Source of the DNA: Campylobacteraceae bacterium
Lineage (GTDB): Bacteria > Campylobacterota > Campylobacteria > Campylobacterales > Campylobacteraceae
Reading direction: 5' to 3'
Assembly: GCA_031268335.1 (NCBI GenBank)
Contig: JAIRXG010000007.1
Span: forward strand, 1 to 64,000
Length of the DNA: 64,000 nucleotides
This document shows positions 1-64,000 of the stretch, piece by piece (position 1 is the stretch's first letter; every line of letters begins with the position of its first letter). The position numbers and the translations under genes are program-made. The notes under the pieces are model-generated. The model saw only the letters and a list, made by a program, of their open reading frames with translations, had not been told where the DNA came from and did no database searches.

Positions 1-441
1 CATCTCTCCAATCCGGGTCAAGGATTATACAGCGCTTCCAAATGGGCGGTTGAAGGACTATTTGAAACATTGGCGAAAGAAGTCGCTCCCTTTAATATAA
101 AACTCACACTGGTAGAACCAGGCGGAATTCGCACCGGATTTTTTGCCGATAACGGCATGTTCGGACAGGAACTGGATATATACAACGATCAACCCGCGAG
201 AAGTTTCAAAAAACTTCATCAACAAATTCATGACACGAAAGATACGAGCATGATTATTGGTGATCCGCAGAAAATGGCAAAAACAATTATTCAGTGTGTT
301 GACGGGGGAGATGCTCCATTGAGACTGGTATTGGGCAGTGATGCTTATGAGGAAATAAAAGCGGCGTTAATGTCAAGGCTGACGGAATTGGATACACAAA
401 AAGAGGTGGCTTACTCTACTGACTTTAAGGATAATTTTTAA
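1..441 (+). CDS. Short-chain dehydrogenase/reductase, C-terminal part (5' end outside window)
   Basis: The frame is open from base 1 and stops at 439-441, so only about the last 146 residues are seen. It contains the SDR catalytic motif YxxxK as YSASK (codons from base 28) followed by WAVEGLFETLAKE and the LVEPGGIRTGF segment, which matches the classical SDR helix after the active site and the PG motif used in NAD(P) and substrate binding. The Rossmann glycine-rich N-terminus lies upstream of the window. The substrate cannot be inferred. An internal TTG at base 70 is not a plausible start because the active-site motif lies before it. No downstream gene is close enough to form an operon. Confidence 0.85.
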   Translation, partial: HLSNPGQGLYSASKWAVEGLFETLAKEVAPFNIKLTLVEPGGIRTGFFADNGMFGQELDIYNDQPARSFKKLHQQIHDTKDTSMIIGDPQKMAKTIIQCVDGGDAPLRLVLGSDAYEEIKAALMSRLTELDTQKEVAYSTDFKDNF

Positions 442-811
442 AGACTTTTTATAGTCAAAATAATATATATTATAAAATAATAATATAATGCGTGGTAATA
501 CTGTATATGATAGGCATGTTGCGCTTTTAGTATCAAATTTTTTATGATTGATTCTTTGTATATTTTAAGACAAAAAATAGATATTTTAGTGACATTCTCG
601 CAATAAATAACAAACCTTCACATGTACGAACGCACTTTTATCCAAAATTTAAATCATTCCAACTTATTATATAAGTGCTATATTGTCGTGCTTAAGAGTA
701 GTTTTTACATATTATTTTATATGTGCAGTTTTCGCTTTAATACTTCTGTTTTGTAAAATATTTTAATTTGTGATATATTAATAGCATAATATTTTAACAA
801 AAGAAAATTGA
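442..811. other. Intergenic, AT-rich, no gene seen
   Basis: 370 bases between the SDR stop and the NlpC/P60 gene. I see no open frame with a ribosome site, no RNA gene and no strong hairpin. It is very AT-rich and presumably carries the promoter of the downstream lipoprotein gene. Confidence 0.6.
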
Positions 812-1330
812 GTGAAAAAATTTTTCGCGCTTTATGTTGTATGTATTTTCATATTTAACGCTTGCGGAATAAAAAATGTTCATTCAAATGCCGACAATCT
901 TGCCCAAAACAATGATTTATCACAGCGATTTAGTCTGAAAATCACGCAAAATGACAATTTAAAATTATACGATATAACTTCTAAATGGCTTAAAACTCCA
1001 TATAAAATCGGCGGAAACTCCAAAAAAGGAGTCGATTGCTCCGGTTTTGTAAATATTATTTATAAAGACGTTTACAAAAAAGTCTTAAATCGCTCAACAG
1101 CCGACATATTTAAAAAAAATATTGTTAAAACAGAACGTTCAAAACTAAATGAGGGGGATTTGGTTTTTTTTAGAACAGGCAATGGAAATAAAAAAATCCC
1201 AAATCACGTGGGAATATATCTGAAAAATAACAAATTTGTACATGCTAGTACTTCAAAAGGCGTTATTGTAAGCTCTCTTGACGAATCATACTATAAAAAA
1301 GCATGGATATCCGGCGGAAAAGTAAAATAA
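812..1330 (+). CDS. NlpC/P60-family cell-wall hydrolase, probable lipoprotein
   Basis: 172 residues with a GTG start; no upstream ATG exists in frame. The N-terminus is a short basic stretch, a hydrophobic segment and a lipobox-like FNAC with Cys18, so it is probably lipid-anchored facing the periplasm. Residues about 50-170 form an NlpC/P60 domain: the catalytic cysteine is in VDCSGF (Cys76), His132 is in NHVGIY and a third polar residue, His144, is in FVHAST. The family cleaves peptide stems of peptidoglycan, typically at D-Glu-meso-DAP bonds. It stands alone, with long gene-free DNA on both sides. The function at family level is well supported; the exact bond cleaved is inference. Confidence 0.85.
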   Translation: MKKFFALYVVCIFIFNACGIKNVHSNADNLAQNNDLSQRFSLKITQNDNLKLYDITSKWLKTPYKIGGNSKKGVDCSGFVNIIYKDVYKKVLNRSTADIFKKNIVKTERSKLNEGDLVFFRTGNGNKKIPNHVGIYLKNNKFVHASTSKGVIVSSLDESYYKKAWISGGKVK

Positions 1331-2529
1331 CGTTTTTTAAACTCAATTTTTTTGCTTAAATCACTTGTTTCAATCCGTCCTATTTTTTATGTCACAATTA
1401 ATTTTTTGCAATAAAAAGCTCTAAAAACCCAAAAATATAAAAAATATATTGACAAAATTATCAAGATACTATTTTTTTGAAAATAGTCGAATTCAAAAAT
1501 GAAAAGTTTTACAAAATTCTCTAAGATTTTTACCCTTAAAGTACAAAATCGACAAAAAGCATAACTTGCGCGAAAAATTGGCTTAAAACATCTCACTATT
1601 TATGCTTTAACTTAACACAAATTATAAATTCTTGTTGACGGAATTGGCATATTTGATAAAATTTTATTAAGGTAAAGACTACATGTATAAGAAAATGAAT
1701 TTGTTACATATATTTTTAAGCGATTTCATATTTGACAAATTCATAAATCGACAAATGAAATGCGAACCAATTTTATTTGAAAACCATGATACTTTTATCT
1801 TAAAAAGCCAAAAAATAAGGATGCTCATTCTTTGAAAACATTTCGTATAAAACTTTGTCTATTTCAGTGGATATCGTAACATTCAGCACAACTACAATAG
1901 TACAAATCTCTCACAAGAGTTCTTTTTTATCATAGCAACTTTTACAGACACGATAAATCTGCTGTAAATGCAAGATGTTATTTTGTTGGGGTACGATTCT
2001 AATCTAAAAGTGCAATTTAAAATTTGCTCTTTACGCTATTTATATATTTATTGGCTATTGAATACAAATCAATGGAGCATTAATTTTGATTATGGTACAT
2101 CGAAGCAAAACTTTTCATTTTTTTATGCATAATGTCATACAAAAATGCATTTTAGACTGCATGTATGGTTATATATGTATATATAACATAAAATTGTATA
2201 AACCGCTTTTCAAACTTTCATCGGTAAATTAAAATTCTTATATGTAAAGCAATATAGCACGTAGAGACTTACTAACGGACTAGATAAATTGTATATTAAA
2301 TCCACACATGTAAAGCAACATGCGGCTATCACGCTTAGTAGGATGTAAATAGCCGCCCTCAATTATGGTTTCAAACGCTCTTATGGTACTATAATCGGAT
2401 TGCAAGTTGGATATTTAACTCAAATTATTATAGTTTGACTTGGCAGCATTATAGCTTTGCAAACTTTATCGCTTTAAAAAATGCTTCAACTTTTTTGATA
2501 TCTAATGATTTTATTTAAATTATCGCAGT
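1331..2529. other. 1.2 kb gene-poor AT-rich region
   Basis: I find no convincing gene here. The only longer frame (1387-1596, minus) is a low-complexity Phe/Ile/Leu-rich string without a good ribosome site. Two partly similar stretches, around 2240-2265 (TATGTAAAGCAATATAGC) and around 2305-2335 (CATGTAAAGCAACATGCGG), suggest decayed repeats. Copies of the palindrome TACATGTA occur at 1680 and, near the following terminator, at 2595. Confidence 0.5.
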
Positions 2530-2574
2530 AAAAAAAGGGTGAAGCTAAAATTATAAACTTTATTTTAGCTTCAC
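2530..2574 (-). terminator. Rho-independent terminator of the ilvI-ilvH-lpxD operon
   Basis: A perfect 13-bp inverted repeat (2539-2551 with 2562-2574, arm GTGAAGCTAAAAT) has a 10-base loop. Read on the minus strand, the stem is followed by CCC and a run of seven T. It lies 33 bases beyond the lpxD stop. Confidence 0.85.
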
Positions 2575-2606
2575 TCTGTTCACAATCTCACCCTTACATG
2601 TAAGAT

Positions 2607-3566
2607 TTAAATCTTTTTTTCTTTGAAAAAACGCGCAAGTTTTGCCTGCGCTTTAAGCCATTCTTTGTGGAGCATTATCGGGAAGCCGCTGTATACTTTA
2701 CCGCCTTCAAGGGTTTTACTAACGCCGCCGCGCGCGGCAACAACCGCAAAATCCCCTACTCGCAAATGTCCAGAAGTAGCGCTCTGTCCACCCATAACAA
2801 CATTTCTGCCAAGTATGGAAGAGCCTGCGAGTCCTGTTTGTGAAACGATAATACAATGTTCGCCCAATTCGCAGTTATGTCCTATTTGTACAAGATTGTC
2901 TATCTTTGTGCCTTTTTTGACGATAGTTGAACCAAAAACCGCTCTATCGATTGTCGTACAAGCTCCTATCTCCACATCGTCTTCCAAAATCACATTTCCA
3001 AGATGATATATCTTTACATGTACGCCCTCTTTTGTGTGCGCATATCCAAAGCCATCGCTACCGATAACACAATTTGCTAACAAATGACATCTCTTACCTA
3101 TGATGCAATTGTTATAAATGACCGCATTGGGATAGATTATTGTGCCCTCTTCTATCGTAACGTTTTCGCCTATATATGCTCCATGCATGATGGTAACATT
3201 TGCTTTGACAATAGCGCCGTTTCCAATATAAACATTTGGCATAACGACAGCGCTTGAGTCAATTTGCGGCGGTTTTGACGTAGAACCAATGACTTTAGAA
3301 GCAAACAGCTCGCTTAAAAGCGCCATATCCAAGTGCGGATTTTGGCTCACGATAATAGAACAGCCTTTTGGAGCAAACTGTTTGTGTTTTTCTAAAACTA
3401 TGGCAGCGCCGGCCTTTGTGTTTTTAAAACTATCCAAAAAGTTTTCATTTTCAAGATATACTATATGTTCGCCTAAAGCGTCTTGTATCGCCTGAAATCC
3501 GCCGATTTCCCTATCTTCTCCCTCATAATCGCGCGAGAGTTTTTTGCAAATATCAGATAATTTCAT
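2607..3566 (-). CDS. lpxD: UDP-3-O-acylglucosamine N-acyltransferase LpxD
   Basis: 319 residues, usual length for LpxD. It transfers a 3-hydroxyacyl chain from acyl-ACP to the 2-amino group of UDP-3-O-acylglucosamine, the third step of lipid A synthesis, in the cytoplasm. The N-terminal 100 residues are the uridine-binding domain; residues about 103-290 are left-handed beta-helix hexapeptide repeats (IG-x-x-V/I-type). The catalytic His is in QIGHN (His230) and the second conserved His in TSGHLRV (His267), in the same relative places as the E. coli enzyme. A helical C-terminus follows. The ATG shares its first base with the last base of the ilvH stop, so translation is coupled. The order ilvI-ilvH-lpxD is familiar from Campylobacterota. 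Confidence 0.97.
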   Translation of the reverse strand: MKLSDICKKLSRDYEGEDREIGGFQAIQDALGEHIVYLENENFLDSFKNTKAGAAIVLEKHKQFAPKGCSIIVSQNPHLDMALLSELFASKVIGSTSKPPQIDSSAVVMPNVYIGNGAIVKANVTIMHGAYIGENVTIEEGTIIYPNAVIYNNCIIGKRCHLLANCVIGSDGFGYAHTKEGVHVKIYHLGNVILEDDVEIGACTTIDRAVFGSTIVKKGTKIDNLVQIGHNCELGEHCIIVSQTGLAGSSILGRNVVMGGQSATSGHLRVGDFAVVAARGGVSKTLEGGKVYSGFPIMLHKEWLKAQAKLARFFKEKKI

Positions 3567-4036
3567 TATATATCCATAGCAACAGAACCGCCTCTAACTA
3601 TATCGGTCGGATTGTATTTTTTAACAGCTTTTAAAAAACCTGCAACTCTTGTCGTATCGTCGGCTACCATCACGACTATATAATCCTCGCCGCTGTTTGT
3701 TATCGTACCATTGTAAGCCTTGAGCATAGCATCGAGTCCGTCAAATCTTTCATTCAAGGGAATTTTAACAAGTGCCATCTCTTTCTCAATAAATTCGCCG
3801 CATTCTATAACTTTGTAAGTTGGAATCAACTTATGTAGCTGTTTTACTATCTGTTCCAACACTTTGGCGCTTCCAAATGTTACTATAGTAAATCGGGATA
3901 AATTTGTATTTGGAATCGGAGCTACCGTCAGCGAATCTATATTGTAGCCACGTCCCGCAAAAAGTCCGGAAATTCGCGACAAAACACCGTGTTCATTTGA
4001 AACTATAACGGAAATAACGCGTCTTATCTCTTCCAT
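3566..4036 (-). CDS. ilvH: Acetolactate synthase small (regulatory) subunit
   Basis: 156 residues. The N-terminal ACT domain begins RRVISVIVSNEHGVLSRISG, with the GLFAGRGYNIDSLTV segment that binds valine and contacts the catalytic subunit; a second ACT-like C-terminal half follows. It activates IlvI and confers feedback inhibition by branched-chain amino acids. Its start is 3 bases past the ilvI stop, and its stop overlaps the lpxD start by one base, so the three genes form one transcription unit. Confidence 0.96.
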   Translation of the reverse strand: MEEIRRVISVIVSNEHGVLSRISGLFAGRGYNIDSLTVAPIPNTNLSRFTIVTFGSAKVLEQIVKQLHKLIPTYKVIECGEFIEKEMALVKIPLNERFDGLDAMLKAYNGTITNSGEDYIVVMVADDTTRVAGFLKAVKKYNPTDIVRGGSVAMDI

Positions 4037-4039
4037 ATC

Positions 4040-5731
4040 TCAATCCTTATACTCTAACATCATATTATAAAGCGAACCGCCGGCGGGAACCATAGGTAAA
4101 ACATTCTCAAATCTATCTACCTCAACGTCTATTATCACAATTTTATTAATCTCTAACGCGCTTTTTAAAGCTTCTTTAAACTCATCCTTTGTTTTGACTT
4201 TAAAGCCTACACCGCCGAAGCTTTCAGCCAATTTTACAAAATCCGGCTGTTTATCTAAGTCGGTAGACGAGTAACGTTTGCCGTAAAAAAATGTTTGCCA
4301 TTGGCGAACCATTCCCAAAAATCTATTATTTAAGATAATATTGATGACTGAAATATTTGACACAGCAGCAGTCATAAGCTCTTGAATATTCATCAAAATA
4401 CCGCCGTCTCCTACAAAATTAATGGAAACTTTATTGGGAAATGCTTTTTTTACCCCCATAGCTGCAGGCAAACCAAATCCCATAGTGCCAAGTCCGCCGC
4501 TTGTTACTAATTGACGCGCTTTTGTGAATGGATAAAATTGAGCCGTCCACATTTGATGTTGTCCTACGTCCGTGGTAATAATCGCCTTATCGCCAAGAGT
4601 TTTACCAACATACTCAATAATCCATTGCGGTTTTAAAACCTTATCGGAATCCTCATATTTTAGCGAATGAACATTGCGGTAGCGATTGAGCGTGCCATGC
4701 CACTCTTTATATCTTTTATCGTCAATTTTTTCTTTCAATATCTCAATCATAGCTTCGGCTACATTTTTTACATCGCCGACTATCGGAAAATCTATATCAA
4801 CAAGTTTGCCTATAGAACTTGGATCTATGTCTACATGTATAACTTTTGCATATTTGGCAAATTCGCTGAGTTTTCCCGTAACTCTATCGTCAAATCTCGT
4901 GCCGAAAGCTATTATCAAATCAGCTTCGCTCATCGCCATATTCGCCGCATAAGTTCCGTGCATGCCTACCATACCAAGAAGCAAAGGATCATCATATTGC
5001 AAAACACCTCTTGCCATGAGAGTCTCGACACAAGGAATTTGTGTTAATTTTACAAATTCTCGTATTGTGTCGGAAGCGTTTGAACTTACTATTCCGCCGC
5101 CCAAATATAATACAGGACGTTTTGCTATAGATATAGCTTCAACTGCTTTTTTTATCTGACGCGAATTTCCTTTGTATGTCGGTTTATATGTTTGCATAAT
5201 TATTTCGTTCGGATATATAAATTTTCCCATGCTTGCCGTTACGTCTTTTGGCACATCTATATGCACAGGCCCCGGTCTTCCCGTACTTGCTATATAAAAC
5301 GCCTCTTTCAGTATGCGAGGCAATTCTACTATGTTTTTCACAAGATAGTTGTGCTTAACACACGGACGCGAAATACCGACGGCATCAATCTCTTGAAAAG
5401 CGTCCGTACCTATCATACTAATGGCAACTTGCGCGCTTATCAGAACCAAAGGAGTAGAATCCATATAAGCCGTAGCAAGTCCGGTCACAGCATTTGTAAA
5501 GCCCGGACCGCTTGTAACAAGCGCAACGCCTGTTTTTCCCGAAGCTCTGGCATATCCGTCAGCAGCGTGAACCGCCGCTTGTTCATGTCTTGCCAAAATA
5601 TGCTCAAAATATTTTTGTTTGTAAATCTCATCGTAAATATTAAGCATTGCTCCGCCGGGATAGCCAAAGACTACCTCAACACCTTCTTTGCGCAATGCTT
5701 CAATGATCATCTGCGAACCGCTTATCTCCAT
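4040..5731 (-). CDS. ilvI: Acetolactate synthase large (catalytic) subunit
   Basis: 563 residues. Thiamine-diphosphate enzyme joining two pyruvates, or pyruvate with 2-oxobutyrate, to start valine, leucine and isoleucine synthesis. The catalytic glutamate is in RHEQAAVHAADGYAR (Glu50). The central FAD/acetohydroxyacid domain covers about 190-330, and the ThDP/Mg motif begins at GDGG (441) and ends at NN (468-469). It is first gene of ilvI-ilvH-lpxD and is divergent from pdxJ, with about 210 bases between. The family assignment is firm from the length and all ThDP motifs. Confidence 0.97.
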   Translation of the reverse strand: MEISGSQMIIEALRKEGVEVVFGYPGGAMLNIYDEIYKQKYFEHILARHEQAAVHAADGYARASGKTGVALVTSGPGFTNAVTGLATAYMDSTPLVLISAQVAISMIGTDAFQEIDAVGISRPCVKHNYLVKNIVELPRILKEAFYIASTGRPGPVHIDVPKDVTASMGKFIYPNEIIMQTYKPTYKGNSRQIKKAVEAISIAKRPVLYLGGGIVSSNASDTIREFVKLTQIPCVETLMARGVLQYDDPLLLGMVGMHGTYAANMAMSEADLIIAFGTRFDDRVTGKLSEFAKYAKVIHVDIDPSSIGKLVDIDFPIVGDVKNVAEAMIEILKEKIDDKRYKEWHGTLNRYRNVHSLKYEDSDKVLKPQWIIEYVGKTLGDKAIITTDVGQHQMWTAQFYPFTKARQLVTSGGLGTMGFGLPAAMGVKKAFPNKVSINFVGDGGILMNIQELMTAAVSNISVINIILNNRFLGMVRQWQTFFYGKRYSSTDLDKQPDFVKLAESFGGVGFKVKTKDEFKEALKSALEINKIVIIDVEVDRFENVLPMVPAGGSLYNMMLEYKD

Positions 5732-5937
5732 TATATCTCCTGCAAATATTCAGATAAAATGCATAAAATTAAAGATTATAACAAAAAAAGACTGAACGTC
5801 CTATATTTTATTTTCAATCTTAACTTTTTTATACATGTATTGTTTCGTTTCGAAATGAAAAAGCTAATTCATATTAATTTTTATAAGAAAATATTTCTTA
5901 TGTGTTAAAAATTTACCATAAATTTACGATATTATTT
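5732..5937. other. Divergent promoter region ilvI / pdxJ
   Basis: About 200 AT-rich bases between two divergent operons. It holds a TACATGTA palindrome at 5832 and no gene. The pdxJ extended -10 element lies at its right edge; I cannot assign the ilvI promoter with confidence. Confidence 0.5.
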
Positions 5938-5946
5938 TGCTATAAT
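5938..5946 (+). promoter_or_regulatory. Extended -10 promoter of pdxJA
   Basis: TGCTATAAT is a perfect extended -10 element (TGN-TATAAT). Transcription would begin near 5953. This decides the pdxJ start: the in-frame ATG at 5945 lies inside the -10 box, so the true start must be the ATG at 5981. Confidence 0.75.
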
Positions 5947-5980
5947 GATGAGTTTAATTTATTGTAACAAGGCAGGCAAA

Positions 5981-6769
5981 ATGTTGCTAGGGGTTAATAT
6001 AGACCATATAGCTTATTTAAGAGAAGCAAGACGTACAAACGACCCAAATCCGCTCGATGCTCTTTGTATACTAAAAAAATGCGCGGTTAGTCAGATAACT
6101 ATTCATTTGCGTGAAGATAGGCGGCACATTCACGATGAAGATCTATTTGAGATAATAAAAACAGCCTATATGCCTGTAAACTTGGAATGCTCTTTGAGTG
6201 ATGAAATGTTAAGTATAGCTTTAAAGGCAAAACCTGCTCGTATTACTTTAGTACCTGAAAAACGCGAAGAAGTTACTACCGAAGGCGGATTGGATGTAAA
6301 AAAATACTTTGATAAATTAAAACTTACATGCAAAAGATTTAAAGAAGAAGGGGTAGATGTTTCGTTTTTTATTGACCCGAATTTAGAAATCGTAAATCTC
6401 TCAAATGACTTGGGCGTAAAATGGATAGAACTTCATACCGGAAAATATGCAAATATCTACGCTATGCTTTATACGAATTTACGCCATACTCACAACTCTA
6501 TAAAAAATCTCGAGTTTAGCTCTGAAAAATTACATGTATTATTAGAAAAATCCTTAAAAGAGCTTATAAACGCTGCTACAGAAGCAGATAAACTTGGTCT
6601 TTTGGTCGCCGCAGGTCATGGACTGAATTATTATAATGTCAAAAATATAGCGGAAATAAAAGAGATAAAAGAGTTAAATATCGGGCAAAGTATTATTGCA
6701 AGAAGTGTATTTTGGGGACTTGAAGAAGCAATAACAAAAATGCAAGAGCAACTAAAAGTATCCGAATGA
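5981..6769 (+). CDS. pdxJ: Pyridoxine 5'-phosphate synthase PdxJ
   Basis: 262 residues from the ATG at 5981, which follows an AAGGCAGG ribosome site by a few bases. An upstream in-frame ATG at 5945 overlaps the promoter and is rejected. PdxJ condenses 1-deoxyxylulose 5-phosphate with 3-amino-2-oxopropyl phosphate to make pyridoxine phosphate (DXP-dependent vitamin B6 route). Signature segments are LGVNIDHIAYLREAR at the start, the TIHLREDRRHI active-site stretch, NLECSLSDEM, and the C-terminal AAGHGLNYYNV and NIGQSIIARS phosphate-binding segments of the TIM barrel. The stop overlaps the pdxA ATG by four bases. Confidence 0.96.
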   Translation: MLLGVNIDHIAYLREARRTNDPNPLDALCILKKCAVSQITIHLREDRRHIHDEDLFEIIKTAYMPVNLECSLSDEMLSIALKAKPARITLVPEKREEVTTEGGLDVKKYFDKLKLTCKRFKEEGVDVSFFIDPNLEIVNLSNDLGVKWIELHTGKYANIYAMLYTNLRHTHNSIKNLEFSSEKLHVLLEKSLKELINAATEADKLGLLVAAGHGLNYYNVKNIAEIKEIKELNIGQSIIARSVFWGLEEAITKMQEQLKVSE

Positions 6770-7704
6770 AAAAAATAGCAATAAGCGTAGGAGATTTGAA
6801 CGGCATAGGGCTTGAGATAGCGCTAAGAGCGCATAAAGAGATAAAAGCCCTATGCGATCCTATGTATTGCATAAACGAAACAATGCTCCAATGGGGTGCG
6901 GCTCTTTTGGGTCTTAGCGTTCCTATGGATTTTAAAACTGTCGAATGCGCAGAGGAATTTTTTGAGATAATGCCTGGAGTTGTCAGCGAAAAAGCCGGTA
7001 AAGCCTCGTTTGATTCATTTGTAACTGCCGTCGCTCTCACAAAATCAAATAACGCGGATGCCGTAGTTACGCTTCCAATAAACAAAGAAGCTTGGAATAA
7101 AGCCGATATCATCTACAAAGGACATACCGACGCTCTTGAAGACATGCTTGATAAAAAAGCTATAATGATGCTCGGATGCGACAATCTTTTTACGATACTT
7201 TTTACCCATCATATACCTTTTAAGGAGATAAATGAACATATAAAAAGCAAATTATTGACAAAATTTCTGATAAAAACTTATGAATCTCTCATGATAGAAA
7301 ATATCGGCGTTTTAGGACTAAATCCACACGCCGGAGACGGCGGAATATTGGGAGATGAAGAGATAAAAATAATAAAAGCGATAAATAAAGCCAACGATGA
7401 GCTTGGCAAAAATATATTTTTCGGTCCTCTTGTGCCGGACACCGCTTTTACACAAAAAAGTCTTGAAAGATGCCGTCATTTTGTCTGCATGTATCATGAC
7501 CAAGGATTAATACCATTGAAAGCTTTATATTTCGAAGAAAGCATTAATGTAACATTAGGACTTCCGCTAATCCGCACTTCAGTAGACCACGGAACAGCTT
7601 TTGACATAGCGTACAAAAATAAAAATCTTTCTATAAAAAGCTACATTAACGCCGTAAAAGAGGCCATAAAACTATCTGAAAACAGATCTGTTTTAGATTT
7701 TTAA
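6766..7704 (+). CDS. pdxA: 4-hydroxythreonine-4-phosphate dehydrogenase PdxA
   Basis: 312 residues, overlapping pdxJ as ATGA. It oxidises 4-phosphohydroxy-threonine to the amino-ketone that PdxJ uses, so the operon encodes consecutive steps. Metal-ligand histidines are visible in LFTHHI (148/149), GLNPHAGDGG (His188) and MYHDQG (His244), with the substrate motif YKGHTDALE at about 117-125 and the C-terminal RTSVDHGTAFDIA. Length and all motifs fit the family. Confidence 0.96.
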   Translation: MKKIAISVGDLNGIGLEIALRAHKEIKALCDPMYCINETMLQWGAALLGLSVPMDFKTVECAEEFFEIMPGVVSEKAGKASFDSFVTAVALTKSNNADAVVTLPINKEAWNKADIIYKGHTDALEDMLDKKAIMMLGCDNLFTILFTHHIPFKEINEHIKSKLLTKFLIKTYESLMIENIGVLGLNPHAGDGGILGDEEIKIIKAINKANDELGKNIFFGPLVPDTAFTQKSLERCRHFVCMYHDQGLIPLKALYFEESINVTLGLPLIRTSVDHGTAFDIAYKNKNLSIKSYINAVKEAIKLSENRSVLDF

Positions 7705-7741
7705 ACAAAATAATTATTAAAAACAAGGAGAAAAGATTTAC

Positions 7742-8926
7742 ATGTCACATATATTACAACCCTTTAGATTGGGTTTCAAAGACGGTTATTTAAATGAAAA
7801 TGCTCAAGTGGCAATAGAACCAAAATTTACTAATGCATATCCTTTTGACGAAGACGAAACAGCTATAGTGTCTTTAGGCTCCAAATATGGCGTAATAAAC
7901 AAAAAGGGCGAATGGGTTGCGGAACCGAAATTTTGTTCTTTATATAATCTCAAAAACGGATTAGCAACTGCCAGCATGGATTTTTTAAATTATGGAATAA
8001 TAAACAAAAAAGGCGAATGGGTTACGGAACCGAAATTTAGCCATATTCAAGAATTTAACAAAAGTAGCATTATGGTAGCTTCCGCAGAGTGTTTTGGAGG
8101 CAAAGGACTTATCGACAAACAAGGCAAATGGATATTAAAACCAAAATTTAAATCCATAGGATTATTTAGCGAAGGACTTGCTCCAGTTGAATTAAATGGC
8201 AAATATGGCTTCATTAACGAGCAAGGCGACATAGTTATAGATTTGAAATTTGAGCATGCTTTTTGGTTTTCAAGCGGCGGATTAGCTCAAGTTATGATAG
8301 GAAAAAAGTGGGGATTTATAAACAAAACGGGTGAAATAGTTATAAGCCCAAAATATAAAGATTCAAAACCTTTTATGTCAAGTGGATTGGCAGCTGTTGA
8401 AAATAATAAATGGAATTTTATAGACTTAAATGGAAATGTAGTTTCAGAATTAAAATTTGACCAAGTCTGTTATGACGACCATGAGCCGTTTATAATGGTA
8501 AGATTGGGAAAAAAATACGGTTATATTGATAAAAATATGAATATTTTGATAGATTTGAAATTCAGCAAAGCTCACTCATTCGACAATAATGACTTGGCTA
8601 ATGTTATGATTGATAAAAAATGCGGTTTTATCAATAGAAAAGGCGAATGGGCGATTGAACCGATATTTGATGAGGCGCGTTCGTTTTTCGGTTCTCACAT
8701 GTTGGCGGAAGCATACATAAAAAAACAACACGTTTTTATAAACAAAAAAGGAGAAATTGTCCTAAAAATAAAAAATGTACAGGGTAGACAAGTGCTTAAA
8801 AATATCAAAGATGAAATAATCTGCGAAGAATTTAGCAGCAGTTTTCCACCCCCCCCCCCCCCCACAAAATTTAGATATCAAAACTCAATGAGACAAATTA
8901 ACAATATAATTATGAGGGTTTCGTAA
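7742..8926 (+). CDS. WG-repeat protein with a homopolymer-controlled C-terminus
   Basis: 394 residues built from about nine WG (KWG) repeats, each of the form YGFINKKGEW-x-x-EPKF and about 35-40 residues long, from residue about 20 to 350. WG repeats form beta-rich binding scaffolds; no enzyme motif and no signal peptide are visible, so a cytoplasmic binding role is only inference. The start follows AAGGAG with a slightly long spacing. Near the 3' end a run of 15 C encodes a proline stretch. In the present length the frame continues for about 20 residues, but adding or losing one C ends translation within a few codons. It stands downstream of pdxA with a 37-base gap and may share its transcript. 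Confidence 0.85.
   Translation: MSHILQPFRLGFKDGYLNENAQVAIEPKFTNAYPFDEDETAIVSLGSKYGVINKKGEWVAEPKFCSLYNLKNGLATASMDFLNYGIINKKGEWVTEPKFSHIQEFNKSSIMVASAECFGGKGLIDKQGKWILKPKFKSIGLFSEGLAPVELNGKYGFINEQGDIVIDLKFEHAFWFSSGGLAQVMIGKKWGFINKTGEIVISPKYKDSKPFMSSGLAAVENNKWNFIDLNGNVVSELKFDQVCYDDHEPFIMVRLGKKYGYIDKNMNILIDLKFSKAHSFDNNDLANVMIDKKCGFINRKGEWAIEPIFDEARSFFGSHMLAEAYIKKQHVFINKKGEIVLKIKNVQGRQVLKNIKDEIICEEFSSSFPPPPPPTKFRYQNSMRQINNIIMRVS
8849..8863. repeat. C15 homopolymer tract inside the WG-repeat gene
   Basis: Fifteen consecutive C in an otherwise AT-rich gene, about 60 bases before the stop. With 15 C the frame runs to the TAA at 8924-8926. With one more it meets TAG after ACAAAATT, and with one fewer it meets TGA about nine codons on. 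Tracts of this length are classic slipped-strand switches in Campylobacter and Helicobacter. Confidence 0.85.
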
Positions 8927-8947
8927 TTGCGAGGTAGAATTGCAATA

Positions 8948-8996
8948 AAGGCTGTCTGGAAAAACTATAGAGATTAGTTTTTTGTTGACAAGCCTT
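8948..8996. terminator. Bidirectional terminator between the WG gene and psd
   Basis: A two-part stem: outer AAGGCT (8948-8953) with AGCCTT (8991-8996), and inner AAAAACTA (8960-8967) with TAGTTTTT (8975-8982). It lies between two convergent genes, with T-rich DNA on both sides. Confidence 0.6.
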
Positions 8997-9003
8997 AATT
9001 TGA

Positions 9004-9831
9004 TTATTTTTTGATTATTTGTATAATTTTGTCGCCAAATTTAACTTTTGTATCACGTTTTACAAGTGATTTAAAAACTCCGCTTTCACCCAAAAACACA
9101 ACGGTTGAACCCATTTCAAAAAAACCAAGTTCGTCGCCTTGCGATACATATAAATCTTCATACATGTAGAGAGTTTGACTATCCTCTTTGAGATTTGTAC
9201 AAATGTTTTCGTCAAAATAAAATCTCATTTTTCCCACATTAAGCGCACCTACAAAAATTAAGAAAAATTTATCCTTATCTTCTGTTTCGCACTCCAAAAT
9301 CACCCTCTCATTTTCCGTAAAAATCCCAGCTTTTTTATTTAACCACTTAAAATTTACAGGATACAACTTGCCGGAAATATGAACAGCTTTGATGATTTTC
9401 ATATAGCACGGAGAGTGATAGCGATGATAATCGGCAGGTGATAGATATAGGTTGATAAATATTCCGCCTTCAAGTTTTTTTTTCTCTTTTGCAAGGATAA
9501 AATCCCCGAGCAACGAGTTTACGCAATACGGCGAACCTTTGATTTGCAAAGCGGTAAAATCATTGCGTTTTATTGTGCCCTCCTCGCTAATCAAAGAATC
9601 GCACATGCTAATAAGCGCTTTGTCGTCTTTTACAACATCCCGCATAACTTTAAAACTTCTTGTAAAAAGAGTGTTTAGGCTTTCATAACTTTGCGGTTTA
9701 TTAAACTCTCTCATATCTATACTGAATGATTTGACATAACTTTTATTGATAAAAGCTTGTATTTTTTTTGGGAAACGTTTTGCTGCCAAAAAACCGAAAA
9801 TCCTTGAAAAAATATTCGTAGCGTATCGCAT
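9004..9831 (-). CDS. psd: Phosphatidylserine decarboxylase proenzyme
   Basis: 275 residues from the ATG at 9831. Longer in-frame starts up to 9906 run back into the upstream gene and are disfavoured, because this ATG has an AAGAG ribosome site and lies 15 bases after the preceding stop. The enzyme makes phosphatidylethanolamine at the inner membrane. The self-cleavage site is EMGST near the C-terminus: cleavage before Ser242 would give the pyruvoyl alpha chain. The LSPADYHRYHSP segment, with the catalytic histidine region, is also clear. The upstream metallophosphoesterase gene lies on the same strand. Confidence 0.95.
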   Translation of the reverse strand: MRYATNIFSRIFGFLAAKRFPKKIQAFINKSYVKSFSIDMREFNKPQSYESLNTLFTRSFKVMRDVVKDDKALISMCDSLISEEGTIKRNDFTALQIKGSPYCVNSLLGDFILAKEKKKLEGGIFINLYLSPADYHRYHSPCYMKIIKAVHISGKLYPVNFKWLNKKAGIFTENERVILECETEDKDKFFLIFVGALNVGKMRFYFDENICTNLKEDSQTLYMYEDLYVSQGDELGFFEMGSTVVFLGESGVFKSLVKRDTKVKFGDKIIQIIKK

Positions 9832-9845
9832 ATTTACTCTTCTTT

Positions 9846-10961
9846 TTATTTTAATTCTAATTTTACTATTTCCGAAGGCGCTAAAACTCTCAACGGCGGT
9901 CCCCAATATCCCGCTCCTGAACTTACAAAAATCTGTGTTCTTTGGCTATGTTGATAAAGTCCGTAAAGATAAGGTTGGTCAATCAATACAAACAATCCGA
10001 ATGGAAAAATTTGTCCGCCGTGCGTGTGTCCGCTAATTATCAAATCTACATTATCTGAAATTTTTTGTACGACTTTTGGTTGATGTGAGAGTAAAACTAT
10101 TGGCAAAGTTTTATCTATGTTTTGTAAAGCTTTTTCAACATCGGGTTTAAAATATCCAAATCTCTCGCCTCTCAAATCATAAATTCCAGCTAAATTTATC
10201 CTATCGGCTACAACCACACTCTCATTTTCCAATACTTTTATGCCAAAGCTTTGGATAAGCTTTATCACCTCTTCAACGTCGCCGTTAAAATACTCGTGAT
10301 TTCCCAAAACATAATAAATTCCAAAACGACTCTTTAAATCTTTCAAAGGTTTTAATTTATCTTTAGCATATTTTGGCGTCAAATCCACTAAATCGCCGGT
10401 TATTACGACTATATCCGCGTCAAGTTCATTTGTTAGTTTTACAACTTCTTGCATAAACTCAAGCCCTAAAACTTTTCCGATATGCACATCTGTTATTTGA
10501 GCGATAGACAACGGCGCTTTTAAATTTGCGAGTTTAACCTCTACGCTTCTTTTAATAGGTTTGCTAAAGCCTCCGACAAATCCTTTAAGTATCCATGAAA
10601 AAGCGGCTATGAGGATAGTAACGTCAAGAATGGATTTTAAAGCTCTTCTTCTTGATTCGCTAAAAGGTATTACATGTAGAGGGATTCTTAAAATAAAATA
10701 TAAAATAGAGGCAAAAAAAAGCAAAAAAGATACACCGACTAAAGAGGCTGTAACTTGAAGTAAAATAATACTCGCGCCGCCTCTTCTAAAAGAGACAAAA
10801 TAATATACTTCTAGAATTGTCATAATAATAAGTAGAATTGCTATAATCCATCGCCACTTTTTAAAAAAATCTATACGATAAAAAAAACAAACGAATGAAA
10901 AAAGATTTAAGCAGAACATTACTGCGGACGCAATTATGCTAAAATTTACCAAAAGCAACAC
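9846..10961 (-). CDS. Membrane-anchored calcineurin-type metallophosphoesterase
   Basis: About 371 residues. Three to four hydrophobic segments occupy residues 1 to about 135. The catalytic domain follows: DVHIGK (GD/DxH motif), VVITGDLVDL, LGNHEYF and near the end SGHTHGGQIFPFG, together the full set of dinuclear metal ligands. It resembles the YkuE/YaeI group, which hydrolyses phosphodiester or pyrophosphate bonds in lipid metabolism; the natural substrate is not shown. The start is uncertain: GTG at 10961 sits directly against an AAAAAGG site, so TTG at 10958 or 10952 is possible. It overlaps nothing and is cotranscribed with psd, which would suit a phospholipid-related role. Confidence 0.85.
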   Translation of the reverse strand: MLLLVNFSIIASAVMFCLNLFSFVCFFYRIDFFKKWRWIIAILLIIMTILEVYYFVSFRRGGASIILLQVTASLVGVSFLLFFASILYFILRIPLHVIPFSESRRRALKSILDVTILIAAFSWILKGFVGGFSKPIKRSVEVKLANLKAPLSIAQITDVHIGKVLGLEFMQEVVKLTNELDADIVVITGDLVDLTPKYAKDKLKPLKDLKSRFGIYYVLGNHEYFNGDVEEVIKLIQSFGIKVLENESVVVADRINLAGIYDLRGERFGYFKPDVEKALQNIDKTLPIVLLSHQPKVVQKISDNVDLIISGHTHGGQIFPFGLFVLIDQPYLYGLYQHSQRTQIFVSSGAGYWGPPLRVLAPSEIVKLELK

Positions 10962-11029
10962 CCTTTTTAAACTTAAATAACTATTTTACAAGATTGACGC
11001 TAAATATAATATAAACATGTGATTATTTT

Positions 11030-11038
11030 TGGTATAAT
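11030..11038 (+). promoter_or_regulatory. Extended -10 promoter of the DUF2157 gene
   Basis: TGGTATAAT (TGN-TATAAT) lies 24 bases before the ATG at 11063; the leader carries a CAAGGGCAAG ribosome site. No clear -35 is seen, as expected for an extended -10. Confidence 0.65.
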
Positions 11039-11062
11039 GGGAAAAAAATTTCAAGGGCAAGT

Positions 11063-12328
11063 ATGAAAGAGTCTCTTCCATGGCTAGAAAAAGAGTTGCC
11101 AATTTGGGTCGAAAAAACTCTCATAACAAGAGAAAACGCCGATATTTTGCTTAACATGTACAAATTAAAACAAAATATAAATTCTAAAATACCTTTTATT
11201 ATACTTGCAGCATTTGGCTCTTTACTTATTGGAATCGGCATTATATCCATATTCGCTTACAATTGGAGCGAACTTTCAAGACATTTTAAAGGCATCGCAG
11301 CCATATTTCTTCTAATTTTTTCGCAATGTATCGCTTTTTTGGCAAAACGTTATAAGCCAAACAGTTTGGCAGCAAGCGAAGCTGCAAGTATTTTTTGGTT
11401 TTTATCTTTTGGTTGTTCGCTTGCTATAATGGGGCAAACTTATAATTTGGGCGGAAATTTAAGCGACTTACTGCGAGTTGTGGTCTTTTTGTCGTTGCCG
11501 ATTGTATATCTTTTTAATTCAAAAGGTGTCGGCATTTTACTTTTTATGTCCATAACTTTTTTGATATGTACCGATATTGAATACTTAGCGCAAATATCAA
11601 AAACTAGTAAAATTTATCTTGACCTATTTTTATTATTTGCTTGGCTGCCGTTTTATATACTACATCTAAAAAATAATTTAAGATCAAACTCTACTATATT
11701 TTTAAATTTGACGTTTATCTCTGGCATGTTTCTCATGTTGATAGCGTACACACTACATTTACACTACTCACTTATCCCAAATATAACTGTTTTGGCTGCA
11801 ATTTTTTGGATTTTGGGAGTGTTTTTGTATGGCGAAAGCGAGAAGTTTTACATACGCGTTTTTGAAATTTTATCAAAGTTTACAATATTTGCAGTACTTT
11901 TGGTATATTGCCTCAATGAGCGTCTACGCGATTCATACGAAAATTTTTTCTATCCTTTTGTTGTAGTTTTTATTATTCTCTTTTTGCTGTTTTGCATGTA
12001 TAAAAGAGAGAGGTTCGATGAACTTATTATACCGTTATCGCCTGTTTTACTCTTGGTTGTTTCCTCTTACTATGCCGATAGTCAAACCTTTTTTATCTTT
12101 AACATGTATGTTCTCATAGGCAGTTTGGCGATGTTGGTCAGCGCAGCAAAGAAAGTAAACGTCGCATTAGCAAATCAAGGAGTCATCCTAATCTCAATAT
12201 TGGTTGTTATACGCTTTTTTGATTCGGATTTAAACTTTTTAGTTAAAGGAAGCGCTTTTATAATCATAGGTATCTTGTTTTTAATACTAAACGTAGTAAT
12301 GAGAAAATATATAAAGGATAAAAGATGA
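11063..12328 (+). CDS. DUF2157 polytopic membrane protein
   Basis: 421 residues. The soluble N-terminus of about 45 residues, with LPIWVEKTLITRENADILL, matches the DUF2157 start, followed by about eleven hydrophobic helices. The role of the family is not established; it is regularly found next to a GDYXXLXY-domain protein, as here, which suggests the two act together in the inner membrane. The stop overlaps the next ATG by four bases. Driven by the extended -10 promoter just upstream. Confidence 0.85.
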   Translation: MKESLPWLEKELPIWVEKTLITRENADILLNMYKLKQNINSKIPFIILAAFGSLLIGIGIISIFAYNWSELSRHFKGIAAIFLLIFSQCIAFLAKRYKPNSLAASEAASIFWFLSFGCSLAIMGQTYNLGGNLSDLLRVVVFLSLPIVYLFNSKGVGILLFMSITFLICTDIEYLAQISKTSKIYLDLFLLFAWLPFYILHLKNNLRSNSTIFLNLTFISGMFLMLIAYTLHLHYSLIPNITVLAAIFWILGVFLYGESEKFYIRVFEILSKFTIFAVLLVYCLNERLRDSYENFFYPFVVVFIILFLLFCMYKRERFDELIIPLSPVLLLVVSSYYADSQTFFIFNMYVLIGSLAMLVSAAKKVNVALANQGVILISILVVIRFFDSDLNFLVKGSAFIIIGILFLILNVVMRKYIKDKR

Positions 12329-12873
12329 ACCGTTTTAAGAAGTACTTTTTTGCGGCATTTTTTACTTTATGCGTAATACAGCTTATCACGGTCGTCTACT
12401 CGGCAATAAAATATGAGACTATTTTGCTGTTTGGAGATGTTATTACTCTAAAAGCAGAACCTGTCGACCCATATGATCCGTTTAGAGGCAGATATATAAC
12501 GTTAAATTTTGAACAAAGATATATAAATACAAAAAAACAGTTTAACGAAACAAATATTTTCTTTATTACATTTAATAATAAGGAGAATTTTAGTATAATT
12601 GATGATATTTTTGATATTCCTCCGCAAAGCAATGAGCTATATCTTGAAGTAAAAGGATATATTTATACAAACGGCAAAGTAAATATAACTTATCCTTTTG
12701 ATAGATTTTACATGCAGGAGAATTTAGCGCAATATGTGGATAGTCATGGGCAAAAATTTTTTAGCGATAACGAGGTAGCGGCAAAAATAAGAGTACTGAG
12801 CGGTAAGGGTATCATAGAAAATGTAGTCGTAGGGAATGTATCCATAAGTGAATTTATAAAAGAGCAAAAATGA
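12325..12873 (+). CDS. GDYXXLXY-domain protein (partner of DUF2157)
   Basis: 182 residues. An N-terminal membrane anchor (about 8-28) is followed by an extracytoplasmic domain with the signature segments LFGDVITLKAEPVDPYDPF, RGRYITLNFE and KVRVLSGKG-like motif near the C-terminus. The family motif G-D-x(5)-L is recognisable, although the tyrosine of GDY is replaced by Val. Coupled to the DUF2157 gene by a 4-base overlap with an AAAGGA site. The function is unknown. Confidence 0.85.
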   Translation: MNRFKKYFFAAFFTLCVIQLITVVYSAIKYETILLFGDVITLKAEPVDPYDPFRGRYITLNFEQRYINTKKQFNETNIFFITFNNKENFSIIDDIFDIPPQSNELYLEVKGYIYTNGKVNITYPFDRFYMQENLAQYVDSHGQKFFSDNEVAAKIRVLSGKGIIENVVVGNVSISEFIKEQK

Positions 12874-12945
12874 TTCATAACGGATACTATTCTTACATGT
12901 AAACATGCAAATAGTCAAAAATCTAAAAAAGCCTGAGGAGGTAAA

Positions 12946-13161
12946 ATGACAAATAAAGAATTTGCTAAAAGATTAAAAGAGGTGAATTTAACCCGCAAAG
13001 AGTTCGCAATGCAAGTTGACTATGCTTATCAAGCCGTATTAAATTGGAGTAATCACCCAATACCAGGATGGGTAGACAGCTGGCTAAATCATTATGAATT
13101 AGCCCGAAAGTACATTAAATTAATAGAAGACTTAAGAGAATTACAAGACCCATTAATATAG
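12946..13161 (+). CDS. Small helix-turn-helix-like protein (71 aa), unassigned
   Basis: The start has a very strong ribosome site (GAGGAGG, 5 bases before ATG), so it is likely a real gene. The sequence KEFAKRLKEVNLTRKEFAMQ followed by AYQAVLNWSN resembles the first three helices of Cro/CI-type DNA-binding domains (helix 2 TRKEFAMQV, recognition helix YQAVLNW), then PIPGWVDSWLNHYE and a charged helix. A small transcription regulator is the best guess, but I cannot name a family. It stands alone between the GDYXXLXY gene and the nrfA terminator. Confidence 0.65.
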   Translation: MTNKEFAKRLKEVNLTRKEFAMQVDYAYQAVLNWSNHPIPGWVDSWLNHYELARKYIKLIEDLRELQDPLI

Positions 13162-13235
13162 CTTTCATTTTGAGATATTAAAAATTCGTTTTCAATAGCT
13201 CAAGTCAAGTAAAAATGGTTTTAAAATGGGAAAAT

Positions 13236-13265
13236 TTTAAGGGGTATGTTTTACTACCCCTTAAA
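13236..13265 (-). terminator. Terminator of nrfHA
   Basis: An 11-bp perfect inverted repeat (13236-13246 with 13255-13265, core AAGGGGTA/TACCCCTT) with an 8-base loop lies just past the nrfA stop. On the minus strand it is followed by an AAAATTTT stretch. It could also serve the convergent small HTH gene. Confidence 0.75.
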
Positions 13266-13271
13266 CATCGG

Positions 13272-14813
13272 CTATTTAGAGTTTCCAAAATATGAAGAGA
13301 CGTCGTCTTTGTAATCTCTTATTTTTTCATCTAAAATACCTTTTTGAGCAGCAAGCTTTCTCCACTCAATTTCTAAAGTCTTTTTGAAATTGAGTTTTTT
13401 CTCTATCTCCGCATCCATATCAACGCCGGAATATTTGCCTGTAAGCGTTTGAGCTTTGTCTTTTGTTGAAAAATCAGGAGCTTCATAATTGAATACACCA
13501 TGTTTTGCAAGAACAGATACAAGAGCTAATCTTGCTTTTTGAGCATAATCTATAGCCGTACCAAGCATAAACAAAGATTCATCCGGCGCATGAAAAAATC
13601 CGCCGTGACTTGCCACTACATAGTCCCATCTCCATTGCGCTATTCTGATATCGTGTAATATATCATCCATCTCATCTTGCGTTGCGCCGACTTCCCAAGC
13701 TTTTGCCGCTTCAAGATGAGCTTTAGCTATATTATTGATAGATATGTCAAATAAAATCTCTTTTCTGTCATATTTTTCTTTAATTATGTTTTTTAATTTT
13801 GCTTCGCTCTCTCTATGGCAAGTCATACAACTTCTATCCATAGTTTCAAGCGGATTTCCAACTTTGTGATCGGAATATTTTACCGAACCTTCTTGCGTAT
13901 AAGGCATATGACAATCTGCGCAAGAGACGCCTTTTTTGCCATGAATACCGGTAAGGTGAAGTTCATAATCCGGATGTTGCGCTTTGATAATCGGCGTTTT
14001 TGAGATAGCGTTTATAAAATCTGCAAACGGTTTTCCGTCGGCAAAATTTGAGCCGTTTTCATAATACTTTTCCATATCCGTCGCCCTCAATCCCTCCTTC
14101 CAAGGAAGTTTTACCGTCATAGCCGTTTTTTCATTATTGTCTCCGTACTTGAGGGGTGAGAAATGATATTCCGAATGACACTGCGCGCAAACCAAATCTC
14201 TTTTTGTTTGGTGAGTCGAATCTTCAAAAGTTCTCAATCCGGCATCTTCCAAACCTTTATTTAGATAACCTCTTCCCATTTTAAGCTGTGAAGTCTTAGG
14301 GTCATGACAGTCGTAGCAACCTATAGAATTTACTATTTCATTACCCCATCTATTCCATTTTCCTGTAAAAAAATCCAAATCGCCGTTTGTCTCCATCAAT
14401 CTTACTACATCCGGAGATTTGCATGTCCAACATGCCGTCGGAAGCGGACTATCGCTCGTTTCTGTAGGAGAACCTACTCTCAATGTATTTACATTATCTT
14501 GCACAGCATAATAGTGACCGCGAGGCGCATTGTAATCTTTGGCGAAAGGATATCCTGCCCACAAAATAGCAAGCTGTGGCCACTTTTTGATCATATCCTT
14601 AAGCTCATGGTCATTTTTTGTCTGCTTCCACGAATCGTGTTGCCTTGGATAATACTTTTGCCATTCCGAACTAAACGTGGGTTTGTCTATCTGAACTTTG
14701 GTATCGACCAAACTTTTTCTCTCCTGTTCTTTGGCATTAATATCGCCGGATAAAAATCCTAATACGCCAATAACAATGATGAAAACCGCCAATAACAGTA
14801 TATACTTCTTCAT
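13272..14813 (-). CDS. nrfA: Cytochrome c552 ammonia-forming nitrite reductase NrfA
   Basis: 513 residues. Periplasmic pentahaem enzyme reducing nitrite to ammonium with six electrons. An N-terminal signal/anchor (3-20) is followed by the hallmark CWTCK (128-132), whose lysine binds the active-site haem iron, and by four CxxCH haem motifs: CYDCH (164), CAQCH (207), CADCH (296) and CMTCH (327). It is the downstream gene of nrfH-nrfA with a 10-base gap; NrfH anchors NrfA and passes electrons from menaquinol. The NrfHA arrangement is typical of Campylobacterota and Deltaproteobacteria. Expression is probably controlled from the FNR/CRP-like site before nrfH. Confidence 0.97.
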   Translation of the reverse strand: MKKYILLLAVFIIVIGVLGFLSGDINAKEQERKSLVDTKVQIDKPTFSSEWQKYYPRQHDSWKQTKNDHELKDMIKKWPQLAILWAGYPFAKDYNAPRGHYYAVQDNVNTLRVGSPTETSDSPLPTACWTCKSPDVVRLMETNGDLDFFTGKWNRWGNEIVNSIGCYDCHDPKTSQLKMGRGYLNKGLEDAGLRTFEDSTHQTKRDLVCAQCHSEYHFSPLKYGDNNEKTAMTVKLPWKEGLRATDMEKYYENGSNFADGKPFADFINAISKTPIIKAQHPDYELHLTGIHGKKGVSCADCHMPYTQEGSVKYSDHKVGNPLETMDRSCMTCHRESEAKLKNIIKEKYDRKEILFDISINNIAKAHLEAAKAWEVGATQDEMDDILHDIRIAQWRWDYVVASHGGFFHAPDESLFMLGTAIDYAQKARLALVSVLAKHGVFNYEAPDFSTKDKAQTLTGKYSGVDMDAEIEKKLNFKKTLEIEWRKLAAQKGILDEKIRDYKDDVSSYFGNSK

Positions 14814-14823
14814 TTTGTCCCCT

Positions 14824-15354
14824 TTATTTTACATATTTTACGCCAAGATTATCAGGCGTCGCGCTTAAGCCCCTTACTTTCCCGTGAGGCACTTCTTTGT
14901 GACAATCCCAGCAACGTCTTCCCGTATTTACCGTTAAATCGTCATAACGATGATTTATATCGCTATTTGCCGCCATAACAGATGTTAGAGAAGCATGACA
15001 AGAGATACAGTTTTCTTGCACGCGCTTTGCCCCGTCACTACTTATGACAATAGCGTTTTCATATCTATTAAAAGTAAATGCGACAGCGTGATTTAAACCG
15101 TCTTTTGCTTTAGCGATATACTTTTTAACCCACATTTGCGGCAGATGACACTGCACACAAGCGGCCACAGACGCATGTGAGCTATGCTGCCATGTAGCGT
15201 ACTGTGTATTCATCACATGACAGTTGATACAGGCTTTTGAATCGCTTGTAAGGTATGATGAAGCTTTTGCAATGTTTAACGTATAGATTAAAAATCCTAA
15301 TGCAACAACAAATGCAACCGCTGAGCACACCGCAAACAGTTTGCGTGTTTTCAC
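14824..15354 (-). CDS. nrfH: NrfH, membrane tetrahaem menaquinol dehydrogenase for NrfA
   Basis: 176 residues of the NapC/NirT family. One N-terminal transmembrane helix (about 7-28) is followed by four CxxCH motifs: CINCH (42), CVQCH (66), CISCH (116) and CWDCH (148). Met48 in CHVMNTQY is in the position of the unusual axial methionine of haem 1 in NrfH. It oxidises menaquinol and feeds NrfA. A GGAGGAG ribosome site precedes the ATG. Confidence 0.96.
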   Translation of the reverse strand: MKTRKLFAVCSAVAFVVALGFLIYTLNIAKASSYLTSDSKACINCHVMNTQYATWQHSSHASVAACVQCHLPQMWVKKYIAKAKDGLNHAVAFTFNRYENAIVISSDGAKRVQENCISCHASLTSVMAANSDINHRYDDLTVNTGRRCWDCHKEVPHGKVRGLSATPDNLGVKYVK

Positions 15355-15389
15355 TACTCCTCCTTAGATTGAGATTTTAATATTTTTAT

Positions 15390-15429
15390 TTTATACTTAT
15401 TTGATATTCTTTGCATTGACATATATCAA
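15390..15429 (-). promoter_or_regulatory. FNR/CRP-family box and -10 element of nrfHA
   Basis: The 14-mer TTGACATATATCAA (15416-15429) differs by one base from the FNR-type consensus TTGAT-N4-ATCAA. On the minus strand TATAAA (15395-15390) lies about 30 bases downstream centre to centre, which is close to a class II activator layout (site centred near -41). The nrfH ATG is a further 36 bases on. Confidence 0.6.
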
Positions 15430-15547
15430 AACATAAAAGTCACAACGACATACTTTATTAAGTTCTGAAACGAGATTGATTATTAATGCACACTTTGGTA
15501 TACTTAAAAGTTTATTTTTCATTTAGGCACTTTGATAGGGTTTTTAT

Positions 15548-16456
15548 ATGTTCAAATATTTCGTCTTTGCTTGCATATCTTTTATTTTATTTTCCGGATG
15601 TGCCACAAAAGTTGAAATAATATCTTTCACAGACGGCGCATTTATAGACGAAAATCTACCTATTTATATAGACGCTGAAAATAATTCGTATCCTTTTCTA
15701 AGCGAAGCTATAAAGAACGAACTTGAAAAACAGATAATCAAAGACGGTTTTTTGATAAGCGAGCAAAACGCTTCATATCGCTTGGATTTGAAATTGTTAT
15801 CACATGATAGATTTGCTTACCGCAGATATGAGCCTTCTTATTATTACTCCAACATCAAATGTACTCCCAACGGCGAGTGTTATCGTATTCCCAGAGTCGT
15901 ATATGTGCCATGTTTAGATGTTACGGATAGTATACATGTAGTACTTAAAACATCAAATTTGCATACTAATGAAACTAAAGAGTTCCCAATAACAAGCAGA
16001 GAGTTTGCCGATAATTGCCGAAATGGTCTTAATTACTCATATGGTTTTGGCTCCGATATATTTTTAGCTAACAACGTCAAACATGAAAATATAATATTGA
16101 CGGCAAAAAAGATAAAAGATACAATTTTTCCTATCAAAACTATGCAAAAAGAGAAGCTATTGAGCGAAATAAAAAGCACGCAACTCTCTCAAGAGAAAAT
16201 AGAAATCTTCGAGCAAAGTTTTAAAGCGGCTTCAAAAAAAAGTTATGGGGAGGCGATTTTAGGCTTTGAAAAACTAAAAGAGCTGACAAACAACGAAACG
16301 CCTTATGAAGTATATTTGAATTTAGGACTTTTATATGAACACGAAGAAGATTTGGATAAGTCTTTGCAAAACTATCAATATTTAATACAGATAATGCCTG
16401 AATCCGAAAATTACATAGAAAGAGTGCTTATAAAAAAGCGCTATGAGAAAAAGTAA
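15548..16456 (+). CDS. Lipoprotein with C-terminal TPR-like repeat, unassigned
   Basis: 302 residues. The signal peptide ends in LFSGC (lipobox, Cys18). Residues about 20-185 form a domain I do not recognise, rich in Tyr, with four cysteines (CTPNGEC, CLDV, DNC) that could form disulphides in the periplasm. Residues about 220-300 look like tetratricopeptide repeats (YGEAILGFEKLKEL, YEVYLNLGLLYEHEEDLDKS). The gene overlaps the TetR gene by 14 bases, so it may be cotranscribed with it. No specific role can be assigned. Confidence 0.8.
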   Translation: MFKYFVFACISFILFSGCATKVEIISFTDGAFIDENLPIYIDAENNSYPFLSEAIKNELEKQIIKDGFLISEQNASYRLDLKLLSHDRFAYRRYEPSYYYSNIKCTPNGECYRIPRVVYVPCLDVTDSIHVVLKTSNLHTNETKEFPITSREFADNCRNGLNYSYGFGSDIFLANNVKHENIILTAKKIKDTIFPIKTMQKEKLLSEIKSTQLSQEKIEIFEQSFKAASKKSYGEAILGFEKLKELTNNETPYEVYLNLGLLYEHEEDLDKSLQNYQYLIQIMPESENYIERVLIKKRYEKK

Positions 16457-17111
16457 AATTATGCCTACATGTACAAAAATCTCAAAAGAGTCGTTAAGCC
16501 CAAAAGAGAAAGCAAGATATGATAAACTGATTGACGCCGCGTCTAAAGTTTTTTCGCAATACGGATTTGAAAAAGCCAAAATGTGCGAAATAATCAAACA
16601 AGCAGGCGGTTCGTTTGTAACTATGTATAAAATTTTCGGCAATAAAGAGACTATTTTTGCCGAAGTTCTATTTCGTAAAATAGATGAAAATTTTTCAAGC
16701 ATAGAACATTCCGCCATCTCTTATAGTGAAAATCTGGAAGATTTCTTATATGATATCGGTAAAAAAATTATAACATTTGCCACAACAAACGATGCTATTG
16801 GCTTTCATAGATTGATAATTTCCGAAGGCTATAAAAATGATGCGAAAATAGGAAAACTTTTTTTTGAAAACGCCATAAAGCGTACAGCGTCCATAGTGGC
16901 AAAGTATTTTATAAGAGAGAGAGAGAGAGGAAATATCGACGTAGAATGCCCTACTTTAGCAGCGTATCAATTTTTGTACTTACTGAAAGAACCATTCTTT
17001 ACTGCTAAAATGCTTGGTGTAGATATAGACAATAATCCTATATTTGACGTTGAAAAATCATTGCGTCAAACGGTAAAAATATTTTCCAAAGGTATGGTTG
17101 TGAGGAAATGA
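16443..17111 (+). CDS. TetR-family repressor of the adjacent RND pump (CmeR-like)
   Basis: 222 residues from ATG 16443; an ATG at 16461 is equally possible, as neither has a strong ribosome site. Residues about 25-75 form the TetR helix-turn-helix (LIDAASKVFSQYGFEKAKM, with GGSFVTMYKIFGNKETIFAEV as the recognition part). The C-terminal ligand domain is only family-like. It lies directly upstream of a three-gene RND efflux locus, and a CmeR-type inverted repeat sits between them, which fits local repression of the pump. An (AG)8 tract in the coding sequence (REREREG, about residue 160) could slip and truncate the protein. Confidence 0.88.
   Translation: MRKSKIMPTCTKISKESLSPKEKARYDKLIDAASKVFSQYGFEKAKMCEIIKQAGGSFVTMYKIFGNKETIFAEVLFRKIDENFSSIEHSAISYSENLEDFLYDIGKKIITFATTNDAIGFHRLIISEGYKNDAKIGKLFFENAIKRTASIVAKYFIRERERGNIDVECPTLAAYQFLYLLKEPFFTAKMLGVDIDNNPIFDVEKSLRQTVKIFSKGMVVRK
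16914..16929. repeat. (AG)8 dinucleotide tract inside the TetR gene
   Basis: Eight AG units in the ligand-domain half of the repressor gene, encoding alternating Arg-Glu. Gain or loss of one unit shifts frame and removes the last quarter of the protein. Confidence 0.75.
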
Positions 17112-17133
17112 TACAAATTTTATCTTTAGACTC

Positions 17134-17163
17134 TTGACTTATTGACAAAAGAGAGGATATAAT
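17134..17163 (+). promoter_or_regulatory. Sigma70 promoter of the RND efflux operon
   Basis: TTGACT (17134-17139), an 18-base spacer and a perfect TATAAT (17158-17163). Start of transcription would be near 17170, about 9 bases before the operator-like inverted repeat. A second TTGACA at 17142 is too close to the -10 to be used with it. Confidence 0.75.
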
Positions 17164-17178
17164 TACCAACCTTAAAAA

Positions 17179-17194
17179 TGTAACTGCTATTACA
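17179..17194. promoter_or_regulatory. CmeR-type operator TGTAA-N6-TTACA
   Basis: The 16-bp inverted repeat TGTAACTGCTATTACA has the same half-sites and spacing as the CmeR operator known from the cmeR-cmeA region of Campylobacter jejuni (TGTAA-N6-TTACA). It lies just past the predicted transcription start of the pump operon, where a bound repressor would block initiation. Confidence 0.7.
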
Positions 17195-17227
17195 TAAATT
17201 TTTAGACTAAATATTGGAGCTACAAAA

Positions 17228-18424
17228 ATGGTTTTTTGCAAATTTTTACAAATTAAACGCAGTATAGTTGCTGCGTCTTTGTTAGCATTGGTTTTTATCG
17301 GATGTTCAGGGGATAAAGTTGCTGATTCTGCGCAACAAATGCCGTCACTTCCAGTAAATACTTTTAAAACTCAAAAGGAAGATATTTTCATATCTTTAGA
17401 ATATCCGGCGCGAATAAAAAGCGTCCAACAAGTGCAAGTTGTGGCAAGAATTCCTGGAACTTTGGAAAAAAATTTTTTTCAAGAGGGTTCATTTGTTAAA
17501 GAAGGAACATTGCTTTATCAAATAGACCCATCAAAATACGAAGCAGCGCGCGACCTTGCCAAAGCGCAATTAGGTATTGCTCAAGCAGCGGCAAAAGAAG
17601 CTGATAGAAACTGGCAAAGAATAGAACAATTATACGCAAAAAATGCCGTTAGCCAAAGGGAACTGGATGCGGCTTTAAATGCCTATGAAAGTACAAAAGC
17701 GCAAGTAGAAGCAGCTGAAGCTGTTCTTAAAAATGCTGAAGTTGACTTGAGTTATACAAAAGTTAAAGCAACAGCCAACGGAAGCATAAGTGAAAATCTG
17801 CAAGATATCGGAAGTTATGTCGGCACATCGTCTGCAAATTCGGTACTCGCCGTTATCACCCAAACAAACCCCGTATACGCAGAATTTTCCATACCGGATA
17901 TTGACTTTTTAAAAAAAAGATATATGCTTAGTAAGGGAAACTGGAACAATATAGCTAAAGCTAAATTGCCTGTTAGAATCATAACCCCAGCAGGAGATGT
18001 GTATGATAATTTTGGAACGTTTGATTTTTTGGATAATTTAGTAGATCCTCAGACTTCAACCATAAAAGCAAGAGCGACATTTGACAACAAAAATCAAATT
18101 CTTTTTCCGGGTCTTTTTGTAAGAGTCTCCATAGAAGGACTTGTGTTAAAAGACGCGTTATCTATTCCGCAAAAAGCCATCATACAAGATCCTTTGGGAA
18201 ATTACGTATATGTTATGAGAGAAGGAAAAGCTAAAAAAACTCCCATCAAAACAGATATCACCGTAGCAGGCGGCAACATAATAGTAACGGAAGGCTTGGG
18301 AGAAAATGAGGAAATTATCATTGATAATCTTACAAAAATGAGACCGGATGCCAACGTAGTTTCCGCAATTGTTTTTGCTCAAATGATGGCTGCTAAAGCC
18401 AATACCACGGCGGATAATAAATAA
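17228..18424 (+). CDS. RND efflux periplasmic adaptor (membrane fusion protein, CmeA/AcrA type)
   Basis: 398 residues. Lipoprotein signal ending FIGC (Cys about 26), then the adaptor order of domains: beta-barrel strand, lipoyl half RIPGTLEKNFFQEGSFVKEG, a long alpha-helical hairpin of Ala/Glu-rich heptads (about 105-165), the second lipoyl half, and beta-barrel/membrane-proximal domains to the end. It links the inner-membrane pump to the outer-membrane channel. A GGAG site precedes the ATG. First gene of a three-gene operon behind its own promoter and operator. Confidence 0.93.
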   Translation: MVFCKFLQIKRSIVAASLLALVFIGCSGDKVADSAQQMPSLPVNTFKTQKEDIFISLEYPARIKSVQQVQVVARIPGTLEKNFFQEGSFVKEGTLLYQIDPSKYEAARDLAKAQLGIAQAAAKEADRNWQRIEQLYAKNAVSQRELDAALNAYESTKAQVEAAEAVLKNAEVDLSYTKVKATANGSISENLQDIGSYVGTSSANSVLAVITQTNPVYAEFSIPDIDFLKKRYMLSKGNWNNIAKAKLPVRIITPAGDVYDNFGTFDFLDNLVDPQTSTIKARATFDNKNQILFPGLFVRVSIEGLVLKDALSIPQKAIIQDPLGNYVYVMREGKAKKTPIKTDITVAGGNIIVTEGLGENEEIIIDNLTKMRPDANVVSAIVFAQMMAAKANTTADNK

Positions 18425-18434
18425 AGGCAAATTA

Positions 18435-21400
18435 ATGTTTTCTAAATTTTTTATATATAGACCGATTTTTGCAACAGTAATCTCTATAATAGTATTAATT
18501 GCGGGCTTTGCCGCCATTAAAGAGTTAGCTGTTGAAGAATATCCTAACGTAACTCCGCCGCAAGTTTCGGTTTTTGCAACTTACGTTGGCGCAAGTGCAG
18601 AAACTATAGCAAATACCGTAGCAGCGCCTTTGGAGCAACAAATAAATGGCGTTGATAATATGTTGTACATGACGTCCACTTCATCTTCAAGCGGAGCTTT
18701 ATCTATAAACGTACTTTTTAAAATAGGCACAGATCCTGATCAAGCTACAATCGATGTAAATAACCGCGTACAACAAGTTTTAGCGATACTCCCCTCTGAA
18801 GTTCAAGCAAGAGGCGTTACTGTTATTAAACGTTCCTCAACTATTTTAAAGCTTGTCGCTTTGTATTCTGAAAATAGTACATACAATGTAGGATACATGG
18901 CAAATTACGCTTTAATAAATGTAATTGATGAATTAAAAAGAGTTAAAGGCGTAGGAGATGCTGCACTGTTTAGCAGACAAAACTACTCTATACGTGTTTG
19001 GACAAAACCGGATATGTTGGCAAAATATAATTTTTCGCCAAACGACGTTTTGAATGCCATAAGAGAGCAAAACAGTCAATTTGCACCCGGCAAATTTAAT
19101 CAATCTCCAAATAGCGGTAACGAAGCTTTTACATACTCTATTACAACCGACGGACGTTTTACAAATGTAAAAGAGTTTGAAGATATCATAATGCGCACCA
19201 ATCCCGACGGTTCTACTTTGAGACTAAAAGATATAGCGCGTATAGAGCTTGGCATTGAAGCATATGACGTAGAAGGAAAAATTGACGCTCAAGAAGCGGT
19301 CGCTATAGGTATATTTTTGCAAAGCGGCGCTAATGCTCTGGAAACAGCAGAATTAGTAGATGAAACACTGGAGCGAATTAGTAAAAATTTTCCGGAACAT
19401 TTAAAATATATAGTACCTTACGACACTACTGATTTTATTCAAATTTCTGTAGATGAGGTTGTAAAAACATTTATAGAGGCTATTATACTAGTTATGTTGA
19501 TTGTCTACATGTTTTTAGGAAACGTAAGAGCTACCATTATACCAATGCTTGCCGTTCCCGTTTCAATTATAGGCACATTTGCCGGTATGTATGCTATGGG
19601 CTTTTCAATCAATCTATTGACACTGTTTGGTTTAATACTGGCTATAGGAATTGTTGTCGACGATGCTATCATCGTTATCGAAAATATAGAGAGAATAATC
19701 CACTCAGATCCAAAAATATCCGTGAAAAATGCAGCTGTCAAGGCAATGCAAGAAGTTACTGGTCCTGTTGTTGCGATAGTATTGATTTTGTGCGCCGTAT
19801 TTATACCGGTTTCTTTTTTGGGCGGTTTTGTCGGACAAATGTATCAACAATTTGCTATTACTATCGTTATCTCGGTCGTAATTTCCGGAATCGTGGCTTT
19901 AACGCTAACACCTGCTTTGTGCGCCGTATTTTTAACAAAAAAAGAGCCGCGTCCATTTTGGTTTGTTAGAAAATTTAATGAATTTTTTGACTTCTCAACA
20001 AATATATTTACAAGCGGAGTAAAGCTTATATTAAGATACGGCGTTATAGCGATACTAATATTTGCGGTGCTTATGGGCGCAACATATGAACTATTTAAAA
20101 AAGTGCCGACAGAGTTAGTGCCGCCCGAAGATAAAGGCGTAGTTCTAGCTGCCGTTATGCTTCCGCCTGCCTCTTCGCTTGATAGAACAAAAGAGGTAGC
20201 TAATAAATTTACACAAATAGTCAAAAATGACGAAAATGTCAAACAAACCACATTTATAGCAGGGGTTGACCTTTTAAATAGCTTTTCCGCAAGAACAAGC
20301 AGCGGTATTTCATTTGTTGTGCTTAAAGATTGGGATGAACGCAAAAATCAAAATCAATCCTCTTTTGCAATAGCAAGCAGATTTATGAGGGAATTAAATT
20401 TTATGATTCCGGAAGCTACGGTTGTTGCGTTAAATCCGCCTGCAATTATGGGACTTAGTATATCGAGCGGTTTTGAAATGTATGTGCAAGATAGAACAGG
20501 CGGTTCTATGCAAACCTTGCAAGAATTGACAAATCAAATAGTCGAAAAAGCCAAAACAAGAAAAGAGCTTTCAGGTGCTAGTGTTAGAACAAATTTTGAT
20601 ATCAACTATCCACAATATAAGATAGAGATAGACAAAGAAAAAGCCAAATCTTACGGGGTTTCCATATCCGATGCATTTGCAGCTTTACAGTCGAGCTTCG
20701 GTTCTTACTATGTAAATGATTTTGATCTTTACGGAAGGTCTTACAGAGTAAATGTTCAAGCCGATAATACATATAGGGAAAAACCGGAAGATGCCGGCAA
20801 TATCTTTGTACGTTCGCAAAACGGCAATCTTATACCTTTAAGTTCGCTTGTTAAGTTTGAAAAAATGGTGGGAGCTGATATAATCGAAAGATATAACGTA
20901 TTTAACGCCGCTAAAATCACGGGTGATGCAAATGTAGCGGAAGGATACACGTCGGGAGATGCGTTAAAAGCTATTGAAGAGGTAGCGAATGAAGTGTTGC
21001 CGGAAGGATATAATATCGGCTGGATAGGAAGCTCTTATCAGGAAAAAGAGATGGAAGGTTCCGGCGCTAAGGCATTTTTATTCGGCGTTATTTTCATCTT
21101 TTTGATTTTATCAGCTCAATACGAAAGATGGCTAATGCCTTTAGCTGTTGTAACCGCAGTTCCATTCGCAGCTCTTGGGGCTATTCTTGCTGTTTATTTA
21201 AGAGGTATAAGCAATGATATTTATTTTCAAATAGGACTTTTAGTACTTGTAGGACTTGCAGCCAAAAATGCGGTTTTGATTGTAGAGTTTGCAATGTTGG
21301 CGCAAGAAAAAGGTAAAAATGTACTTGACGCTACTTTGGAAGCAGCAAAACTTCGCTTTAGACCGATAGTTATGACTTCTTTAGCATTTACGCTCGGCGT

Positions 21401-21599
21401 TATTCCTTTGGCGATAAGTTCAGGCGCCGGAGCTGCAAGTCGCCATGCAATAGGCACAGGCGTTATAGGAGGAATGATAGCTTCGACTACCATCGCGATT
21501 TTTTATGTACCTCTTTTTTATAGTTGGCTTGCAAAGTTAAATCAAAAATTTATTTCAAAAAGAACAAATGATAATAAAAAAGGAAATGAAAATGAATAG
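18435..21599 (+). CDS. RND multidrug efflux transporter (HAE1 family, CmeB/AcrB type)
   Basis: 1054 residues, the full length for HAE1 pumps. The start MFSKFFIYRPIFATVISII is typical. Two sets of transmembrane helices flank two large periplasmic loops. Helix 4 carries the proton-relay aspartates in LAIGIVVDDAIIVIEN, and the C-terminal half has the matching GLAAKNAVLIVEFA helix with the conserved lysine. It takes up drugs or bile-like compounds from periplasm and inner membrane and exports them through the channel at the cost of proton entry. Ten bases separate it from the adaptor gene. The substrate range cannot be read from sequence. Confidence 0.95.
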   Translation: MFSKFFIYRPIFATVISIIVLIAGFAAIKELAVEEYPNVTPPQVSVFATYVGASAETIANTVAAPLEQQINGVDNMLYMTSTSSSSGALSINVLFKIGTDPDQATIDVNNRVQQVLAILPSEVQARGVTVIKRSSTILKLVALYSENSTYNVGYMANYALINVIDELKRVKGVGDAALFSRQNYSIRVWTKPDMLAKYNFSPNDVLNAIREQNSQFAPGKFNQSPNSGNEAFTYSITTDGRFTNVKEFEDIIMRTNPDGSTLRLKDIARIELGIEAYDVEGKIDAQEAVAIGIFLQSGANALETAELVDETLERISKNFPEHLKYIVPYDTTDFIQISVDEVVKTFIEAIILVMLIVYMFLGNVRATIIPMLAVPVSIIGTFAGMYAMGFSINLLTLFGLILAIGIVVDDAIIVIENIERIIHSDPKISVKNAAVKAMQEVTGPVVAIVLILCAVFIPVSFLGGFVGQMYQQFAITIVISVVISGIVALTLTPALCAVFLTKKEPRPFWFVRKFNEFFDFSTNIFTSGVKLILRYGVIAILIFAVLMGATYELFKKVPTELVPPEDKGVVLAAVMLPPASSLDRTKEVANKFTQIVKNDENVKQTTFIAGVDLLNSFSARTSSGISFVVLKDWDERKNQNQSSFAIASRFMRELNFMIPEATVVALNPPAIMGLSISSGFEMYVQDRTGGSMQTLQELTNQIVEKAKTRKELSGASVRTNFDINYPQYKIEIDKEKAKSYGVSISDAFAALQSSFGSYYVNDFDLYGRSYRVNVQADNTYREKPEDAGNIFVRSQNGNLIPLSSLVKFEKMVGADIIERYNVFNAAKITGDANVAEGYTSGDALKAIEEVANEVLPEGYNIGWIGSSYQEKEMEGSGAKAFLFGVIFIFLILSAQYERWLMPLAVVTAVPFAALGAILAVYLRGISNDIYFQIGLLVLVGLAAKNAVLIVEFAMLAQEKGKNVLDATLEAAKLRFRPIVMTSLAFTLGVIPLAISSGAGAASRHAIGTGVIGGMIASTTIAIFYVPLFYSWLAKLNQKFISKRTNDNKKGNENE

Positions 21600-23007
21600 A
21601 AAAATATGTCTGGCAATAACTTGCGCACTTATGTTTGCGGGTTGTTCACTCTCTCCAAAATTAACAACCTCACATGTAGAAAACGCTAATATAAGCGCTT
21701 TAGGGCTCAATGTAGACAATAGCAATATGACGATAATATCTGACAAATGGTGGGAAGAATATGGTGACGAAACTCTAAACTCGCTTGTAGAAGAGGCTTT
21801 GAAAAATAATAAAGATTTGGAAATTGCCTTACTTAATATTTCGCTTGCACGCTCTTCATTGGCTATAAAAGAAGCTGACAGATACCCTACTCTTGGTGTT
21901 CAAGGAGGGGCTTCCAGGACTCAAACAAGCGAAGAAGCTTTCTCTTCGCAAGGACGCAGGACAACTTTCAATGATTTTTCATTAAGTGCAATTTTGAGCT
22001 ATGAAGTTGATTTATGGGGAAAAGTCTCTTCCTCAAATGCTGCCGCTAAAGCTGATTTGTTATCCTCAAAGGCATCTGCCGATGGAGTTAGACTCTCATT
22101 GGCAAGCGGAGTTGCGGATAGTTATTTTGTGCTTTTATCTCTAAAAGAACAACTATCTCTTATAAAACAGACTATTAAAACAAGAGAAGAGACATTTGAA
22201 CTTACAAAAACTCGTTTTGAAGCAGGAGTTGAGAGAGAAAGTACATTGGCACAGCAAGAATCTCTTTTATCAAGCGCTAAAATTACAAAAAACAATATAG
22301 AACAACAGATAGCAACCACAGGAAGCGCACTTGGAATATTGCTTGGACGAGATGTGGAAGGATTATTGGCAAATAAAAATATCACAGCCGAAGTATTGCC
22401 AAATGATATTTCAATACCAAATGACATTCCGTCAAACATATTGGAGAGCAGACCGGATATAGAAGCGAGTTTTCAGCAACTTGTGTCGTCTAACGAATTG
22501 ATAGGGGTAGCTCGCGCTGCTTATTTTCCAAGCTTAAGTCTTTCAGCGCTTTTTGGACTAAGCAGCTATGATGCTAGTAATCTATTTAGATCAAGCGCTA
22601 GAACGTGGAATACGGGAGCAACTCTTGCCGCTCCGCTAATAGATTTTGGTAGAACGTCAAATAGTGTTGAAATAGCTGAGATTTCGAAAGATATAGCTGC
22701 GTTAAGTTATGAAAAAACCGTTTTAAACGCTTTTAGCGAAGTCTACAACGCCATGACTTCTCGTATGCTTTTGGAAGAAAATCTAAAAAATGCGCAAGAT
22801 TATGAAAATGCTATCAAACGCACACTTGAACTTGTAAATTATCAATATGAAGCTGGCTTTGTCGATTATCTCTCTGTATTGGACGCGCAGCGTTCGCTTT
22901 TAACCGCGCAATTGTCTACTATCCAAACCCATCAAGCTCTTTTAAGCAGCGGAGTTGCGTTGTTTAAAGCTCTTGGAGGCGGTTGGAACAAAAGCAAACT
23001 TAACTAA
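21592..23007 (+). CDS. Outer-membrane efflux channel lipoprotein (CmeC/TolC-like, OMF family)
   Basis: About 471 residues from the ATG at 21592, chosen because an AAAAAGGA site lies about 8 bases before it; an in-frame start at 21568 is possible. It overlaps the end of the pump gene by 8 bases. Lipobox MFAGC, then two OEP repeats with the long Ala/Ser-rich helices of the NodT subgroup (SDKWWEEYGDETLNSLVEEA at the start, ESRPDIEASFQQLVSSNELIG in the second half). It forms the outer-membrane duct of the tripartite pump. Confidence 0.93.
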   Translation: MNRKICLAITCALMFAGCSLSPKLTTSHVENANISALGLNVDNSNMTIISDKWWEEYGDETLNSLVEEALKNNKDLEIALLNISLARSSLAIKEADRYPTLGVQGGASRTQTSEEAFSSQGRRTTFNDFSLSAILSYEVDLWGKVSSSNAAAKADLLSSKASADGVRLSLASGVADSYFVLLSLKEQLSLIKQTIKTREETFELTKTRFEAGVERESTLAQQESLLSSAKITKNNIEQQIATTGSALGILLGRDVEGLLANKNITAEVLPNDISIPNDIPSNILESRPDIEASFQQLVSSNELIGVARAAYFPSLSLSALFGLSSYDASNLFRSSARTWNTGATLAAPLIDFGRTSNSVEIAEISKDIAALSYEKTVLNAFSEVYNAMTSRMLLEENLKNAQDYENAIKRTLELVNYQYEAGFVDYLSVLDAQRSLLTAQLSTIQTHQALLSSGVALFKALGGGWNKSKLN

Positions 23008-23012
23008 ACAAA

Positions 23013-23033
23013 AGAGGGAAACAATTTCCCTCT
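23013..23033 (+). terminator. Hairpin after the efflux operon
   Basis: A 9-bp perfect stem, AGAGGGAAA with TTTCCCTCT, and a 3-base loop begins 6 bases past the stop. No long T-run follows, so termination strength is uncertain. Confidence 0.6.
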
Positions 23034-23958
23034 GCTCTCATTTAAAAAACCAACTTACATGCAAATATAAAAACATACCAAAAAAGTCGAAGTAGAAAAA
23101 ATAGCGCTATAGTAATAATTCTCATTTAAAATGATATGGTAGCAAAATATAATTTTAAAAAATCAGACATGATAAAAGTTGTGTGTTTAGTATTAAAAAA
23201 CGAAATATATAAATTTTTACGATGAGCATCCATATTTATCAGATAAAAAATAAATGATATTGTTTTGCCGAAACTTATAATAACAAAATATTTTAATTAT
23301 GATTTTGGAGTTAAAAAAATAAAAGATAAAATAGATATTGTTTTTATAGATGTATTGTAAAAAGACTTATGCCTAAAAATTTTAAACAAAATTTCTCAAA
23401 ATATTACAAACAATATGCTGAAATTTATAGCTAAACACAAACACTTGTCATTTGATAACTCAATAAATAACCGTTATCTTAGAAACAGTAAAAAATAGGC
23501 TCAAAAATATTTGACAGCATAAAAATAACTATAAGTAATTAAATCGCAAAAGTTGCCAATTTGACTGCATATTTTAGTTTTATTCTCTGCTTTTATGCAA
23601 TCTTTTTCTAAATCAACAAAATTTTTGCATTAAAACTCTTACATGTATGCTTGCAACAAAATATAAAATAATTAAGCAGTTAAGATTTTGCTTACATGCA
23701 AAGAATATATTAAGCAACTCGTACAAATTTTTGATTTGTTATAAGTTTTACTTTTTACATGTAAGAGAATTTTTCTATATGAATCACATTGTATTCAAAG
23801 GACTACAAGAGCACTGCATATAAAGATAAAAAATTAAAACCCCATTTTAAAGCCTTTACATATAGACTCTTTTATTTTTTATATGTAACTCAAAATATTA
23901 TAGAAACATTTTTGTCTTACATGTAATATTAAATTTTCCTATTTTTGCACAAACTTCC
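23034..23958. other. 0.9 kb intergenic region, no gene seen
   Basis: Convergent gene ends flank this AT-rich stretch. I find no open frame of note. It holds three exact TACATGTA palindromes (23640, 23757, 23920) and ACATGCA variants near 23056 and 23693, a local cluster of the genome-wide motif. Confidence 0.5.
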
Positions 23959-25050
23959 CTATTCTGCCAACTCTTTGTGTAAAATCTCTTCCAATACCAC
24001 GGTAGCATACGCCCCTTTTGTCAGCGTAAATGCCAACTCTACCCATGCATCTTCTTCTTTATATTTAAATTCGGGATTTTCTATAAAATTCCACGCAAAG
24101 CGCCTCGTACCGTCAAGTTTGTTTGAAAATACTTCAGCCTCATCAAAACAGTCGTTCTCTATTTCGCCCGCCAAATCGCAAGCTCTCATCGTTCTGCCTC
24201 CGACAAGCCATCCTGTAATTGTTATATCTTTAGCGTTAAATCTTTCAAGTTCAGCTCCCACATCTTCGCATATAAAAGCTTTACCGTGCGGATAATGATG
24301 GCATACGTCGCCCTTCAAAAGCTTAAAAAATTGCGACTGTTTTTTTACTTCCTTAATATCATTTTTATCCCAACCAAGTGTAGATTGCAACTCTTTTTCG
24401 TTGAAACTTTCAAAATATTTGCTTATCTCAACTCTTTTTGACAACCAATGATTAAAAAGTTCGCTTTGGTATGCGCTAATTAAAAAATCTTCAAGCTTTC
24501 TATTTCTTTCTCTCCTTTCTCCAAGCAATATCGCTCTGCCTTCATTGAAATTGTCTCCACTCTTACCAAAACGCTGATAACCGAAATAATTCGGATAACC
24601 CTCTTTTGATATACGTCCGAAAGCCTCTTTTATCTTCAACGCGTCAATCGGCAAAACTTTTTTTAAGCGAATAAAAAAACGATTGCCCTTTAAATGCCCT
24701 ATTTTTATCTTATTGTTATGATAGTTAGAGCTCAAAATCTTGATATTTTGATGCGTGAAATTTTCAAACGCTTTTTCGTAACTCTTATGGATACTTATGT
24801 ATTGCGTCGTCATACCGTCTTTGTCTTTAAGTCCGGCATATCCGAAATCGCGCATTTTTGCGCCGCTTATTTGACTAAATACTTGCAGCATCTGCCATGT
24901 AGTCAAATCCTTTTTCCTTACATGTAGCACAAGATGTTCGCCCTCATTGCTAAATTCATACAAAGGTATTTCACTTACAACAAAATCGTTTGAATTTTTC
25001 GTAAAATACGCTTGTATGGGCGAGTGATTCATAAAATAAAGTTTGTTCAA
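23959..25050 (-). CDS. truD: tRNA pseudouridine(13) synthase TruD
   Basis: 363 residues from a TTG at 25050. That TTG follows AAAGGA by 6 bases, and the site overlaps the thiL stop; the first ATG (25032) would lie about 24 bases from it. TruD isomerises U13 of tRNA-Glu and relatives. The signature FGYAGLKDKDGMTTQ carries the catalytic aspartate, followed by HLKGNRFFIRLKKV and YPNYFGYQRFG, the family's typical motif II; the insertion domain follows. TruD-ThiL linkage is common in this phylum. Confidence 0.93.
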   Translation of the reverse strand: MNKLYFMNHSPIQAYFTKNSNDFVVSEIPLYEFSNEGEHLVLHVRKKDLTTWQMLQVFSQISGAKMRDFGYAGLKDKDGMTTQYISIHKSYEKAFENFTHQNIKILSSNYHNNKIKIGHLKGNRFFIRLKKVLPIDALKIKEAFGRISKEGYPNYFGYQRFGKSGDNFNEGRAILLGERRERNRKLEDFLISAYQSELFNHWLSKRVEISKYFESFNEKELQSTLGWDKNDIKEVKKQSQFFKLLKGDVCHHYPHGKAFICEDVGAELERFNAKDITITGWLVGGRTMRACDLAGEIENDCFDEAEVFSNKLDGTRRFAWNFIENPEFKYKEEDAWVELAFTLTKGAYATVVLEEILHKELAE

Positions 25051-25060
25051 ATTTTTTCCT

Positions 25061-25882
25061 TTAAAAATGATGCTCTTTGCATTCGCTTTCGTATAGTCCG
25101 TTTTTGGCTTTTGCAAATATGTTAATTGGGGTATTGGTTTTTTGCGCTATTTGAAGTATTTTGTTTTTATATTTAGGTTTAAATACAATGAGCATCTCGT
25201 ACTCTTCGCCGCTGCAAAGCTCCTCTTTTGTAAAATCTCTCAAAAACTCAACATCAAGATTTGAAAGTGCGCAAATACGCGATAAATCTTTGCTAAGAGA
25301 GTCCGATATATCAAGCCCGCACCTTAAATATTTTACAGCTTTTTTTATAAACTCTTCTCTTAAGATAGGCTCTATGAAGCGTGAATTTTTAGAAATTTTT
25401 TTACCCTCAAAAAGTCTGTTTAAATCTTTTAAGCTTCCCCCGAGTTCTCCTGTATAAGCTATCAAATCGCCTTTTTCTAATCCTTTGCGTCTCAAAGTAT
25501 ATTTTCTTTTACTTGAAATAATAGTAATGCTAATGATAAGTTTATCGCCGGATACGGTATCGCCGCCTATGATTTTTATATCATATTGTTTTGCTGTTTT
25601 TAGAAAGCTACATGTAAGCTCTTTTATCTGTTCGGGTGAAAAATCTTTAGGAACAACAACTCCCAAAAGAGCATATTTTGGCTTTGCATTCATAGCTATG
25701 GCATCCGAAATATTTACAAGCATAGCTTTTTTAGCAATTTGCGAAAGAGTAAGCCATTCTCTTTTAAAATGCGTATCTTCGGCAAAGATATCTTTTGAAT
25801 AAACCCATTTGCCAACAACAGCTCCGTCATCGCCTATAAATTTATTTTGAAATTGAGATATTATAAATGATTCTTTATCCAT
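25061..25882 (-). CDS. thiL: Thiamine-monophosphate kinase ThiL
   Basis: 273 residues, a little short for the family but with the full set of motifs. It phosphorylates thiamine monophosphate to the active diphosphate cofactor. FIGDDGAVV near the N-terminus is the metal/phosphate loop, DIFAEDTHF binds Mg-ATP, KAMLVNISDAIAMNAKP is the dimer/active-site helix, IIGGDTVSG the second loop, and CGLDISDSL the C-terminal metal motif. IlvI in this window is one of the enzymes that need its product. Its stop is used as part of the ribosome site for truD, so the two are translated together. Confidence 0.93.
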   Translation of the reverse strand: MDKESFIISQFQNKFIGDDGAVVGKWVYSKDIFAEDTHFKREWLTLSQIAKKAMLVNISDAIAMNAKPKYALLGVVVPKDFSPEQIKELTCSFLKTAKQYDIKIIGGDTVSGDKLIISITIISSKRKYTLRRKGLEKGDLIAYTGELGGSLKDLNRLFEGKKISKNSRFIEPILREEFIKKAVKYLRCGLDISDSLSKDLSRICALSNLDVEFLRDFTKEELCSGEEYEMLIVFKPKYKNKILQIAQKTNTPINIFAKAKNGLYESECKEHHF

Positions 25883-26049
25883 TTTGCTTCCGAGATTAAA
25901 ATCAGTTATTATAGTAGCGCTCCCTTTAATGTTAGATTAGCTACAAAAAGAAACATTTTGACGCATAATTTTAAAAATAGAGTTTGATAAAAAATATAAT
26001 TAAGTGTTTTTGGGCTAAACTACTTAATTCTACTTACTAAGGAGAAAGT

Positions 26050-26745
26050 ATGTCTTATTCGCTTGATATCAGCGCTTTTCGTTTTAATGCAAAAACGGAT
26101 TTTCTTTCATACTACAAACAATATAAAATTAAAATAGATAAAAACGCTCAATTATTAGACGTATTAAATTTAATAAAAAAACAAGACAAAAATTTTTCAT
26201 TTTCAAATAATAACTTTTTAGCCGTCAAAATAAATCATATCGGCGTATATACTCATACTACCGTAAAAACCATAGTAGAAAAACTCGGAACTACCGATTT
26301 AAAAATCGAACCATTGAGCGAATTTAGAGCCGTAAATGATCTTGACATAGATACGAGCGATTTTGAAAAAAAAATAGAACTCTTAAAACCTTTTACAAAA
26401 GAGGAGAGAGATGAAGAGTGTTATCGTGAGCTTGTTTCATATTATTATATTTCGCCGTCTCTTGAATTTGAGCGCGAATATTTTGGAGACTCATTTCTGT
26501 TATTTGCCATCTTTTTGATAAAAAAATATCCTGAAAACAGAGATAAAATATTAAAAATTATAGCAGACGAAGATTGTGGCATTTGGCTTTATGTACCATA
26601 TGGTAATCTCATAATGACTTCTCAAAATGCAATTACTGTAGAAGAAAATATAGCGGAACTCAAAAGAGAGATTTTAAAATATGTTCCAAATACAAATAGC
26701 ATTACAAAACGTGAAGTAAAACGCATTCAAAATTTAAATTTTTAA
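26050..26745 (+). CDS. Conserved protein resembling DUF5644
   Basis: 231 residues with an AAGGAGA site before the ATG. The start SYSLDISAFRFNAKTDFLSYY and a following ferredoxin-like/ubiquitin-like stretch (YKIKIDKNAQLLDVLNLIKK) are reminiscent of the SdhB-type N-terminal fold, but no iron-sulphur cysteine cluster is present (only two isolated Cys). I recall this family as DUF5644, found in Campylobacterota next to an HdrB-C-like protein, exactly as here. It is separated from its neighbour by 10 bases. The function is unknown. Confidence 0.65.
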   Translation: MSYSLDISAFRFNAKTDFLSYYKQYKIKIDKNAQLLDVLNLIKKQDKNFSFSNNNFLAVKINHIGVYTHTTVKTIVEKLGTTDLKIEPLSEFRAVNDLDIDTSDFEKKIELLKPFTKEERDEECYRELVSYYYISPSLEFEREYFGDSFLLFAIFLIKKYPENRDKILKIIADEDCGIWLYVPYGNLIMTSQNAITVEENIAELKREILKYVPNTNSITKREVKRIQNLNF

Positions 26746-26755
26746 GGTTAAAGTT

Positions 26756-27592
26756 ATGTCTGAATATATTATATTTGACGCATTAGATACCAAACTTTGC
26801 ACAGAACCTTTTATGGCAGCCAAAACACTTTTAAAGAAACTTTTTATAGCAAATCAAACTATAAAAACGCAAAACAATGATATCGGATTTGAAAACCACA
26901 TATTTAATCCGGAAGCTTTTGCTGAGAAATTCGCGTCTATTTTAGCGCAAGCCGGAAAAAACGGCGAAGCTATAATTGCTCTTGAAAACAGTTCGTTTTA
27001 TTCTTTGCAATATGCGAAAAATTATATATCAAATAACTCCTATGTTAAAAATAAAATAGAAAAAAAGCTAAATTTACTTGAGCTAACCACAGATTTTCTA
27101 GCCAAAGTGGTACATGTAGAAGAACTTTTATTGACTAAAAATGTTATTGACGGCATCGGCAAAAATACGAAACAGTTATTTGAAGGTTTCAAAGCAGCCG
27201 TATATATGGGAGCACATTTTGACTTTAACCGTAATGTAAATAATAACTTGAATAGACTTTTTGATACCATAAAACTCTCCCGTGTCCATTTTGATAGAGA
27301 GTTATGCCCACATGGGTATGATATACACTCTTATGCACCTGAAGTAGCTGTGAAAATGGCAGGTGCAATTTTATCGGACGCTTTTGACAATGGTGCTGAT
27401 TTTATTATTGTAAACGATATAAGAGCATTTTATATGTTTGATACATACCGTAAAAATATTGAAAAAGTAATAGGCAGACAAATACCTCTCTATGTGTTGA
27501 CAATACCGCAAGTTGTTTTACTCGCCTTTGGTGAAAAAGATAAAAAGCTTTTAGGCTTTAACGCATATAAAGTCAAGCCGTCTATCTTGTAA
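26756..27592 (+). CDS. Conserved protein resembling HdrB C-terminal domain without its cysteine motifs
   Basis: 278 residues. The layout (FNPEAFAEKFASILAQAGKNG, then the FYSLQYAKNYI region, then ADFIIVNDIRAFYMFDTY) resembles the CCG domains of heterodisulphide-reductase subunit B and succinate dehydrogenase subunit E. The CCG and Cx2C-type cysteines expected for the iron-sulphur site are not there; only Cys16 and one in LCPHGYDIH remain. It pairs with the upstream DUF5644-like gene. I read it as a degenerate, probably non-redox paralogue; this is inference with moderate uncertainty. Confidence 0.5.
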   Translation: MSEYIIFDALDTKLCTEPFMAAKTLLKKLFIANQTIKTQNNDIGFENHIFNPEAFAEKFASILAQAGKNGEAIIALENSSFYSLQYAKNYISNNSYVKNKIEKKLNLLELTTDFLAKVVHVEELLLTKNVIDGIGKNTKQLFEGFKAAVYMGAHFDFNRNVNNNLNRLFDTIKLSRVHFDRELCPHGYDIHSYAPEVAVKMAGAILSDAFDNGADFIIVNDIRAFYMFDTYRKNIEKVIGRQIPLYVLTIPQVVLLAFGEKDKKLLGFNAYKVKPSIL

Positions 27593-27709
27593 TTACCACA
27601 CTTATAAATAAATGCTTAAATAGGATAATAAATATCTTTTTTAATTATATGCTAATCGTCTTTCGTATAAAATTTCAATGCCTAATTTTAAAATAAAGGA
27701 AAAAGTAAA

Positions 27710-28102
27710 ATGCCGAAAATTAATCGTTATGTTGACATAGATACTTTAGAAAGAGAGTCCAAAAAGGACTACATAGATAGACATTCGCCTTTTGTTTACG
27801 CTCCAAACAAAGCAAAAAAAGGTGAAAAATTAGCCGTAACTGTGAGAGTTGGAAACGAATACTCTCATCCGGATGATTTTGACCACTATATCGCAAATAT
27901 ATCGCTTTATAATGGCGAAACATTAGTCGCGAGAGCAGACTTTACAGCAGGCGTACTTGGAGGACAAGGCGCAAAAGGACAGCTTGAAGTTACATTCCAT
28001 ATTGTTCCGACAACTTCAAAGCTAACACTTATAGCTCACTCATACTGTACCAAGCATGGACTTTGGGAGAGCGACCCTGTAATAGTTGAAGTAGTAGAAT
28101 AA
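27710..28102 (+). CDS. Class II superoxide reductase (neelaredoxin type)
   Basis: 130 residues. It reduces superoxide to hydrogen peroxide without making oxygen, using a single Fe(His)4Cys centre. All five ligands are visible: His25 (DRHSPF), His53 and His59 (EYSHPDDFDHYI), and Cys113 and His116 (SYCTKHGLWES). There is no N-terminal rubredoxin-like desulforedoxin domain, so it is class II. The usual Glu-Lys pair before the first His (EKHxP) is Asp-Arg here. An AAAGGA site precedes the ATG, and it is a single-gene unit with its own terminator. Confidence 0.88.
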   Translation: MPKINRYVDIDTLERESKKDYIDRHSPFVYAPNKAKKGEKLAVTVRVGNEYSHPDDFDHYIANISLYNGETLVARADFTAGVLGGQGAKGQLEVTFHIVPTTSKLTLIAHSYCTKHGLWESDPVIVEVVE

Positions 28103-28106
28103 CAAC

Positions 28107-28137
28107 TTATATCCCATCATTATTTGGCGGGATATAA
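28107..28137 (+). terminator. Hairpin after the superoxide reductase gene
   Basis: A 9-bp perfect stem TTATATCCC / GGGATATAA with a 13-base loop starts 5 bases past the stop. An AT-rich tail follows without a pure T-run. Confidence 0.6.
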
Positions 28138-28330
28138 ATTAAATCATTTGTATAGATTTTTTGTCTGCATGTAGTGTTTTAATTTTATATCAATTTTTTA
28201 TTGATACTGCAAACGCAGCGGTTAAAAATGACGAACGTCTTTTTATCTCAGGTAGCTTTTAATCTATCTTAAGCCATTTTCTTGATAAAGTTTAGCTTTT
28301 TTTAACAACCTCTTAGCTATTATTATTTGT

Positions 28331-28990
28331 ATGTCAACACTTGAAAAATTGAAAACTTTAAAAGAACTCTACATGTATCGAGCTATGGGCTTTGAATACT
28401 ACAAAGAATCTAAAGAGATTAAAAGTGAACCTAATAATTATATGCCTGATGGCATAAGCGAGTTAAAACAAACCGTCTTGAAGTGCCACTTATGTCAGCT
28501 CTGCAAAGGACGAAAAAACGTGGTATTTGGCGAAGGAAATACGAAAGCCAAGCTAATGTTTATAGGAGAGGGTCCTGGTGCAAGCGAAGATGCTTCGGGA
28601 AGACCTTTTGTAGGACAAGCCGGACAATTGCTTACAAAAATTATAGAAAATGTGCTTGAATTAAAGAGAAGCGACGTTTATATAGCCAACATCGTCAAAT
28701 GTCGCCCTCCTCAAAATCGCGCGCCCACTTACGAAGAGGCAAATATTTGCCGACCATATCTTTTGAAGCAGATAGAGATAATAAATCCGAGCATAATTGT
28801 TGCTCTTGGCAGTACAAGTTTTCGCTATTTGACAGACGATGAAACTCCAATCAGTAGAGTGCGCGGAGAGATAATACAATACAAAAACGCTAAACTAATG
28901 CCGACTTTTCATCCGAGTTTTTTATTAAGAACGCCGTCGGCAAAAAAAGATGTTTGGCGCGATATGCTTAAAGTAAAGGGTTTATTATGA
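28331..28990 (+). CDS. Family 4 uracil-DNA glycosylase (UdgA type)
   Basis: 219 residues. It removes uracil from DNA after cytosine deamination. Four cysteines that bind a 4Fe-4S cluster are visible: KCHLCQLC (Cys52, Cys55), VKCRPP (Cys124) and ANICRPY (Cys140). The active-site loop GEGPGASEDASGRPFVGQAG and the second motif TFHPSFLLR complete the family signature. No strong ribosome site precedes the ATG. The stop overlaps the next ATG by four bases. Confidence 0.92.
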   Translation: MSTLEKLKTLKELYMYRAMGFEYYKESKEIKSEPNNYMPDGISELKQTVLKCHLCQLCKGRKNVVFGEGNTKAKLMFIGEGPGASEDASGRPFVGQAGQLLTKIIENVLELKRSDVYIANIVKCRPPQNRAPTYEEANICRPYLLKQIEIINPSIIVALGSTSFRYLTDDETPISRVRGEIIQYKNAKLMPTFHPSFLLRTPSAKKDVWRDMLKVKGLL

Positions 28991-30228
28991 AAATTTCACA
29001 TGTACTTATATATATAAGTTTTATCTCTCTTCCGCTTTTTGCCGTAAGCGATAAATTTTCTCAAATACCGCTTCCACAAGGTATTTTCTTGGATATTGGC
29101 GGACAAACATGTAACAACAAGTGTTTGGATAGACTCTTAAAAGACAAAGAGATATTTAGCTTTTTGAGCAAATATAACGATGAAAATTCCACAAAGTATA
29201 CTCAGGAAAATTATCTTATTTACGGACAAATGTTCAATGTATTTTTTGATATTGATTTAAAAACTGTAAAAATAGCTATTTTAGTTCCGCAAAAAACGAT
29301 AAAAAGCCATGCTGTTACATCAGTAAATGCTGCAACATCTTACCTTTTAAGACAAAGCAATAATTTTGAACTTGAAGTTTTTAACAGCGGAGACGAATCA
29401 AGAGAAGCTTTAATCGAAAAGTTAGTTCAAATACGAAAAAGCGGTTATTCGCATGTAATAGCGCCCGTAACGCAAAATGGAGTACAAACGCTTTTTGAAA
29501 ATAGCGACGGACTCTATGTGTTTATTCCCACTTTGCACAAATCTCTTTTTGACGACGCACCTAATAATATATTTTTCGGCGGCATAGATTATAACGCGCA
29601 AATAGCGGCATTGAGTAATTTTTCAAACGGATATGCAATCGCCATATCGGATGACACGCAACTTGGATTGGTGCTTAACAAAATGATAGAAGATCACGAT
29701 AAAGTACTTATTGAAGAGACAGTATTTGCATCGGCAAAAGATGACCTTAAAAAATATTTTACCAACAATAAAAATTTAAACAGCTCTTCCGTATACCTAA
29801 ATACCAGACCGGTTATGACAAGCCTTTTAGCTTCACAACTTAGAATCTATAAATATTCGCCGTTTGCACTTTTGTCTACTCAAGCAAACTATCAACCTGC
29901 ACTTCTGGTGTTAAGCCAATATGAAGATAGAAAAAATTTATACTTAGCAAATTCTATCGGCAAAATAGACGGCGAGCTCAATAGCATCAACTCGTTTTTT
30001 GGAAATAATCTTGAATATGAGTATGTAAATTACGCTGTTTCAATAGGCATTGAGTATCTTAACGAGCGTTTTTTCGCTCAAAAGATGGAGCGATTGTTTG
30101 AAGAAAATGTAGGCGAAAGTGGTCAAGTACTTTATAATACTAAAATTTATAAAACAAGCAGATATGGGTTTTTACCTCAAGTAGTAATACCAAACGTTCA
30201 AAATACTGCTAATATTAATGAAAATTGA
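28987..30228 (+). CDS. Exported protein with a periplasmic-binding-protein-like fold
   Basis: 413 residues. It begins with a signal peptide (ISHVLIYISFISLPLFA) and two cysteines in GGQTCNNKCLD that could form a disulphide. From about residue 95, VKIAILVPQKTIKSHAV, YSHVIAPVTQNGVQ and FFGGIDYNAQIAALSNF read like the Leu/Ile/Val-binding or LpoA-type fold, with alternating strand and helix. Coupled to the glycosylase gene by ATGA overlap although the functions are unrelated. It ends one base before the convergent rimI gene. Its ligand and role are unknown. Confidence 0.7.
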   Translation: MKISHVLIYISFISLPLFAVSDKFSQIPLPQGIFLDIGGQTCNNKCLDRLLKDKEIFSFLSKYNDENSTKYTQENYLIYGQMFNVFFDIDLKTVKIAILVPQKTIKSHAVTSVNAATSYLLRQSNNFELEVFNSGDESREALIEKLVQIRKSGYSHVIAPVTQNGVQTLFENSDGLYVFIPTLHKSLFDDAPNNIFFGGIDYNAQIAALSNFSNGYAIAISDDTQLGLVLNKMIEDHDKVLIEETVFASAKDDLKKYFTNNKNLNSSSVYLNTRPVMTSLLASQLRIYKYSPFALLSTQANYQPALLVLSQYEDRKNLYLANSIGKIDGELNSINSFFGNNLEYEYVNYAVSIGIEYLNERFFAQKMERLFEENVGESGQVLYNTKIYKTSRYGFLPQVVIPNVQNTANINEN

Positions 30229-30672
30229 TTAAAAAAGTAAGGCTTTTTGCATAACAAAAGCGTCGGACTTATCGGGGTAATATGCCTTTAATATTTTTGT
30301 ATGTGAAAAGCCGTATTTTTCATAAATCTTTATAGCGTTTGTATTGTCAATTCGTACTTCAAGCTTTATAAGTTTTTTATCATTATTTAATGCGTGCGAA
30401 AAACTCTTTTCAAGCAGTTTCGAAGCTATGCCAAGCCCTCTGAAACTTTTATCTACGGCTATGGAATAAATTCTGGCTTTTTTTGAGTTACTGCGCAACA
30501 AAAGTAAGACATATCCGTATATTTTGCCATTTTTTTCGTATACAAACAATGGATTTTTTTTGATATGGTAGAGAAAGTTTTGGCGCGACATAGCAAAACT
30601 ATTGTCGTCAAAGGATTCATTTTCGATCTCCAATAAATCTTTCAAATCTTTTGAATTTGCAAATCTAATCAT
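30229..30672 (-). CDS. rimI: GNAT N-acetyltransferase, RimI-like
   Basis: 147 residues, the length of RimI, which acetylates the N-terminus of ribosomal protein S18. The acetyl-CoA motif is clear as IAVDKSFRGLGIASKLLE (R/Q-x-x-G-x-G/A), with the N-terminal DLLEIENESF and the C-terminal IKIYEKYGFSHTK typical of the family. Other GNAT targets cannot be excluded. Overlaps the upstream DUF2156 gene by four bases. Confidence 0.75.
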   Translation of the reverse strand: MIRFANSKDLKDLLEIENESFDDNSFAMSRQNFLYHIKKNPLFVYEKNGKIYGYVLLLLRSNSKKARIYSIAVDKSFRGLGIASKLLEKSFSHALNNDKKLIKLEVRIDNTNAIKIYEKYGFSHTKILKAYYPDKSDAFVMQKALLF

Positions 30673-31649
30673 TTTTGATAAATCGTATATTTTGTGATAA
30701 GTTTTTCAGGTCTATAACTCATTTTAACTTTTTTAAGATTTTCAAATCCCATATCATCGCCTACATTGATATATTCAACGCTATACTTGTCTCTCAAAAC
30801 CTTTGAAAATTCTCTAAATAAAAATTGTGCGCATCCTAATGTTTCAAAATCAGTTTTTTCTATGATTATGCTTGCTGTGTGTTCATTTATCTTTTCGCCT
30901 ACAGTGAACCCTTTTAGCTCATTATCGATGAATAGACAAATCCCTGTTACCTCAAGTTCGTCATAATGAGTCATAAGTCTTTTTATCGCTGTTTGTTCAA
31001 ATAAAATACCCTCCAAAAACCTCTCTTCTTCTTTTTTTGGCATATATCTTACGCGTTCGCTTACCCATTTATGGAATAGATGTATTATGTCGCTGCTATG
31101 TATTTTTGGATCAAGTTCGGCTACTTGAAAATTTGTATAAGCTTTTTTAAATTTATTTATCTCGTTTCTTTTGGTATGATAGTTGTTTCCTTTAAGTTCT
31201 ACTAAATCCTCGCTTTTATATACATAATCGACCAATTTTTTTTCAACTATGTAATCGGCCAATATCTCAAACATGGACGTACCTTCTTCCAAAAAATTGG
31301 TAAATCCTTCTAATATTTTTTCATGCACATAGTCGATTCTCGAGTAATAACTTGATGTATTGTTGGTATTCATTATTTTGAAACACTTTATGATTGCATC
31401 ATTTACATATTCTTTTTTACCAAGCGGCGGCAGAAGCATCGATATCTCGCTTCCTTGCATAATAAATAGACAAAAAGTGTTGTTTATGATCGCATAAAAA
31501 CCACTTGCCGAAGAGAGCCAAAGGTAGTTTGCAGCAAATGTGTAATCACTCAAATCCACATCAACTTCTTTCAAATACTCTTCCATCAATACTTTTGTTT
31601 GAATATTGAAATGCCTAAGCTCACAGTCTAATATTTTTAAAGTCGGCAT
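30669..31649 (-). CDS. DUF2156-family protein (lysyl-tRNA-type acyltransferase fold)
   Basis: 326 residues. The SDYTFAANYLWLSSASGFYAI start, the central KRNEINKFKKAY and the end LKGFTVGEKINEHTASIIIEK match DUF2156, related to the C-terminal GNAT-like domain of MprF-type aminoacyl-phosphatidylglycerol synthases. There are no membrane helices, so it is not a complete MprF. Substrate unknown. It is the first gene of a two-gene unit with rimI, and the ATG follows AAGGA. Confidence 0.8.
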   Translation of the reverse strand: MPTLKILDCELRHFNIQTKVLMEEYLKEVDVDLSDYTFAANYLWLSSASGFYAIINNTFCLFIMQGSEISMLLPPLGKKEYVNDAIIKCFKIMNTNNTSSYYSRIDYVHEKILEGFTNFLEEGTSMFEILADYIVEKKLVDYVYKSEDLVELKGNNYHTKRNEINKFKKAYTNFQVAELDPKIHSSDIIHLFHKWVSERVRYMPKKEEERFLEGILFEQTAIKRLMTHYDELEVTGICLFIDNELKGFTVGEKINEHTASIIIEKTDFETLGCAQFLFREFSKVLRDKYSVEYINVGDDMGFENLKKVKMSYRPEKLITKYTIYQK

Positions 31650-32548
31650 ATTTTAATTTTCCTTGTTTTAATTTCAAATGTGTTTTGCGTTAATACGCCT
31701 CAAATTTGACCGCTGGGCAGAATAGAGAAAATCTTTGCGCAAGAACATAAAAGCGAATTCTAAGACTGTAAACTTTAAAAAATGTTGAAACTCATAAAAG
31801 CACCTATTTTGCGAGATTTAAATTTCACTATTATACATGTAACGCTCAAAAATATATTAAAATAACTTATAATCTTCTCATTATTTCACATTATTTTAAA
31901 TGTCAAAATATGTAATTTTTTTCTATCTTATAAATAAGGTGGTTTTTTATATAAAAAGTCATGTTTAAAATCAATAACAAGAGAATTTTCTTCTTATTTA
32001 CATGCAAACAATTACTTATATGTAAGCACTTAACCATCTTGTAAAATAAAGAAAATGGAAAGATACAAATCAGCGGAAATACAAAAGATATTATTTATAT
32101 AAAGTTTGCAAATTTTAATATTGCACATAAAAAATAATATTATTATTGGGAAAATATTATACAACGCTTGTATCTATTCAAACTTCTTTTGCCATCAACA
32201 AAAATCATATTTAAAAACAAAATATTGTGTCGGTTTGATGTATTATAACCAAGCAATTGCAAGTTTGTCAAGCTACAAAATGAATAAAAATTTGTATCAC
32301 ATGCATAACATACTTGCAGATGGTATTAGCAGAAATAGGATATGGGCAAAAAAACAATCTCAAGTTAGCTAAATAAAACACATTGAACAATTTTTATAAT
32401 ATAGCATTCAATAAATAGCAAATTTTTTACTAGAAACAAAAGAGGATTTTTTATTAAATGAACAAATTTATCGACTCGTAGTATATAGACTATATGTTCC
32501 GCATTTTACTGATTACAAATTGAGTACTTATCGGCAATTTGAACATAT
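31650..32548. other. 0.9 kb intergenic region, no convincing gene
   Basis: AT-rich. A frame at 32106-32372 (plus, 88 codons) lacks a ribosome site and resembles nothing I know. Positions 31701-31769 share a broken pattern (CAAATTTGAC ... AAGCGAATTCTAAGACTG) with 47127-47164, suggesting an old dispersed repeat. One TACATGTA lies at 31834. Confidence 0.5.
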
Positions 32549-32734
32549 TTATCCGTTGTAATCGTTATCATAATTTACATCATATGTGTCTTGATCATAA
32601 TCATAGTCATCATCCTCTTGATATGATTCTTCTTCATAATCTTCCTCCATGTCGTCGTCGTCATTGTCGTCATTTTTATCCAAGTCATCTTCCTCATACC
32701 ACTCGCTTGAAAACTTTAACTCTTGATAATCCAT
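32549..32734 (-). CDS. Small highly acidic protein (61 aa)
   Basis: About half of the residues are Asp or Glu, with many Tyr (DYNDYDQD-type text) and no basic C-terminus. A good AAAAGGA site lies 6 bases before the ATG, and it follows ribBA on the same strand by 68 bases, so I take it as real. The composition suggests a disordered polyanion, perhaps metal- or protein-binding, but no family is recognised. Confidence 0.6.
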   Translation of the reverse strand: MDYQELKFSSEWYEEDDLDKNDDNDDDDMEEDYEEESYQEDDDYDYDQDTYDVNYDNDYNG

Positions 32735-32802
32735 TTTATATCCTTTTTCAACAAATTAACGACTATATTTTATCATACAAAAAGCTAAAAATATCCACAC
32801 AA

Positions 32803-33825
32803 TCAAATAACGATTTCTTTTACGATATCAAGTTCAAAACCTCTGATGCCAACAAACTCCTGACTGCCTTGAGACGAAAGAAGCGTAATTTTTCTAATAC
32901 CTAGATAGTTCAATATCTGCGCTCCTATGCCATATTCCTTCATATTATCTGTAAATTTTGTCTCTACATCCAAAAATATCAATACGCCTCCATTTCTTTT
33001 CAAATATTCTATAGACGATATTAATGTCTCAAATTTTTTGCTTGACGACAAAAGTTCTATATCTTTAACAACATTATGAAATTTAACTGCAAAATTTTGA
33101 GATATTTCACCAAAAATAAAAGCTGTATGGCGATTATTCAAATGGTCTAAAAAATCTATCCTTTCTGTCTTAAAACCTAAAAATTCAACCTCTTCTTTGT
33201 TACTCTCTCTTATCAAAGATTCGTGTTTCATGCGATAATTAACAAGCTCTGCGATAGATACCATTTTTATATCGTGTTTTTTGCAAAATAGTTCCAAATC
33301 GTCGCGTCTTGCCATATCTCCATTATCTTTTACTATTTCACATATAACGGCAGAGTCGCCAACTCTTGCCATTTTGCACAAATCTATAGAACCCTCAGTG
33401 TGTCCCGTACGCACTAAAACGCCGCCCTCTTTTGCTATCAGAGGAAAAATATGTCCCGGACGCACTAAGTCTTTGGAAACGCTGTTTGGATTTGTGATTA
33501 TTTTTATAGTCATATCGCGTTCTGCCGCCGATATCCCTGTTTTTGCAGCTCTTGCATCTACTGAAACGGTAAATGCCGTCTCATGAGCAGAATCGTTATT
33601 TGTTACCATAGGTGTTAAATTCAGCCGATTTGCAGTAGTACCTGTAATGCACATGCAAACGAGTCCCTTGGCGTGCGTTATCATAAAATTCACTTTTTCG
33701 GGTGTCGAAAAAGTAGAAGCGTAGACTAAATCCCCCTCATTTTCTCTATCTTCGTCATCTACCATAACAACCATTTTGCCGTTTTTTATATCTTCAATGG
33801 CAGCCTGCACTCTTTTGTAGGGCAT
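32803..33825 (-). CDS. ribBA: RibBA: DHBP synthase with a degenerate GTP cyclohydrolase II domain
   Basis: 340 residues. Residues 1 to about 205 are a complete 3,4-dihydroxy-2-butanone 4-phosphate synthase (VMVDDEDRENEGDLVYAS acid loop, MITHAKGLVCM, RPGHIFPLIAKEGGVLVRTGHTEGS), which makes the four-carbon riboflavin precursor. The C-terminal 120 residues align in length with GTP cyclohydrolase II but lack the zinc cysteines (GE-C-x8-R-C-x-C) and the GIGA loop, so that activity is presumably lost. Such degenerate halves are known in Helicobacter and relatives. An AAGGA site precedes the ATG. Confidence 0.92.
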   Translation of the reverse strand: MPYKRVQAAIEDIKNGKMVVMVDDEDRENEGDLVYASTFSTPEKVNFMITHAKGLVCMCITGTTANRLNLTPMVTNNDSAHETAFTVSVDARAAKTGISAAERDMTIKIITNPNSVSKDLVRPGHIFPLIAKEGGVLVRTGHTEGSIDLCKMARVGDSAVICEIVKDNGDMARRDDLELFCKKHDIKMVSIAELVNYRMKHESLIRESNKEEVEFLGFKTERIDFLDHLNNRHTAFIFGEISQNFAVKFHNVVKDIELLSSSKKFETLISSIEYLKRNGGVLIFLDVETKFTDNMKEYGIGAQILNYLGIRKITLLSSQGSQEFVGIRGFELDIVKEIVI

Positions 33826-33876
33826 TATAATTTCCTTTAAAACTCAAAAATAAGGGCAAATTATACTCTTTGCTTC

Positions 33877-33905
33877 TTGACAAACAGTTAAAAAGCTACT
33901 ATAAT
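33877..33905 (+). promoter_or_regulatory. Consensus sigma70 promoter of the tRNA-Gln/tRNA-fMet unit
   Basis: A perfect TTGACA (33877-33882), a 17-base spacer and a perfect TATAAT (33900-33905) lie 44 bases before tRNA-Gln. This is the strongest promoter I can read in the window. Confidence 0.9.
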
Positions 33906-33948
33906 TCCGACCTCAAATGTGTGTTTTTGTCTATAAAACGCACTGCGT

Positions 33949-34023
33949 TGGGGTGTAGCCAAGCGGTAAGGCAACTGGTTTTGGTCCAGTCATTCGGGGG
34001 TTCGAATCCCTCCTCCCCATCCA
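33949..34023 (+). tRNA. tRNA-Gln (anticodon TTG), CCA encoded
   Basis: Acceptor TGGGGTG (33949-33955) pairs with CTCCCCA (34013-34019); U1-A72 is usual for glutamine tRNA. The anticodon stem ACTGG/CCAGT encloses the loop TTTTGGT with TTG at 33981-33983. The T arm has GGTTCGAATCC. The discriminator is T, followed by CCA. Confidence 0.95.
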
Positions 34024-34031
34024 TAATGTGT

Positions 34032-34093
<62 letters not shown>

Positions 34094-34108
<15 letters not shown>

Positions 34109-34155
34109 ATAATCAAATTCCACCAAGTAACATCACGTAACAAAACCCCGATAAA
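34094..34155. repeat. attL, left attachment site (62-bp direct repeat)
   Basis: Matches 45167-45228 at 59 of 62 positions; the first 19 bases (CGCCTCCCGCAACCAATAA), within and just beyond the tRNA-fMet end, are identical, as is a later stretch of 32 bases. The crossover must lie in one of these identical blocks. Confidence 0.88.
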
Positions 34156-34234
34156 ATCGGCACTCTTAAGAACTTCAAGATAATAATAGATAATACCAAA
34201 TAACACCAAATAACGAATTTTTAAAGGTATTTTT

Positions 34235-34271
34235 TAGGGTATCTGCATATAATAGCAAAATAGATACCCTA
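34235..34271. promoter_or_regulatory. Integrase promoter inside a perfect inverted repeat
   Basis: TAGGGTATCT (34235-34244) and AGATACCCTA (34262-34271) form a perfect 10-bp inverted repeat, and the 17-base gap contains TATAAT (34248-34253), a likely -10. The integrase ATG is 13 bases further. This looks like an operator or a cruciform controlling integrase. Confidence 0.6.
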
Positions 34272-34283
34272 AAAGGTTTTACT

Positions 34284-35485
34284 ATGCCTAAAATTGCAAA
34301 ACCATTAACAGATACTCAAATAAAAAATGCAAAAACAAAAAATAAAAACTACAAGCTATTTGATGGTGGCGGAATGTTTTTGTTGATAAAAATATCAGGC
34401 AAAAAATATTGGCGGCTAAACTACACATATAATGGCAAACAACAAACAATGTCATTGGGAATATACCCTCAAACTTCACTTCAAGAAGCCAGAATAAAAA
34501 GAGACGAGTACAAAAAAATATTATCATTGGGGGATAATCCATCAATACAAAAAAAACGCTCAACTGACATTAAGACGGTAAAACAAGCAGTAATAGAGTG
34601 GTATGAGTTAAATAAAGAAAGATTCAGCGATAGCTATAAAAAGAATATATCCATCTTTATCAATCGCAGAATTATACCATCTATTGGCGAAATGCCAATC
34701 ACAAAAGTAATTGCAGCGGATGTAATAGCCTTTGGTAAAAAATAGAATTGGAAGGACATCTTGAGACTCTATCAAGAACGCTTAACACGCTTGAACGTAT
34801 ATTTAGATATGCCGTGTCTGTTGGATATATAACCCACAATGTAATAACAGACATAGATAAAAAAAGCGCTTTCAAAAGACACAAGCAAAAAAATTATCCT
34901 GTTATTACAGATAAAAAAGGGCTTGGAGAATTATTGAGGACCATAGACGGATACAGTGGAAATGTTATAACTAAATACGCTTTAAAACTGGCTCCGCATC
35001 TATTTGTCCGCCCCGCTAATTTGAGATATGCAGAGTGGATGGAATTTGATTTTGAAAAAAAGATTTGGCGAATTCCAGCTGAAAAAATGAAAATGGAAGA
35101 CCCACATATTACGCCATTATCAAAACAAGTAGTAGAAATATTGCGGGAGTTAAAACAAATATCTGGCAATGGCAAATTTTTATTTCCAGGGCATGTAACA
35201 TCTTCACGCCCGATATCTGATGCGACTTTAGTTAAAGCTCTGCGACGGCTTGACTATTCAAAAGAACAGCTTGTCGCACACTCTTTTCGTGGCATTGCGA
35301 GCACGATACTTCATGAAAATATAAATGCTCACGGCGTTCATACCGAAGCAATAGAACGCCAGCTTGCACATCAAGAGCGAAATAAAGTAAAGGCCGCATA
35401 CAATCATGCTAAGTACTTACAAGAGCGAATATATTTGATGACATGGTGGAGTAACTATCTGGACGACATAAAAGAAAGTGTATAA
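34284..35485 (+). pseudogene. Tyrosine integrase, split by a -1 frameshift in an A6 run
   Basis: Two frames (34284-34745 and 34748-35485) join into one 400-residue P4-type integrase if one A is added to the A6 run at 34737-34742 (GGT AAA AAA ATA GAA). The N-terminal DUF4102 domain (KLFDGGGMFLLI, YNGKQQTMSLGIYP) and the SAM-like core-binding domain are in the first frame. The catalytic half, with Arg in APHLFVRPANLRYAEW, HSFRGIAS (H-x-x-R) and the nucleophile Tyr in KAAYNHAKYLQER, is in the second. Length and motifs are otherwise perfect. The break could be decay, a sequencing error or recoding on the A-run. Confidence 0.88.
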
Positions 35486-35507
35486 AAAAATAGGAACAAT
35501 ATAAAAT

Positions 35508-35531
35508 AAACTGCCAGAAAAAAGGCAGTTT
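35508..35531 (+). promoter_or_regulatory. Hairpin covering the terminase ribosome site
   Basis: AAACTGCC (35508-35515) and GGCAGTTT (35524-35531) form a perfect 8-bp stem that ends at the base before the terminase ATG. The AAAAAAGG ribosome site is in its loop and second arm, so folding would hinder initiation. It may instead be a terminator after integrase, but there is no T-run. Confidence 0.5.
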
Positions 35532-37149
35532 ATGAGCATTCTAAAAGTAATAAATCCAAATATACAATATCGCCTCCCCGCATTACAACAGCTCAAAGTA
35601 GCAAAACATATATCTCCAAACATTTTTGAAAATAAAACGCCATTATTCCATATTGATCTTTTAACTTTTATCAATGGCGAGGAAAAATATAAGGCAGCAG
35701 CTGTATTCAGGGGCTCCGCAAAAACAACACTCTTAAATAAAGTAAATATATTTTGCAGGGTTTTTTTTGAACATGAGCCACTTACAATAATAACTTCAGA
35801 CAGCAGAGATAAAGCTGAAAGCTTTTTGTCTGACATAAAAGATATGTTTATATCAGCCTCAAATATTGGATATGCAATATCAAAAGGCGCAGTTTGGACA
35901 AAAGAGGAAGTCCATGTAACCGTTAATAAAGATAAAAAAGATGCTGATGGTAAATCGCTTGAAGAGATATGTATCGTGATAAGTATTTCAGTAGGTACAA
36001 GTCCACGAGGATTCCTCAAAAAAAATATGAGACCTACTCTTATTGTATGTGACGAACATGGAGAGCAATCAAGGTCAGTTTGCTGTCGGTAGCGCGTCAA
36101 ACAGAAAAAAAATAGCTAAATTCTTTTATGCAGATCTATTGCCTACACTTCATCCAATACGCGGGCAAGTTGTTATTTTGGGCACAATACTTCATATTGC
36201 AAGTTTACTCGCTAATATAGTTTATGAAAGAGATACAGAAGATGAGGATGAGGAAAAAACAAATATACATCAAGGAGAGTGGGACACAAGAATATACCCA
36301 ATAATAAAAGATGGCAAATCTATGTGGGCGAATAGATTTTCAAATGATTACATACAAAATTTAAAAGAGATGTTTATAAAAAATGGGCTTGAAAATGAAT
36401 TTTATCAAGAATTTATGTGCAAGCCCTTTTCACCTGATAAACAATTTTTCAAGCAAGAACATTTTAATTACTTCAGCAAAATACTTTATAAAGAAATTGT
36501 ACCAATAGTTGTAATGAATGACGCACTGAATCATAACCAGATATCTTGCCCACAGCCTGTCTCTATTGTGCTTGAGAGCAAAACAGTAAACATAAAAGAC
36601 TGTCAGGTATATACAACGATGGATTTGGCAAGTTATGATGGCGCAGATAGAACAGCCATCGTAACTTTTGCATTAGCTCCGGATAATAATATTTATATTC
36701 TTGATATAAGCTGCGGGCATTGGACACCATATGAAAAAGCTGTAAATGCAATTAGAATACAAGTTATGTTTAATCCAATCAAATTTGGTATAGAAAAAGC
36801 TGGTGCATTAAATGATTTCTTTTACACGATGCAAACAGCTCAAGTACAAACAGGAATCAGGGTAAACATTTGCCCGCTTTCACATCACGGCAAAGAAAAG
36901 AATATGAGAATTGCACAGCTGCAACCATATTTTGTAACAGGGCGTATATTTATGAACAAAAAGCAAGCCCAAACTCTTGAGCTTGAAGCCGAACTGTTAT
37001 CATTTAGTATTGACGTGGAAAGCAAGCACGATGATCTAATGGATGCACTTGCTTATATGGTTGAATTCATAGGGAATAAAGATATGAGAGAAACTATAGA
37101 TGATGATTATAGTGGTGAAAATTACACGGAAAGCGACATATTTTTTTGA
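35532..37149 (+). pseudogene. Phage terminase large subunit, split by a +1 frameshift at Walker B
   Basis: Removal of one C at 36057 (GAC GAA C ATG GAG) joins two frames into a 538-residue protein. The ATPase half has the P-loop-like FRGSAKTTL (about residue 60) and the Walker B strand TLIVCDE, which the shift interrupts just before the MESN continuation. The nuclease half shows acidic clusters in MDLASYDGADRT, FGIEKAG and KHDDLMDALAY, as expected for the RNaseH-like domain that cuts packaged DNA. It starts under the hairpin above. Confidence 0.85.
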
Positions 37150-38005
37150 CAGCCTCACAAGCACAAATGTTTTGCGGTATCAACACGTGCATTTTAAAAA
37201 AACAACTATATAAAATTGTTTTTAATATAAGATTGTCGCTCAAACAAAGCAGTTTTTTGAAAAAAAATAAAAAATACAAACAATGGTGATATATAGCTGC
37301 GACATCAAGTGGGTACATACCCCCCCCTAATGTGCTTGAAATACCATATTTGTGGGGAAAAATACGACATAAATGCGACTACAGATATGCCAATAAATGT
37401 GTTTGGGTAAAAAATATATATCCCTTAAAAAATGTTTCACAGTTTTTTGATTTTCCTTTAAAACGCTCCAAGCTTAAGCCTAAACTTAAACATTTTAGCC
37501 TATAACCTTAAAGAATATATCAATCTTAAAAAAAACCGCCCGAAACTTAAAAAAGTGGTAAAAAAATGTTTTGTAAAGTATTCTTTTCAATACAAAAAAC
37601 AGGCTTTCAAACAATCTCATTGTGAAACTTAAAACTATTTTTATATCCAAAAAACGATAATAATGAAGCGAAGCAGCAACTTTGTCCGACAGCCTTCTTT
37701 ACCCCGCCCGTTCGTTTGTTTCTATCAGGTTTTTCTCTTCTTTGTGTTAGCACTTATAGGGAAAGGTAGGAAAATCAAAAACACCACTTGTTGGCGCTTG
37801 CGCGCGTTAATACAATAGGAAATCGGTACGCATTATCGTGCGGCTCGAATCTTTTTTTGTACAAAATAAACTTGTTTATGCCGCACGATGCACAGATTTA
37901 CTCTGATATGAAGAGGTGGTAATATAAGATGGATAATGGCGGAGATGTCAAAAACATGTCCATCTTTAAGCTTGGAGAGGTGCGCTTATGAGTTACTAAA
38001 AACTC
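37150..38005. other. 0.85 kb non-coding core of the phage element with a large palindrome
   Basis: Convergent gene ends flank this stretch. It has a run of 8 C (37320-37327) just after GGGTACATA, locally GC-rich text around 37690-37720, and a 10-bp perfect inverted repeat ATCGTGCGGC (37835-37844) / GCCGCACGAT (37880-37889) whose 35-base centre holds another palindrome, TTTTGTACAAAA. A packaging site or an origin is conceivable; nothing proves it. Confidence 0.5.
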
Positions 38006-40695
38006 TCAAGACTTTTTTATTTTCTCTATTTTAAATTTGTACTCTTGTTTGATTTTATTTTTGAGAATAGTATTATTACCGGCTTTTTTTAACTCTTTTT
38101 GAGTTTCATTTTTAAGCTTATTTATCTTTTTATCTTTCTCTTTTTGCGTGTTAAAGTGCCGCACGCCAAGACCTTGCAAAAATATTTGTGAGTAATCCAT
38201 CTCATCGCCAAACTCATCATTACGCGGATTCAATTTCGTGCTTTTGCTAAAAAGCCTCTGTCCGTATCGTCCGTAAGTGAGAGCGGGCAGATACGCTTGA
38301 GCAGCTTCTATCAGCCTTTTTCCTATATGTTGTATTGCGGTATCATCTTCTTTAGCTATTGGATGTCCGCTAAGAGGATTCTGTCCTTTTGCTATACTTA
38401 GAAATCCGCCCAAAAACCCGCCGCTCCAGTTTGAAAAATCCATATCGCCAAATCGTATGCCGGGTATAAGCCTTCCGCTGTTCCAAAACCATCCCGTATT
38501 CCCAACAGGCGACCAGCTTTTTATGCCAAGCACATTATCTAATATCTTTGATTTTGCCCATTCAGGCTTTTGGTAATTCTCTTTTTCATTGTTACCTCCG
38601 AGCCATGCGCTTGCGCCAAGCCCTGCCATTGCTCCTTGAAGTATCGCGAACCTAACGGGATGCTTCAAAATGGTTTTTAGAACCATAAGCGTTGCTTTGT
38701 ACTGATAGTGCAGAAACGGGACAAGACCGCTTTTATCCAACGCTCTGATTCCTGCCGGCATAGGCGTAGAATAATCTACATAGCTTTTTTGCGCCAGACG
38801 CATTGCGGCAACATCATCAACCCCTTCTCTTGTAAGCCGATAAAAATGTGCAAGCTTAAATATCTTATCGCCCCAGTCGTAAGCGTTACGCAAAAAATTC
38901 CCAGTTTTTGAACCTTTGGCAAAATATGTCTCTTTCAGTATTCTAAGTATAATCGGCTCTTTTTTTTCAGATTCAAACTGTTTTAACCCACCTTCAAGAT
39001 AATCAAGCTGCGAGTTAAAGCCCTGTTTATTTGCTCTTCCCATAAGATTACTCCACGCTTCCCTATTTGTCATTCTAATTTTCATAACTTGATAAAGCGC
39101 TCTCGTATCGCCGTGCAGAAATGACAATAACATATTACTGCCGATATTATATAAATGTGTAGCCGGATTTTTTACGGTTACATTAACCTTTATATGATCT
39201 ATCAAAGCAAGATAGTTTCTGCTAAGTGCACTCATATCTCTTTTGACTATATTTGCGCTCATTAAAGCGTTATAAACCTCTGTCGGCACATATTTACCGC
39301 CAAGCGCGCCGTATTTCTTTATACCGCCGCCAACCGTCTCGTCGCTTACCCTTTCAAATCCCTCTGCCGCTTCGTCCCTGCCAAACCGCTCAGAGATATT
39401 TTTCAGTACATTGGCCTTAAGTATCTGCTCTCTTTGGTCGCGTATGGATTTGCTATTATAAACCCCTCGTCCTCTATCATTCCGAGCGCTATACGCTCGC
39501 TATGGTCTAAATCTTTTCTCTTAAAATTTTTCTTTTGTCCAAGCCCGCTCTGCCTTAAAAATTCAGCCGCTTCCTCAGCCTGCGCTTTATAATAACGTTT
39601 TAGATAATTTTCCATAGCGAATTCGGGTTTTAACGCACCAGCATCAATAAGAGCTTTTGTATTATCATTCGATATTTTTCTTAGACTGTTATAAATTCCT
39701 TGCAAGTGTTCAGGCAAAACCTTAAGATCCGCATCGCCTCCAAGCGCTCTAACAAGAGAGGCAATATCCTCTTTGCCAAGATTTTTATCTAAAAAATTTT
39801 TTACATCCGAAGCCGCTTTGACAATCTGTATCTGTCCGTTCCTAAAGTCTTGTGCCATAGCCGCAACCTCTTTTGTTTTATGATCAACAAAAGCAATAAA
39901 ACGCGCTGATTTACCAAGCGCCCTTGCAAGAGAATTCTCGCTGTCTATTCCCTTTTGTATTAATTCGTCTATTTTTGAAGCGGCGCTATCCAACTTATTA
40001 TCTACTTGACGCGCCCAACGACTTTGTGGTATAATATTGTTAGAGCGAGGGGTCGTTTCGGACGTGAAGCGAGCAGTAGCTGAAGCTGATGTTCGCACCT
40101 CGCTATTTTTTATATCTATCCATTTTATATCTTGCTTATCAAATGTTTTTACTTCAGGCGTGCTAAGTTTGTTTTTATACATACTTATTGGGACTAACTC
40201 TTTTCTGCCTGTCCTAACGACTTCAACGACATAATATGTATTATCAAGTTTCTTTTGAAACATTATAGTTTCTCTATTGTCGCGTGTTTTTGTTTTTGCT
40301 ATTTTGTCGGGATGAAATATTATTTCGCCATAATGCAGCATATCTTCGCCTGTTATAGGTCTGGCATCATTTGAGCTTATTCCGTGTCGTTTTTCTATAT
40401 GTCTTAGCTCGTCGGCAGAAAGCTTGAAACTAAACCCATTTATATCAATATCCAAAAATTCTTTGAACAATGAAGCTTCAATCTCACTAACAGCGTCGAT
40501 ATCAATTTTTGTCTGCTTTTTGCTTGTATCGCTTATTGCCGCTTCAAAAAAATCTTTCATTTTTTTACCAACGCCGGCAACAAAATCTTTATCTCTTACA
40601 AATTCGTTGTTTAATTCAAAGCCTCCGCTATCATTTACATTTTCAAGCAACTCTTTTTGTTTTTTAAGTCCTTCTTTGTTTTTGCAAGGTTCCAT
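38006..40695 (-). pseudogene. Phage polyvalent-type protein: nuclease-like N-part and LPD38-like C-part, frameshifted
   Basis: The ATG at 40695 shares its A with the upstream TGA and has a perfect AGGAGG site, so translation is coupled. Two frames join into 896 residues if one base is added to the four-C run at 39463-39466. Residues about 60-160 (ELRHIEKRHGISSNDARPIT, then GEIIFHPDKIA and YYVVEVVRTGRKELVPISMY) look like the phage Barnase-EndoU-ColicinE5-RelE-like nuclease modules (PBECR). The C-terminal 430 residues (VTVKNPATHLYNIGSNMLLS) resemble the LPD38 domain of phage large polyvalent proteins, with hydrophobic stretches. Assignments are by recollection of family patterns. Confidence 0.65.
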
Positions 40696-43600
40696 CAGCA
40701 AAGCCTCCTGTCTAATTCGTTTACTACTTTCCCGTCTTGCACATAATTATCTTCAAATTCTTGCAGTTTTTTACGCGCTGTTTCAATTTTCGCGCTATTA
40801 TCATAAATAGGCGAAGCGTTTCCATCTTTTAAGGCGACATCAATATTCTTTTTTAATATATTGAAGCGTTTATTTGCATCTTTCCCATAAAGCCACTCTT
40901 TATTTTTTATTATTGCATCGTTGTAGCTTTTAACGCCAAAATTATTAATTATATATCCTGTTTTAATGTCAATTACATCACCTTTTGCATATCCCAACTC
41001 AAACTCGCCAATCGTCATCTTTTTCCCTTTTATAGCTACAAACGAAGGATAGACGGTAAACTCTGAGGAAACATCAGAGGGAATATAACGTTTATAAAAC
41101 CACCCGTTTTGTCCGTTTTCTACCTGCAAAAGAGTTTTTTCTCCGTCGGGTATTGCCTCTTTTATATCAACTTTTCCCGTTGTTTTATGTTTTATAGCGG
41201 CATCTATATAATCTTTGCGAGCATCGTATATAGCTTTATAAATGTCATAACTTGGTTTATAATCTCCTTCCTCAAAAACAGGCTCTTTCTCATTTTTTAT
41301 ATAGTTATAGTATTTGGCAAAATTACCATCTTCTTTTTTAAGTTCTTCTATTATTTCCTCGCGGCGAGATTTGGTTATTTTGCCATTTTCTGTAAACAAG
41401 AGTTCATTTTTTAGCGTGGTATATTCATCTTCAAGCTCTATATTGCGCCTTTTGGCAGGATCGGCTTCGGCTATAGCTCTTGGATTTATATCATTTGTAA
41501 CGCTTTGTTCCCCGTAGAGTTCGTCGCGCCATCCCTTATTCTCCGTCTCTACTCTTGCAAGCTTCTCTTTTGTTGTTTTTATGTCTGTTTTCACTTTTTC
41601 AAAGAGCTCTTTAGCTTCCGCTCCTATAAGAGCTTCTTTTTCTCTATAAATATTGCGCATCTCTTCTCTAAGTTCATTAGACTTCACGGCGCGGTTATAT
41701 TGCGTTAATTTTTCAAAATCAGGATTATCTTGCAGCCATTTCTCTATGATACTTTTTTCTTCGTTTGTAAATTTAATACCTTTTTTACCGTTTAAGTATA
41801 AATTGTACTTACCAATTACTTCATTGATTTTCCCTGCTTCTTCAAGTTTAACTTCAAGCAAAGAGAGTTTTTCTTCTAAAGATGCGTCGGCTATCGTCAG
41901 TTCTTCAGGCGCGAGCTTATTGTCTGCATCTTCTGCGCGTACCACAGTGTTTGATTTATCCCCTGAAACGACAAACTCATCACCTCCAGCGGATTCGGAT
42001 TTTGCCACTCCTTCATCGCCTGCGGATACCCCGCGAATCTCGCCGTCAGGTACAGTATCCTGTCCAAGTCCCTGTAAGGTTCCTGCATCATCTGCTTCGC
42101 TTGAAGCACGAGAGAGGATAGATTCGCCCTCAATGCTTTCTCCCCCTCTATTATCAAGGTTATAAGCTCCTGCCTCTGCGCTTGATTCAGTTTCTCTTCT
42201 ATAAACAGTTTCATCTCCTGTATACTTTTCATCTGCTTCTCCTTTATTTTGTGATATAATATTTTCGTTGGAAGGCGGTTGACTAACTGGGTCCTGCTTT
42301 CCAACATTTTTATCCGAATACATTGTCATTACTTTTTTACTGTCCGCATTTTCAAATACAGCTACTCTATATCTAATCCCCTCTTTAGTTGACTCATAAG
42401 CATAGCTTTTTTGTCCGTTTTCAGATACTCTTACCAAATCTTCAGGCATCTCGCCTTTTCGTATTATCTCACCCATGTTTAAAAGTTCTTCAGGCGTTAA
42501 TTCGCCGTATTTACCTTCGCCGATATGTTTTTGTAAAATATGAATTGCCCCGCTGTCTCTATTACCCCTCCCATATCTAATTACATCAAAGAGGTCATCC
42601 ATTTTTATATCTACTGCGTTTTTACCGTTGAATGTCACATTCCAAATTCCACGCTTCTCTTTCTGCCGCGTTTTTTCATCAACTGTTTTTTTTACGCGCG
42701 CGGTCACTTCGTTAGTAGCTTTTCCCGCAACTTTTTCATTAAAGTACTGCTTTGCAATGTTTATATCTTTTTGGGCGTAAGCTTTGGTAAATACGGAGAT
42801 TTGTTCATCTCCAAATCCATACGATTTAAGCTTTGCGGTGAACTCCTCAGGCGAGTAAACAGGATTTGCAATGCTTTGTTCAAGGCGTGTGAGTATTTTA
42901 GTTCCTGCAACCTGCGCATTTACGCCAGCTCCGTCATTTAACAGTTCCGATATTTTAAGCATTTCAGCAGAAGGTTTATTGTTCACGGCAACCATATCGT
43001 TTATTGTGTTTTGACTAAGGGACGGGTTGTTTGTTCTAAGAGTGTTTTGCAGCTCAACGTCTTTTGCATAAGCATTTATGCTTTGCTCTTTTGCAGTCTC
43101 TATCTGTTTTTGCATTTTTACAAGCTCTTCGCCAAACAGGCTAAACTCGTCGCTTCGCTTTGACATTTCATACATACTTTTTATATATGCGTCAAACTCC
43201 TTTATATCGTTATATTTTTCCTGATCTATGATGCTTGCCGCTTTACCTTCCCTAACATCGTTCAAGACTTGCGCTTTAGTCTCCAAGGGCGCATCTTTTA
43301 AAATATTTGCAATAAATACATTAGTATCCCACTCCTTAAGCCGCGCCGCCGCTTCGTCTTTAAGTCCAAGCTCTTTTAACACATTATCAAGCATTGTTTT
43401 ATCGTTATCGGCAGCAGGGGATAGAGTTTCTGTTTTAGCGGCAGGAGGCGGATTATTGGATTTGGTTTTATATTTTTCATAAAGCTTCCCAACTCCATGC
43501 AAAACTTCTCCAAACGCCGCAGAAGCCACAGCGCCCATAGCAGCGCTTTTCATTATTTCGTCGTTATCGCGGTCCATCACGGCAGCAGTCCCGCCCGCTC

Positions 43601-44210
43601 CTATAGCTCCGCCAACGGCATTCAACAGTACTCTTTTTATGATGGATCCCGAACCGCTTCCGATAAGCGACGTAGGATCCGCGCTTGCGCCGCCTATCAT
43701 TTGCGCAATTATGCTTAGTATGGATTGACTCTTCCCCGTTCTGTATTCGTGGTCGCTAAATGCTCTCTCCCAATTTTTTGCCTGCTGCTTGGCATACTTT
43801 GTGCCTTCACTTATTTTAGCAGGGATTATTTGCGAGGGGATATTGTCTATTATATTGACTCCGCCGATATTCGTGTTTGGCATAGTTTTCTTATCGTCTA
43901 TGCTGGGACCGTGCGCCTCTTTCCATTTTATCCATTCGGGGTTTTCTATTGTGCCGTACATTGCCTCGTCAACCAAAGTATTGGTAAATGCAGATGATTC
44001 CCACCAGCCGTATTTAAACCCCTCCGCCACATCTCCGTCATCAAGCGCTCTGACGTAACCCTCGTGATCAGCGGCAAGCGGATTTTTTTTGTATTCATAA
44101 GCTTTTTTTATCTCTCTTTTAATCTCATCATCGCTAAGCCCTTTTTCGCGCAGACCGGAGAGTATGCCCCTGCCGCCCAAATCATTTAGCATATGTTCAT
44201 AAGTTTCCAC
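40695..44210 (-). CDS. Giant phage protein (1171 aa), polyvalent/internal-virion type with nuclease-like module
   Basis: GTG start with an AAAGG site. Residues about 195-235 are a glycine/alanine-rich hydrophobic segment (AVGGAIGAGGTAAVMD) suited to a membrane-active ejection protein. Residues about 540-635 (YGRGNRDSGAIHILQKHIGE, ELTPEELLNMGEIIRKGEMP) resemble the barnase/colicin E5-like module (DUF3519/PBECR) of Helicobacter and Campylobacter phages. A low-complexity acidic linker (about 640-770) and long charged coiled coils follow, and a second such motif region near 1060-1110 is possible. It is followed by a coupled second gene. Likely delivered with phage DNA; this is inference. Confidence 0.6.
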   Translation of the reverse strand: METYEHMLNDLGGRGILSGLREKGLSDDEIKREIKKAYEYKKNPLAADHEGYVRALDDGDVAEGFKYGWWESSAFTNTLVDEAMYGTIENPEWIKWKEAHGPSIDDKKTMPNTNIGGVNIIDNIPSQIIPAKISEGTKYAKQQAKNWERAFSDHEYRTGKSQSILSIIAQMIGGASADPTSLIGSGSGSIIKRVLLNAVGGAIGAGGTAAVMDRDNDEIMKSAAMGAVASAAFGEVLHGVGKLYEKYKTKSNNPPPAAKTETLSPAADNDKTMLDNVLKELGLKDEAAARLKEWDTNVFIANILKDAPLETKAQVLNDVREGKAASIIDQEKYNDIKEFDAYIKSMYEMSKRSDEFSLFGEELVKMQKQIETAKEQSINAYAKDVELQNTLRTNNPSLSQNTINDMVAVNNKPSAEMLKISELLNDGAGVNAQVAGTKILTRLEQSIANPVYSPEEFTAKLKSYGFGDEQISVFTKAYAQKDINIAKQYFNEKVAGKATNEVTARVKKTVDEKTRQKEKRGIWNVTFNGKNAVDIKMDDLFDVIRYGRGNRDSGAIHILQKHIGEGKYGELTPEELLNMGEIIRKGEMPEDLVRVSENGQKSYAYESTKEGIRYRVAVFENADSKKVMTMYSDKNVGKQDPVSQPPSNENIISQNKGEADEKYTGDETVYRRETESSAEAGAYNLDNRGGESIEGESILSRASSEADDAGTLQGLGQDTVPDGEIRGVSAGDEGVAKSESAGGDEFVVSGDKSNTVVRAEDADNKLAPEELTIADASLEEKLSLLEVKLEEAGKINEVIGKYNLYLNGKKGIKFTNEEKSIIEKWLQDNPDFEKLTQYNRAVKSNELREEMRNIYREKEALIGAEAKELFEKVKTDIKTTKEKLARVETENKGWRDELYGEQSVTNDINPRAIAEADPAKRRNIELEDEYTTLKNELLFTENGKITKSRREEIIEELKKEDGNFAKYYNYIKNEKEPVFEEGDYKPSYDIYKAIYDARKDYIDAAIKHKTTGKVDIKEAIPDGEKTLLQVENGQNGWFYKRYIPSDVSSEFTVYPSFVAIKGKKMTIGEFELGYAKGDVIDIKTGYIINNFGVKSYNDAIIKNKEWLYGKDANKRFNILKKNIDVALKDGNASPIYDNSAKIETARKKLQEFEDNYVQDGKVVNELDRRLC

Positions 44211-44237
44211 GTTTTACCTTTATCAAATGCTATTTTT

Positions 44238-45245
44238 TTAATCAAACCAGTTAAGAGGGTTCCACTTAGATCCTTGCGGTTGGTTTGACTTAAAAAGACC
44301 GCTGCCCGCTTTATCAACTCTTTGTTCTATAACATTATTGTTATTTAAAATGCTCTCCTCATTAACATCTAAAAGTTCAAAAAGATACGGATTAATAAAA
44401 TAATTTCCGTCATTCTCGCTAAAACCGTCTATAGCATCATCCTTGCTATATCTATACTTTTCAATTACCGCTTTCCTCATTTCATCGTATACATTTTTCC
44501 CGACTTGTATACCGGATGCAAGTCCGCTCGGACCGCCGAAAACTACATTAGTTCCTGTTACTTTCCCATTTTTTATATGTACCACTCCATAACCTCCGCC
44601 GTCAAGCTTTACAACCTTATCTACTGTTTTCGGATCGTTATCATTAATAAAATTAAAGTTTTTTCTGTAAAACCACAGCTCCTCGTCGCTTAAATCTTTA
44701 AGCTCAGGATACTTCGCTTTCATCATTTTTGCATTGTATTGCAACTGGCTATCCGCAGGAATACCATCAAGTTTTGCAGTTATTTCATTTAAGCTCGCCT
44801 GCATCGTATCGTTGCGCGCTTTTGTCTTTGCGCTATCGGCTTCGGATTTTTTGATTGTATTTTCAAGCTCTGCATTTGAAGTTAAAAACGGTTCTACTCC
44901 CTTGTTCCACGTTTCAGACTGTATATCATTTTCAAGTTCCACGCTTGCTGCTGAAGCTTTTTTTTGTTTGTTTTCAGCTTCTGCATTTGAAGCGTAGTAA
45001 GGAGAGCTGGCATCATAGAGCGTTTTGCTGTTTTGGGTATTTAACTTACTGTTTTCGGCAAGAGCATTATTATAATTAGCCTGCGCATCGCTTGAACGGC
45101 TCAAACGTTCAAACTCTTGTCTCCACCTTTCGTTTTCTTCTTCTTTATCGTTCCACTTTATAAACTCGCCTCCCGCAACCAATAAACAAACTCCACCAAG
45201 TAACATCACGTAACAAAACCCCGCTAAAAAGCCACTTTGAAACAC
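44238..45245 (-). CDS. Phage-element protein whose 5' end crosses attR
   Basis: Up to 335 residues. Most is hydrophilic coiled coil with an Ala/Asn/Glu-rich centre (about 55-170) and a C-terminal part ending NPLNWFD. The only start codons (GTG 45245, GTG 45209, ATG 45206) lie in or beyond the right attachment repeat. The segment MLLGGVCLLVAGGEF encoded there forms a membrane-anchor-like N-terminus. In the attL copy the same frame is closed by TGA. So the gene is either 5'-truncated by the element's end or has gained a host-derived start. I recognise no family. Confidence 0.6.
   Translation of the reverse strand: MFQSGFLAGFCYVMLLGGVCLLVAGGEFIKWNDKEEENERWRQEFERLSRSSDAQANYNNALAENSKLNTQNSKTLYDASSPYYASNAEAENKQKKASAASVELENDIQSETWNKGVEPFLTSNAELENTIKKSEADSAKTKARNDTMQASLNEITAKLDGIPADSQLQYNAKMMKAKYPELKDLSDEELWFYRKNFNFINDNDPKTVDKVVKLDGGGYGVVHIKNGKVTGTNVVFGGPSGLASGIQVGKNVYDEMRKAVIEKYRYSKDDAIDGFSENDGNYFINPYLFELLDVNEESILNNNNVIEQRVDKAGSGLFKSNQPQGSKWNPLNWFD
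45167..45228. repeat. attR, right attachment site (62-bp direct repeat)
   Basis: Second copy of the repeat beginning CGCCTCCCGCAACCAATAA, differing from attL at three positions. It repeats the last 15 bases of tRNA-fMet including CCA. The right part should be the original downstream flank of the tRNA gene. Confidence 0.88.
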
Positions 45246-45754
45246 TTTTTACATATTTTAATACAGGGATATATAACGCCAAATAACAAAAAGTATGTAT
45301 GACATTAGATTGGTCGACAACAAATAAAAACAAATACTATATCATTTATTTAAACACTGACAAGATAGACAAGTTATTTACATTATTGAATACTATGGCG
45401 AAAGCTATTTTGTTTGATTTTTGAAATAATATTTTTTGATTACACTGTTGATGCATAGGCTAAAGAAATACGATTATTATGAAGTTTGTAACTATTTTGA
45501 TAATTTTTATTTTTTTAGTGAAAGTGCAAAATAAAACTATCTTAAGATAGAAAAAGCTATTGTAATTTTGGCGTTTCATTAAAAAACAGTTTTACAATGC
45601 ACAAAAGATTTAAAGCAAAAATAGCTTTAGTGCAATTTGAGTTATTAGCAAGCATGAAATTAAATTTTAGACAAAACACAAATGACATTTATTGCAAAAA
45701 AGAAACCTCAAAAGCTTGTAGAAGATTGAATGTTTTTCCGCCTATTTACTTGTC
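45246..45754. other. Intergenic, former downstream flank of tRNA-fMet
   Basis: About 500 AT-rich bases between attR and cca. I see no open frame with a ribosome site and no RNA gene. Confidence 0.5.
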
Positions 45755-46963
45755 TTAGCTGAGTTTTGAGCTTTTTATAAACTCTTTTAAAATACTTATT
45801 TGTTTGTGAGTTATAGTTGATTTTATCTGCTCAACACTCATTGTTTTATGGTCTACTTCATAGTCCGCTTCTTTTAAAAGCCGCCACATGTAACTTATCT
45901 GCTCTTTGCTAAAAGCCAAATTATCGCTTTTACCGACCCTGCCATTTAAATCCGCCAAAGTCGCCTCAAGAATACTCTCAAGTCTTTTTTTGTCTTTTAT
46001 CTTAAAAAGTAAAGCGGCTATTTTGGAAACTCTCATCGTGTTTTTAAATATATTTTGCAAATTATGGTGGTTCAAAGCAAAAAATTTTGAGATTTCAAAT
46101 TCTTCATAGCTAAGGCTTAACGTTTTTTGTATTTTTTTAAATACATTTTGTAAAATTTTGATATCATAATGTCTATAAAAATTTCCATCTTCTAAAAACG
46201 CTTGATATTTACCGACATCATGAAACAAAACAGCCCATTTTGCATTCTCATCTTCGCACAAATCAACAGCCATCATGACGTGATTAAAAACTGTCCCCTC
46301 CAAATGATAATCATTGTTGTGTTCAACTTTTGTAAGTTCATAAATCCATGGAAAAACTACATCTAAGATATTAAGTTCTAATAAAGAGCTAAAAAACAAG
46401 GATGGTTTTTTGCATTGTATAGCCCTTTTGCTCTCTTTGTAAATTCTCTCTTTTGAAATATATTCCAACTCTTTTTTGGTTTTCAAAGCATACTCTTTTA
46501 ATTTGTCGTCAAACTTCCATTCGCCCCCAAGTTCCGCTCTAAATCTCGCTGCGCGTAGCAATCTCAAAGCATCTTCACAAAAAGCCTCTGAGACAGGACG
46601 CAAAATCTTTTTCTCTATATCTAAAAGTCCGCCGAACGGGTCTATATAGGTATCGCTTTTTTCGTCGTAAGCTATCGCATTTATTGTTAAATCCCGCCGT
46701 TTTAAATCCTCTTCTAAACTTACATTTTCAGTAAAACACTCAAAATCAAAATGCTTTTCCCCGCTTTTCTTTTCACTTCTTGCCAATGCGAATTCGCTTT
46801 TTTTTTGCGGATGAATAAAAACCGGAAACGATTTACCTACACTTTTAAATCCAAGCGATATCATCTCATCAACATTTGAGCCGACAATTACATAATCTTT
46901 ATCGTTGTTTTTTCGCCCAAGTATCAAATCCCGTACAGCGCCGCCAACCAAATATTGTTTCAA
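45755..46963 (-). CDS. cca: CCA-adding enzyme (tRNA nucleotidyltransferase) with HD domain
   Basis: 402 residues with a TTG start behind AGAGG. The head domain begins YLVGGAVRDLILGR and has the catalytic DKDYVIVG (DxD), then RRDLTINAIAYD and EDALRLLRAARFRAEL (template motif for CTP/ATP choice). A C-terminal HD phosphohydrolase domain is seen as VLFHDVGKYQAF, as in the multifunctional enzyme of E. coli. Both tRNAs in the window already encode CCA, so the enzyme probably repairs ends. Confidence 0.94.
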   Translation of the reverse strand: MKQYLVGGAVRDLILGRKNNDKDYVIVGSNVDEMISLGFKSVGKSFPVFIHPQKKSEFALARSEKKSGEKHFDFECFTENVSLEEDLKRRDLTINAIAYDEKSDTYIDPFGGLLDIEKKILRPVSEAFCEDALRLLRAARFRAELGGEWKFDDKLKEYALKTKKELEYISKERIYKESKRAIQCKKPSLFFSSLLELNILDVVFPWIYELTKVEHNNDYHLEGTVFNHVMMAVDLCEDENAKWAVLFHDVGKYQAFLEDGNFYRHYDIKILQNVFKKIQKTLSLSYEEFEISKFFALNHHNLQNIFKNTMRVSKIAALLFKIKDKKRLESILEATLADLNGRVGKSDNLAFSKEQISYMWRLLKEADYEVDHKTMSVEQIKSTITHKQISILKEFIKSSKLS

Positions 46964-47308
46964 GCTGCAAACCTCTTTTAAATTAAATACTAAAAGTGAT
47001 TATAGCAAATAAATAAAATCATCTGTTACGTGTAAGGCTTAAAATCTAAACTCTTAATTTTTCTATTACATGTAGCGGCAAATTTAACATTTTGTCTACA
47101 TGACTTTTGAGGTAGCGTTCCGCAAACAAATTTGACAAAACTGCTCAAGCGTAATTCTAGACTGCTATTTGTTTGTCAAAATTATTTGACAAACAATTTA
47201 AAAGAGTGAAATAAAAACTCTTACATGTGATCAAAAGCGTGATTTTTGTGCAAAAGTTGCATAAAAAACCATTCACAAAAAATAAAAATTACATGTTCAT
47301 TTTGCTAT
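46964..47308. other. Intergenic with hairpins
   Basis: 345 bases without a gene. Two stems are present: GTTTGTCAAA/TTTGACAAAC (47171-47194, 10 bp, 4-base loop ATTA) and AAGAGT/ACTCTT (47202-47222). A TACATGTA copy lies at 47066. The part around 47127-47164 resembles 31701-31769. Confidence 0.6.
47171..47194 (-). terminator. Strong hairpin downstream of the AroP-like permease
   Basis: Perfect 10-bp stem with a tetraloop, about 115 bases past the permease stop. There is no T-run after it on either strand, so it may be an mRNA-stabilising stem rather than a true terminator. Confidence 0.45.
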
Positions 47309-48688
47309 TCATCTCTTTTTTGTCCTTTTTAAAATGACATAAACAAGATACATAAAAACTATCCAAATGGGTACGGCGAGCACAGAATAAAACATTCCAA
47401 AATCAGGCATTGCCATAACCGCCAAAACAAAAACTACAAACGCCAGACATAAATAATTTCCAAAAGGATACAAAATAGTCGGGAAAAACGTTTTTACGCC
47501 ATTTTTATCTTTAGCTTTGCGAAAAAAGAGATGCGCCAAACTTATCATAGCCCAATTTATCACCAAAGCCGCTACAACCACCGACATAGCTTGTTTAAAA
47601 GCCTCATTCCACTGCGGTAAAAAATAATTTAAAGGCACAACCATAAAAGTAAGCAAAGCTGCCAATCCCATAGCTGCTATCGGAATCGCGCGATCATTTA
47701 ATTTTGAAAATATTTTTGGAGCATTACCTTGACATGAGAGTCCAAAAAGCATTCTGCTTGTCGCATAAACACCGCTATTAAACACCGAAAGCGCGGCGGT
47801 TAATATGACAAAATTCAAAATACCCGCTACATGTTTAAAACCTATATCTGTAAAAATCAAAGTAAATGGGCTTGACTCTTTTGTGAGATTGCTCCAATGA
47901 TAAAGCGAGAGCAAAACCGTAATTGTTCCTATGTAAAAAACCAAAATGCGAAATAATACTTGATTTGTTGCTTTTGGTATCGTCTTTTTTGGTTCATCCG
48001 CCTCAGCCGCTGCAATTCCAACAAGTTCAAGACCGCCAAAAGAGAACATTATAATCGGTATCGCTATGATTAGTCCGTATAATCCATTTGCAAAAAATCC
48101 GCTCTTGCCTTCTACGCCTACAGGTGCTTCCCAAAGATTTTTTATGGTCGCGTCAGGCACTAAACTTGTATTGATAAAAAGTATATATAAGCCGAAAACT
48201 ATCATACCTATGATAGCAGATATTTTGATGATGGAAAACCAAAACTCCACTTCACCGAATATTTTAACGGTTGAAAAATTTATTATATTTATGACGATAA
48301 AAAATATTAAAGCACTTATCCACGTCGGAAGATCAGGAAACCAAAACTGCATGTAAGCTGCTACGGCCGTAAGTTCTGAAATGCTCACCATCACATAAAG
48401 TATCCAATAATTCCAACCTGCCAAAAAACCCGCAAAATTGCCCCAATATTTATATGCAAAATAACTAAATGAACCGGCTTGCGGCTCTTCGCTCATCATT
48501 TCGCCAAGCTGTCTCATTATCAAAAAAGCTAAAAAACCTACAATCGCATACCCGGCAAGCACAGAAGGACCGGCCAAAAATATAGCAGAACCTGTTCCCA
48601 AAAATAGACCCGTTCCCACGGCTCCTCCAAGCGCTATGAGTTGTATATGCCTATTTTTTAAAGCTCTGTGCAGTTTTTTGTCGTTCAT
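47309..48688 (-). CDS. Amino acid permease, AroP/PheP-like (APC superfamily)
   Basis: 459 residues and twelve hydrophobic helices. Segments close to E. coli AroP include LKNRHIQLIALGGAVGTGLF, FLIMRQLGEMMSEEPQAGSF, KIFGEVEFWFSIIKI and IIMFSFGGLELVGIAAAEAD, which strongly suggests proton-coupled uptake of aromatic amino acids; related lysine or proline carriers share these segments, so the substrate is not proved. Monocistronic, with an AAGGGA site before the ATG. Confidence 0.88.
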   Translation of the reverse strand: MNDKKLHRALKNRHIQLIALGGAVGTGLFLGTGSAIFLAGPSVLAGYAIVGFLAFLIMRQLGEMMSEEPQAGSFSYFAYKYWGNFAGFLAGWNYWILYVMVSISELTAVAAYMQFWFPDLPTWISALIFFIVINIINFSTVKIFGEVEFWFSIIKISAIIGMIVFGLYILFINTSLVPDATIKNLWEAPVGVEGKSGFFANGLYGLIIAIPIIMFSFGGLELVGIAAAEADEPKKTIPKATNQVLFRILVFYIGTITVLLSLYHWSNLTKESSPFTLIFTDIGFKHVAGILNFVILTAALSVFNSGVYATSRMLFGLSCQGNAPKIFSKLNDRAIPIAAMGLAALLTFMVVPLNYFLPQWNEAFKQAMSVVVAALVINWAMISLAHLFFRKAKDKNGVKTFFPTILYPFGNYLCLAFVVFVLAVMAMPDFGMFYSVLAVPIWIVFMYLVYVILKRTKKR

Positions 48689-48845
48689 TTTTATTTTCCC
48701 TTATAAAAACCCATAGATTACCAAAAATTTCTGAAAATATGATATAAATCGATATAGAAAATTATGATTTCAAGCAATTTTTAATATGTTGATAAATTTT
48801 TTTTCAAAAATATCAATATACTTTAAAAAAACAAAAAGAGAGTTT

Positions 48846-50291
48846 ATGCAAAAAAATCTCACATATATGATTCTTTTTATATTTTTACTTTTTAGCGGTT
48901 GCGCATACAAATCTTCGACAAATGAACTTGCACGATTTGATGACATTTTGCGCGAAAATGACTGCGACTTTTCACTTATTGATAAAAAATTAAAAAATGG
49001 CGATGATATAATACTTTGGACTATTCAAGGAGGAGCGCTTGCCAGAAATTGCGGGGATTTTGCAAAAAGTACAGAACTTTTTGACGAAGCCGAACTTCAT
49101 TATAAATTTGATGTAGATATGAAAAATCCTCTGCTTGAAGCAAGAGATAAGACGAGGTCTATTTTTATAAACAATAACGCCAACCAATACGAAGGAGACG
49201 TTTATGAAAAAATAATGGTAAATACTTATAAAGCACTCAATTTCTTAGCCCTAAATGACAAAGAAAACGCGCGGGTAGAGTTCAATAGAGCATTTGAAAG
49301 ACAGCGCATAGCAAAAGAGTATTTCGCAAACGATATAGCTTCTTTGGAAAAAAAGAACGCTAAAAACCTGCAAGACCTCAAAAACAATCAAGATTCGTAT
49401 AACACTTTCGCAAAATTAAAAGCCGAACGCCAAAAGAGAAAGAACGGCGCTAAGGTTAGTCCGCAAACTCTTATCTTTAATGAAAATTCTATCGATTTAG
49501 CTTTCAATAGATACACTCAAAATGCCGCAAGTGCCGCATACGCTGATTTTATAAATCCGTTTACGACTTATGTTGGCGCGCTTTTTTTGCTAAATGATAA
49601 AAGTTATCAAAGAGCAGTTGATTTATTGAAAGAAAGTTTACAAATAGATCCGAAAAATTTACAAATAGCAAAAGACTTTGCATTAGCGGATAAAATGGCG
49701 GGTGGATTCAATGCCGATTTTAAAGAACATTACGTTTGGTTGCTATATGAAAATGGATTTGGAGCAATAAAAAATGAAGTTAGGATTGATTTGCCGCTCT
49801 TTTTGGTTTCAAATTCGTTGATATATTCTGGTATCGCCGTACCTTCGCTTCAATTTCGCACAGCTTCTTATCCTTTTTTGACGATAAAAAATAGTTCCGG
49901 AGACAGTTCTGTAACATCGGTCATAGCAGATATTGACGCTATAATAGTGGCTGAATTTGACAAAAGATATTTTAGTCTCGTTGCGGAAGCTATTATAAGC
50001 GCAGCAGCAAAAACTATTGTGCAAAAACAGTTAAGTGATACTGATCCGCTTTTGGGATTTTTAGGATTTTTCTATCAGATAGCTACAACAAAAGCCGACA
50101 TAAGAAGTTGGAGTGCATTGCCAAAAAATTTTGGGGCGGCAAGCATTCCGATAAAGGACGGCAATATCGTGATTGTCGATGAAAACGGGGCAATATTGCT
50201 CAAAGATTTTTTACAAAACGATAAAAATGTTATAATTTACCTAAAATCCTCGCAAAAAGGTCAAATTATAACGCATAAAATCTATTTTTAA
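48846..50291 (+). CDS. COG3014-type lipoprotein of the LpoB locus
   Basis: 481 residues from the ATG at 48846, chosen because it gives an ideal signal peptide (MILFIFLLFSGC lipobox, Cys19) with AAGAGAG just upstream; the in-frame ATG at 48786 would add 20 non-signal residues. The middle contains TPR-like helices (YLKESLQIDPKN-type text near 290-310). The family is annotated only as COG3014 and occurs before YcfL and LpoB genes, as here. A role in envelope or peptidoglycan synthesis is inferred from that context. Confidence 0.8.
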   Translation: MQKNLTYMILFIFLLFSGCAYKSSTNELARFDDILRENDCDFSLIDKKLKNGDDIILWTIQGGALARNCGDFAKSTELFDEAELHYKFDVDMKNPLLEARDKTRSIFINNNANQYEGDVYEKIMVNTYKALNFLALNDKENARVEFNRAFERQRIAKEYFANDIASLEKKNAKNLQDLKNNQDSYNTFAKLKAERQKRKNGAKVSPQTLIFNENSIDLAFNRYTQNAASAAYADFINPFTTYVGALFLLNDKSYQRAVDLLKESLQIDPKNLQIAKDFALADKMAGGFNADFKEHYVWLLYENGFGAIKNEVRIDLPLFLVSNSLIYSGIAVPSLQFRTASYPFLTIKNSSGDSSVTSVIADIDAIIVAEFDKRYFSLVAEAIISAAAKTIVQKQLSDTDPLLGFLGFFYQIATTKADIRSWSALPKNFGAASIPIKDGNIVIVDENGAILLKDFLQNDKNVIIYLKSSQKGQIITHKIYF

Positions 50292-50302
50292 GGAGATGAA
50301 AA

Positions 50303-50743
50303 ATGAGAAAAATGTTCTATCTTTTAGCGTTTTTGGCGCTGATTTTTACAGGTTGCGCAGATAAATCTCCGCAATTAAATGTAGCTTATTCCAATGTTAT
50401 TTTCGAAAACGATAGCATAAAGGAGTGGCTTGTTTTGCAAAACATTATTTCTGTTGTTAGAGACGATGGTTTTATAGAGGTGGAAGTAGTTGGTAAAAAT
50501 ATCAGCTCATCTAAGCAAATTTTAACTTATAATGTGGATTGGTATGACCAAAATGGTTTTGTTATTAAATCCATATTGGTTAAACGTAAAATAGCAAGCA
50601 TTGAAAATGGCAAATCCATAATCATACATGTAATAAGCCCGAGTGAAAACGCAGCAAGTTATAAAGTTCGTTTTGGATTGCCTACAAGCGATGACGAATT
50701 AAGAGATAAAAATGTAAACTTAAGAGAATATAGAGGAGAGTGA
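50303..50743 (+). CDS. ycfL: YcfL-family lipoprotein (DUF1425)
   Basis: 146 residues with an AAGGAG site and lipobox IFTGC (Cys18). The core with VLQNIISVVRDDGFIEVEVV, LTYNVDWYDQNGFVIKS and FGLPTSDDELRDKN fits the YcfL beta-sandwich. Its function is unknown, but the gene regularly precedes lpoB, also in E. coli. Eleven bases separate it from the previous gene. Confidence 0.85.
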   Translation: MRKMFYLLAFLALIFTGCADKSPQLNVAYSNVIFENDSIKEWLVLQNIISVVRDDGFIEVEVVGKNISSSKQILTYNVDWYDQNGFVIKSILVKRKIASIENGKSIIIHVISPSENAASYKVRFGLPTSDDELRDKNVNLREYRGE

Positions 50744-50745
50744 AA

Positions 50746-51366
50746 ATGAAAAAAACAGTATTTACAAAGTCGCTTATAGCGATGATGGGATTTGTCCTAA
50801 TCGGGTGCACGCAGCAAGCGCCTCGTTATGTCGGAGTTGACAATCCAGAAGTTCAAGCTGTCATATCTATGGGGCTTGATAGGCAAGATTTTGAAAAAGC
50901 GGCAGCGGATGCCGTTGATTCGCTGCTTCGCTCGGGTGTATTGAGCAAGCCTAACGGCGAAAGATATGTTGTAGCGATAGGCAGGATAATAAACGATACT
51001 ACGCAAAGAATCGATACGGATATGTTTGTCAAAAAGATAAGAACATCTATGTTAAATTCCGGCAAAGCGGTTGTTACTTCAGCTATAACAGCAGGCGGGA
51101 ATGACGACGAACTTATCTATCAGACAAGAGATTTGAGGGCCGACGATGAATTCAAACAAGAAACAATAGCCGGAAAAGGGACGATTTTAGCGCCTGAACT
51201 TTCATTGACGGGCAAAATAATACAACAATCAAAAACCGTTGATAAAAATAAATTGGTCGAATACTATTTTCAACTAACGCTTACGAACCTCAAAAACGGA
51301 CTTGCCGTTTGGGAAGATGAGAGCATCATAGGAAAAGTCGGGGATAAAAAATCGGTCAATTGGTAA
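50746..51366 (+). CDS. lpoB: Penicillin-binding protein activator LpoB
   Basis: 206 residues from ATG 50746 (GAGGAGAG site; an in-frame GTG at 50740 is less likely). Lipobox VLIGC (Cys21). The LpoB domain follows: SLLRSGVLSKPNGERYVVAIG, NDTTQRIDTDMFVKKIRTSML, PELSLTGKIIQQ, and the end YYFQLTLTNLKNGLAVWEDE. LpoB is an outer-membrane lipoprotein that activates a bifunctional peptidoglycan synthase (PBP1b in enterobacteria). Its partner is outside the window. Last gene of the three-lipoprotein operon. Confidence 0.93.
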   Translation: MKKTVFTKSLIAMMGFVLIGCTQQAPRYVGVDNPEVQAVISMGLDRQDFEKAAADAVDSLLRSGVLSKPNGERYVVAIGRIINDTTQRIDTDMFVKKIRTSMLNSGKAVVTSAITAGGNDDELIYQTRDLRADDEFKQETIAGKGTILAPELSLTGKIIQQSKTVDKNKLVEYYFQLTLTNLKNGLAVWEDESIIGKVGDKKSVNW

Positions 51367-51369
51367 TAT

Positions 51370-51401
51370 GTACATGTAAGAGCCGTACCTCTTACATGTA
51401 C
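51370..51401 (+). terminator. Terminator-like hairpin built from two TACATGTA motifs
   Basis: GTACATGTAAGAG (51370-51382) and CTCTTACATGTAC (51389-51401) form a perfect 13-bp stem with a 6-base loop, starting 3 bases after the lpoB stop. Each arm contains the genome-wide palindrome, like uptake-sequence terminators in Neisseria and Pasteurellaceae. Confidence 0.75.
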
Positions 51402-51487
51402 AAACATTAGAAAATAATCGCTGATAAAAGAGTGTGCCGCCAAATAGCCCGCATCTCTTACATATTTGAATATTTAAGGTAAAAATT

Positions 51488-52936
51488 ATGTTCAAAAAGA
51501 TACTTACAAATATTTATGTAGTTTTGTTTGTGTATATACCGCTAATTGCGCATATAGTATGTTCGTTATGTTTTATCTTTGGCGGAATTGCGGGCGGAAA
51601 AGTGGGAATGAAAATCTTTGTAGTTTCAATGTTCATTTTTTCATTAACAATATTTATCTTTTTTGGATATTTTTGGGCTAAAAAATTTATAAATAAGATA
51701 AACTTTGCAACCTATTTCGCACTTTTTGCATTTTTAATCTATACTCTTATTTGCTTGAACTTGGCTTTTATTATCTCTGGTTGGAGCTATTCGGATAAAT
51801 ATTTTGAAATGATTGCTCTTTTTTCAAATGTTACTTTTATTCCAATAAATTTTTTGTTTATATTTAGCGGTAAACCTTTATATGTTTTTCTGTTGCAAAT
51901 TGTATTTTATGGACTGTTTGGCAGCGGAATTGCTTTAGCGCTTTTGCAAAAAGAACTGCTAAGACCTGTCAAAAAACCTATGGTGATTTTAATTTCAATT
52001 GTTTTAATACTAACACTATCTTTTGTCACTCAACTGCTACTTAGAAATTCACATTTTTTGCCTTATTCTGTTACTAAATTTGAAAAATTTATAGAAAACA
52101 ATAAAAATAATAATCATACTGCTACTCTAAGAGGAGATTTAACTTTAAAACTTGAAAATAATTTTCCAAAACTTGACGGAGCAACTGCTCTTTGCCTTGT
52201 ATTTTTATCGGTATATGAAGCTATGTATCCCAAAATGCAAAACCAATATGATTATGCAAGGTGCTCATCAACGCCGCAAGCTTATAACAACCTGATAAAC
52301 GGCAACGTTGAACTTATATTTGTAGCCGCACCTTCAAATGCACAGCTGCAAATAGCCAAAGAAAAAGGCGTGGAGCTTACATTAACGCCGATAGGCAAAG
52401 AAGCGTTTGTATTTTTGGCAAATAGACAAAACCCCATAAACTCTTTAAGTATTGAAAATATAAGAGGTATATACTCCGGCAAAATCAAAAATTGGCGTGA
52501 ATTCGGAGGAGAAAATAGAAAAATCTTGGCATTTCAGCGCAACGAAAATTCGGGTAGTCAAACCGCTATGCAAAAATATGTGATGAAAGATACGCCGTTT
52601 ATATCTCCCATACAAGAGGAATTTCATGGTAGCATGGGCGGTATGATAGAGGGAACGGCAAATTATAGAAACGCCCCAAACGCCATAGGATACTCATTCA
52701 GATACTATGCGACAGTTATGAATTCAAATGAAAATATCAAGCTTTTAAGCATTGAGGGTATAGAACCTACCGTTGAAAATATCAAAAACAACACATATCC
52801 GTTTACTGCCGAATTTTATATCGTAAACACACAAAATATCTCACAAAACGGACAAAAATTGATTGATTGGTTTTTGAGCGAACAAGGGCAAGCGCTTATA
52901 GAAGACATTGGTTATGTGCCGATTAGAGAGTTTTAA
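51488..52936 (+). CDS. Membrane protein with PstS-like binding domain
   Basis: 482 residues. Five to six hydrophobic helices (to about residue 190) are fused to a phosphate-binding-protein-like domain (about 205-482): LRGDLTLKLENNFPKLDGAT, SIENIRGIYSGKIKNWREFG, QRNENSGSQTAMQ and NAIGYSFRYYATVM are the usual PstS-type landmarks. In ordinary PstS the domain is free or lipid-anchored; here it is tied to a multi-helix membrane part, suggesting a sensor or a tethered binding protein. No pst transport genes are adjacent. The ATG has an AAGGT site. Confidence 0.82.
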   Translation: MFKKILTNIYVVLFVYIPLIAHIVCSLCFIFGGIAGGKVGMKIFVVSMFIFSLTIFIFFGYFWAKKFINKINFATYFALFAFLIYTLICLNLAFIISGWSYSDKYFEMIALFSNVTFIPINFLFIFSGKPLYVFLLQIVFYGLFGSGIALALLQKELLRPVKKPMVILISIVLILTLSFVTQLLLRNSHFLPYSVTKFEKFIENNKNNNHTATLRGDLTLKLENNFPKLDGATALCLVFLSVYEAMYPKMQNQYDYARCSSTPQAYNNLINGNVELIFVAAPSNAQLQIAKEKGVELTLTPIGKEAFVFLANRQNPINSLSIENIRGIYSGKIKNWREFGGENRKILAFQRNENSGSQTAMQKYVMKDTPFISPIQEEFHGSMGGMIEGTANYRNAPNAIGYSFRYYATVMNSNENIKLLSIEGIEPTVENIKNNTYPFTAEFYIVNTQNISQNGQKLIDWFLSEQGQALIEDIGYVPIREF

Positions 52937-53022
52937 AAAATATTAAAAAATACTTGAGATTTTGCGATAAAGACATATTTTTAGGCTATAATTAAATTTC
53001 ATTTTAGAATGATGGAAAAAAT

Positions 53023-54306
53023 ATGAATAAGACGGCACAAAACATTTTAGATACTCTACCAATAGTATTGCAAAATTATAAAACCTTAAAAGAAAGAAAA
53101 TCAACACATACATATTTAGAAATAAGTATAAATGAAGCATTTACAATATTTTCAGACAATTACGACCTATTAGCAACAACGATAAAAAATGAACTATTTA
53201 ACACAATCTCGCTAAACAAACAAGCAACCATTTTAGATATCATCAATGAGATAAAAAACCAATTGGATGATATCAAAAAAAATGGCTTTCAACCATCCTT
53301 TATTGGACCAAATACTATAAATAAATTAATCAAACTAACTATAGATCTTACAAATATTTTGGAAGATTCTATGCTATTAGCAAAATCGCTTGGGATAGAA
53401 AATTACACAAATAAAACCATAAATAAAGAAATACAAAAAACATACTCAAAAATAATCACCAACGAAAAAGATATAATATCAATTTTAGAAGAAATCAAAC
53501 AAACAAAAAGTGACACTCAAAATATATATGATACTACCAAGTCATTGTATAAAGAAGCTGATGAAAAGCTGAAAGAATTAACAAATATCAAACAAGAAAC
53601 AGCGAAAATTTTAAATGTTATAAATGAAACAAGAGAAAAAACAAAAAGTAGCGAACAAGAAATTGAAAATAAAAAACTAAAAATTAATACTTTTGCTTCC
53701 AATATAGACGAATACGAATCTCGAATTGAACAATACATTAAACAAGCCAAAGAAATTTTAGAACTTGAAACAACAATTCAAAATATAATTTCTAAAGCCG
53801 AAATGGCATTGAATTTAAATTCAGCACAAGGTATTAGCGCTGCATTTTCAGCTCAATACGACACAGCTAAAAATGCGAATATAATTCTTAAAACTAATTC
53901 TTGGATATTTGGAGCATTTTTATTTATAGTAGTAGCATTAGTTTTTACATTTTGGATTGCCTTTGACGCATCAATGATAACTATAAATAGCATAATTGCA
54001 CGTATAACAGCTGTTACTGTTTCCATAACGGGAGCAGCATTTTGCGCTGCACAATACACAAAACAAAAGAATATAGCGGAAGATTATGCATATAAGGCTG
54101 TATTAGCCAAATCTATCATTGCTTTTACTGATGAGATAAAGAAAAAAGATGAAAAATTAGTTGCAGAATATATAATGAAAGTTTTGGATGAAATACACAA
54201 AGATCCGCTAAGAACAAAAAATAATCAAGATAACACAAATTTTATATTAGATAAACTTAATGAATTAATTAAGAATTTGCCCAATAAAATTGCCATTAAA
54301 GAATAA
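53023..54306 (+). CDS. Coiled-coil membrane protein, unassigned
   Basis: 427 residues. A helical N-terminal domain with low Cys/Trp content is followed by a long coiled coil (about 145-255; repeats such as KIITNEKDIISILEEIKQTK, LKELTNIKQETAKILNVINE), then two close transmembrane helices (about 295-345, SWIFGAFLFIVVALVFTFWI and ITAVTVSITGAAFCAAQY) and a helical tail. Unusually Lys/Asn-rich, A-rich at third positions. Similar layouts occur in membrane effectors of phage defence and in chemosensory proteins, but no known domain is seen. Alone between the PstS-like gene and ynfA. Confidence 0.7.
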   Translation: MNKTAQNILDTLPIVLQNYKTLKERKSTHTYLEISINEAFTIFSDNYDLLATTIKNELFNTISLNKQATILDIINEIKNQLDDIKKNGFQPSFIGPNTINKLIKLTIDLTNILEDSMLLAKSLGIENYTNKTINKEIQKTYSKIITNEKDIISILEEIKQTKSDTQNIYDTTKSLYKEADEKLKELTNIKQETAKILNVINETREKTKSSEQEIENKKLKINTFASNIDEYESRIEQYIKQAKEILELETTIQNIISKAEMALNLNSAQGISAAFSAQYDTAKNANIILKTNSWIFGAFLFIVVALVFTFWIAFDASMITINSIIARITAVTVSITGAAFCAAQYTKQKNIAEDYAYKAVLAKSIIAFTDEIKKKDEKLVAEYIMKVLDEIHKDPLRTKNNQDNTNFILDKLNELIKNLPNKIAIKE

Positions 54307-54337
54307 TATTTTACAAAAATGCCTCTTTCTAAAAATT

Positions 54338-54377
54338 AAGTATTTCTTTCATATGGTTTAATTTATCATTTTTAAAT
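54338..54377. repeat. 40-bp direct repeat, copy 1 (upstream of ynfA)
   Basis: 37 of 40 bases match 57675-57714, beginning AAGTATTTCTTTCATAT and ending ATTTATCATTTTTAAAT. It lies 30 bases before the ynfA ATG. Confidence 0.85.
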
Positions 54378-54406
54378 TTAGAGAATTTTAAGTTATAAGG
54401 GCTTTT

Positions 54407-54727
54407 ATGCTAATTTCAAAATCGCTGTTGATATTTTTTTGGCAGGACTTTGCGAGAAGGCGGCGGATATATCTTTGGCTAAGAGGTGACAAACATTGGA
54501 ATTACGGACTTTTTGGCGGAGTTATTCTTGCGTTTTACGGAGTAGTAGTAACTTGGCAGCCCTCTAATTTTGCCAGAGTTTATGCAGCTTATGGCGGAGT
54601 CTTTATTTTGATGTCTATGCTTTGGGCTATGAAATTTGACAATTACCTACCTGATAAATACGACGTAATTGGAGTTCTAATAGCGCTATTGGGCGTTTTT
54701 ATTATCTATTTCGCCCCGCGAGGATAA
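54407..54727 (+). CDS. ynfA: YnfA/UPF0060-family membrane protein with a scrambled first helix
   Basis: 106 residues. From RGDKHWNYGLFGG on, the match to YnfA (small four-helix membrane protein) is good, with QPSNFARVYAAYGGVFILMS and DVIGVLIALLGVF. Residues about 13-27 (WQDFARRRRIYLW) do not fit. Reading other frames gives the expected LAGLCE then GGGYIF, so three single-base losses (first in the T7 run at 54434-54440, others near 54456 and 54474) would restore a canonical protein. The frame stays open because the three shifts add to three. Probably non-functional. Confidence 0.75.
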   Translation: MLISKSLLIFFWQDFARRRRIYLWLRGDKHWNYGLFGGVILAFYGVVVTWQPSNFARVYAAYGGVFILMSMLWAMKFDNYLPDKYDVIGVLIALLGVFIIYFAPRG

Positions 54728-54984
54728 AAAATAAAAAAATATTTTAGAATACAGTTTAAATTTTACTTTTAGTTTTTCTTATAGCTTTCTCGTTCTATTG
54801 AAAAATAACCAAAAAAATAGCCCGATATTATGATTATTCTTTGATTTTTCCAAACACTTGACACTATTAATAGATGAGTAGCTTGCGTGTATCCAAAAAA
54901 TACTTTCACATTTAAAAATTAATATTTTTTAAAGTATCAATAACGTAGAATATTTTTTTCTATTTTAATTTTGAAGGATATTAA

Positions 54985-55605
54985 ATGAAATCTGCCATCA
55001 AATTATCTTTAGTTCTAATATTAACTCTTTTTCTCTCCTCTTGTAAAGAAGGAAAATCTAACAACGATGATAACAATCCAACAGTAGAACACCCCTATTC
55101 TTACGGATATGATTGCAAGGGAAATGTTGCAGTAAACGGATATGCGCTTCCGCCTTGTCCTGACCCAAAGATAAATGATGAAACTCTTCTTGGCATAGAT
55201 GTAAACAATAACGGAGTAAGAGACGACGTAGAAAGATGGTTAATCGCAAGATACAAGAATGACCATAAGATTGTAACTGAGATTGGGTTTCAAGCAAGCA
55301 AGGCTCATCAGTTTATGTTGGCAAATCCTGATAAACCCGAAGAGGCAAGACAAGCTATCAATGGGGCTCAAGCTTGCAATTGGTATTTTAAGTACGATGC
55401 AGATGAATTCGGCGACCCTATTTTGATTGACCATAGTATCTCAACTTCTATTGCCTTTGATACTATTCAACTCAACACAGAGGAGCGGATAAGAGCTTAT
55501 CTGGCATACGATAGAAAGTTAGGGGGTGAGATATACAGACTTCCTCGCGCAGACGAAGAAAAAGCTTTATGCACATTTGACGTAGATACTCTTTTAGGAG
55601 ACTAA
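54985..55605 (+). CDS. Lipoprotein with EF-hand-like loop, partner of the secreted hydrolase
   Basis: 206 residues with a GAAGGA site. Lipobox FLSSC (Cys20). Six further cysteines or acid clusters follow, and IDVNNNGVRDDVERWL (about 72-87) looks like a calcium-binding DxNxNGxxDD loop. It is followed one base later by a gene for a secreted serine-hydrolase-like protein. A lipoprotein next to a lipase-like gene recalls effector-immunity or chaperone pairs, but no family is recognised and the role is inference. Confidence 0.7.
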   Translation: MKSAIKLSLVLILTLFLSSCKEGKSNNDDNNPTVEHPYSYGYDCKGNVAVNGYALPPCPDPKINDETLLGIDVNNNGVRDDVERWLIARYKNDHKIVTEIGFQASKAHQFMLANPDKPEEARQAINGAQACNWYFKYDADEFGDPILIDHSISTSIAFDTIQLNTEERIRAYLAYDRKLGGEIYRLPRADEEKALCTFDVDTLLGD

Positions 55606-55606
55606 C

Positions 55607-57517
55607 ATGAAAAAGTTAATTTTACTTTTAATATTTTTGGTCTCTTTCCTTGTTTCTCAAGAAATAAAAGTTGATGAAAGAATTAGCGATATCTATTTCG
55701 CAAATGGGATATTGACTACGGAAAAGCAAGCTTGGGAAGCATCAAAACTTATTAGTGACGCTACTAAAAAAGACATCTACAATGGCAATACTGCCGAAAT
55801 GAAACGCTTCACCAACTTTGACCTCCTCTACAATAACACTTACGGTTTTTATGCGGACGTACTTGAGATGTTCAATCAAAAGAAAGCAGAACACAAATAC
55901 TTTTGGATAACAATAGAGTCTATTATAAACATTGCAGGTAAAACAACAAAGATAGGCATAGCGACAGACGCGGCAAAAGATAAATTAGCCGATATGATAG
56001 CGCAAGAGATACTTAAAGCAATGAGAGATATGGCTATAACTTATGTTCTTGACGAAGCAGATTTGGGAGCTTATCAGAATGTTATATATGCCATAGAGGA
56101 AGCTTTAAAGAAAAATACTTTCTCATATACTTGGAATATAATCAATGCCGCAAGCGACGTTTTAAAAGAGATAGATTTAAACAATCAATTTGAAGCGTTA
56201 ACTACGGGTATAACTTCAGGTCATCAAGCTATTATCATAGCTCATTCTCAAGGAAACTTTTTTGTCAATGAGATAGAGAATAAATTTGATGTACAAGATA
56301 AAACTTGGATGAAACAGTATATCAAATCCATATCTGTTTCAAGTCCAGCAAATAAAGTTGCATTTGAGGGTTCTCACATAACTTACGATAACGACCCTAC
56401 GACAAATTGGCCTGATAGAGTAAGAGGAGATACTTCAAATCCTTTGCGTTACGGAAGATTTTATCTGCAATACAACTATAACAGACCCTTATCGGATGAA
56501 GATGCTTTAGATATCATAAATGATATAAAAGCTATGTCTATGCCCGAAGAGTGTAACGCTTCTATTGGATATTACTTTGAGAATGATTTTCCGGATTTGT
56601 GTTATAACAATGCAAACATAGCGACACTTGATATTCCAAACTCAAAGTTTCACGATTTTGAATACTACATGCAAGAACATATTGTGTCTGATATAGGAAA
56701 CATATATCAAAACCCTTCAAGAAAAGTAGTAACGGATTTTATAAAAGAACATATAACATCGTTCAAAACTGCTGCTTCGCAGTGGGAAGTCATAGAAAAA
56801 CAAGACAGCGATATAAAAGTCTGCGAAGACAAACTACTGAAAGCAAAACATAAATACGACAACAGTATAAAAGATATGGACAAAGTCTATCCGTTTGACA
56901 AAGAGGGTAAGGTTTATCTTGTCAATAGCGAATATGTGAAAACCAATAGTCTTGATGGGGTGAAGATAGAAGAGCCGAAAAACAGCGAAGCTTGTTATAA
57001 ACTTAACGATAAAGACGAAAAACTCATCGGCAAAATAGACGGGATACCTGCGAAACAAATAGATTTAGTTATTGTAGAAGATTCAGCTATACGAGATAGT
57101 TGGTATGCAGATGTTAAAATAATGGATTATAGCGTACAAATAGATGGTGCTATACTTCGTGAAATTACTGGCAGATGGTATATTTATGTAAGTAACTACG
57201 ACTATGAGGAACATGCAAATATGGTTTATCCAATTTATGCCTCTTCTCCTTTTGATTTCGATAATGCTAACCTTTATTTAGATATTACTTTGATGATTGG
57301 TGGTGGCTGCAGCCCAATTTTTAAGATCCCGCTAACAATGCTTGCAGCAAATAACGGACACATTGCCGATTTAAAATTTAACAAGAAAGGGGGATTAACG
57401 ATATATAGCAACTTTAAACCAAGTAGCTGGAGAGATAATAGCCGACGTACTCTTTCTACTCTTGTTGACTATAGAGATATTTGTGAAAACAAGAGTTGGA
57501 TATATGAGTACTTATAG
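55607..57517 (+). CDS. Secreted protein with lipase-like serine motif
   Basis: 636 residues. Sec signal peptide (LILLLIFLVSFLVSQ). The nucleophile-elbow-like motif is in AIIIAHSQGNFFVNEI (AHSQG, Ser214), preceded by a hydrophobic strand and followed by a helix, as in alpha/beta-hydrolase lipases; the third residue is typical, although the first Gly of GxSxG is Ala. Downstream ISVSSPANKVAFEGSHITYD and Asp/His-rich text could supply the rest of the triad. The last 250 residues form a separate beta-rich domain. The GGAG site sits inside the end of the lipoprotein gene. Substrate unknown. Confidence 0.65.
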   Translation: MKKLILLLIFLVSFLVSQEIKVDERISDIYFANGILTTEKQAWEASKLISDATKKDIYNGNTAEMKRFTNFDLLYNNTYGFYADVLEMFNQKKAEHKYFWITIESIINIAGKTTKIGIATDAAKDKLADMIAQEILKAMRDMAITYVLDEADLGAYQNVIYAIEEALKKNTFSYTWNIINAASDVLKEIDLNNQFEALTTGITSGHQAIIIAHSQGNFFVNEIENKFDVQDKTWMKQYIKSISVSSPANKVAFEGSHITYDNDPTTNWPDRVRGDTSNPLRYGRFYLQYNYNRPLSDEDALDIINDIKAMSMPEECNASIGYYFENDFPDLCYNNANIATLDIPNSKFHDFEYYMQEHIVSDIGNIYQNPSRKVVTDFIKEHITSFKTAASQWEVIEKQDSDIKVCEDKLLKAKHKYDNSIKDMDKVYPFDKEGKVYLVNSEYVKTNSLDGVKIEEPKNSEACYKLNDKDEKLIGKIDGIPAKQIDLVIVEDSAIRDSWYADVKIMDYSVQIDGAILREITGRWYIYVSNYDYEEHANMVYPIYASSPFDFDNANLYLDITLMIGGGCSPIFKIPLTMLAANNGHIADLKFNKKGGLTIYSNFKPSSWRDNSRRTLSTLVDYRDICENKSWIYEYL

Positions 57518-57674
57518 TATAAAACTTCACATATATAAAGCAAAAGAAGTTAAGTACACTTTTTGAAATTTATATGCAAAAAAATTAAAAGTAGTGAAGC
57601 AAATCTAAAAATAAATATTGCCAATCTTATTGTCCAATCAAAATCGGCACAACTACAATAAAATAGTTCTTTTA

Positions 57675-57714
57675 AAGTATTTCTTTCATATAATCTAATT
57701 TATCATTTTTAAAT
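57675..57714. repeat. 40-bp direct repeat, copy 2 (upstream of the LplT-Aas fusion)
   Basis: The second copy of 54338-54377, 11 bases before the start of the fusion gene. The two copies enclose ynfA and the lipoprotein/hydrolase pair (3.3 kb). Confidence 0.85.
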
Positions 57715-57725
57715 AAGGACATGTA

Positions 57726-60700
57726 ATGCCGCAGCTTTTGAAAATACGAGGATTTTTACCGTTTATACTTATCATGTTTATTAACGCTTCCGTTGATTTG
57801 GCACATAAGATAACTATTCAAAATGTTTTGATAAAAAGCTTTGACGGCAATACTTTAGTGATTTTAGTCGCACTTATAAATGGAATGATACTGCTTCCTT
57901 TCATATTTTTATTCTCTCCCGCAGGTTTTATAAACGACAAATTTTCAAAAACAAAAGTCATTAGATACGCGACGATTGCAGCAGTTGCACTTAGTATATT
58001 GATACTTGTCAGTTACTATCAAGGCTGGTTTATATTTGCTTTTATTATGACGTTTTTGTTGGCTGTTCAAAGCGCATTTTACTCGCCTGCAAAATATGGA
58101 CTCATAAAGCGTTTTGTCGGCGTTGAAAAATTGAGTCTTGCGAATGGCATTATTCAAGCTTTGACCATCATCGCTATCCTCCTTAGCTCTTTTGTTTTTT
58201 CGGTCATTTTTGAAAAATACTACATGCAAGATATTACCGACCCTAATCTCATTTTAACATATATGACACCGATAGGATTTTTGCTTGTGATTTTAAGTTC
58301 TCTGGAAGCGTTTTTTGCTTTCAGAATACCGTTTTTTGATGCGGAATCTACAACAGAAAAATTTAAATTTAAAGAGTATTTGAAGTTAAAATATCTCTCT
58401 AAAAACTTAAAAACGGTAAGAAGCAATAAAGACATTTGGCTTAGCATCATAGGTCTTAGTATATTTTGGGGAATTTCGCAAATGGTTATAGCCGCATTTC
58501 CGGCACATTATAAAACATTAACCGGAGATAACAACGCCATCATCATTCAAGGCATTTTAGCCGTTAGTGCGATAGGACTCATAAGCGGTTCCATTATAGC
58601 CGGAGTTTGCTCAAAAAGACATATTGAACTTGGCATCATACCTATAGGCGCGCTTGGAATATTTGCCGCGCTTTGCGGTATGACATTTGCGAATAATGCA
58701 TTTTCAATGGGATTTTACTCTTTGGTATTCGGATTTTTCGGAGGACTTTTCATAGTTCCTTTGAATTCTGTAATACAATATTTTTCAAGCGATGCTCAAA
58801 TAGGCAAAATATTAGCAGGGAATAACTTTGTTCAAAATTGCGCTATGGTGTCTTTTTTGGTTTTGACGGTTTTATTTGTGTTGCTTAACTTTTCCACGAC
58901 GGAACTGTTTTTTATAACAACTTTGATAGCATTTTTAGGAGCTTTATACGCTATAAAACAAGTTCCTCATCTGTTTGCAAGAATTTTACTGTTTCCAATT
59001 TTAAACATAGGCTACAAAACAAATATACAAGGTATTGAAAATATCCCTCCAAGCGGTGGAGCGCTTTTGCTTGGCAATCACATAAGTTGGATAGATTGGT
59101 TGATTTTGCAAGTGGCGAGCCCAAGATCGCTTAAATTTGTAATGTTTAAGACATATTATGACAAATGGTATTTGACATGGTTATTTAAATTTTTTGACGT
59201 TATACCAATTGCCGCGGGTGCAAGCAAATCGGCAATCGAAAACATTAGAACAAGACTCAAAAACGGCGAAGTTGTCGCGTTATTTCCGGAAGGAATTATA
59301 AGTTATAACGGACAAATAGGCAAATTTGAAAGAGGTTTTGAGCTTGCGATAGAGGGTATCGATGTGCCGATTATCCCATTTTATCTAAGAGGTCTTTGGG
59401 GTTCTACGTTTTCACGCGCTGATGATTATTACAAGCAACTTCGTCAAACAAGCGGTAAAAGAGAGATAATGATAGCTTTTGGAGAGGCTTTAAAATCAAA
59501 TGCAAAAACAAATGAAGTAAAACAAGCCGTTGTCAAATTATCGCTCGCAGCTTGGGATTTTTATTTATCAAATCAAAGACCTTTGCATTACCATTGGTTA
59601 AAACGCGCAAATTCATCTTTGTTCTCAACCTCTATCATAGACCAATCAACAGGGGTAAAATTAAACAACTTAAAACTTTTAACATCCGTTATTTTATTTA
59701 TAAAAAAATTAAAAGGCGTGTTAAAAGACGAAGAGAATGTCGGTATTTTACTGCCCTCTTCCGCTGTAGGCGCGATAGTCAATCTTGCTCTTTTTGCTCT
59801 GGGTAAAAAATCCATCAATCTAAATTATACGCTAAGTATAGAAAGTTTGAAAAGCACGGTGGAACAAAGCGGCTTAAAAAGTATTATAACTTCCAAAACT
59901 TTTGAAAAAAAACTTGAAGCAAGGGGTCTTAATTTTAAAGAGATTTTAGAAGGTAAAGCAATTTACGCTGAAAGTATAAAGGAGACATTTACAAAAACTC
60001 AAATTGTAAAAACGCTTTTTAAAGTTTTATTATCTCCTACTTGGGTTTTAGAGTTTTTATATTTTGAATCTGTCAAACTCGACGATACCGCTGTGATATT
60101 GTTTAGCAGCGGAAGTGAAAACGTGCCAAAAGGTGTCGAACTTACGCATAAAAATCTGCTTGCTAACATCAAACAAGTGGCTGATTTGTTAAATTTTAGA
60201 AAAGACGACGTTGTATTGAACTCTCTTCCTATTTTTCACTCTTTCGGACTTACTATCACAACTTTGATGCCGCTTTGCGAAGGCATCTTAACGGTGTGTA
60301 TAGCAGATCCCACCGATGTTGTAGGCATAGGCAAAATGTGCGTGCAATACCGCGCCAGTATACTGCTTGGAACTTCGACATTTTTCAGATTATACATAAA
60401 AAACAAAAAGCTCCACCCTTTGATGCTTCAAAGCGTGAGAATTGCCGTAGCCGGAGCTGAAAAATTAAAAGATGATGTAAAAAACGGCTTTAAAATAAAA
60501 TTCGGCATAAATATATATGAAGGTTACGGTACTACAGAAACCGCTCCCGTTGTATGTGTAAATATGCCCGATACTTTGCAGTATGTATCTTATAAACCTT
60601 TGACTTTTCACAAAGACGGAACAGTTGGACTGCCGCTTCCGGGAACCATTGTAAAAATAGTAGATCCGCAAACTTTAGAAGAGTTACCCACAGGCGAAGA

Positions 60701-61193
60701 CGGGCTTATCTTGATAGGCGGTTCGCAAGTGATGAAAGGTTACTATAAAAATGAAGAGAAAACCAATGAAGCTATTGTAAAAATAGGCGAATGGCGATAT
60801 TATAAAAGCGGAGATAAGGGACATATAGACGAGGATGGGTTTGTTACGATAGTAGATAGATATAGCCGTTTTGCTAAAATCGGCGGAGAGATGATAAGTT
60901 TGACAAGCGTAGAAAGCTTGATAATATCTTTGTTTAAAAATGAAATCGATTTAATTGCTATTAATATTGAAGATGACAAAAAAGGCGAAAAAGTCGTACT
61001 TTTATTTGCTAGTGAACTATCGTATGAAGAGTTTTTACAAATTGTAAAAAATGCCGCTATCACACCGCTTTTAATGCCAAGCGAATTTTATAAAGTAGAA
61101 ACTTTGCCGAAACTTGCAAGCGGAAAAGCCGATTTTAAAGCTTCAAAAGAGTTAGCTTTGAAATTATTAAGCGAAGAAAAAGAATTGATTTAA
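57726..61193 (+). CDS. LplT-PlsC-acyl-ACP synthetase fusion (lysophospholipid recycling)
   Basis: 1155 residues with three parts. 1 to about 415: MFS transporter of LplT type (lysophospholipid flippase). About 430-615: glycerolipid acyltransferase with NHISWIDW (HX4D, His452/Asp457), FPEGIIS (520-526) and VPIIPFYLRG. About 660-1150: AMP-forming acyl-ACP/CoA synthetase with the P-loop-like SSGSENVPKGVELTHKN, EGYGTTETAPVV and the YKSGDKGHIDEDGF hinge. In E. coli lplT and aas are separate genes of the same pathway: import of lysophosphatidylethanolamine and re-acylation. The fusion puts the whole cycle in one chain. AAGGA before ATG; preceded by a direct repeat. Confidence 0.93.
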   Translation: MPQLLKIRGFLPFILIMFINASVDLAHKITIQNVLIKSFDGNTLVILVALINGMILLPFIFLFSPAGFINDKFSKTKVIRYATIAAVALSILILVSYYQGWFIFAFIMTFLLAVQSAFYSPAKYGLIKRFVGVEKLSLANGIIQALTIIAILLSSFVFSVIFEKYYMQDITDPNLILTYMTPIGFLLVILSSLEAFFAFRIPFFDAESTTEKFKFKEYLKLKYLSKNLKTVRSNKDIWLSIIGLSIFWGISQMVIAAFPAHYKTLTGDNNAIIIQGILAVSAIGLISGSIIAGVCSKRHIELGIIPIGALGIFAALCGMTFANNAFSMGFYSLVFGFFGGLFIVPLNSVIQYFSSDAQIGKILAGNNFVQNCAMVSFLVLTVLFVLLNFSTTELFFITTLIAFLGALYAIKQVPHLFARILLFPILNIGYKTNIQGIENIPPSGGALLLGNHISWIDWLILQVASPRSLKFVMFKTYYDKWYLTWLFKFFDVIPIAAGASKSAIENIRTRLKNGEVVALFPEGIISYNGQIGKFERGFELAIEGIDVPIIPFYLRGLWGSTFSRADDYYKQLRQTSGKREIMIAFGEALKSNAKTNEVKQAVVKLSLAAWDFYLSNQRPLHYHWLKRANSSLFSTSIIDQSTGVKLNNLKLLTSVILFIKKLKGVLKDEENVGILLPSSAVGAIVNLALFALGKKSINLNYTLSIESLKSTVEQSGLKSIITSKTFEKKLEARGLNFKEILEGKAIYAESIKETFTKTQIVKTLFKVLLSPTWVLEFLYFESVKLDDTAVILFSSGSENVPKGVELTHKNLLANIKQVADLLNFRKDDVVLNSLPIFHSFGLTITTLMPLCEGILTVCIADPTDVVGIGKMCVQYRASILLGTSTFFRLYIKNKKLHPLMLQSVRIAVAGAEKLKDDVKNGFKIKFGINIYEGYGTTETAPVVCVNMPDTLQYVSYKPLTFHKDGTVGLPLPGTIVKIVDPQTLEELPTGEDGLILIGGSQVMKGYYKNEEKTNEAIVKIGEWRYYKSGDKGHIDEDGFVTIVDRYSRFAKIGGEMISLTSVESLIISLFKNEIDLIAINIEDDKKGEKVVLLFASELSYEEFLQIVKNAAITPLLMPSEFYKVETLPKLASGKADFKASKELALKLLSEEKELI

Positions 61194-61204
61194 ATTATTT
61201 TGAA

Positions 61205-61236
61205 GTTTACATGTAATGTATCCCTTACATGTAAAC
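61205..61236 (+). terminator. Terminator-like hairpin of inverted TACATGTA motifs
   Basis: GTTTACATGTAA (61205-61216) and TTACATGTAAAC (61225-61236) form a perfect 12-bp stem with loop TGTATCCC, twelve bases past the stop of the LplT-Aas fusion. Same design as the hairpin after lpoB. Confidence 0.75.
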
Positions 61237-61369
61237 ACGCTTTATCTGCCAAAATACCTTTTTGCCGTCTGTTTATGACATATATACACATAAACCATAT
61301 CTCTTACATGCAATATATAAAAGGATTTCCTTTACATGTGATCACTGAGGAAGAGTACACACATCTTTT

Positions 61370-61586
61370 GTCATTGTGAACAAAAGTGAAGCAATCCAGT
61401 CCCTTGTCATCGCAAACTTAGCATTGCATCCAGACTTTCATTCTACTTTCGTTACTATTTGTTGTTATTGAAAGAAAAATTATGTTTTTGTCATTGCGAG
61501 GAGCGTGAACTCCGAAGCAATCCAGAAAAGACAAAACTATAAGATTAACGAAAAGACTTGATTGCCACGCTTACGCTCGCAATGAC
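61370..61586. repeat. Cluster of GTCATTGCGAG...GCAATCCAG dispersed repeats
   Basis: Four related units: GTCATTGTGAA...GCAATCCAG (61370-61399), GTCATCGCAAA...GCATCCAG (61406-61433), GTCATTGCGAGGAGCGTGAA...GCAATCCAG (61490-61525) and its inverted partner ending CTCGCAATGAC (61556-61586). The last two form an imperfect hairpin of about 97 bases. The same text is seen as a mobile palindromic repeat in many unrelated bacteria, by my recollection. The first two units are decayed. Confidence 0.8.
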
Positions 61587-61768
61587 GTGGAAATCCCCTA
61601 TTGTTTTACGCAAGAAATGATTTAAAAAGAAAGTTACATGTAGTGTAAATCCAACTCTTATGTAACACATTAAGAAAACTACATGTAAGAGGAAATCCCT
61701 CACATGTAAGTTACGGATTAAGATGTTACAAGTGGATTTGAGTAAGGTTTCCTCACATATGAGTTACT

Positions 61769-63484
61769 TTACCTTTGCCAATAAAGATACGGGTAACTAC
61801 TGTTTTCGTCTATTTTCCAAGGATTTGCGTTGTTATCTCCAAAAGACCAACCTAAACTCTCATAAGTTGATTTGGTTTTGAGGTCTGCTTCGGATTTGCC
61901 TTCTCCGTTGAGATTGTCGCCACCTGATACGGTATTACCATTTACGAGCATAGTCTCTAATGCAAAATTGTTAGACGCCGTACTACTGTAGTTATATCCA
62001 AATATACGATTTGCATCGGAGGCGCCATCAATTAATGGATTTATCGCAGCATTGTTTTGGACAACCACTCCGTCGTTCATAGCAACTCCTACAATTCCAC
62101 CGATACTATAATTGCCGCTAATATTTCCTGCTGAGTAGCTATTTGAGACGTTGCTTTCACTAATATAGCCAACTATACCGCCGACACCACTATTTCCGCT
62201 AATATATCCTGTGGAATAACTGTTTGAGACGTTACTATAATCAATACCTCCCGCAATGCCACCGACGTAATCATCCCCATTAATATCTCCTTTTGAGTAA
62301 CTGCTTGCGATGTCACTTTCACTAATATACCCCGCTATACCGCCAACTCCATAATTTCCGCTGATATTTCCCGTTGAGTAGCTATTTGAGACATTGCTTC
62401 CACCAATATAGCCAGCTATACCGCCGATACCACTATCTCCGCCAATATCTCCCGTGGAATAACTGTTTGAGATATTGCTGCCAAGAACGCCTCCCGCAAT
62501 TCCACCGACAAAATTGTATCCTCTTACTCCGCCATTTGAGTTATTTATCTCAACTTCAAGATTTTTTACTTGAGCATTATAGATAGCTCCGAAAAGCCCT
62601 ATATAACTGGTTAAAGGTCTATCGATCCATAAACCGCTTATTGTGTGATTGTTGCCATTGAGAATACCTGTAAAAGTATAAGAAAAATCATCATCGTCAT
62701 AATAATCTCCTGTCGGCAACCAACCCTCCGTCTCGTCTAACGTTGTATTTGTCAAAGTTATGTCGCTCAGTAAAATATATTTGCCCGATAGATTGTTGCG
62801 AACATTGTTTAACTCTACTTCGTTTCGTATCTCTTGAACGTTTTTAGTAGCGTAAAGATTTATATCACTTGTAATGTTGTAATCTGTATAAGAAGATATG
62901 TCTGTGCTACTGTTTGTTTCAAATAAAGACGTTGGTAAACCATAGTCTGCTATCAATTGTAATAAGTCTACATTTCCTAAGGAAACAACTATACTTTGAT
63001 TTAGATTTAAATCATTATCATAAAAATGGATAACATATCCGACGTCTACCTTAACTATGTTACTTATGATTGACGCAGTTTTATTGCCATTCACTTGTGT
63101 ATTTGTAACAACTACATAATAGAAAAATGTTCCCGAAACACTTGTTGATGGAGTGTATGCATTACTTGTTTCGCCCGATATCTCTATTCCATCTTCTACT
63201 GTTCCGACGCTGCTTTTGTACCATTGATAAGACAGCATTCCTCCATCTGCAACTTCTGCCGTTACACTAAGAGCGTTTGCTTGTTCACCTACTGCATATG
63301 CTGCATTTATTGGTTGAATAGCGATGGTTGGAATTTGGGCGTTGAGAGTTGCATTGTGGGCATTTTCACCCCCGCTGCTTCCGCCTCCACATCCTATTAG
63401 GGTAAAAATAATAAAAAGGCTGATAAACCAACTGAAAAATTTAAAAACAGAATATTTTGTTTTATTGATTTGAGAAGTTTGCAT
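61769..63484 (-). CDS. Surface lipoprotein with GLUG-type repeats
   Basis: 571 residues from the ATG at 63484, which has AAGGAG six bases before it (the GTG two codons earlier is less likely). Signal and lipobox TLIGC, then a Gly/Ser linker. About 45-150 is an Ig-like beta domain (SYQWYKSSVGTVEDG, repeated in many adhesins). About 320-480 has seven GLUG-type repeats of some 24 residues with the pattern VGGIAGY-x4-NVSNSYSTGNISG. Such proteins are usually surface adhesins. Nearly identical DNA repeats would allow copy-number change. No sorting or autotransporter domain is seen. Confidence 0.85.
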   Translation of the reverse strand: MQTSQINKTKYSVFKFFSWFISLFIIFTLIGCGGGSSGGENAHNATLNAQIPTIAIQPINAAYAVGEQANALSVTAEVADGGMLSYQWYKSSVGTVEDGIEISGETSNAYTPSTSVSGTFFYYVVVTNTQVNGNKTASIISNIVKVDVGYVIHFYDNDLNLNQSIVVSLGNVDLLQLIADYGLPTSLFETNSSTDISSYTDYNITSDINLYATKNVQEIRNEVELNNVRNNLSGKYILLSDITLTNTTLDETEGWLPTGDYYDDDDFSYTFTGILNGNNHTISGLWIDRPLTSYIGLFGAIYNAQVKNLEVEINNSNGGVRGYNFVGGIAGGVLGSNISNSYSTGDIGGDSGIGGIAGYIGGSNVSNSYSTGNISGNYGVGGIAGYISESDIASSYSKGDINGDDYVGGIAGGIDYSNVSNSYSTGYISGNSGVGGIVGYISESNVSNSYSAGNISGNYSIGGIVGVAMNDGVVVQNNAAINPLIDGASDANRIFGYNYSSTASNNFALETMLVNGNTVSGGDNLNGEGKSEADLKTKSTYESLGWSFGDNNANPWKIDENSSYPYLYWQR

Positions 63485-63727
63485 TAACACTCCTTGTTTT
63501 TTAAATGAAGGGTTAAAAAAATATACTGCTTTTTTACTTAATTAAAGATAAATATTTGGATATGTTTAACTCTTTTTTATTTTAAAGTTTTAATATCTTG
63601 ATAAATGTTTATCTAAAGAGAGTATGTTTTACGTTACATGTAGGGGGGTTATGGTTTTGTAATGCAAGATATTAAAATCCGCGTAAAGAAAAAACTCTCT
63701 TAATGCGGATATTTGCTTTATTTCAAG

Positions 63728-63741
63728 CTTTACATGTAAAG
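63728..63741. repeat. 14-bp perfect palindrome CTTTACATGTAAAG at the polA end
   Basis: It lies 4 bases past the polA stop and has the genome-wide TACATGTA core with CTT/AAG flanks. Further on (63675-63708) ATCCGC and GCGGAT can pair across 22 bases. Confidence 0.6.
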
Positions 63742-63744
63742 ATT

Positions 63745-64000
63745 TTATTTCAATTCTCCCCAATTATCACCGATACTAACGGTAGTTTTCAAAGGTACGT
63801 TTAATTTGTAAATGCTTTCCATGATTTCACTCGCTTGCTTCGCAAAATCCAAAGCATTTTCGCTTCTTACCTCAAATATAAGTTCATCGTGAATTTGCAG
63901 CAATAGTTTAGCCTCATCTTTTAAGATACTATTTTTTATTTTCAACATAGCAAGCTTAATCAAATCCGCAGCGCTTCCTTGAAAAACAGCATTTATCGCC
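63745..64000 (-). CDS. polA: DNA polymerase I, C-terminal end (5' part outside window)
   Basis: 85 residues at the end of the polymerase domain: AINAVFQGSAADLIKLAM (O-helix region continuation) and LLLQIHDELIFEV, which carries the catalytic HDE motif C of family A polymerases, then the final helix and strand. The 5' end lies beyond base 64000. It acts in Okazaki fragment maturation and repair. Confidence 0.93.
   Translation of the reverse strand, partial: AINAVFQGSAADLIKLAMLKIKNSILKDEAKLLLQIHDELIFEVRSENALDFAKQASEIMESIYKLNVPLKTTVSIGDNWGELK

What the first reader, a model, noticed from the sequence alone, without database searches (positions are those of the whole stretch)
1680..63737. TACATGTA is a highly iterated palindrome of this genome, absent from the phage element
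I located 29 exact copies of TACATGTA (for example at 1680, 2595, 3015, 4832, 5832, 6531, 9161, 10671, 12894, 15933, 23640, 27112, 31834, 47066, 51371, 61226, 63730), in genes and between them. A simple independence estimate at about 33% G+C gives 2-3 copies in 64 kb. Near-variants ACATGTG and ACATGCA are also frequent. I found none between 34.2 and 45.2 kb. Known analogues are HIP1 in cyanobacteria and DNA uptake sequences of Neisseria and Pasteurellaceae; no such sequence is established for Campylobacterota as far as I know.
Basis: partly seen in the sequence, partly recalled or inferred. Interest (0 to 1): 0.72.

Follow-up and report, generated by a model that had tools for sequence, protein, structure and literature searches.

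The report
Iterated palindrome maintained by a methyltransferase
The eight-letter DNA word TACATGTA is repeated hundreds of times in this bacterium and over a thousand times in some relatives, stays in place in lineages that keep one particular DNA-methylating enzyme and thins out where that enzyme was lost, which suggests a methyl-tagged self-recognition signal, most likely for taking up DNA.

Summary
Confirmed and extended. The window has 29 TACATGTA (0.8 expected); its genome has 696 against 44 of the reversed control. Among 398 genomes of the order 46 are high-copy: 39 of 44 in one family (Sulfurospirillum and kin, up to 1727 copies), six of another, and this one. A D12 adenine methyltransferase family whose H. 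pylori member recognises CATG, the motif's core, gives a strong hit in 31 of 46 high-copy against 72 of 352 other genomes. In the main Sulfurospirillum genus six genomes lack the native gene at its usual site, in four places of a local tree, with 109-841 copies; 14 genomes with it have 1060-1727. Between the latter 92-97% of sites stay put (control palindromes 42-56%); in G144, which lost the gene, they decay like controls. Other lineages use ATCATGAT, also CATG-centred. Sites are denser between genes, often as pairs forming hairpins just after genes, like Neisseria uptake sequences. MutL was found in none of 28 genomes, against the repair model for HIP1. Best reading: a methylation-gated DNA uptake sequence; methylation and uptake are inferred. 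Fifteen high-copy genomes lack a strong hit, and other gene-less lineages keep more sites than chance. Absence from the prophage is true but weak evidence.

The parts
1680..1687 (.). TACATGTA copy, intergenic
2595..2602 (.). TACATGTA copy, intergenic (beside the LpxD-like gene 2607-3566)
3015..3022 (.). TACATGTA copy, in gene
4832..4839 (.). TACATGTA copy, in gene
5832..5839 (.). TACATGTA copy, intergenic
6531..6538 (.). TACATGTA copy, in gene
9161..9168 (.). TACATGTA copy, in gene
10671..10678 (.). TACATGTA copy, in gene
12894..12901 (.). TACATGTA copy, intergenic
15933..15940 (.). TACATGTA copy, in gene
16466..16473 (.). TACATGTA copy, in gene
23640..23647 (.). TACATGTA copy, intergenic
23756..23763 (.). 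TACATGTA copy, intergenic
23918..23925 (.). TACATGTA copy, intergenic
24919..24926 (.). TACATGTA copy, in gene
25609..25616 (.). TACATGTA copy, in gene
27111..27118 (.). TACATGTA copy, in gene
28370..28377 (.). TACATGTA copy, in gene
31834..31841 (.). TACATGTA copy, intergenic
47067..47074 (.). TACATGTA copy, intergenic
50625..50632 (.). TACATGTA copy, in gene
51369..51402 (.). pair of TACATGTA (51371 and 51393) forming a 14-bp stem just past the ORF ending at 51366
   Evidence: -19.7 kcal/mol, z -4.8
61205..61236 (.). pair of TACATGTA (61208 and 61226) forming a 12-bp stem just past the ORF ending at 61193
   Evidence: -14.1 kcal/mol, z -4.9
61635..61687 (.). close pair of TACATGTA (61635 and 61680), intergenic
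63635..63642 (.). TACATGTA copy, intergenic
63731..63738 (.). TACATGTA copy, intergenic
34284..45245 (.). prophage-like element without copies (integrase, terminase large subunit)

Best explanation
TACATGTA (TTACATGTAA in Sulfurospirillum) is a self-recognition palindrome. [quoted passage not shown] Replacement of alleles by transformation spreads and repairs copies, so each site stays in place. When the methyltransferase gene is lost, the signal is no longer written and the copies wear away. Shown here by comparison: iteration, site-by-site maintenance, association with the gene, fewer copies after its loss, a second CATG-centred dialect, intergenic and hairpin placement. Inferred: CATG specificity of these enzymes, methylation of the sites, and the role in uptake.
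For: Counts: 696 against 44 control; 398 genomes of the order. Methyltransferase: profile hit at E<1e-100 in 31 of 46 high-copy genomes (at least 200 copies and 4x control; cut-offs chosen after seeing the data) against 72 of 352 others, Fisher p 3e-10. In genus g31 (24 genomes) 14 with the native gene have 1060-1727 copies, 7 without have 109-1201, p 3e-5; with the other three (incomplete or split hit: 975, 897, 1582) p 6e-4. Tests not corrected for kinship. G109, G144, G174, G305, G359 and G263 have the flanking genes but no methyltransferase between them, in four places of a local tree. Site fate, G236 (gene) and G144 (no gene), 84% identity: 14 of 56 ungapped aligned copies of G236 kept in G144 (10 gapped ones set aside), control palindromes 46 of 137; of 16 copies of G144, 14 are in G236. 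Gene-bearing pairs at 81-89% identity keep 92-97%, controls 42-56%. Footprint: the 8-mer plus one base each side, 0.96-0.98 against 0.84 baseline; gone in G236 to G144. Dialect ATCATGAT: 1901, 1288 and 685 copies in G076, G167 and G071, the three highest of 398, all with strong hits. hpyIM of H. pylori recognises CATG (passages of PMC4450513); CATG is strongly avoided around the gene in many other carriers, e.g. 5 against 97 expected in Nicoletella. Placement: 2.8-6.5 times denser outside ORFs; gaps under 50 bp 12, 12, 8 and 6 against 2.9, 6.0, 2.7 and 3.6 expected; of 38 such pairs 14 extend inward by 3 bp or more, all 14 centred 18-40 bp from an ORF end. ComEC 47 of 47, T2SSF 27 of 28. C. 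jejuni needs CtsM-methylated sites for uptake (passages of PMC8468864, PMC8627207). Neisseria DUS: 97% conserved in about 85% background, and terminator pairs (passages of PMC2397512).
Against: No methylation or uptake data. 15 of 46 high-copy genomes have no strong hit; among those at least 99% complete G206 (1201), G121 (1124), G152 (611, one contig) and G329 (484) show none. 72 of 352 other genomes have one, in f20 itself G071, G311, G317 and G371. In the window's own genus the link is loose: with the gene 696, 874, 98, 92, 91, 71 and 69 copies; without 246 (G005, 99% complete), 92, 55, 34, 30, 12 and 5. Other gene-less genomes keep more sites than controls: in the pooled mixed pairs 33-82% of the gene-bearer's copies against 6-56%, and G174/G305, which carry another copy of the enzyme elsewhere, keep 5 of 5 and 5 of 6; only G144 was seen at the control rate on a large sample. 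The profile was built mainly from high-copy genomes. Known uptake sequences of Neisseria and Haemophilus are not palindromes (recalled). ComEC and T2SSF occur in low-copy genomes too. For G000 and G004 only 18.6 kb were compared: 6 of 7 and 6 of 9 kept against 16 of 51 controls.
Confidence: 0.5

Rival explanations
1. HIP1-like sequence created by methylation-directed mismatch repair (Elhai's model): repair biased by methylated sites turns near-matches into the palindrome.
For: Iterated palindrome with a matching methyltransferase and alternative palindromes, as in cyanobacteria (abstract of PMC4390886). In G000 near-variants are enriched at the outer positions and hardly inside CATG.
Against: A MutL domain (PF01119) was found in 0 of 28 genomes searched, while the control found it in 11 of 14; other MutL domains were not searched. 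Near-variants are about at background in Sulfurospirillum G055 and G195.
Confidence: 0.1
2. Methylated palindromes are kept for a chromosomal role (nucleoid, replication, repair or transcription termination) by direct selection at each site, without uptake.
For: Strong conservation at single sites, hairpin pairs past genes, link to the methyltransferase.
Against: Over a thousand sites would each need selection; only a minority are pairs; spread along G195 without a pole (4-17 per 20 kb in 20 stretches); gene-less lineages live on with far fewer.
Confidence: 0.28
3. By-product of restriction-modification: sites spared or favoured because a CATG system acts on the genome.
For: CATG is avoided around this methyltransferase family in many other bacteria; hpyIM goes with a restriction enzyme (PMC4450513 passages).
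Against: No restriction gene was recognised by eye beside the native gene, CATG as a whole is only mildly below expectation, and avoidance cannot make a 24- to 55-fold excess of one 8-mer.
Confidence: 0.06
4. Binding site of an abundant regulator or a dispersed repeat element.
For: Palindromic, intergenic bias.
Against: Intergenic copies lie nearer ORF ends than starts (67 to 32 in G000, 41 to 23 in G055, 39 to 30 in G195); no strongly shared base beyond about 14 bp, only A/T-rich flanks.
Confidence: 0.06

Closest known systems
HIP1 and alternative HIPs of cyanobacteria (Elhai 2015, PMC4390886; abstract, section 19 and one passage seen)
   Same: Short palindrome at high frequency, with methyltransferases for its inner sequence and lineage-specific alternatives.
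   Different: Other sequence and phylum, D12 adenine-type methyltransferase, no MutL domain found, lineages that lost the gene at one syntenic site with fewer copies.
DNA uptake sequence of Neisseria and USS of Pasteurellaceae (PMC2397512, abstract and passages seen)
   Same: Conserved far above its surroundings, mostly in permissive or intergenic places, close inverted pairs in hairpins after genes.
   Different: Palindromic, and linked to a methyltransferase; uptake not tested.
CtsM-methylated RAATTY as uptake signal of Campylobacter jejuni (PMC8468864, PMC8627207, passages seen)
   Same: Related bacteria, methyltransferase, self-recognition by methylation as the working model.
   Different: RAATTY is a short frequent site (28,482 in one C. 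coli genome), not an iterated longer palindrome. Kinship of the two enzymes was not tested.
hpyIM (M.HpyI) of Helicobacter pylori, CATG (PMC4450513, passages seen)
   Same: Taken to be the same methyltransferase family, from strong profile hits in genus g54, which I take to be Helicobacter (inference).
   Different: There it goes with a restriction enzyme; no iterated TACATGTA in that genus.

Membership tests
Highly iterated palindromes (HIP) | Palindrome in great excess over Markov expectation genome-wide | tested here: met
Highly iterated palindromes (HIP) | Co-occurs with a methyltransferase for an internal sequence | tested here: inconclusive
   31 of 46 against 72 of 352, with exceptions both ways; CATG specificity inferred, not tested
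Highly iterated palindromes (HIP) | Alternative palindromes in other lineages matched to a methyltransferase | tested here: met
   ATCATGAT in G071, G076, G167, all with strong hits
Highly iterated palindromes (HIP) | Mismatch-repair origin (proposed model, not a definition) | tested here: not met
   MutL domain PF01119 in 0 of 28
DNA uptake sequences (DUS/USS) | Position-specific conservation above surroundings | tested here: met
DNA uptake sequences (DUS/USS) | Inverted pairs in hairpins after genes | tested here: met
   terminator function not tested
DNA uptake sequences (DUS/USS) | Depleted in recently acquired DNA | tested here: inconclusive
   one prophage-like stretch without copies (34 of 385 windows likewise); plasmid stretch 6 per 20 kb against 150 per 280 kb on the chromosome
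DNA uptake sequences (DUS/USS) | Promotes uptake of DNA carrying it | not testable with these tools
   bench experiment needed
DNA uptake sequences (DUS/USS) | Competence machinery present | tested here: met
   ComEC 47 of 47, T2SSF 27 of 28; not discriminating
Methylation-gated uptake (CtsM type) | Methylation of the site | not testable with these tools
   no methylome data held
Methylation-gated uptake (CtsM type) | Orphan methyltransferase | tested here: inconclusive
   no restriction gene recognised by eye among the neighbours in G195, G055, G000 and G022; no family search of the neighbours

The most novel reading that the evidence does not exclude
Campylobacterales have a family of methylation-gated, palindromic DNA uptake sequences, with dialects sharing the CATG core of one orphan methyltransferase family, uniting HIP1-like palindromes, Neisseria-type uptake sequences and the Campylobacter CtsM mechanism in one system.
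Probability: 0.45. Interest if true: 0.88.

Novelty: new variant of a known kind. Interest (0 to 1): 0.77.

Why it matters
What highly iterated palindromes such as HIP1 do is still open. Here related bacteria, some of them cultivated, offer natural losses of the methyltransferase at one syntenic site, with fewer palindromes after the loss. That makes cause testable by one gene removal and one uptake assay, and it could link three phenomena so far treated apart.

Tried and rejected
Mismatch-repair model: made unlikely by the missing MutL domain. PF01555 methyltransferases as partner: no hit in G000, G004, G055 or G031. ComEC as discriminating factor: present in 47 of 47. Phage absence as evidence: weak. 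NCBIfam and PDB searches gave no close name for the enzyme: one hit below cut-off and none (both given 291 of 332 residues). Even spacing: not found; gaps are near random with an excess of short ones.

Literature: in the PMC open library TACATGTA is in 3 papers, all on Phytophthora; Sulfurospirillum with 'DNA uptake sequence' in none, with natural competence in 4, with palindrome and methyltransferase in 3; (two of Sulfurospirillum, m6A, CATG) gave 290, 20 listed, one on Sulfurospirillum, whose CATG are primers (PMC7755780); others (7 papers; 9; none; 15; 14, 8 listed) were background. These are listings, apart from passages of PMC4687349, PMC8865925 and PMC4752239. I found no report of this motif there; subscription journals are not held.

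On re-checking, the odds of the best reading went from 0.55 to 0.50 and of the novel case from 0.50 to 0.45, because the exceptions (15 of 46, the window's own genus, site retention in mixed pairs) are more than I had first set down; the rivals rose by 0.01 to 0.03.
Full report
Observation. The window holds 29 TACATGTA against 0.78 expected from shuffles, and it is the most over-represented 8-mer under Markov orders 1 to 4. The genome (G000, 1.65 Mb, 85% complete) has 696 copies against 44 of the reversed word. In a sample of 402.5 kb of this genome 165 copies stand against about 7 by a second-order model, and one-step variants outside the CATG core are enriched too: TACATGCA 65, TACATGTG 46, TACATGTT 34. 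Seventeen of the 29 window copies lie outside the ORFs that I took as genes.

Organism. So the window belongs to Campylobacterota, and family f20 holds Sulfurospirillum. That f16 is Sulfurimonadaceae, that genera g2 to g6 are Campylobacter and that g54 is Helicobacter are my inferences.

Distribution. Of 398 genomes of the order, G000 included, 46 have at least 200 copies and at least four times the reversed control: 39 of the 44 in f20, 6 in f16, and G000. In f20 G071 is at background (28 against 25) and G109 near it (109 against 50). Outside that draw, G004 (874), G005 (246), G022 (1480), G031 (1605) and G024 (1031) of the window's family are high too, while most other members of that family are low. 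The genera that I take to be Campylobacter and Helicobacter are at background.

Methyltransferase. G000 has one PF02086 (D12) hit, a protein of 332 aa on contig C28, with relatives in G004 (86%), G055 (two, 60 and 53%), and G022, G024 and G031 (38%). In G195 and G055 the chromosomal gene sits between a CheY-like gene and a small gene; no restriction gene was recognised by eye beside it there or in G000 and G022. A scan of genome contigs shows the family to be widespread; around it in many bacteria outside this phylum CATG is strongly avoided (5 against 97, 2 against 99, 2 against 49 expected in three loci), as a CATG restriction system would cause, and hpyIM of H. pylori is a CATG enzyme (passages of PMC4450513). 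CATG specificity of the present enzymes is thus inferred.

Association. Strong profile hits (E<1e-100) occur in 31 of 46 high-copy and 72 of 352 other genomes. In genus g31, 14 genomes with the native gene have 1060-1727 copies; G109, G359, G144, G174, G263, G305 and G206 without it have 109, 270, 342, 657, 671, 841 and 1201; G347, G389 and G407 are incomplete or have a split hit. In the first six the neighbouring genes are present with no methyltransferase between them; for G206 the neighbour gene was not found. G174 and G305 carry another copy elsewhere. On a tree of four neighbouring genes the six fall in four places: G144 beside G236, G174 with G305, G109, and G263 with G359. Local gene trees are not species trees, and loss rather than gain is the simpler reading, not proven. 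In the window's own genus the link is loose: 696, 874, 98, 92, 91, 71 and 69 copies with the gene, 246, 92, 55, 34, 30, 12 and 5 without.

Fate of sites. Between G236 and G144 (84% identity, 122 kb aligned) 14 of 56 ungapped aligned copies of G236 are intact in G144 (10 more lay in gaps), while other palindromes of like composition keep 46 of 137; of the 16 copies of G144 14 are in G236, a figure raised by the fact that survivors are old. Between gene-bearing genomes copies are kept at 92-97% at 81-89% identity, against 42-56% for control palindromes, and at 57-95% in pairs of 69-77% identity, against 3-30%. In pooled pairs of a gene-bearer and a gene-less genome 33-82% of the bearer's copies are kept against 6-56% of controls, so loss there is partial; G174 and G305 keep 5 of 5 and 5 of 6 between them. 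Pairs are not independent. The footprint in gene-bearing pairs is the 8-mer plus one base on each side (0.96-0.98 against a 0.84 baseline; one base seven positions out reaches 0.93), and it is absent in G236 to G144.

Placement. Sites are 2.8 to 6.5 times denser outside ORFs. Gaps under 50 bp are in excess (12, 12, 8 and 6 against 2.9, 6.0, 2.7 and 3.6 expected in G000, G195, G236 and G055). Of the 38 pairs, 27 are intergenic and 14 extend inward by at least 3 bp; those 14 are centred 18-40 bp from the nearest ORF end. In the window 51369-51402 and 61205-61236 fold at -19.7 and -14.1 kcal/mol. No T-run follows either of them, so terminator function is open.

Dialect. G071, in f20 but at background for TACATGTA, has ATCATGAT 685 times; G076 and G167 of another family have it 1901 and 1288 times; no other of the 398 exceeds 244, and all three have a strong methyltransferase hit. 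A shared CATG core with changed arms is what a writer of the core plus a reader of the arms would give.

Mechanism. A MutL domain was found in 0 of 28 genomes, which speaks against the repair model put forward for HIP1. ComEC (47 of 47) and T2SSF (27 of 28, missing in G250 of g54) are there, in low-copy genomes too. C. jejuni takes up only DNA with sites methylated by CtsM (passages). Neisseria uptake sequences are 97% conserved in a background of about 85% and often form hairpin pairs (passages of PMC2397512), the same pattern as here. I therefore favour a methylation-gated uptake sequence, at 0.5. Against it stand the 15 of 46 high-copy genomes without a strong hit (G206, G121, G152 and G329 among the nearly complete ones), the 72 carriers of the enzyme without the motif, and the lack of any methylation or uptake data.

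Noticed in passing
G113: The reversed control word TAGTACTA occurs 1188 times against 78 of ATCATGAT: probably another iterated palindrome, with a GTAC core.
   Followed up: no
L126: A Helicobacteraceae MAG (TD114a_bin11) has 10 GCGATCGC and 38 CGATCG in 19.6 kb, the sequence of cyanobacterial HIP1, with CATG at 4 against 48 expected.
   Followed up: no
window 34284-37149: Integrase and terminase large subunit are each split over two ORFs: a prophage that looks degraded, or sequence errors.
   Followed up: partly
window 8849 and 37320: A run of 15 C and a run of 8 C, possible phase-variable tracts.
   Followed up: no
G055:C2 (L078): The S. diekertiae plasmid carries a second methyltransferase of the same family; a restriction endonuclease is annotated in the same 20 kb.
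   Followed up: no

Follow-up and report, generated by a model that had tools for sequence, protein, structure and literature searches.

The window analysed here, a stretch of 64,000 nucleotides from a Campylobacteraceae bacterium (positions 1 to 64,000 of contig JAIRXG010000007.1, assembly GCA_031268335.1), carries on its minus strand an uninterrupted frame of 1171 codons with a GTG start and no internal stop, which is listed with its parts and neighbours in Table 1. This frame had been claimed in a preliminary description of the same DNA, and it is real. A further minus-strand ORF of 136 codons (41897-42307), in another frame, overlaps the linker behind the nuclease-type module discussed below and bears no sign of being a gene. 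The 432-aa and 427-aa ORFs that follow the 1171-aa gene correspond to one single ORF of 700-915 aa in intact relatives. Virion RNA polymerases of the N4 type are matched weakly by the 427-aa part, in their C-terminal region (positions 3253-3360 of 3406 in phrog_2206); the likeness to these systems ends there, no N4-type polymerase domain having been found in the locus. The phage integrase and the large terminase subunit are each split; intact relatives encode the terminase in a single, convergently oriented ORF of ~520 aa. The tRNA-Gln/tRNA-Met site beside the integrase is the likely integration site of the prophage; no att direct repeat of at least 12 bases was found at the locus. The host assembly is a draft in 31 contigs, 85% complete. 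The splits of integrase, terminase and the 432/427 protein, compared with the single terminase and 432/427 ORFs of relatives, thus indicate a prophage remnant or, in part, an artefact of the draft assembly, and the locus is read as the decayed prophage of a bacterium of Campylobacteraceae type, in which some of the splits could be sequencing errors. This broken prophage, the clear PBECR3 module in the next gene and the promoter-like seams treated below had all been overlooked in the preliminary description.

Table 1. Features of the prophage locus (coordinates of the window)
Feature	Position	Strand	Basis
Predicted polyvalent protein gene, 1171 aa	40695..44210	-	ORF listing, homologues
Conserved scaffold, residues ~140-515	42666..43793	-	phrog_13543, homologues in intact prophages
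Gly/Ala-rich, moderately hydrophobic segment, residues 160-250	43461..43733	-	Composition, Kyte-Doolittle
PBECR/DUF3519-type predicted RNase module, residues 509-644	42279..42686	-	Family alignment, model, His/Ser
H562 codon	42525-42527	-	Putative active-site His of module
S632 codon	42315-42317	-	Putative active-site Ser of module
Seam IISQ, candidate antisense extended -10 pointing into module, TTGTGATATAAT on +	42249..42260	+	DNA motif
Second seam (IIPQ on - at 40024-40035), antisense to PBECR3	40006..40035	+	TTGACG-18-TATAAT with TG
432-aa ORF, overlapping the 1171-aa gene by a few bases	39403..40701	-	PBECR3 module
PBECR3 module, residues 71-179 of 432-aa ORF	~40165-40491	-	Pfam PBECR3, 1.8e-19
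427-aa ORF, other frame than 432-aa ORF	38006..39289	-	phrog_2206, 7.5e-7
335-aa ORF upstream of 1171-aa gene, no informative family match	44238..45245	-	Pfam, PHROGs
Phage integrase, split (34284-34745 + 34748-35485)	34284..35485	+	phrog_1, PRK09692
Terminase large subunit, split (35532-36092 + 36043-37149)	35532..37149	+	phrog_38
tRNA-Gln and tRNA-Met beside integrase	33949..34108	+	tRNA calls

Early on it was suggested that the 1171-aa protein contains a DUF3519/PBECR-type nuclease module of the kind embedded in phage polyvalent proteins, on the strength of the pattern IHILQKHIGE...MGEIIRKGEM. Both halves of the pattern are present, starting at residues 556 and 579 and spanning residues 556-588, and the module proper extends from residue 509 to 644, its N-terminal start lying ~20 residues ahead of the limits 530-640 proposed at the time. 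Matches to residues ~490-660 occur in genomes from within the genus and the family (best 3e-109) and in Helicobacter phages (best 7e-13 to 1e-13), so that the module is not a product of chance; the relatives comprise, by name, Campylobacteraceae MAGs, Campylobacter concisus, Sulfurovum and Helicobacter. A scan of viral contigs with the whole 1171-aa protein gave no match, and with the module as query it gave 8 loci. Compared directly with Pfam, NCBIfam and PHROGs, the 1171-aa protein yielded no informative domain apart from phrog_13543 over the scaffold, and none of the Pfam and NCBIfam models exceeded its cut-off for the module: DUF3519 (PF12033) reached 13.2 bits, below the cut-off of 27.5, and covered only the C-terminal part, and the PBECR profiles gave no significant match to the window sequence. 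It is the family, compiled as an alignment of 58 non-redundant and diverse sequences, that carries the assignment. DUF3519 is matched by 11 of the 58 members (best 2.4e-12), a few members match PBECR1 or PBECR3 weakly, and the family profile aligned with that of the PBECR3 family of the neighbouring gene at a probability of 86 and an E value of 5.1e-6 (hhalign, profile-profile). Furthermore, H562 is kept in 57 of the 58 members, as is S632 (57/58); the PBECR signature described by Iyer et al. (2017, PMC5512222) consists of an active-site His in a helix and a Ser/Thr in the C-terminal strand. The assignment of residues 509-644 as a PBECR/DUF3519-type module common to Helicobacter phage proteins is thus supported. 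Profile searches of the PDB returned, besides a weak match to CdiA, nothing but EF-hand-like chance matches.

The AlphaFold model of residues 509-644, based on the 58-sequence alignment, is composed of helices and strands (pLDDT 93.4, pTM 0.86); it replaced a first prediction from 19 sequences, which had reached a pLDDT of 48 and was dropped. In the model an N-terminal helix is accompanied by five strands; H562 lies at the end of helix 554-561 and S632 at the end of the last strand. Two strands precede the His helix, so that the order is only roughly that of the PBECR core, an N-terminal helix followed by 4-5 strands. In BFVD the best matches (probability 1.00, TM ~0.62) were polyvalent phage proteins that bear the name ART or nuclease, the match lying somewhere within these multidomain proteins. 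A fold search of the PDB with the model gave nothing at an E value of 0.001 or better; the highest-ranking matches listed were NTF2-like or designed proteins (TM ~0.3), and no RNase was among the 50 listed. The check named in the preliminary description, a profile or structural match to an RNase fold, is thus passed in part: the module stands through its family, the conserved His and Ser, the BFVD matches and the swapping described below, not through the window sequence itself, which lies below every Pfam cut-off, nor through the PDB matches listed.

The module is preceded by a conserved scaffold, residues ~140-515, of which residues 310-513 match phrog_13543 (2.8e-27). Its homologues occur in intact prophages, where the rest of the protein varies, and the scaffold is probably a virion or delivery part. 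Within it falls the segment that had been taken for a membrane-active Gly/Ala stretch. The composition is as described (31% G+A in residues ~160-250), but the hydrophobicity is moderate, with best 19-residue Kyte-Doolittle means of 1.55 and 1.28 and no clear transmembrane helix; a membrane role is possible for such a segment. In syntenic proteins the same N-terminal scaffold is combined with PBECR2 (6.6e-6, just below the PBECR2 cut-off; L073), with ART-PolyVal (8.3e-24) and LPD23 (7.8e-21; L071), or with SNF2/helicase (L074). The protein therefore has the characteristics of polyvalent proteins, which are large, multidomain, equipped with exchangeable effector domains and borne by phages or conjugative elements. 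Along these lines, conjugative plasmids of Campylobacter and Helicobacter carry relatives of the module, located under or beside genes annotated as virB11 (plasmid matches H57, H60-H65, H67-H70), in agreement with the T4SS mobile elements reported in PMC5512222. Several relatives contain at least two PBECR-type modules per protein (L062:8831-15250, L057:9002-13186, L110). In a prophage of H. cetorum (L032:6782-14244) the same module occurs in two successive proteins of 1390 and 946 aa, an arrangement that suggests duplication.

Family, predicted fold, conserved residues, swapping and genomic context point, with a probability of about 0.75, to a polyvalent phage protein, encoded in a decayed prophage, with a swappable PBECR/DUF3519-type predicted RNase that would be delivered with the phage DNA; from the same features we infer RNase activity, packaging, injection and target. 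Judging from family and context (PMC5512222), the protein would be made late and then packaged, and it would enter a new host together with the phage DNA, with the scaffold handling packaging or passage. In the new host, the module would cut RNA in a metal-independent manner by the chemistry of H562 and S632, candidate targets being host, rival or CRISPR RNA. The chances are about even that the gene is by now a relic whose protein is without function, whatever the intact relatives do. The splits of integrase, terminase and the 432/427 protein, the latter two whole in relatives, speak for such a state, as does the finding that no capsid, portal or tail gene was recognised beside the 1171-aa gene; the 1171-codon frame itself is intact, however, and in a draft assembly some of the splits could be sequencing errors. 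A relic is compatible with the identification of the gene as that of a polyvalent protein. It is unlikely, on the other hand, that the module merely has a BECR-like shape and serves, inactive, as an RNA- or protein-binding virion part, as proposed for the C-terminal domain of Mu MuF. An inactive PBECR has been described in MuF (PMC5512222), and the lack of a solved RNase among the PDB matches listed would be in line with it, but H562 and S632 are each retained in 57 of 58 diverse members, which would be unusual if the enzyme were dead. A DNA segregation or partition protein, after the annotated DUF3519 proteins of H. pylori prophages (one such prophage gene is called chromosome segregation protein, PMC11321410), is highly improbable, as no ParB or SMC match is present here whereas the module bears the PBECR signature, and the segregation label may concern other parts of the mosaic protein.

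Another feature close to the predicted RNase is a short joint, or seam: NIISQ follows directly behind the module at residue 651, and NIIPQ behind PBECR3 in the 432-aa ORF. Many polyvalent proteins of Campylobacterota contain the same joint, with as many as five copies per protein (L053), behind PBECR1, PBECR2, PBECR3, DUF3519-type and LPD3 modules. It lies at most 240 bases downstream of 18 of 78 modules; on the upstream side the count is 5 of 79, and among random windows the share is 4.6%. The joint is thus enriched behind modules yet far from universal. The codons of IIPQ/IISQ are near-fixed as ATT-ATA-NCA, which corresponds on the opposite strand to TGNTATAAT, the sigma-70 consensus of Campylobacterota; the reverse complement of the seam reads TTGTGNTATAAT. 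Among 121 polyvalent-type ORFs, ATT-ATA is used in 35 of 37 seams versus 43 of 229 (18.8%) other Ile-Ile pairs (binomial P 1.7e-23, a value that ignores remaining relatedness), and the seam Pro is encoded by CCA in 27 of 30 cases and never by CCT, though CCT accounts for 36.7% of Pro codons in these ORFs. After flank clustering, ATT-ATA persists in 40 of 55 candidate peptides, a set that also covers unrelated proteins; where it does, Pro is encoded by CCA in 28 of 30 cases. The reading frame is kept: in the initial set of loci, 34 of the 35 exact 12-mer occurrences are in frame. Residue 3 varies among P, S and A, since the N of TGN stays free under NCA; both the replacement of P by S or A and that of Q by K leave TGNTATAAT unchanged, and the variation falls mostly at positions where a promoter tolerates change. 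The last strand (IITFYSDRN) of many relatives' modules likewise uses ATT-ATA-ACA, which reads TGTTATAAT on the opposite strand, or ATT-ATA-ACC.

The sequence TGxTATAAT is the sigma-70 consensus for ~89% of 8,019 C. jejuni starts (PMC3656092), and this extended -10 is present at both seams of the window. Within 38000-45300 no site matches a promoter better than the seam at 40006-40035 (11/12, with TG); the seam at 42249-42260 has the extended -10, with no -35 listed. Three copies of ATTATAYCACAA occur in the genome of the window, two at the seams and one between genes, shortly upstream of a ribosome-binding site and ATG, and several intergenic occurrences in relatives resemble promoters as well. 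Over all seams, -35 matches amount to 3.0 versus 2.54 in matched controls (P 0.003 after clustering), a modest excess. A purine at +7 after the -10 was considered as a start-site signal and rejected, other wobble positions showing equal bias. The 12-mer is also contained in every repeat (GTTGCAAATTATACCACAATCCAACTTGGTTTGAAAC) of a CRISPR array (L147, G005:C1 from ~262656), the opposite strand of each repeat carrying TTGTGGTATAAT. C. jejuni CRISPR repeats each carry a promoter (PMC3656092), which explains the 12-mer in the repeat better than cleavage of the seam sequence in CRISPR RNA by PBECR, and the latter idea was abandoned.

From these motifs it is proposed, tentatively and at somewhat less than even odds, that the seams may be antisense sigma-70 promoters directed back through the nuclease modules. 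In a lysogen, a seam promoter would drive antisense RNA through the nuclease module and so silence the toxin; encoded in frame as IIPQ, IISQ or IIPK, it would move with the module during swaps and so constitute a portable, module-by-module type I-like antitoxin. That the IIPQ seams are instead peptide-level sites of processing or joints left by recombination between modules has evenly balanced odds. The constant frame (34 of 35 exact DNA occurrences), the position in polar linkers and the extensive mosaicism (PMC5512222) favour this reading; the codons, however, are fixed beyond the need of a peptide (ATT-ATA 35/37 against 18.8%, CCT unused against 36.7%), and the exchanges at P and Q while TGNTATAAT persists argue against it. 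For the antisense promoters a parallel exists in H. pylori, where the asRNAs HPnc5970 and HPnc6000 are listed against HP1116 (PMC8322730), and one relative from Helicobacter carries the annotation of an HP1116/jhp1044-like mosaic protein; an in-frame seam was looked for in H. pylori phage KHP40 and H. cetorum and was absent, so that the HP1116 antisense RNAs are an analogy, not proof. KHP40 ORF11, annotated as DUF3519 (PF12033) and 35.8% identical to window residues 491-636, is without the IIPQ seam, unlike the window proteins. In the type I toxin-antitoxin system AapA/IsoA of H. pylori (PMC8322730), antisense RNA silences the toxin as it would in the seam proposal; the window differs in having a promoter motif alone, inside a large phage gene and known from DNA sequence only.

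Among known systems the closest are the PBECR domains that Iyer et al. (2017, PMC5512222) describe in polyvalent proteins, H. pylori jhp1044 among them; they belong to the same module family with His and a C-terminal Ser and share the mosaic architecture and the occurrence in (pro)phages and T4SS elements. In contrast to these, the window member lies below the Pfam cut-offs and sits on a different scaffold, and the available portion of that paper was found to contain no mention of seams. A backward promoter-like motif behind PBECR-type modules is new in so far as no published description was found. The protein widens the known PBECR polyvalent family by a lineage of Campylobacteraceae and by a distinct scaffold. 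If the seams are indeed promoters, phages and plasmids could carry and exchange nuclease modules safely without a separate antitoxin.
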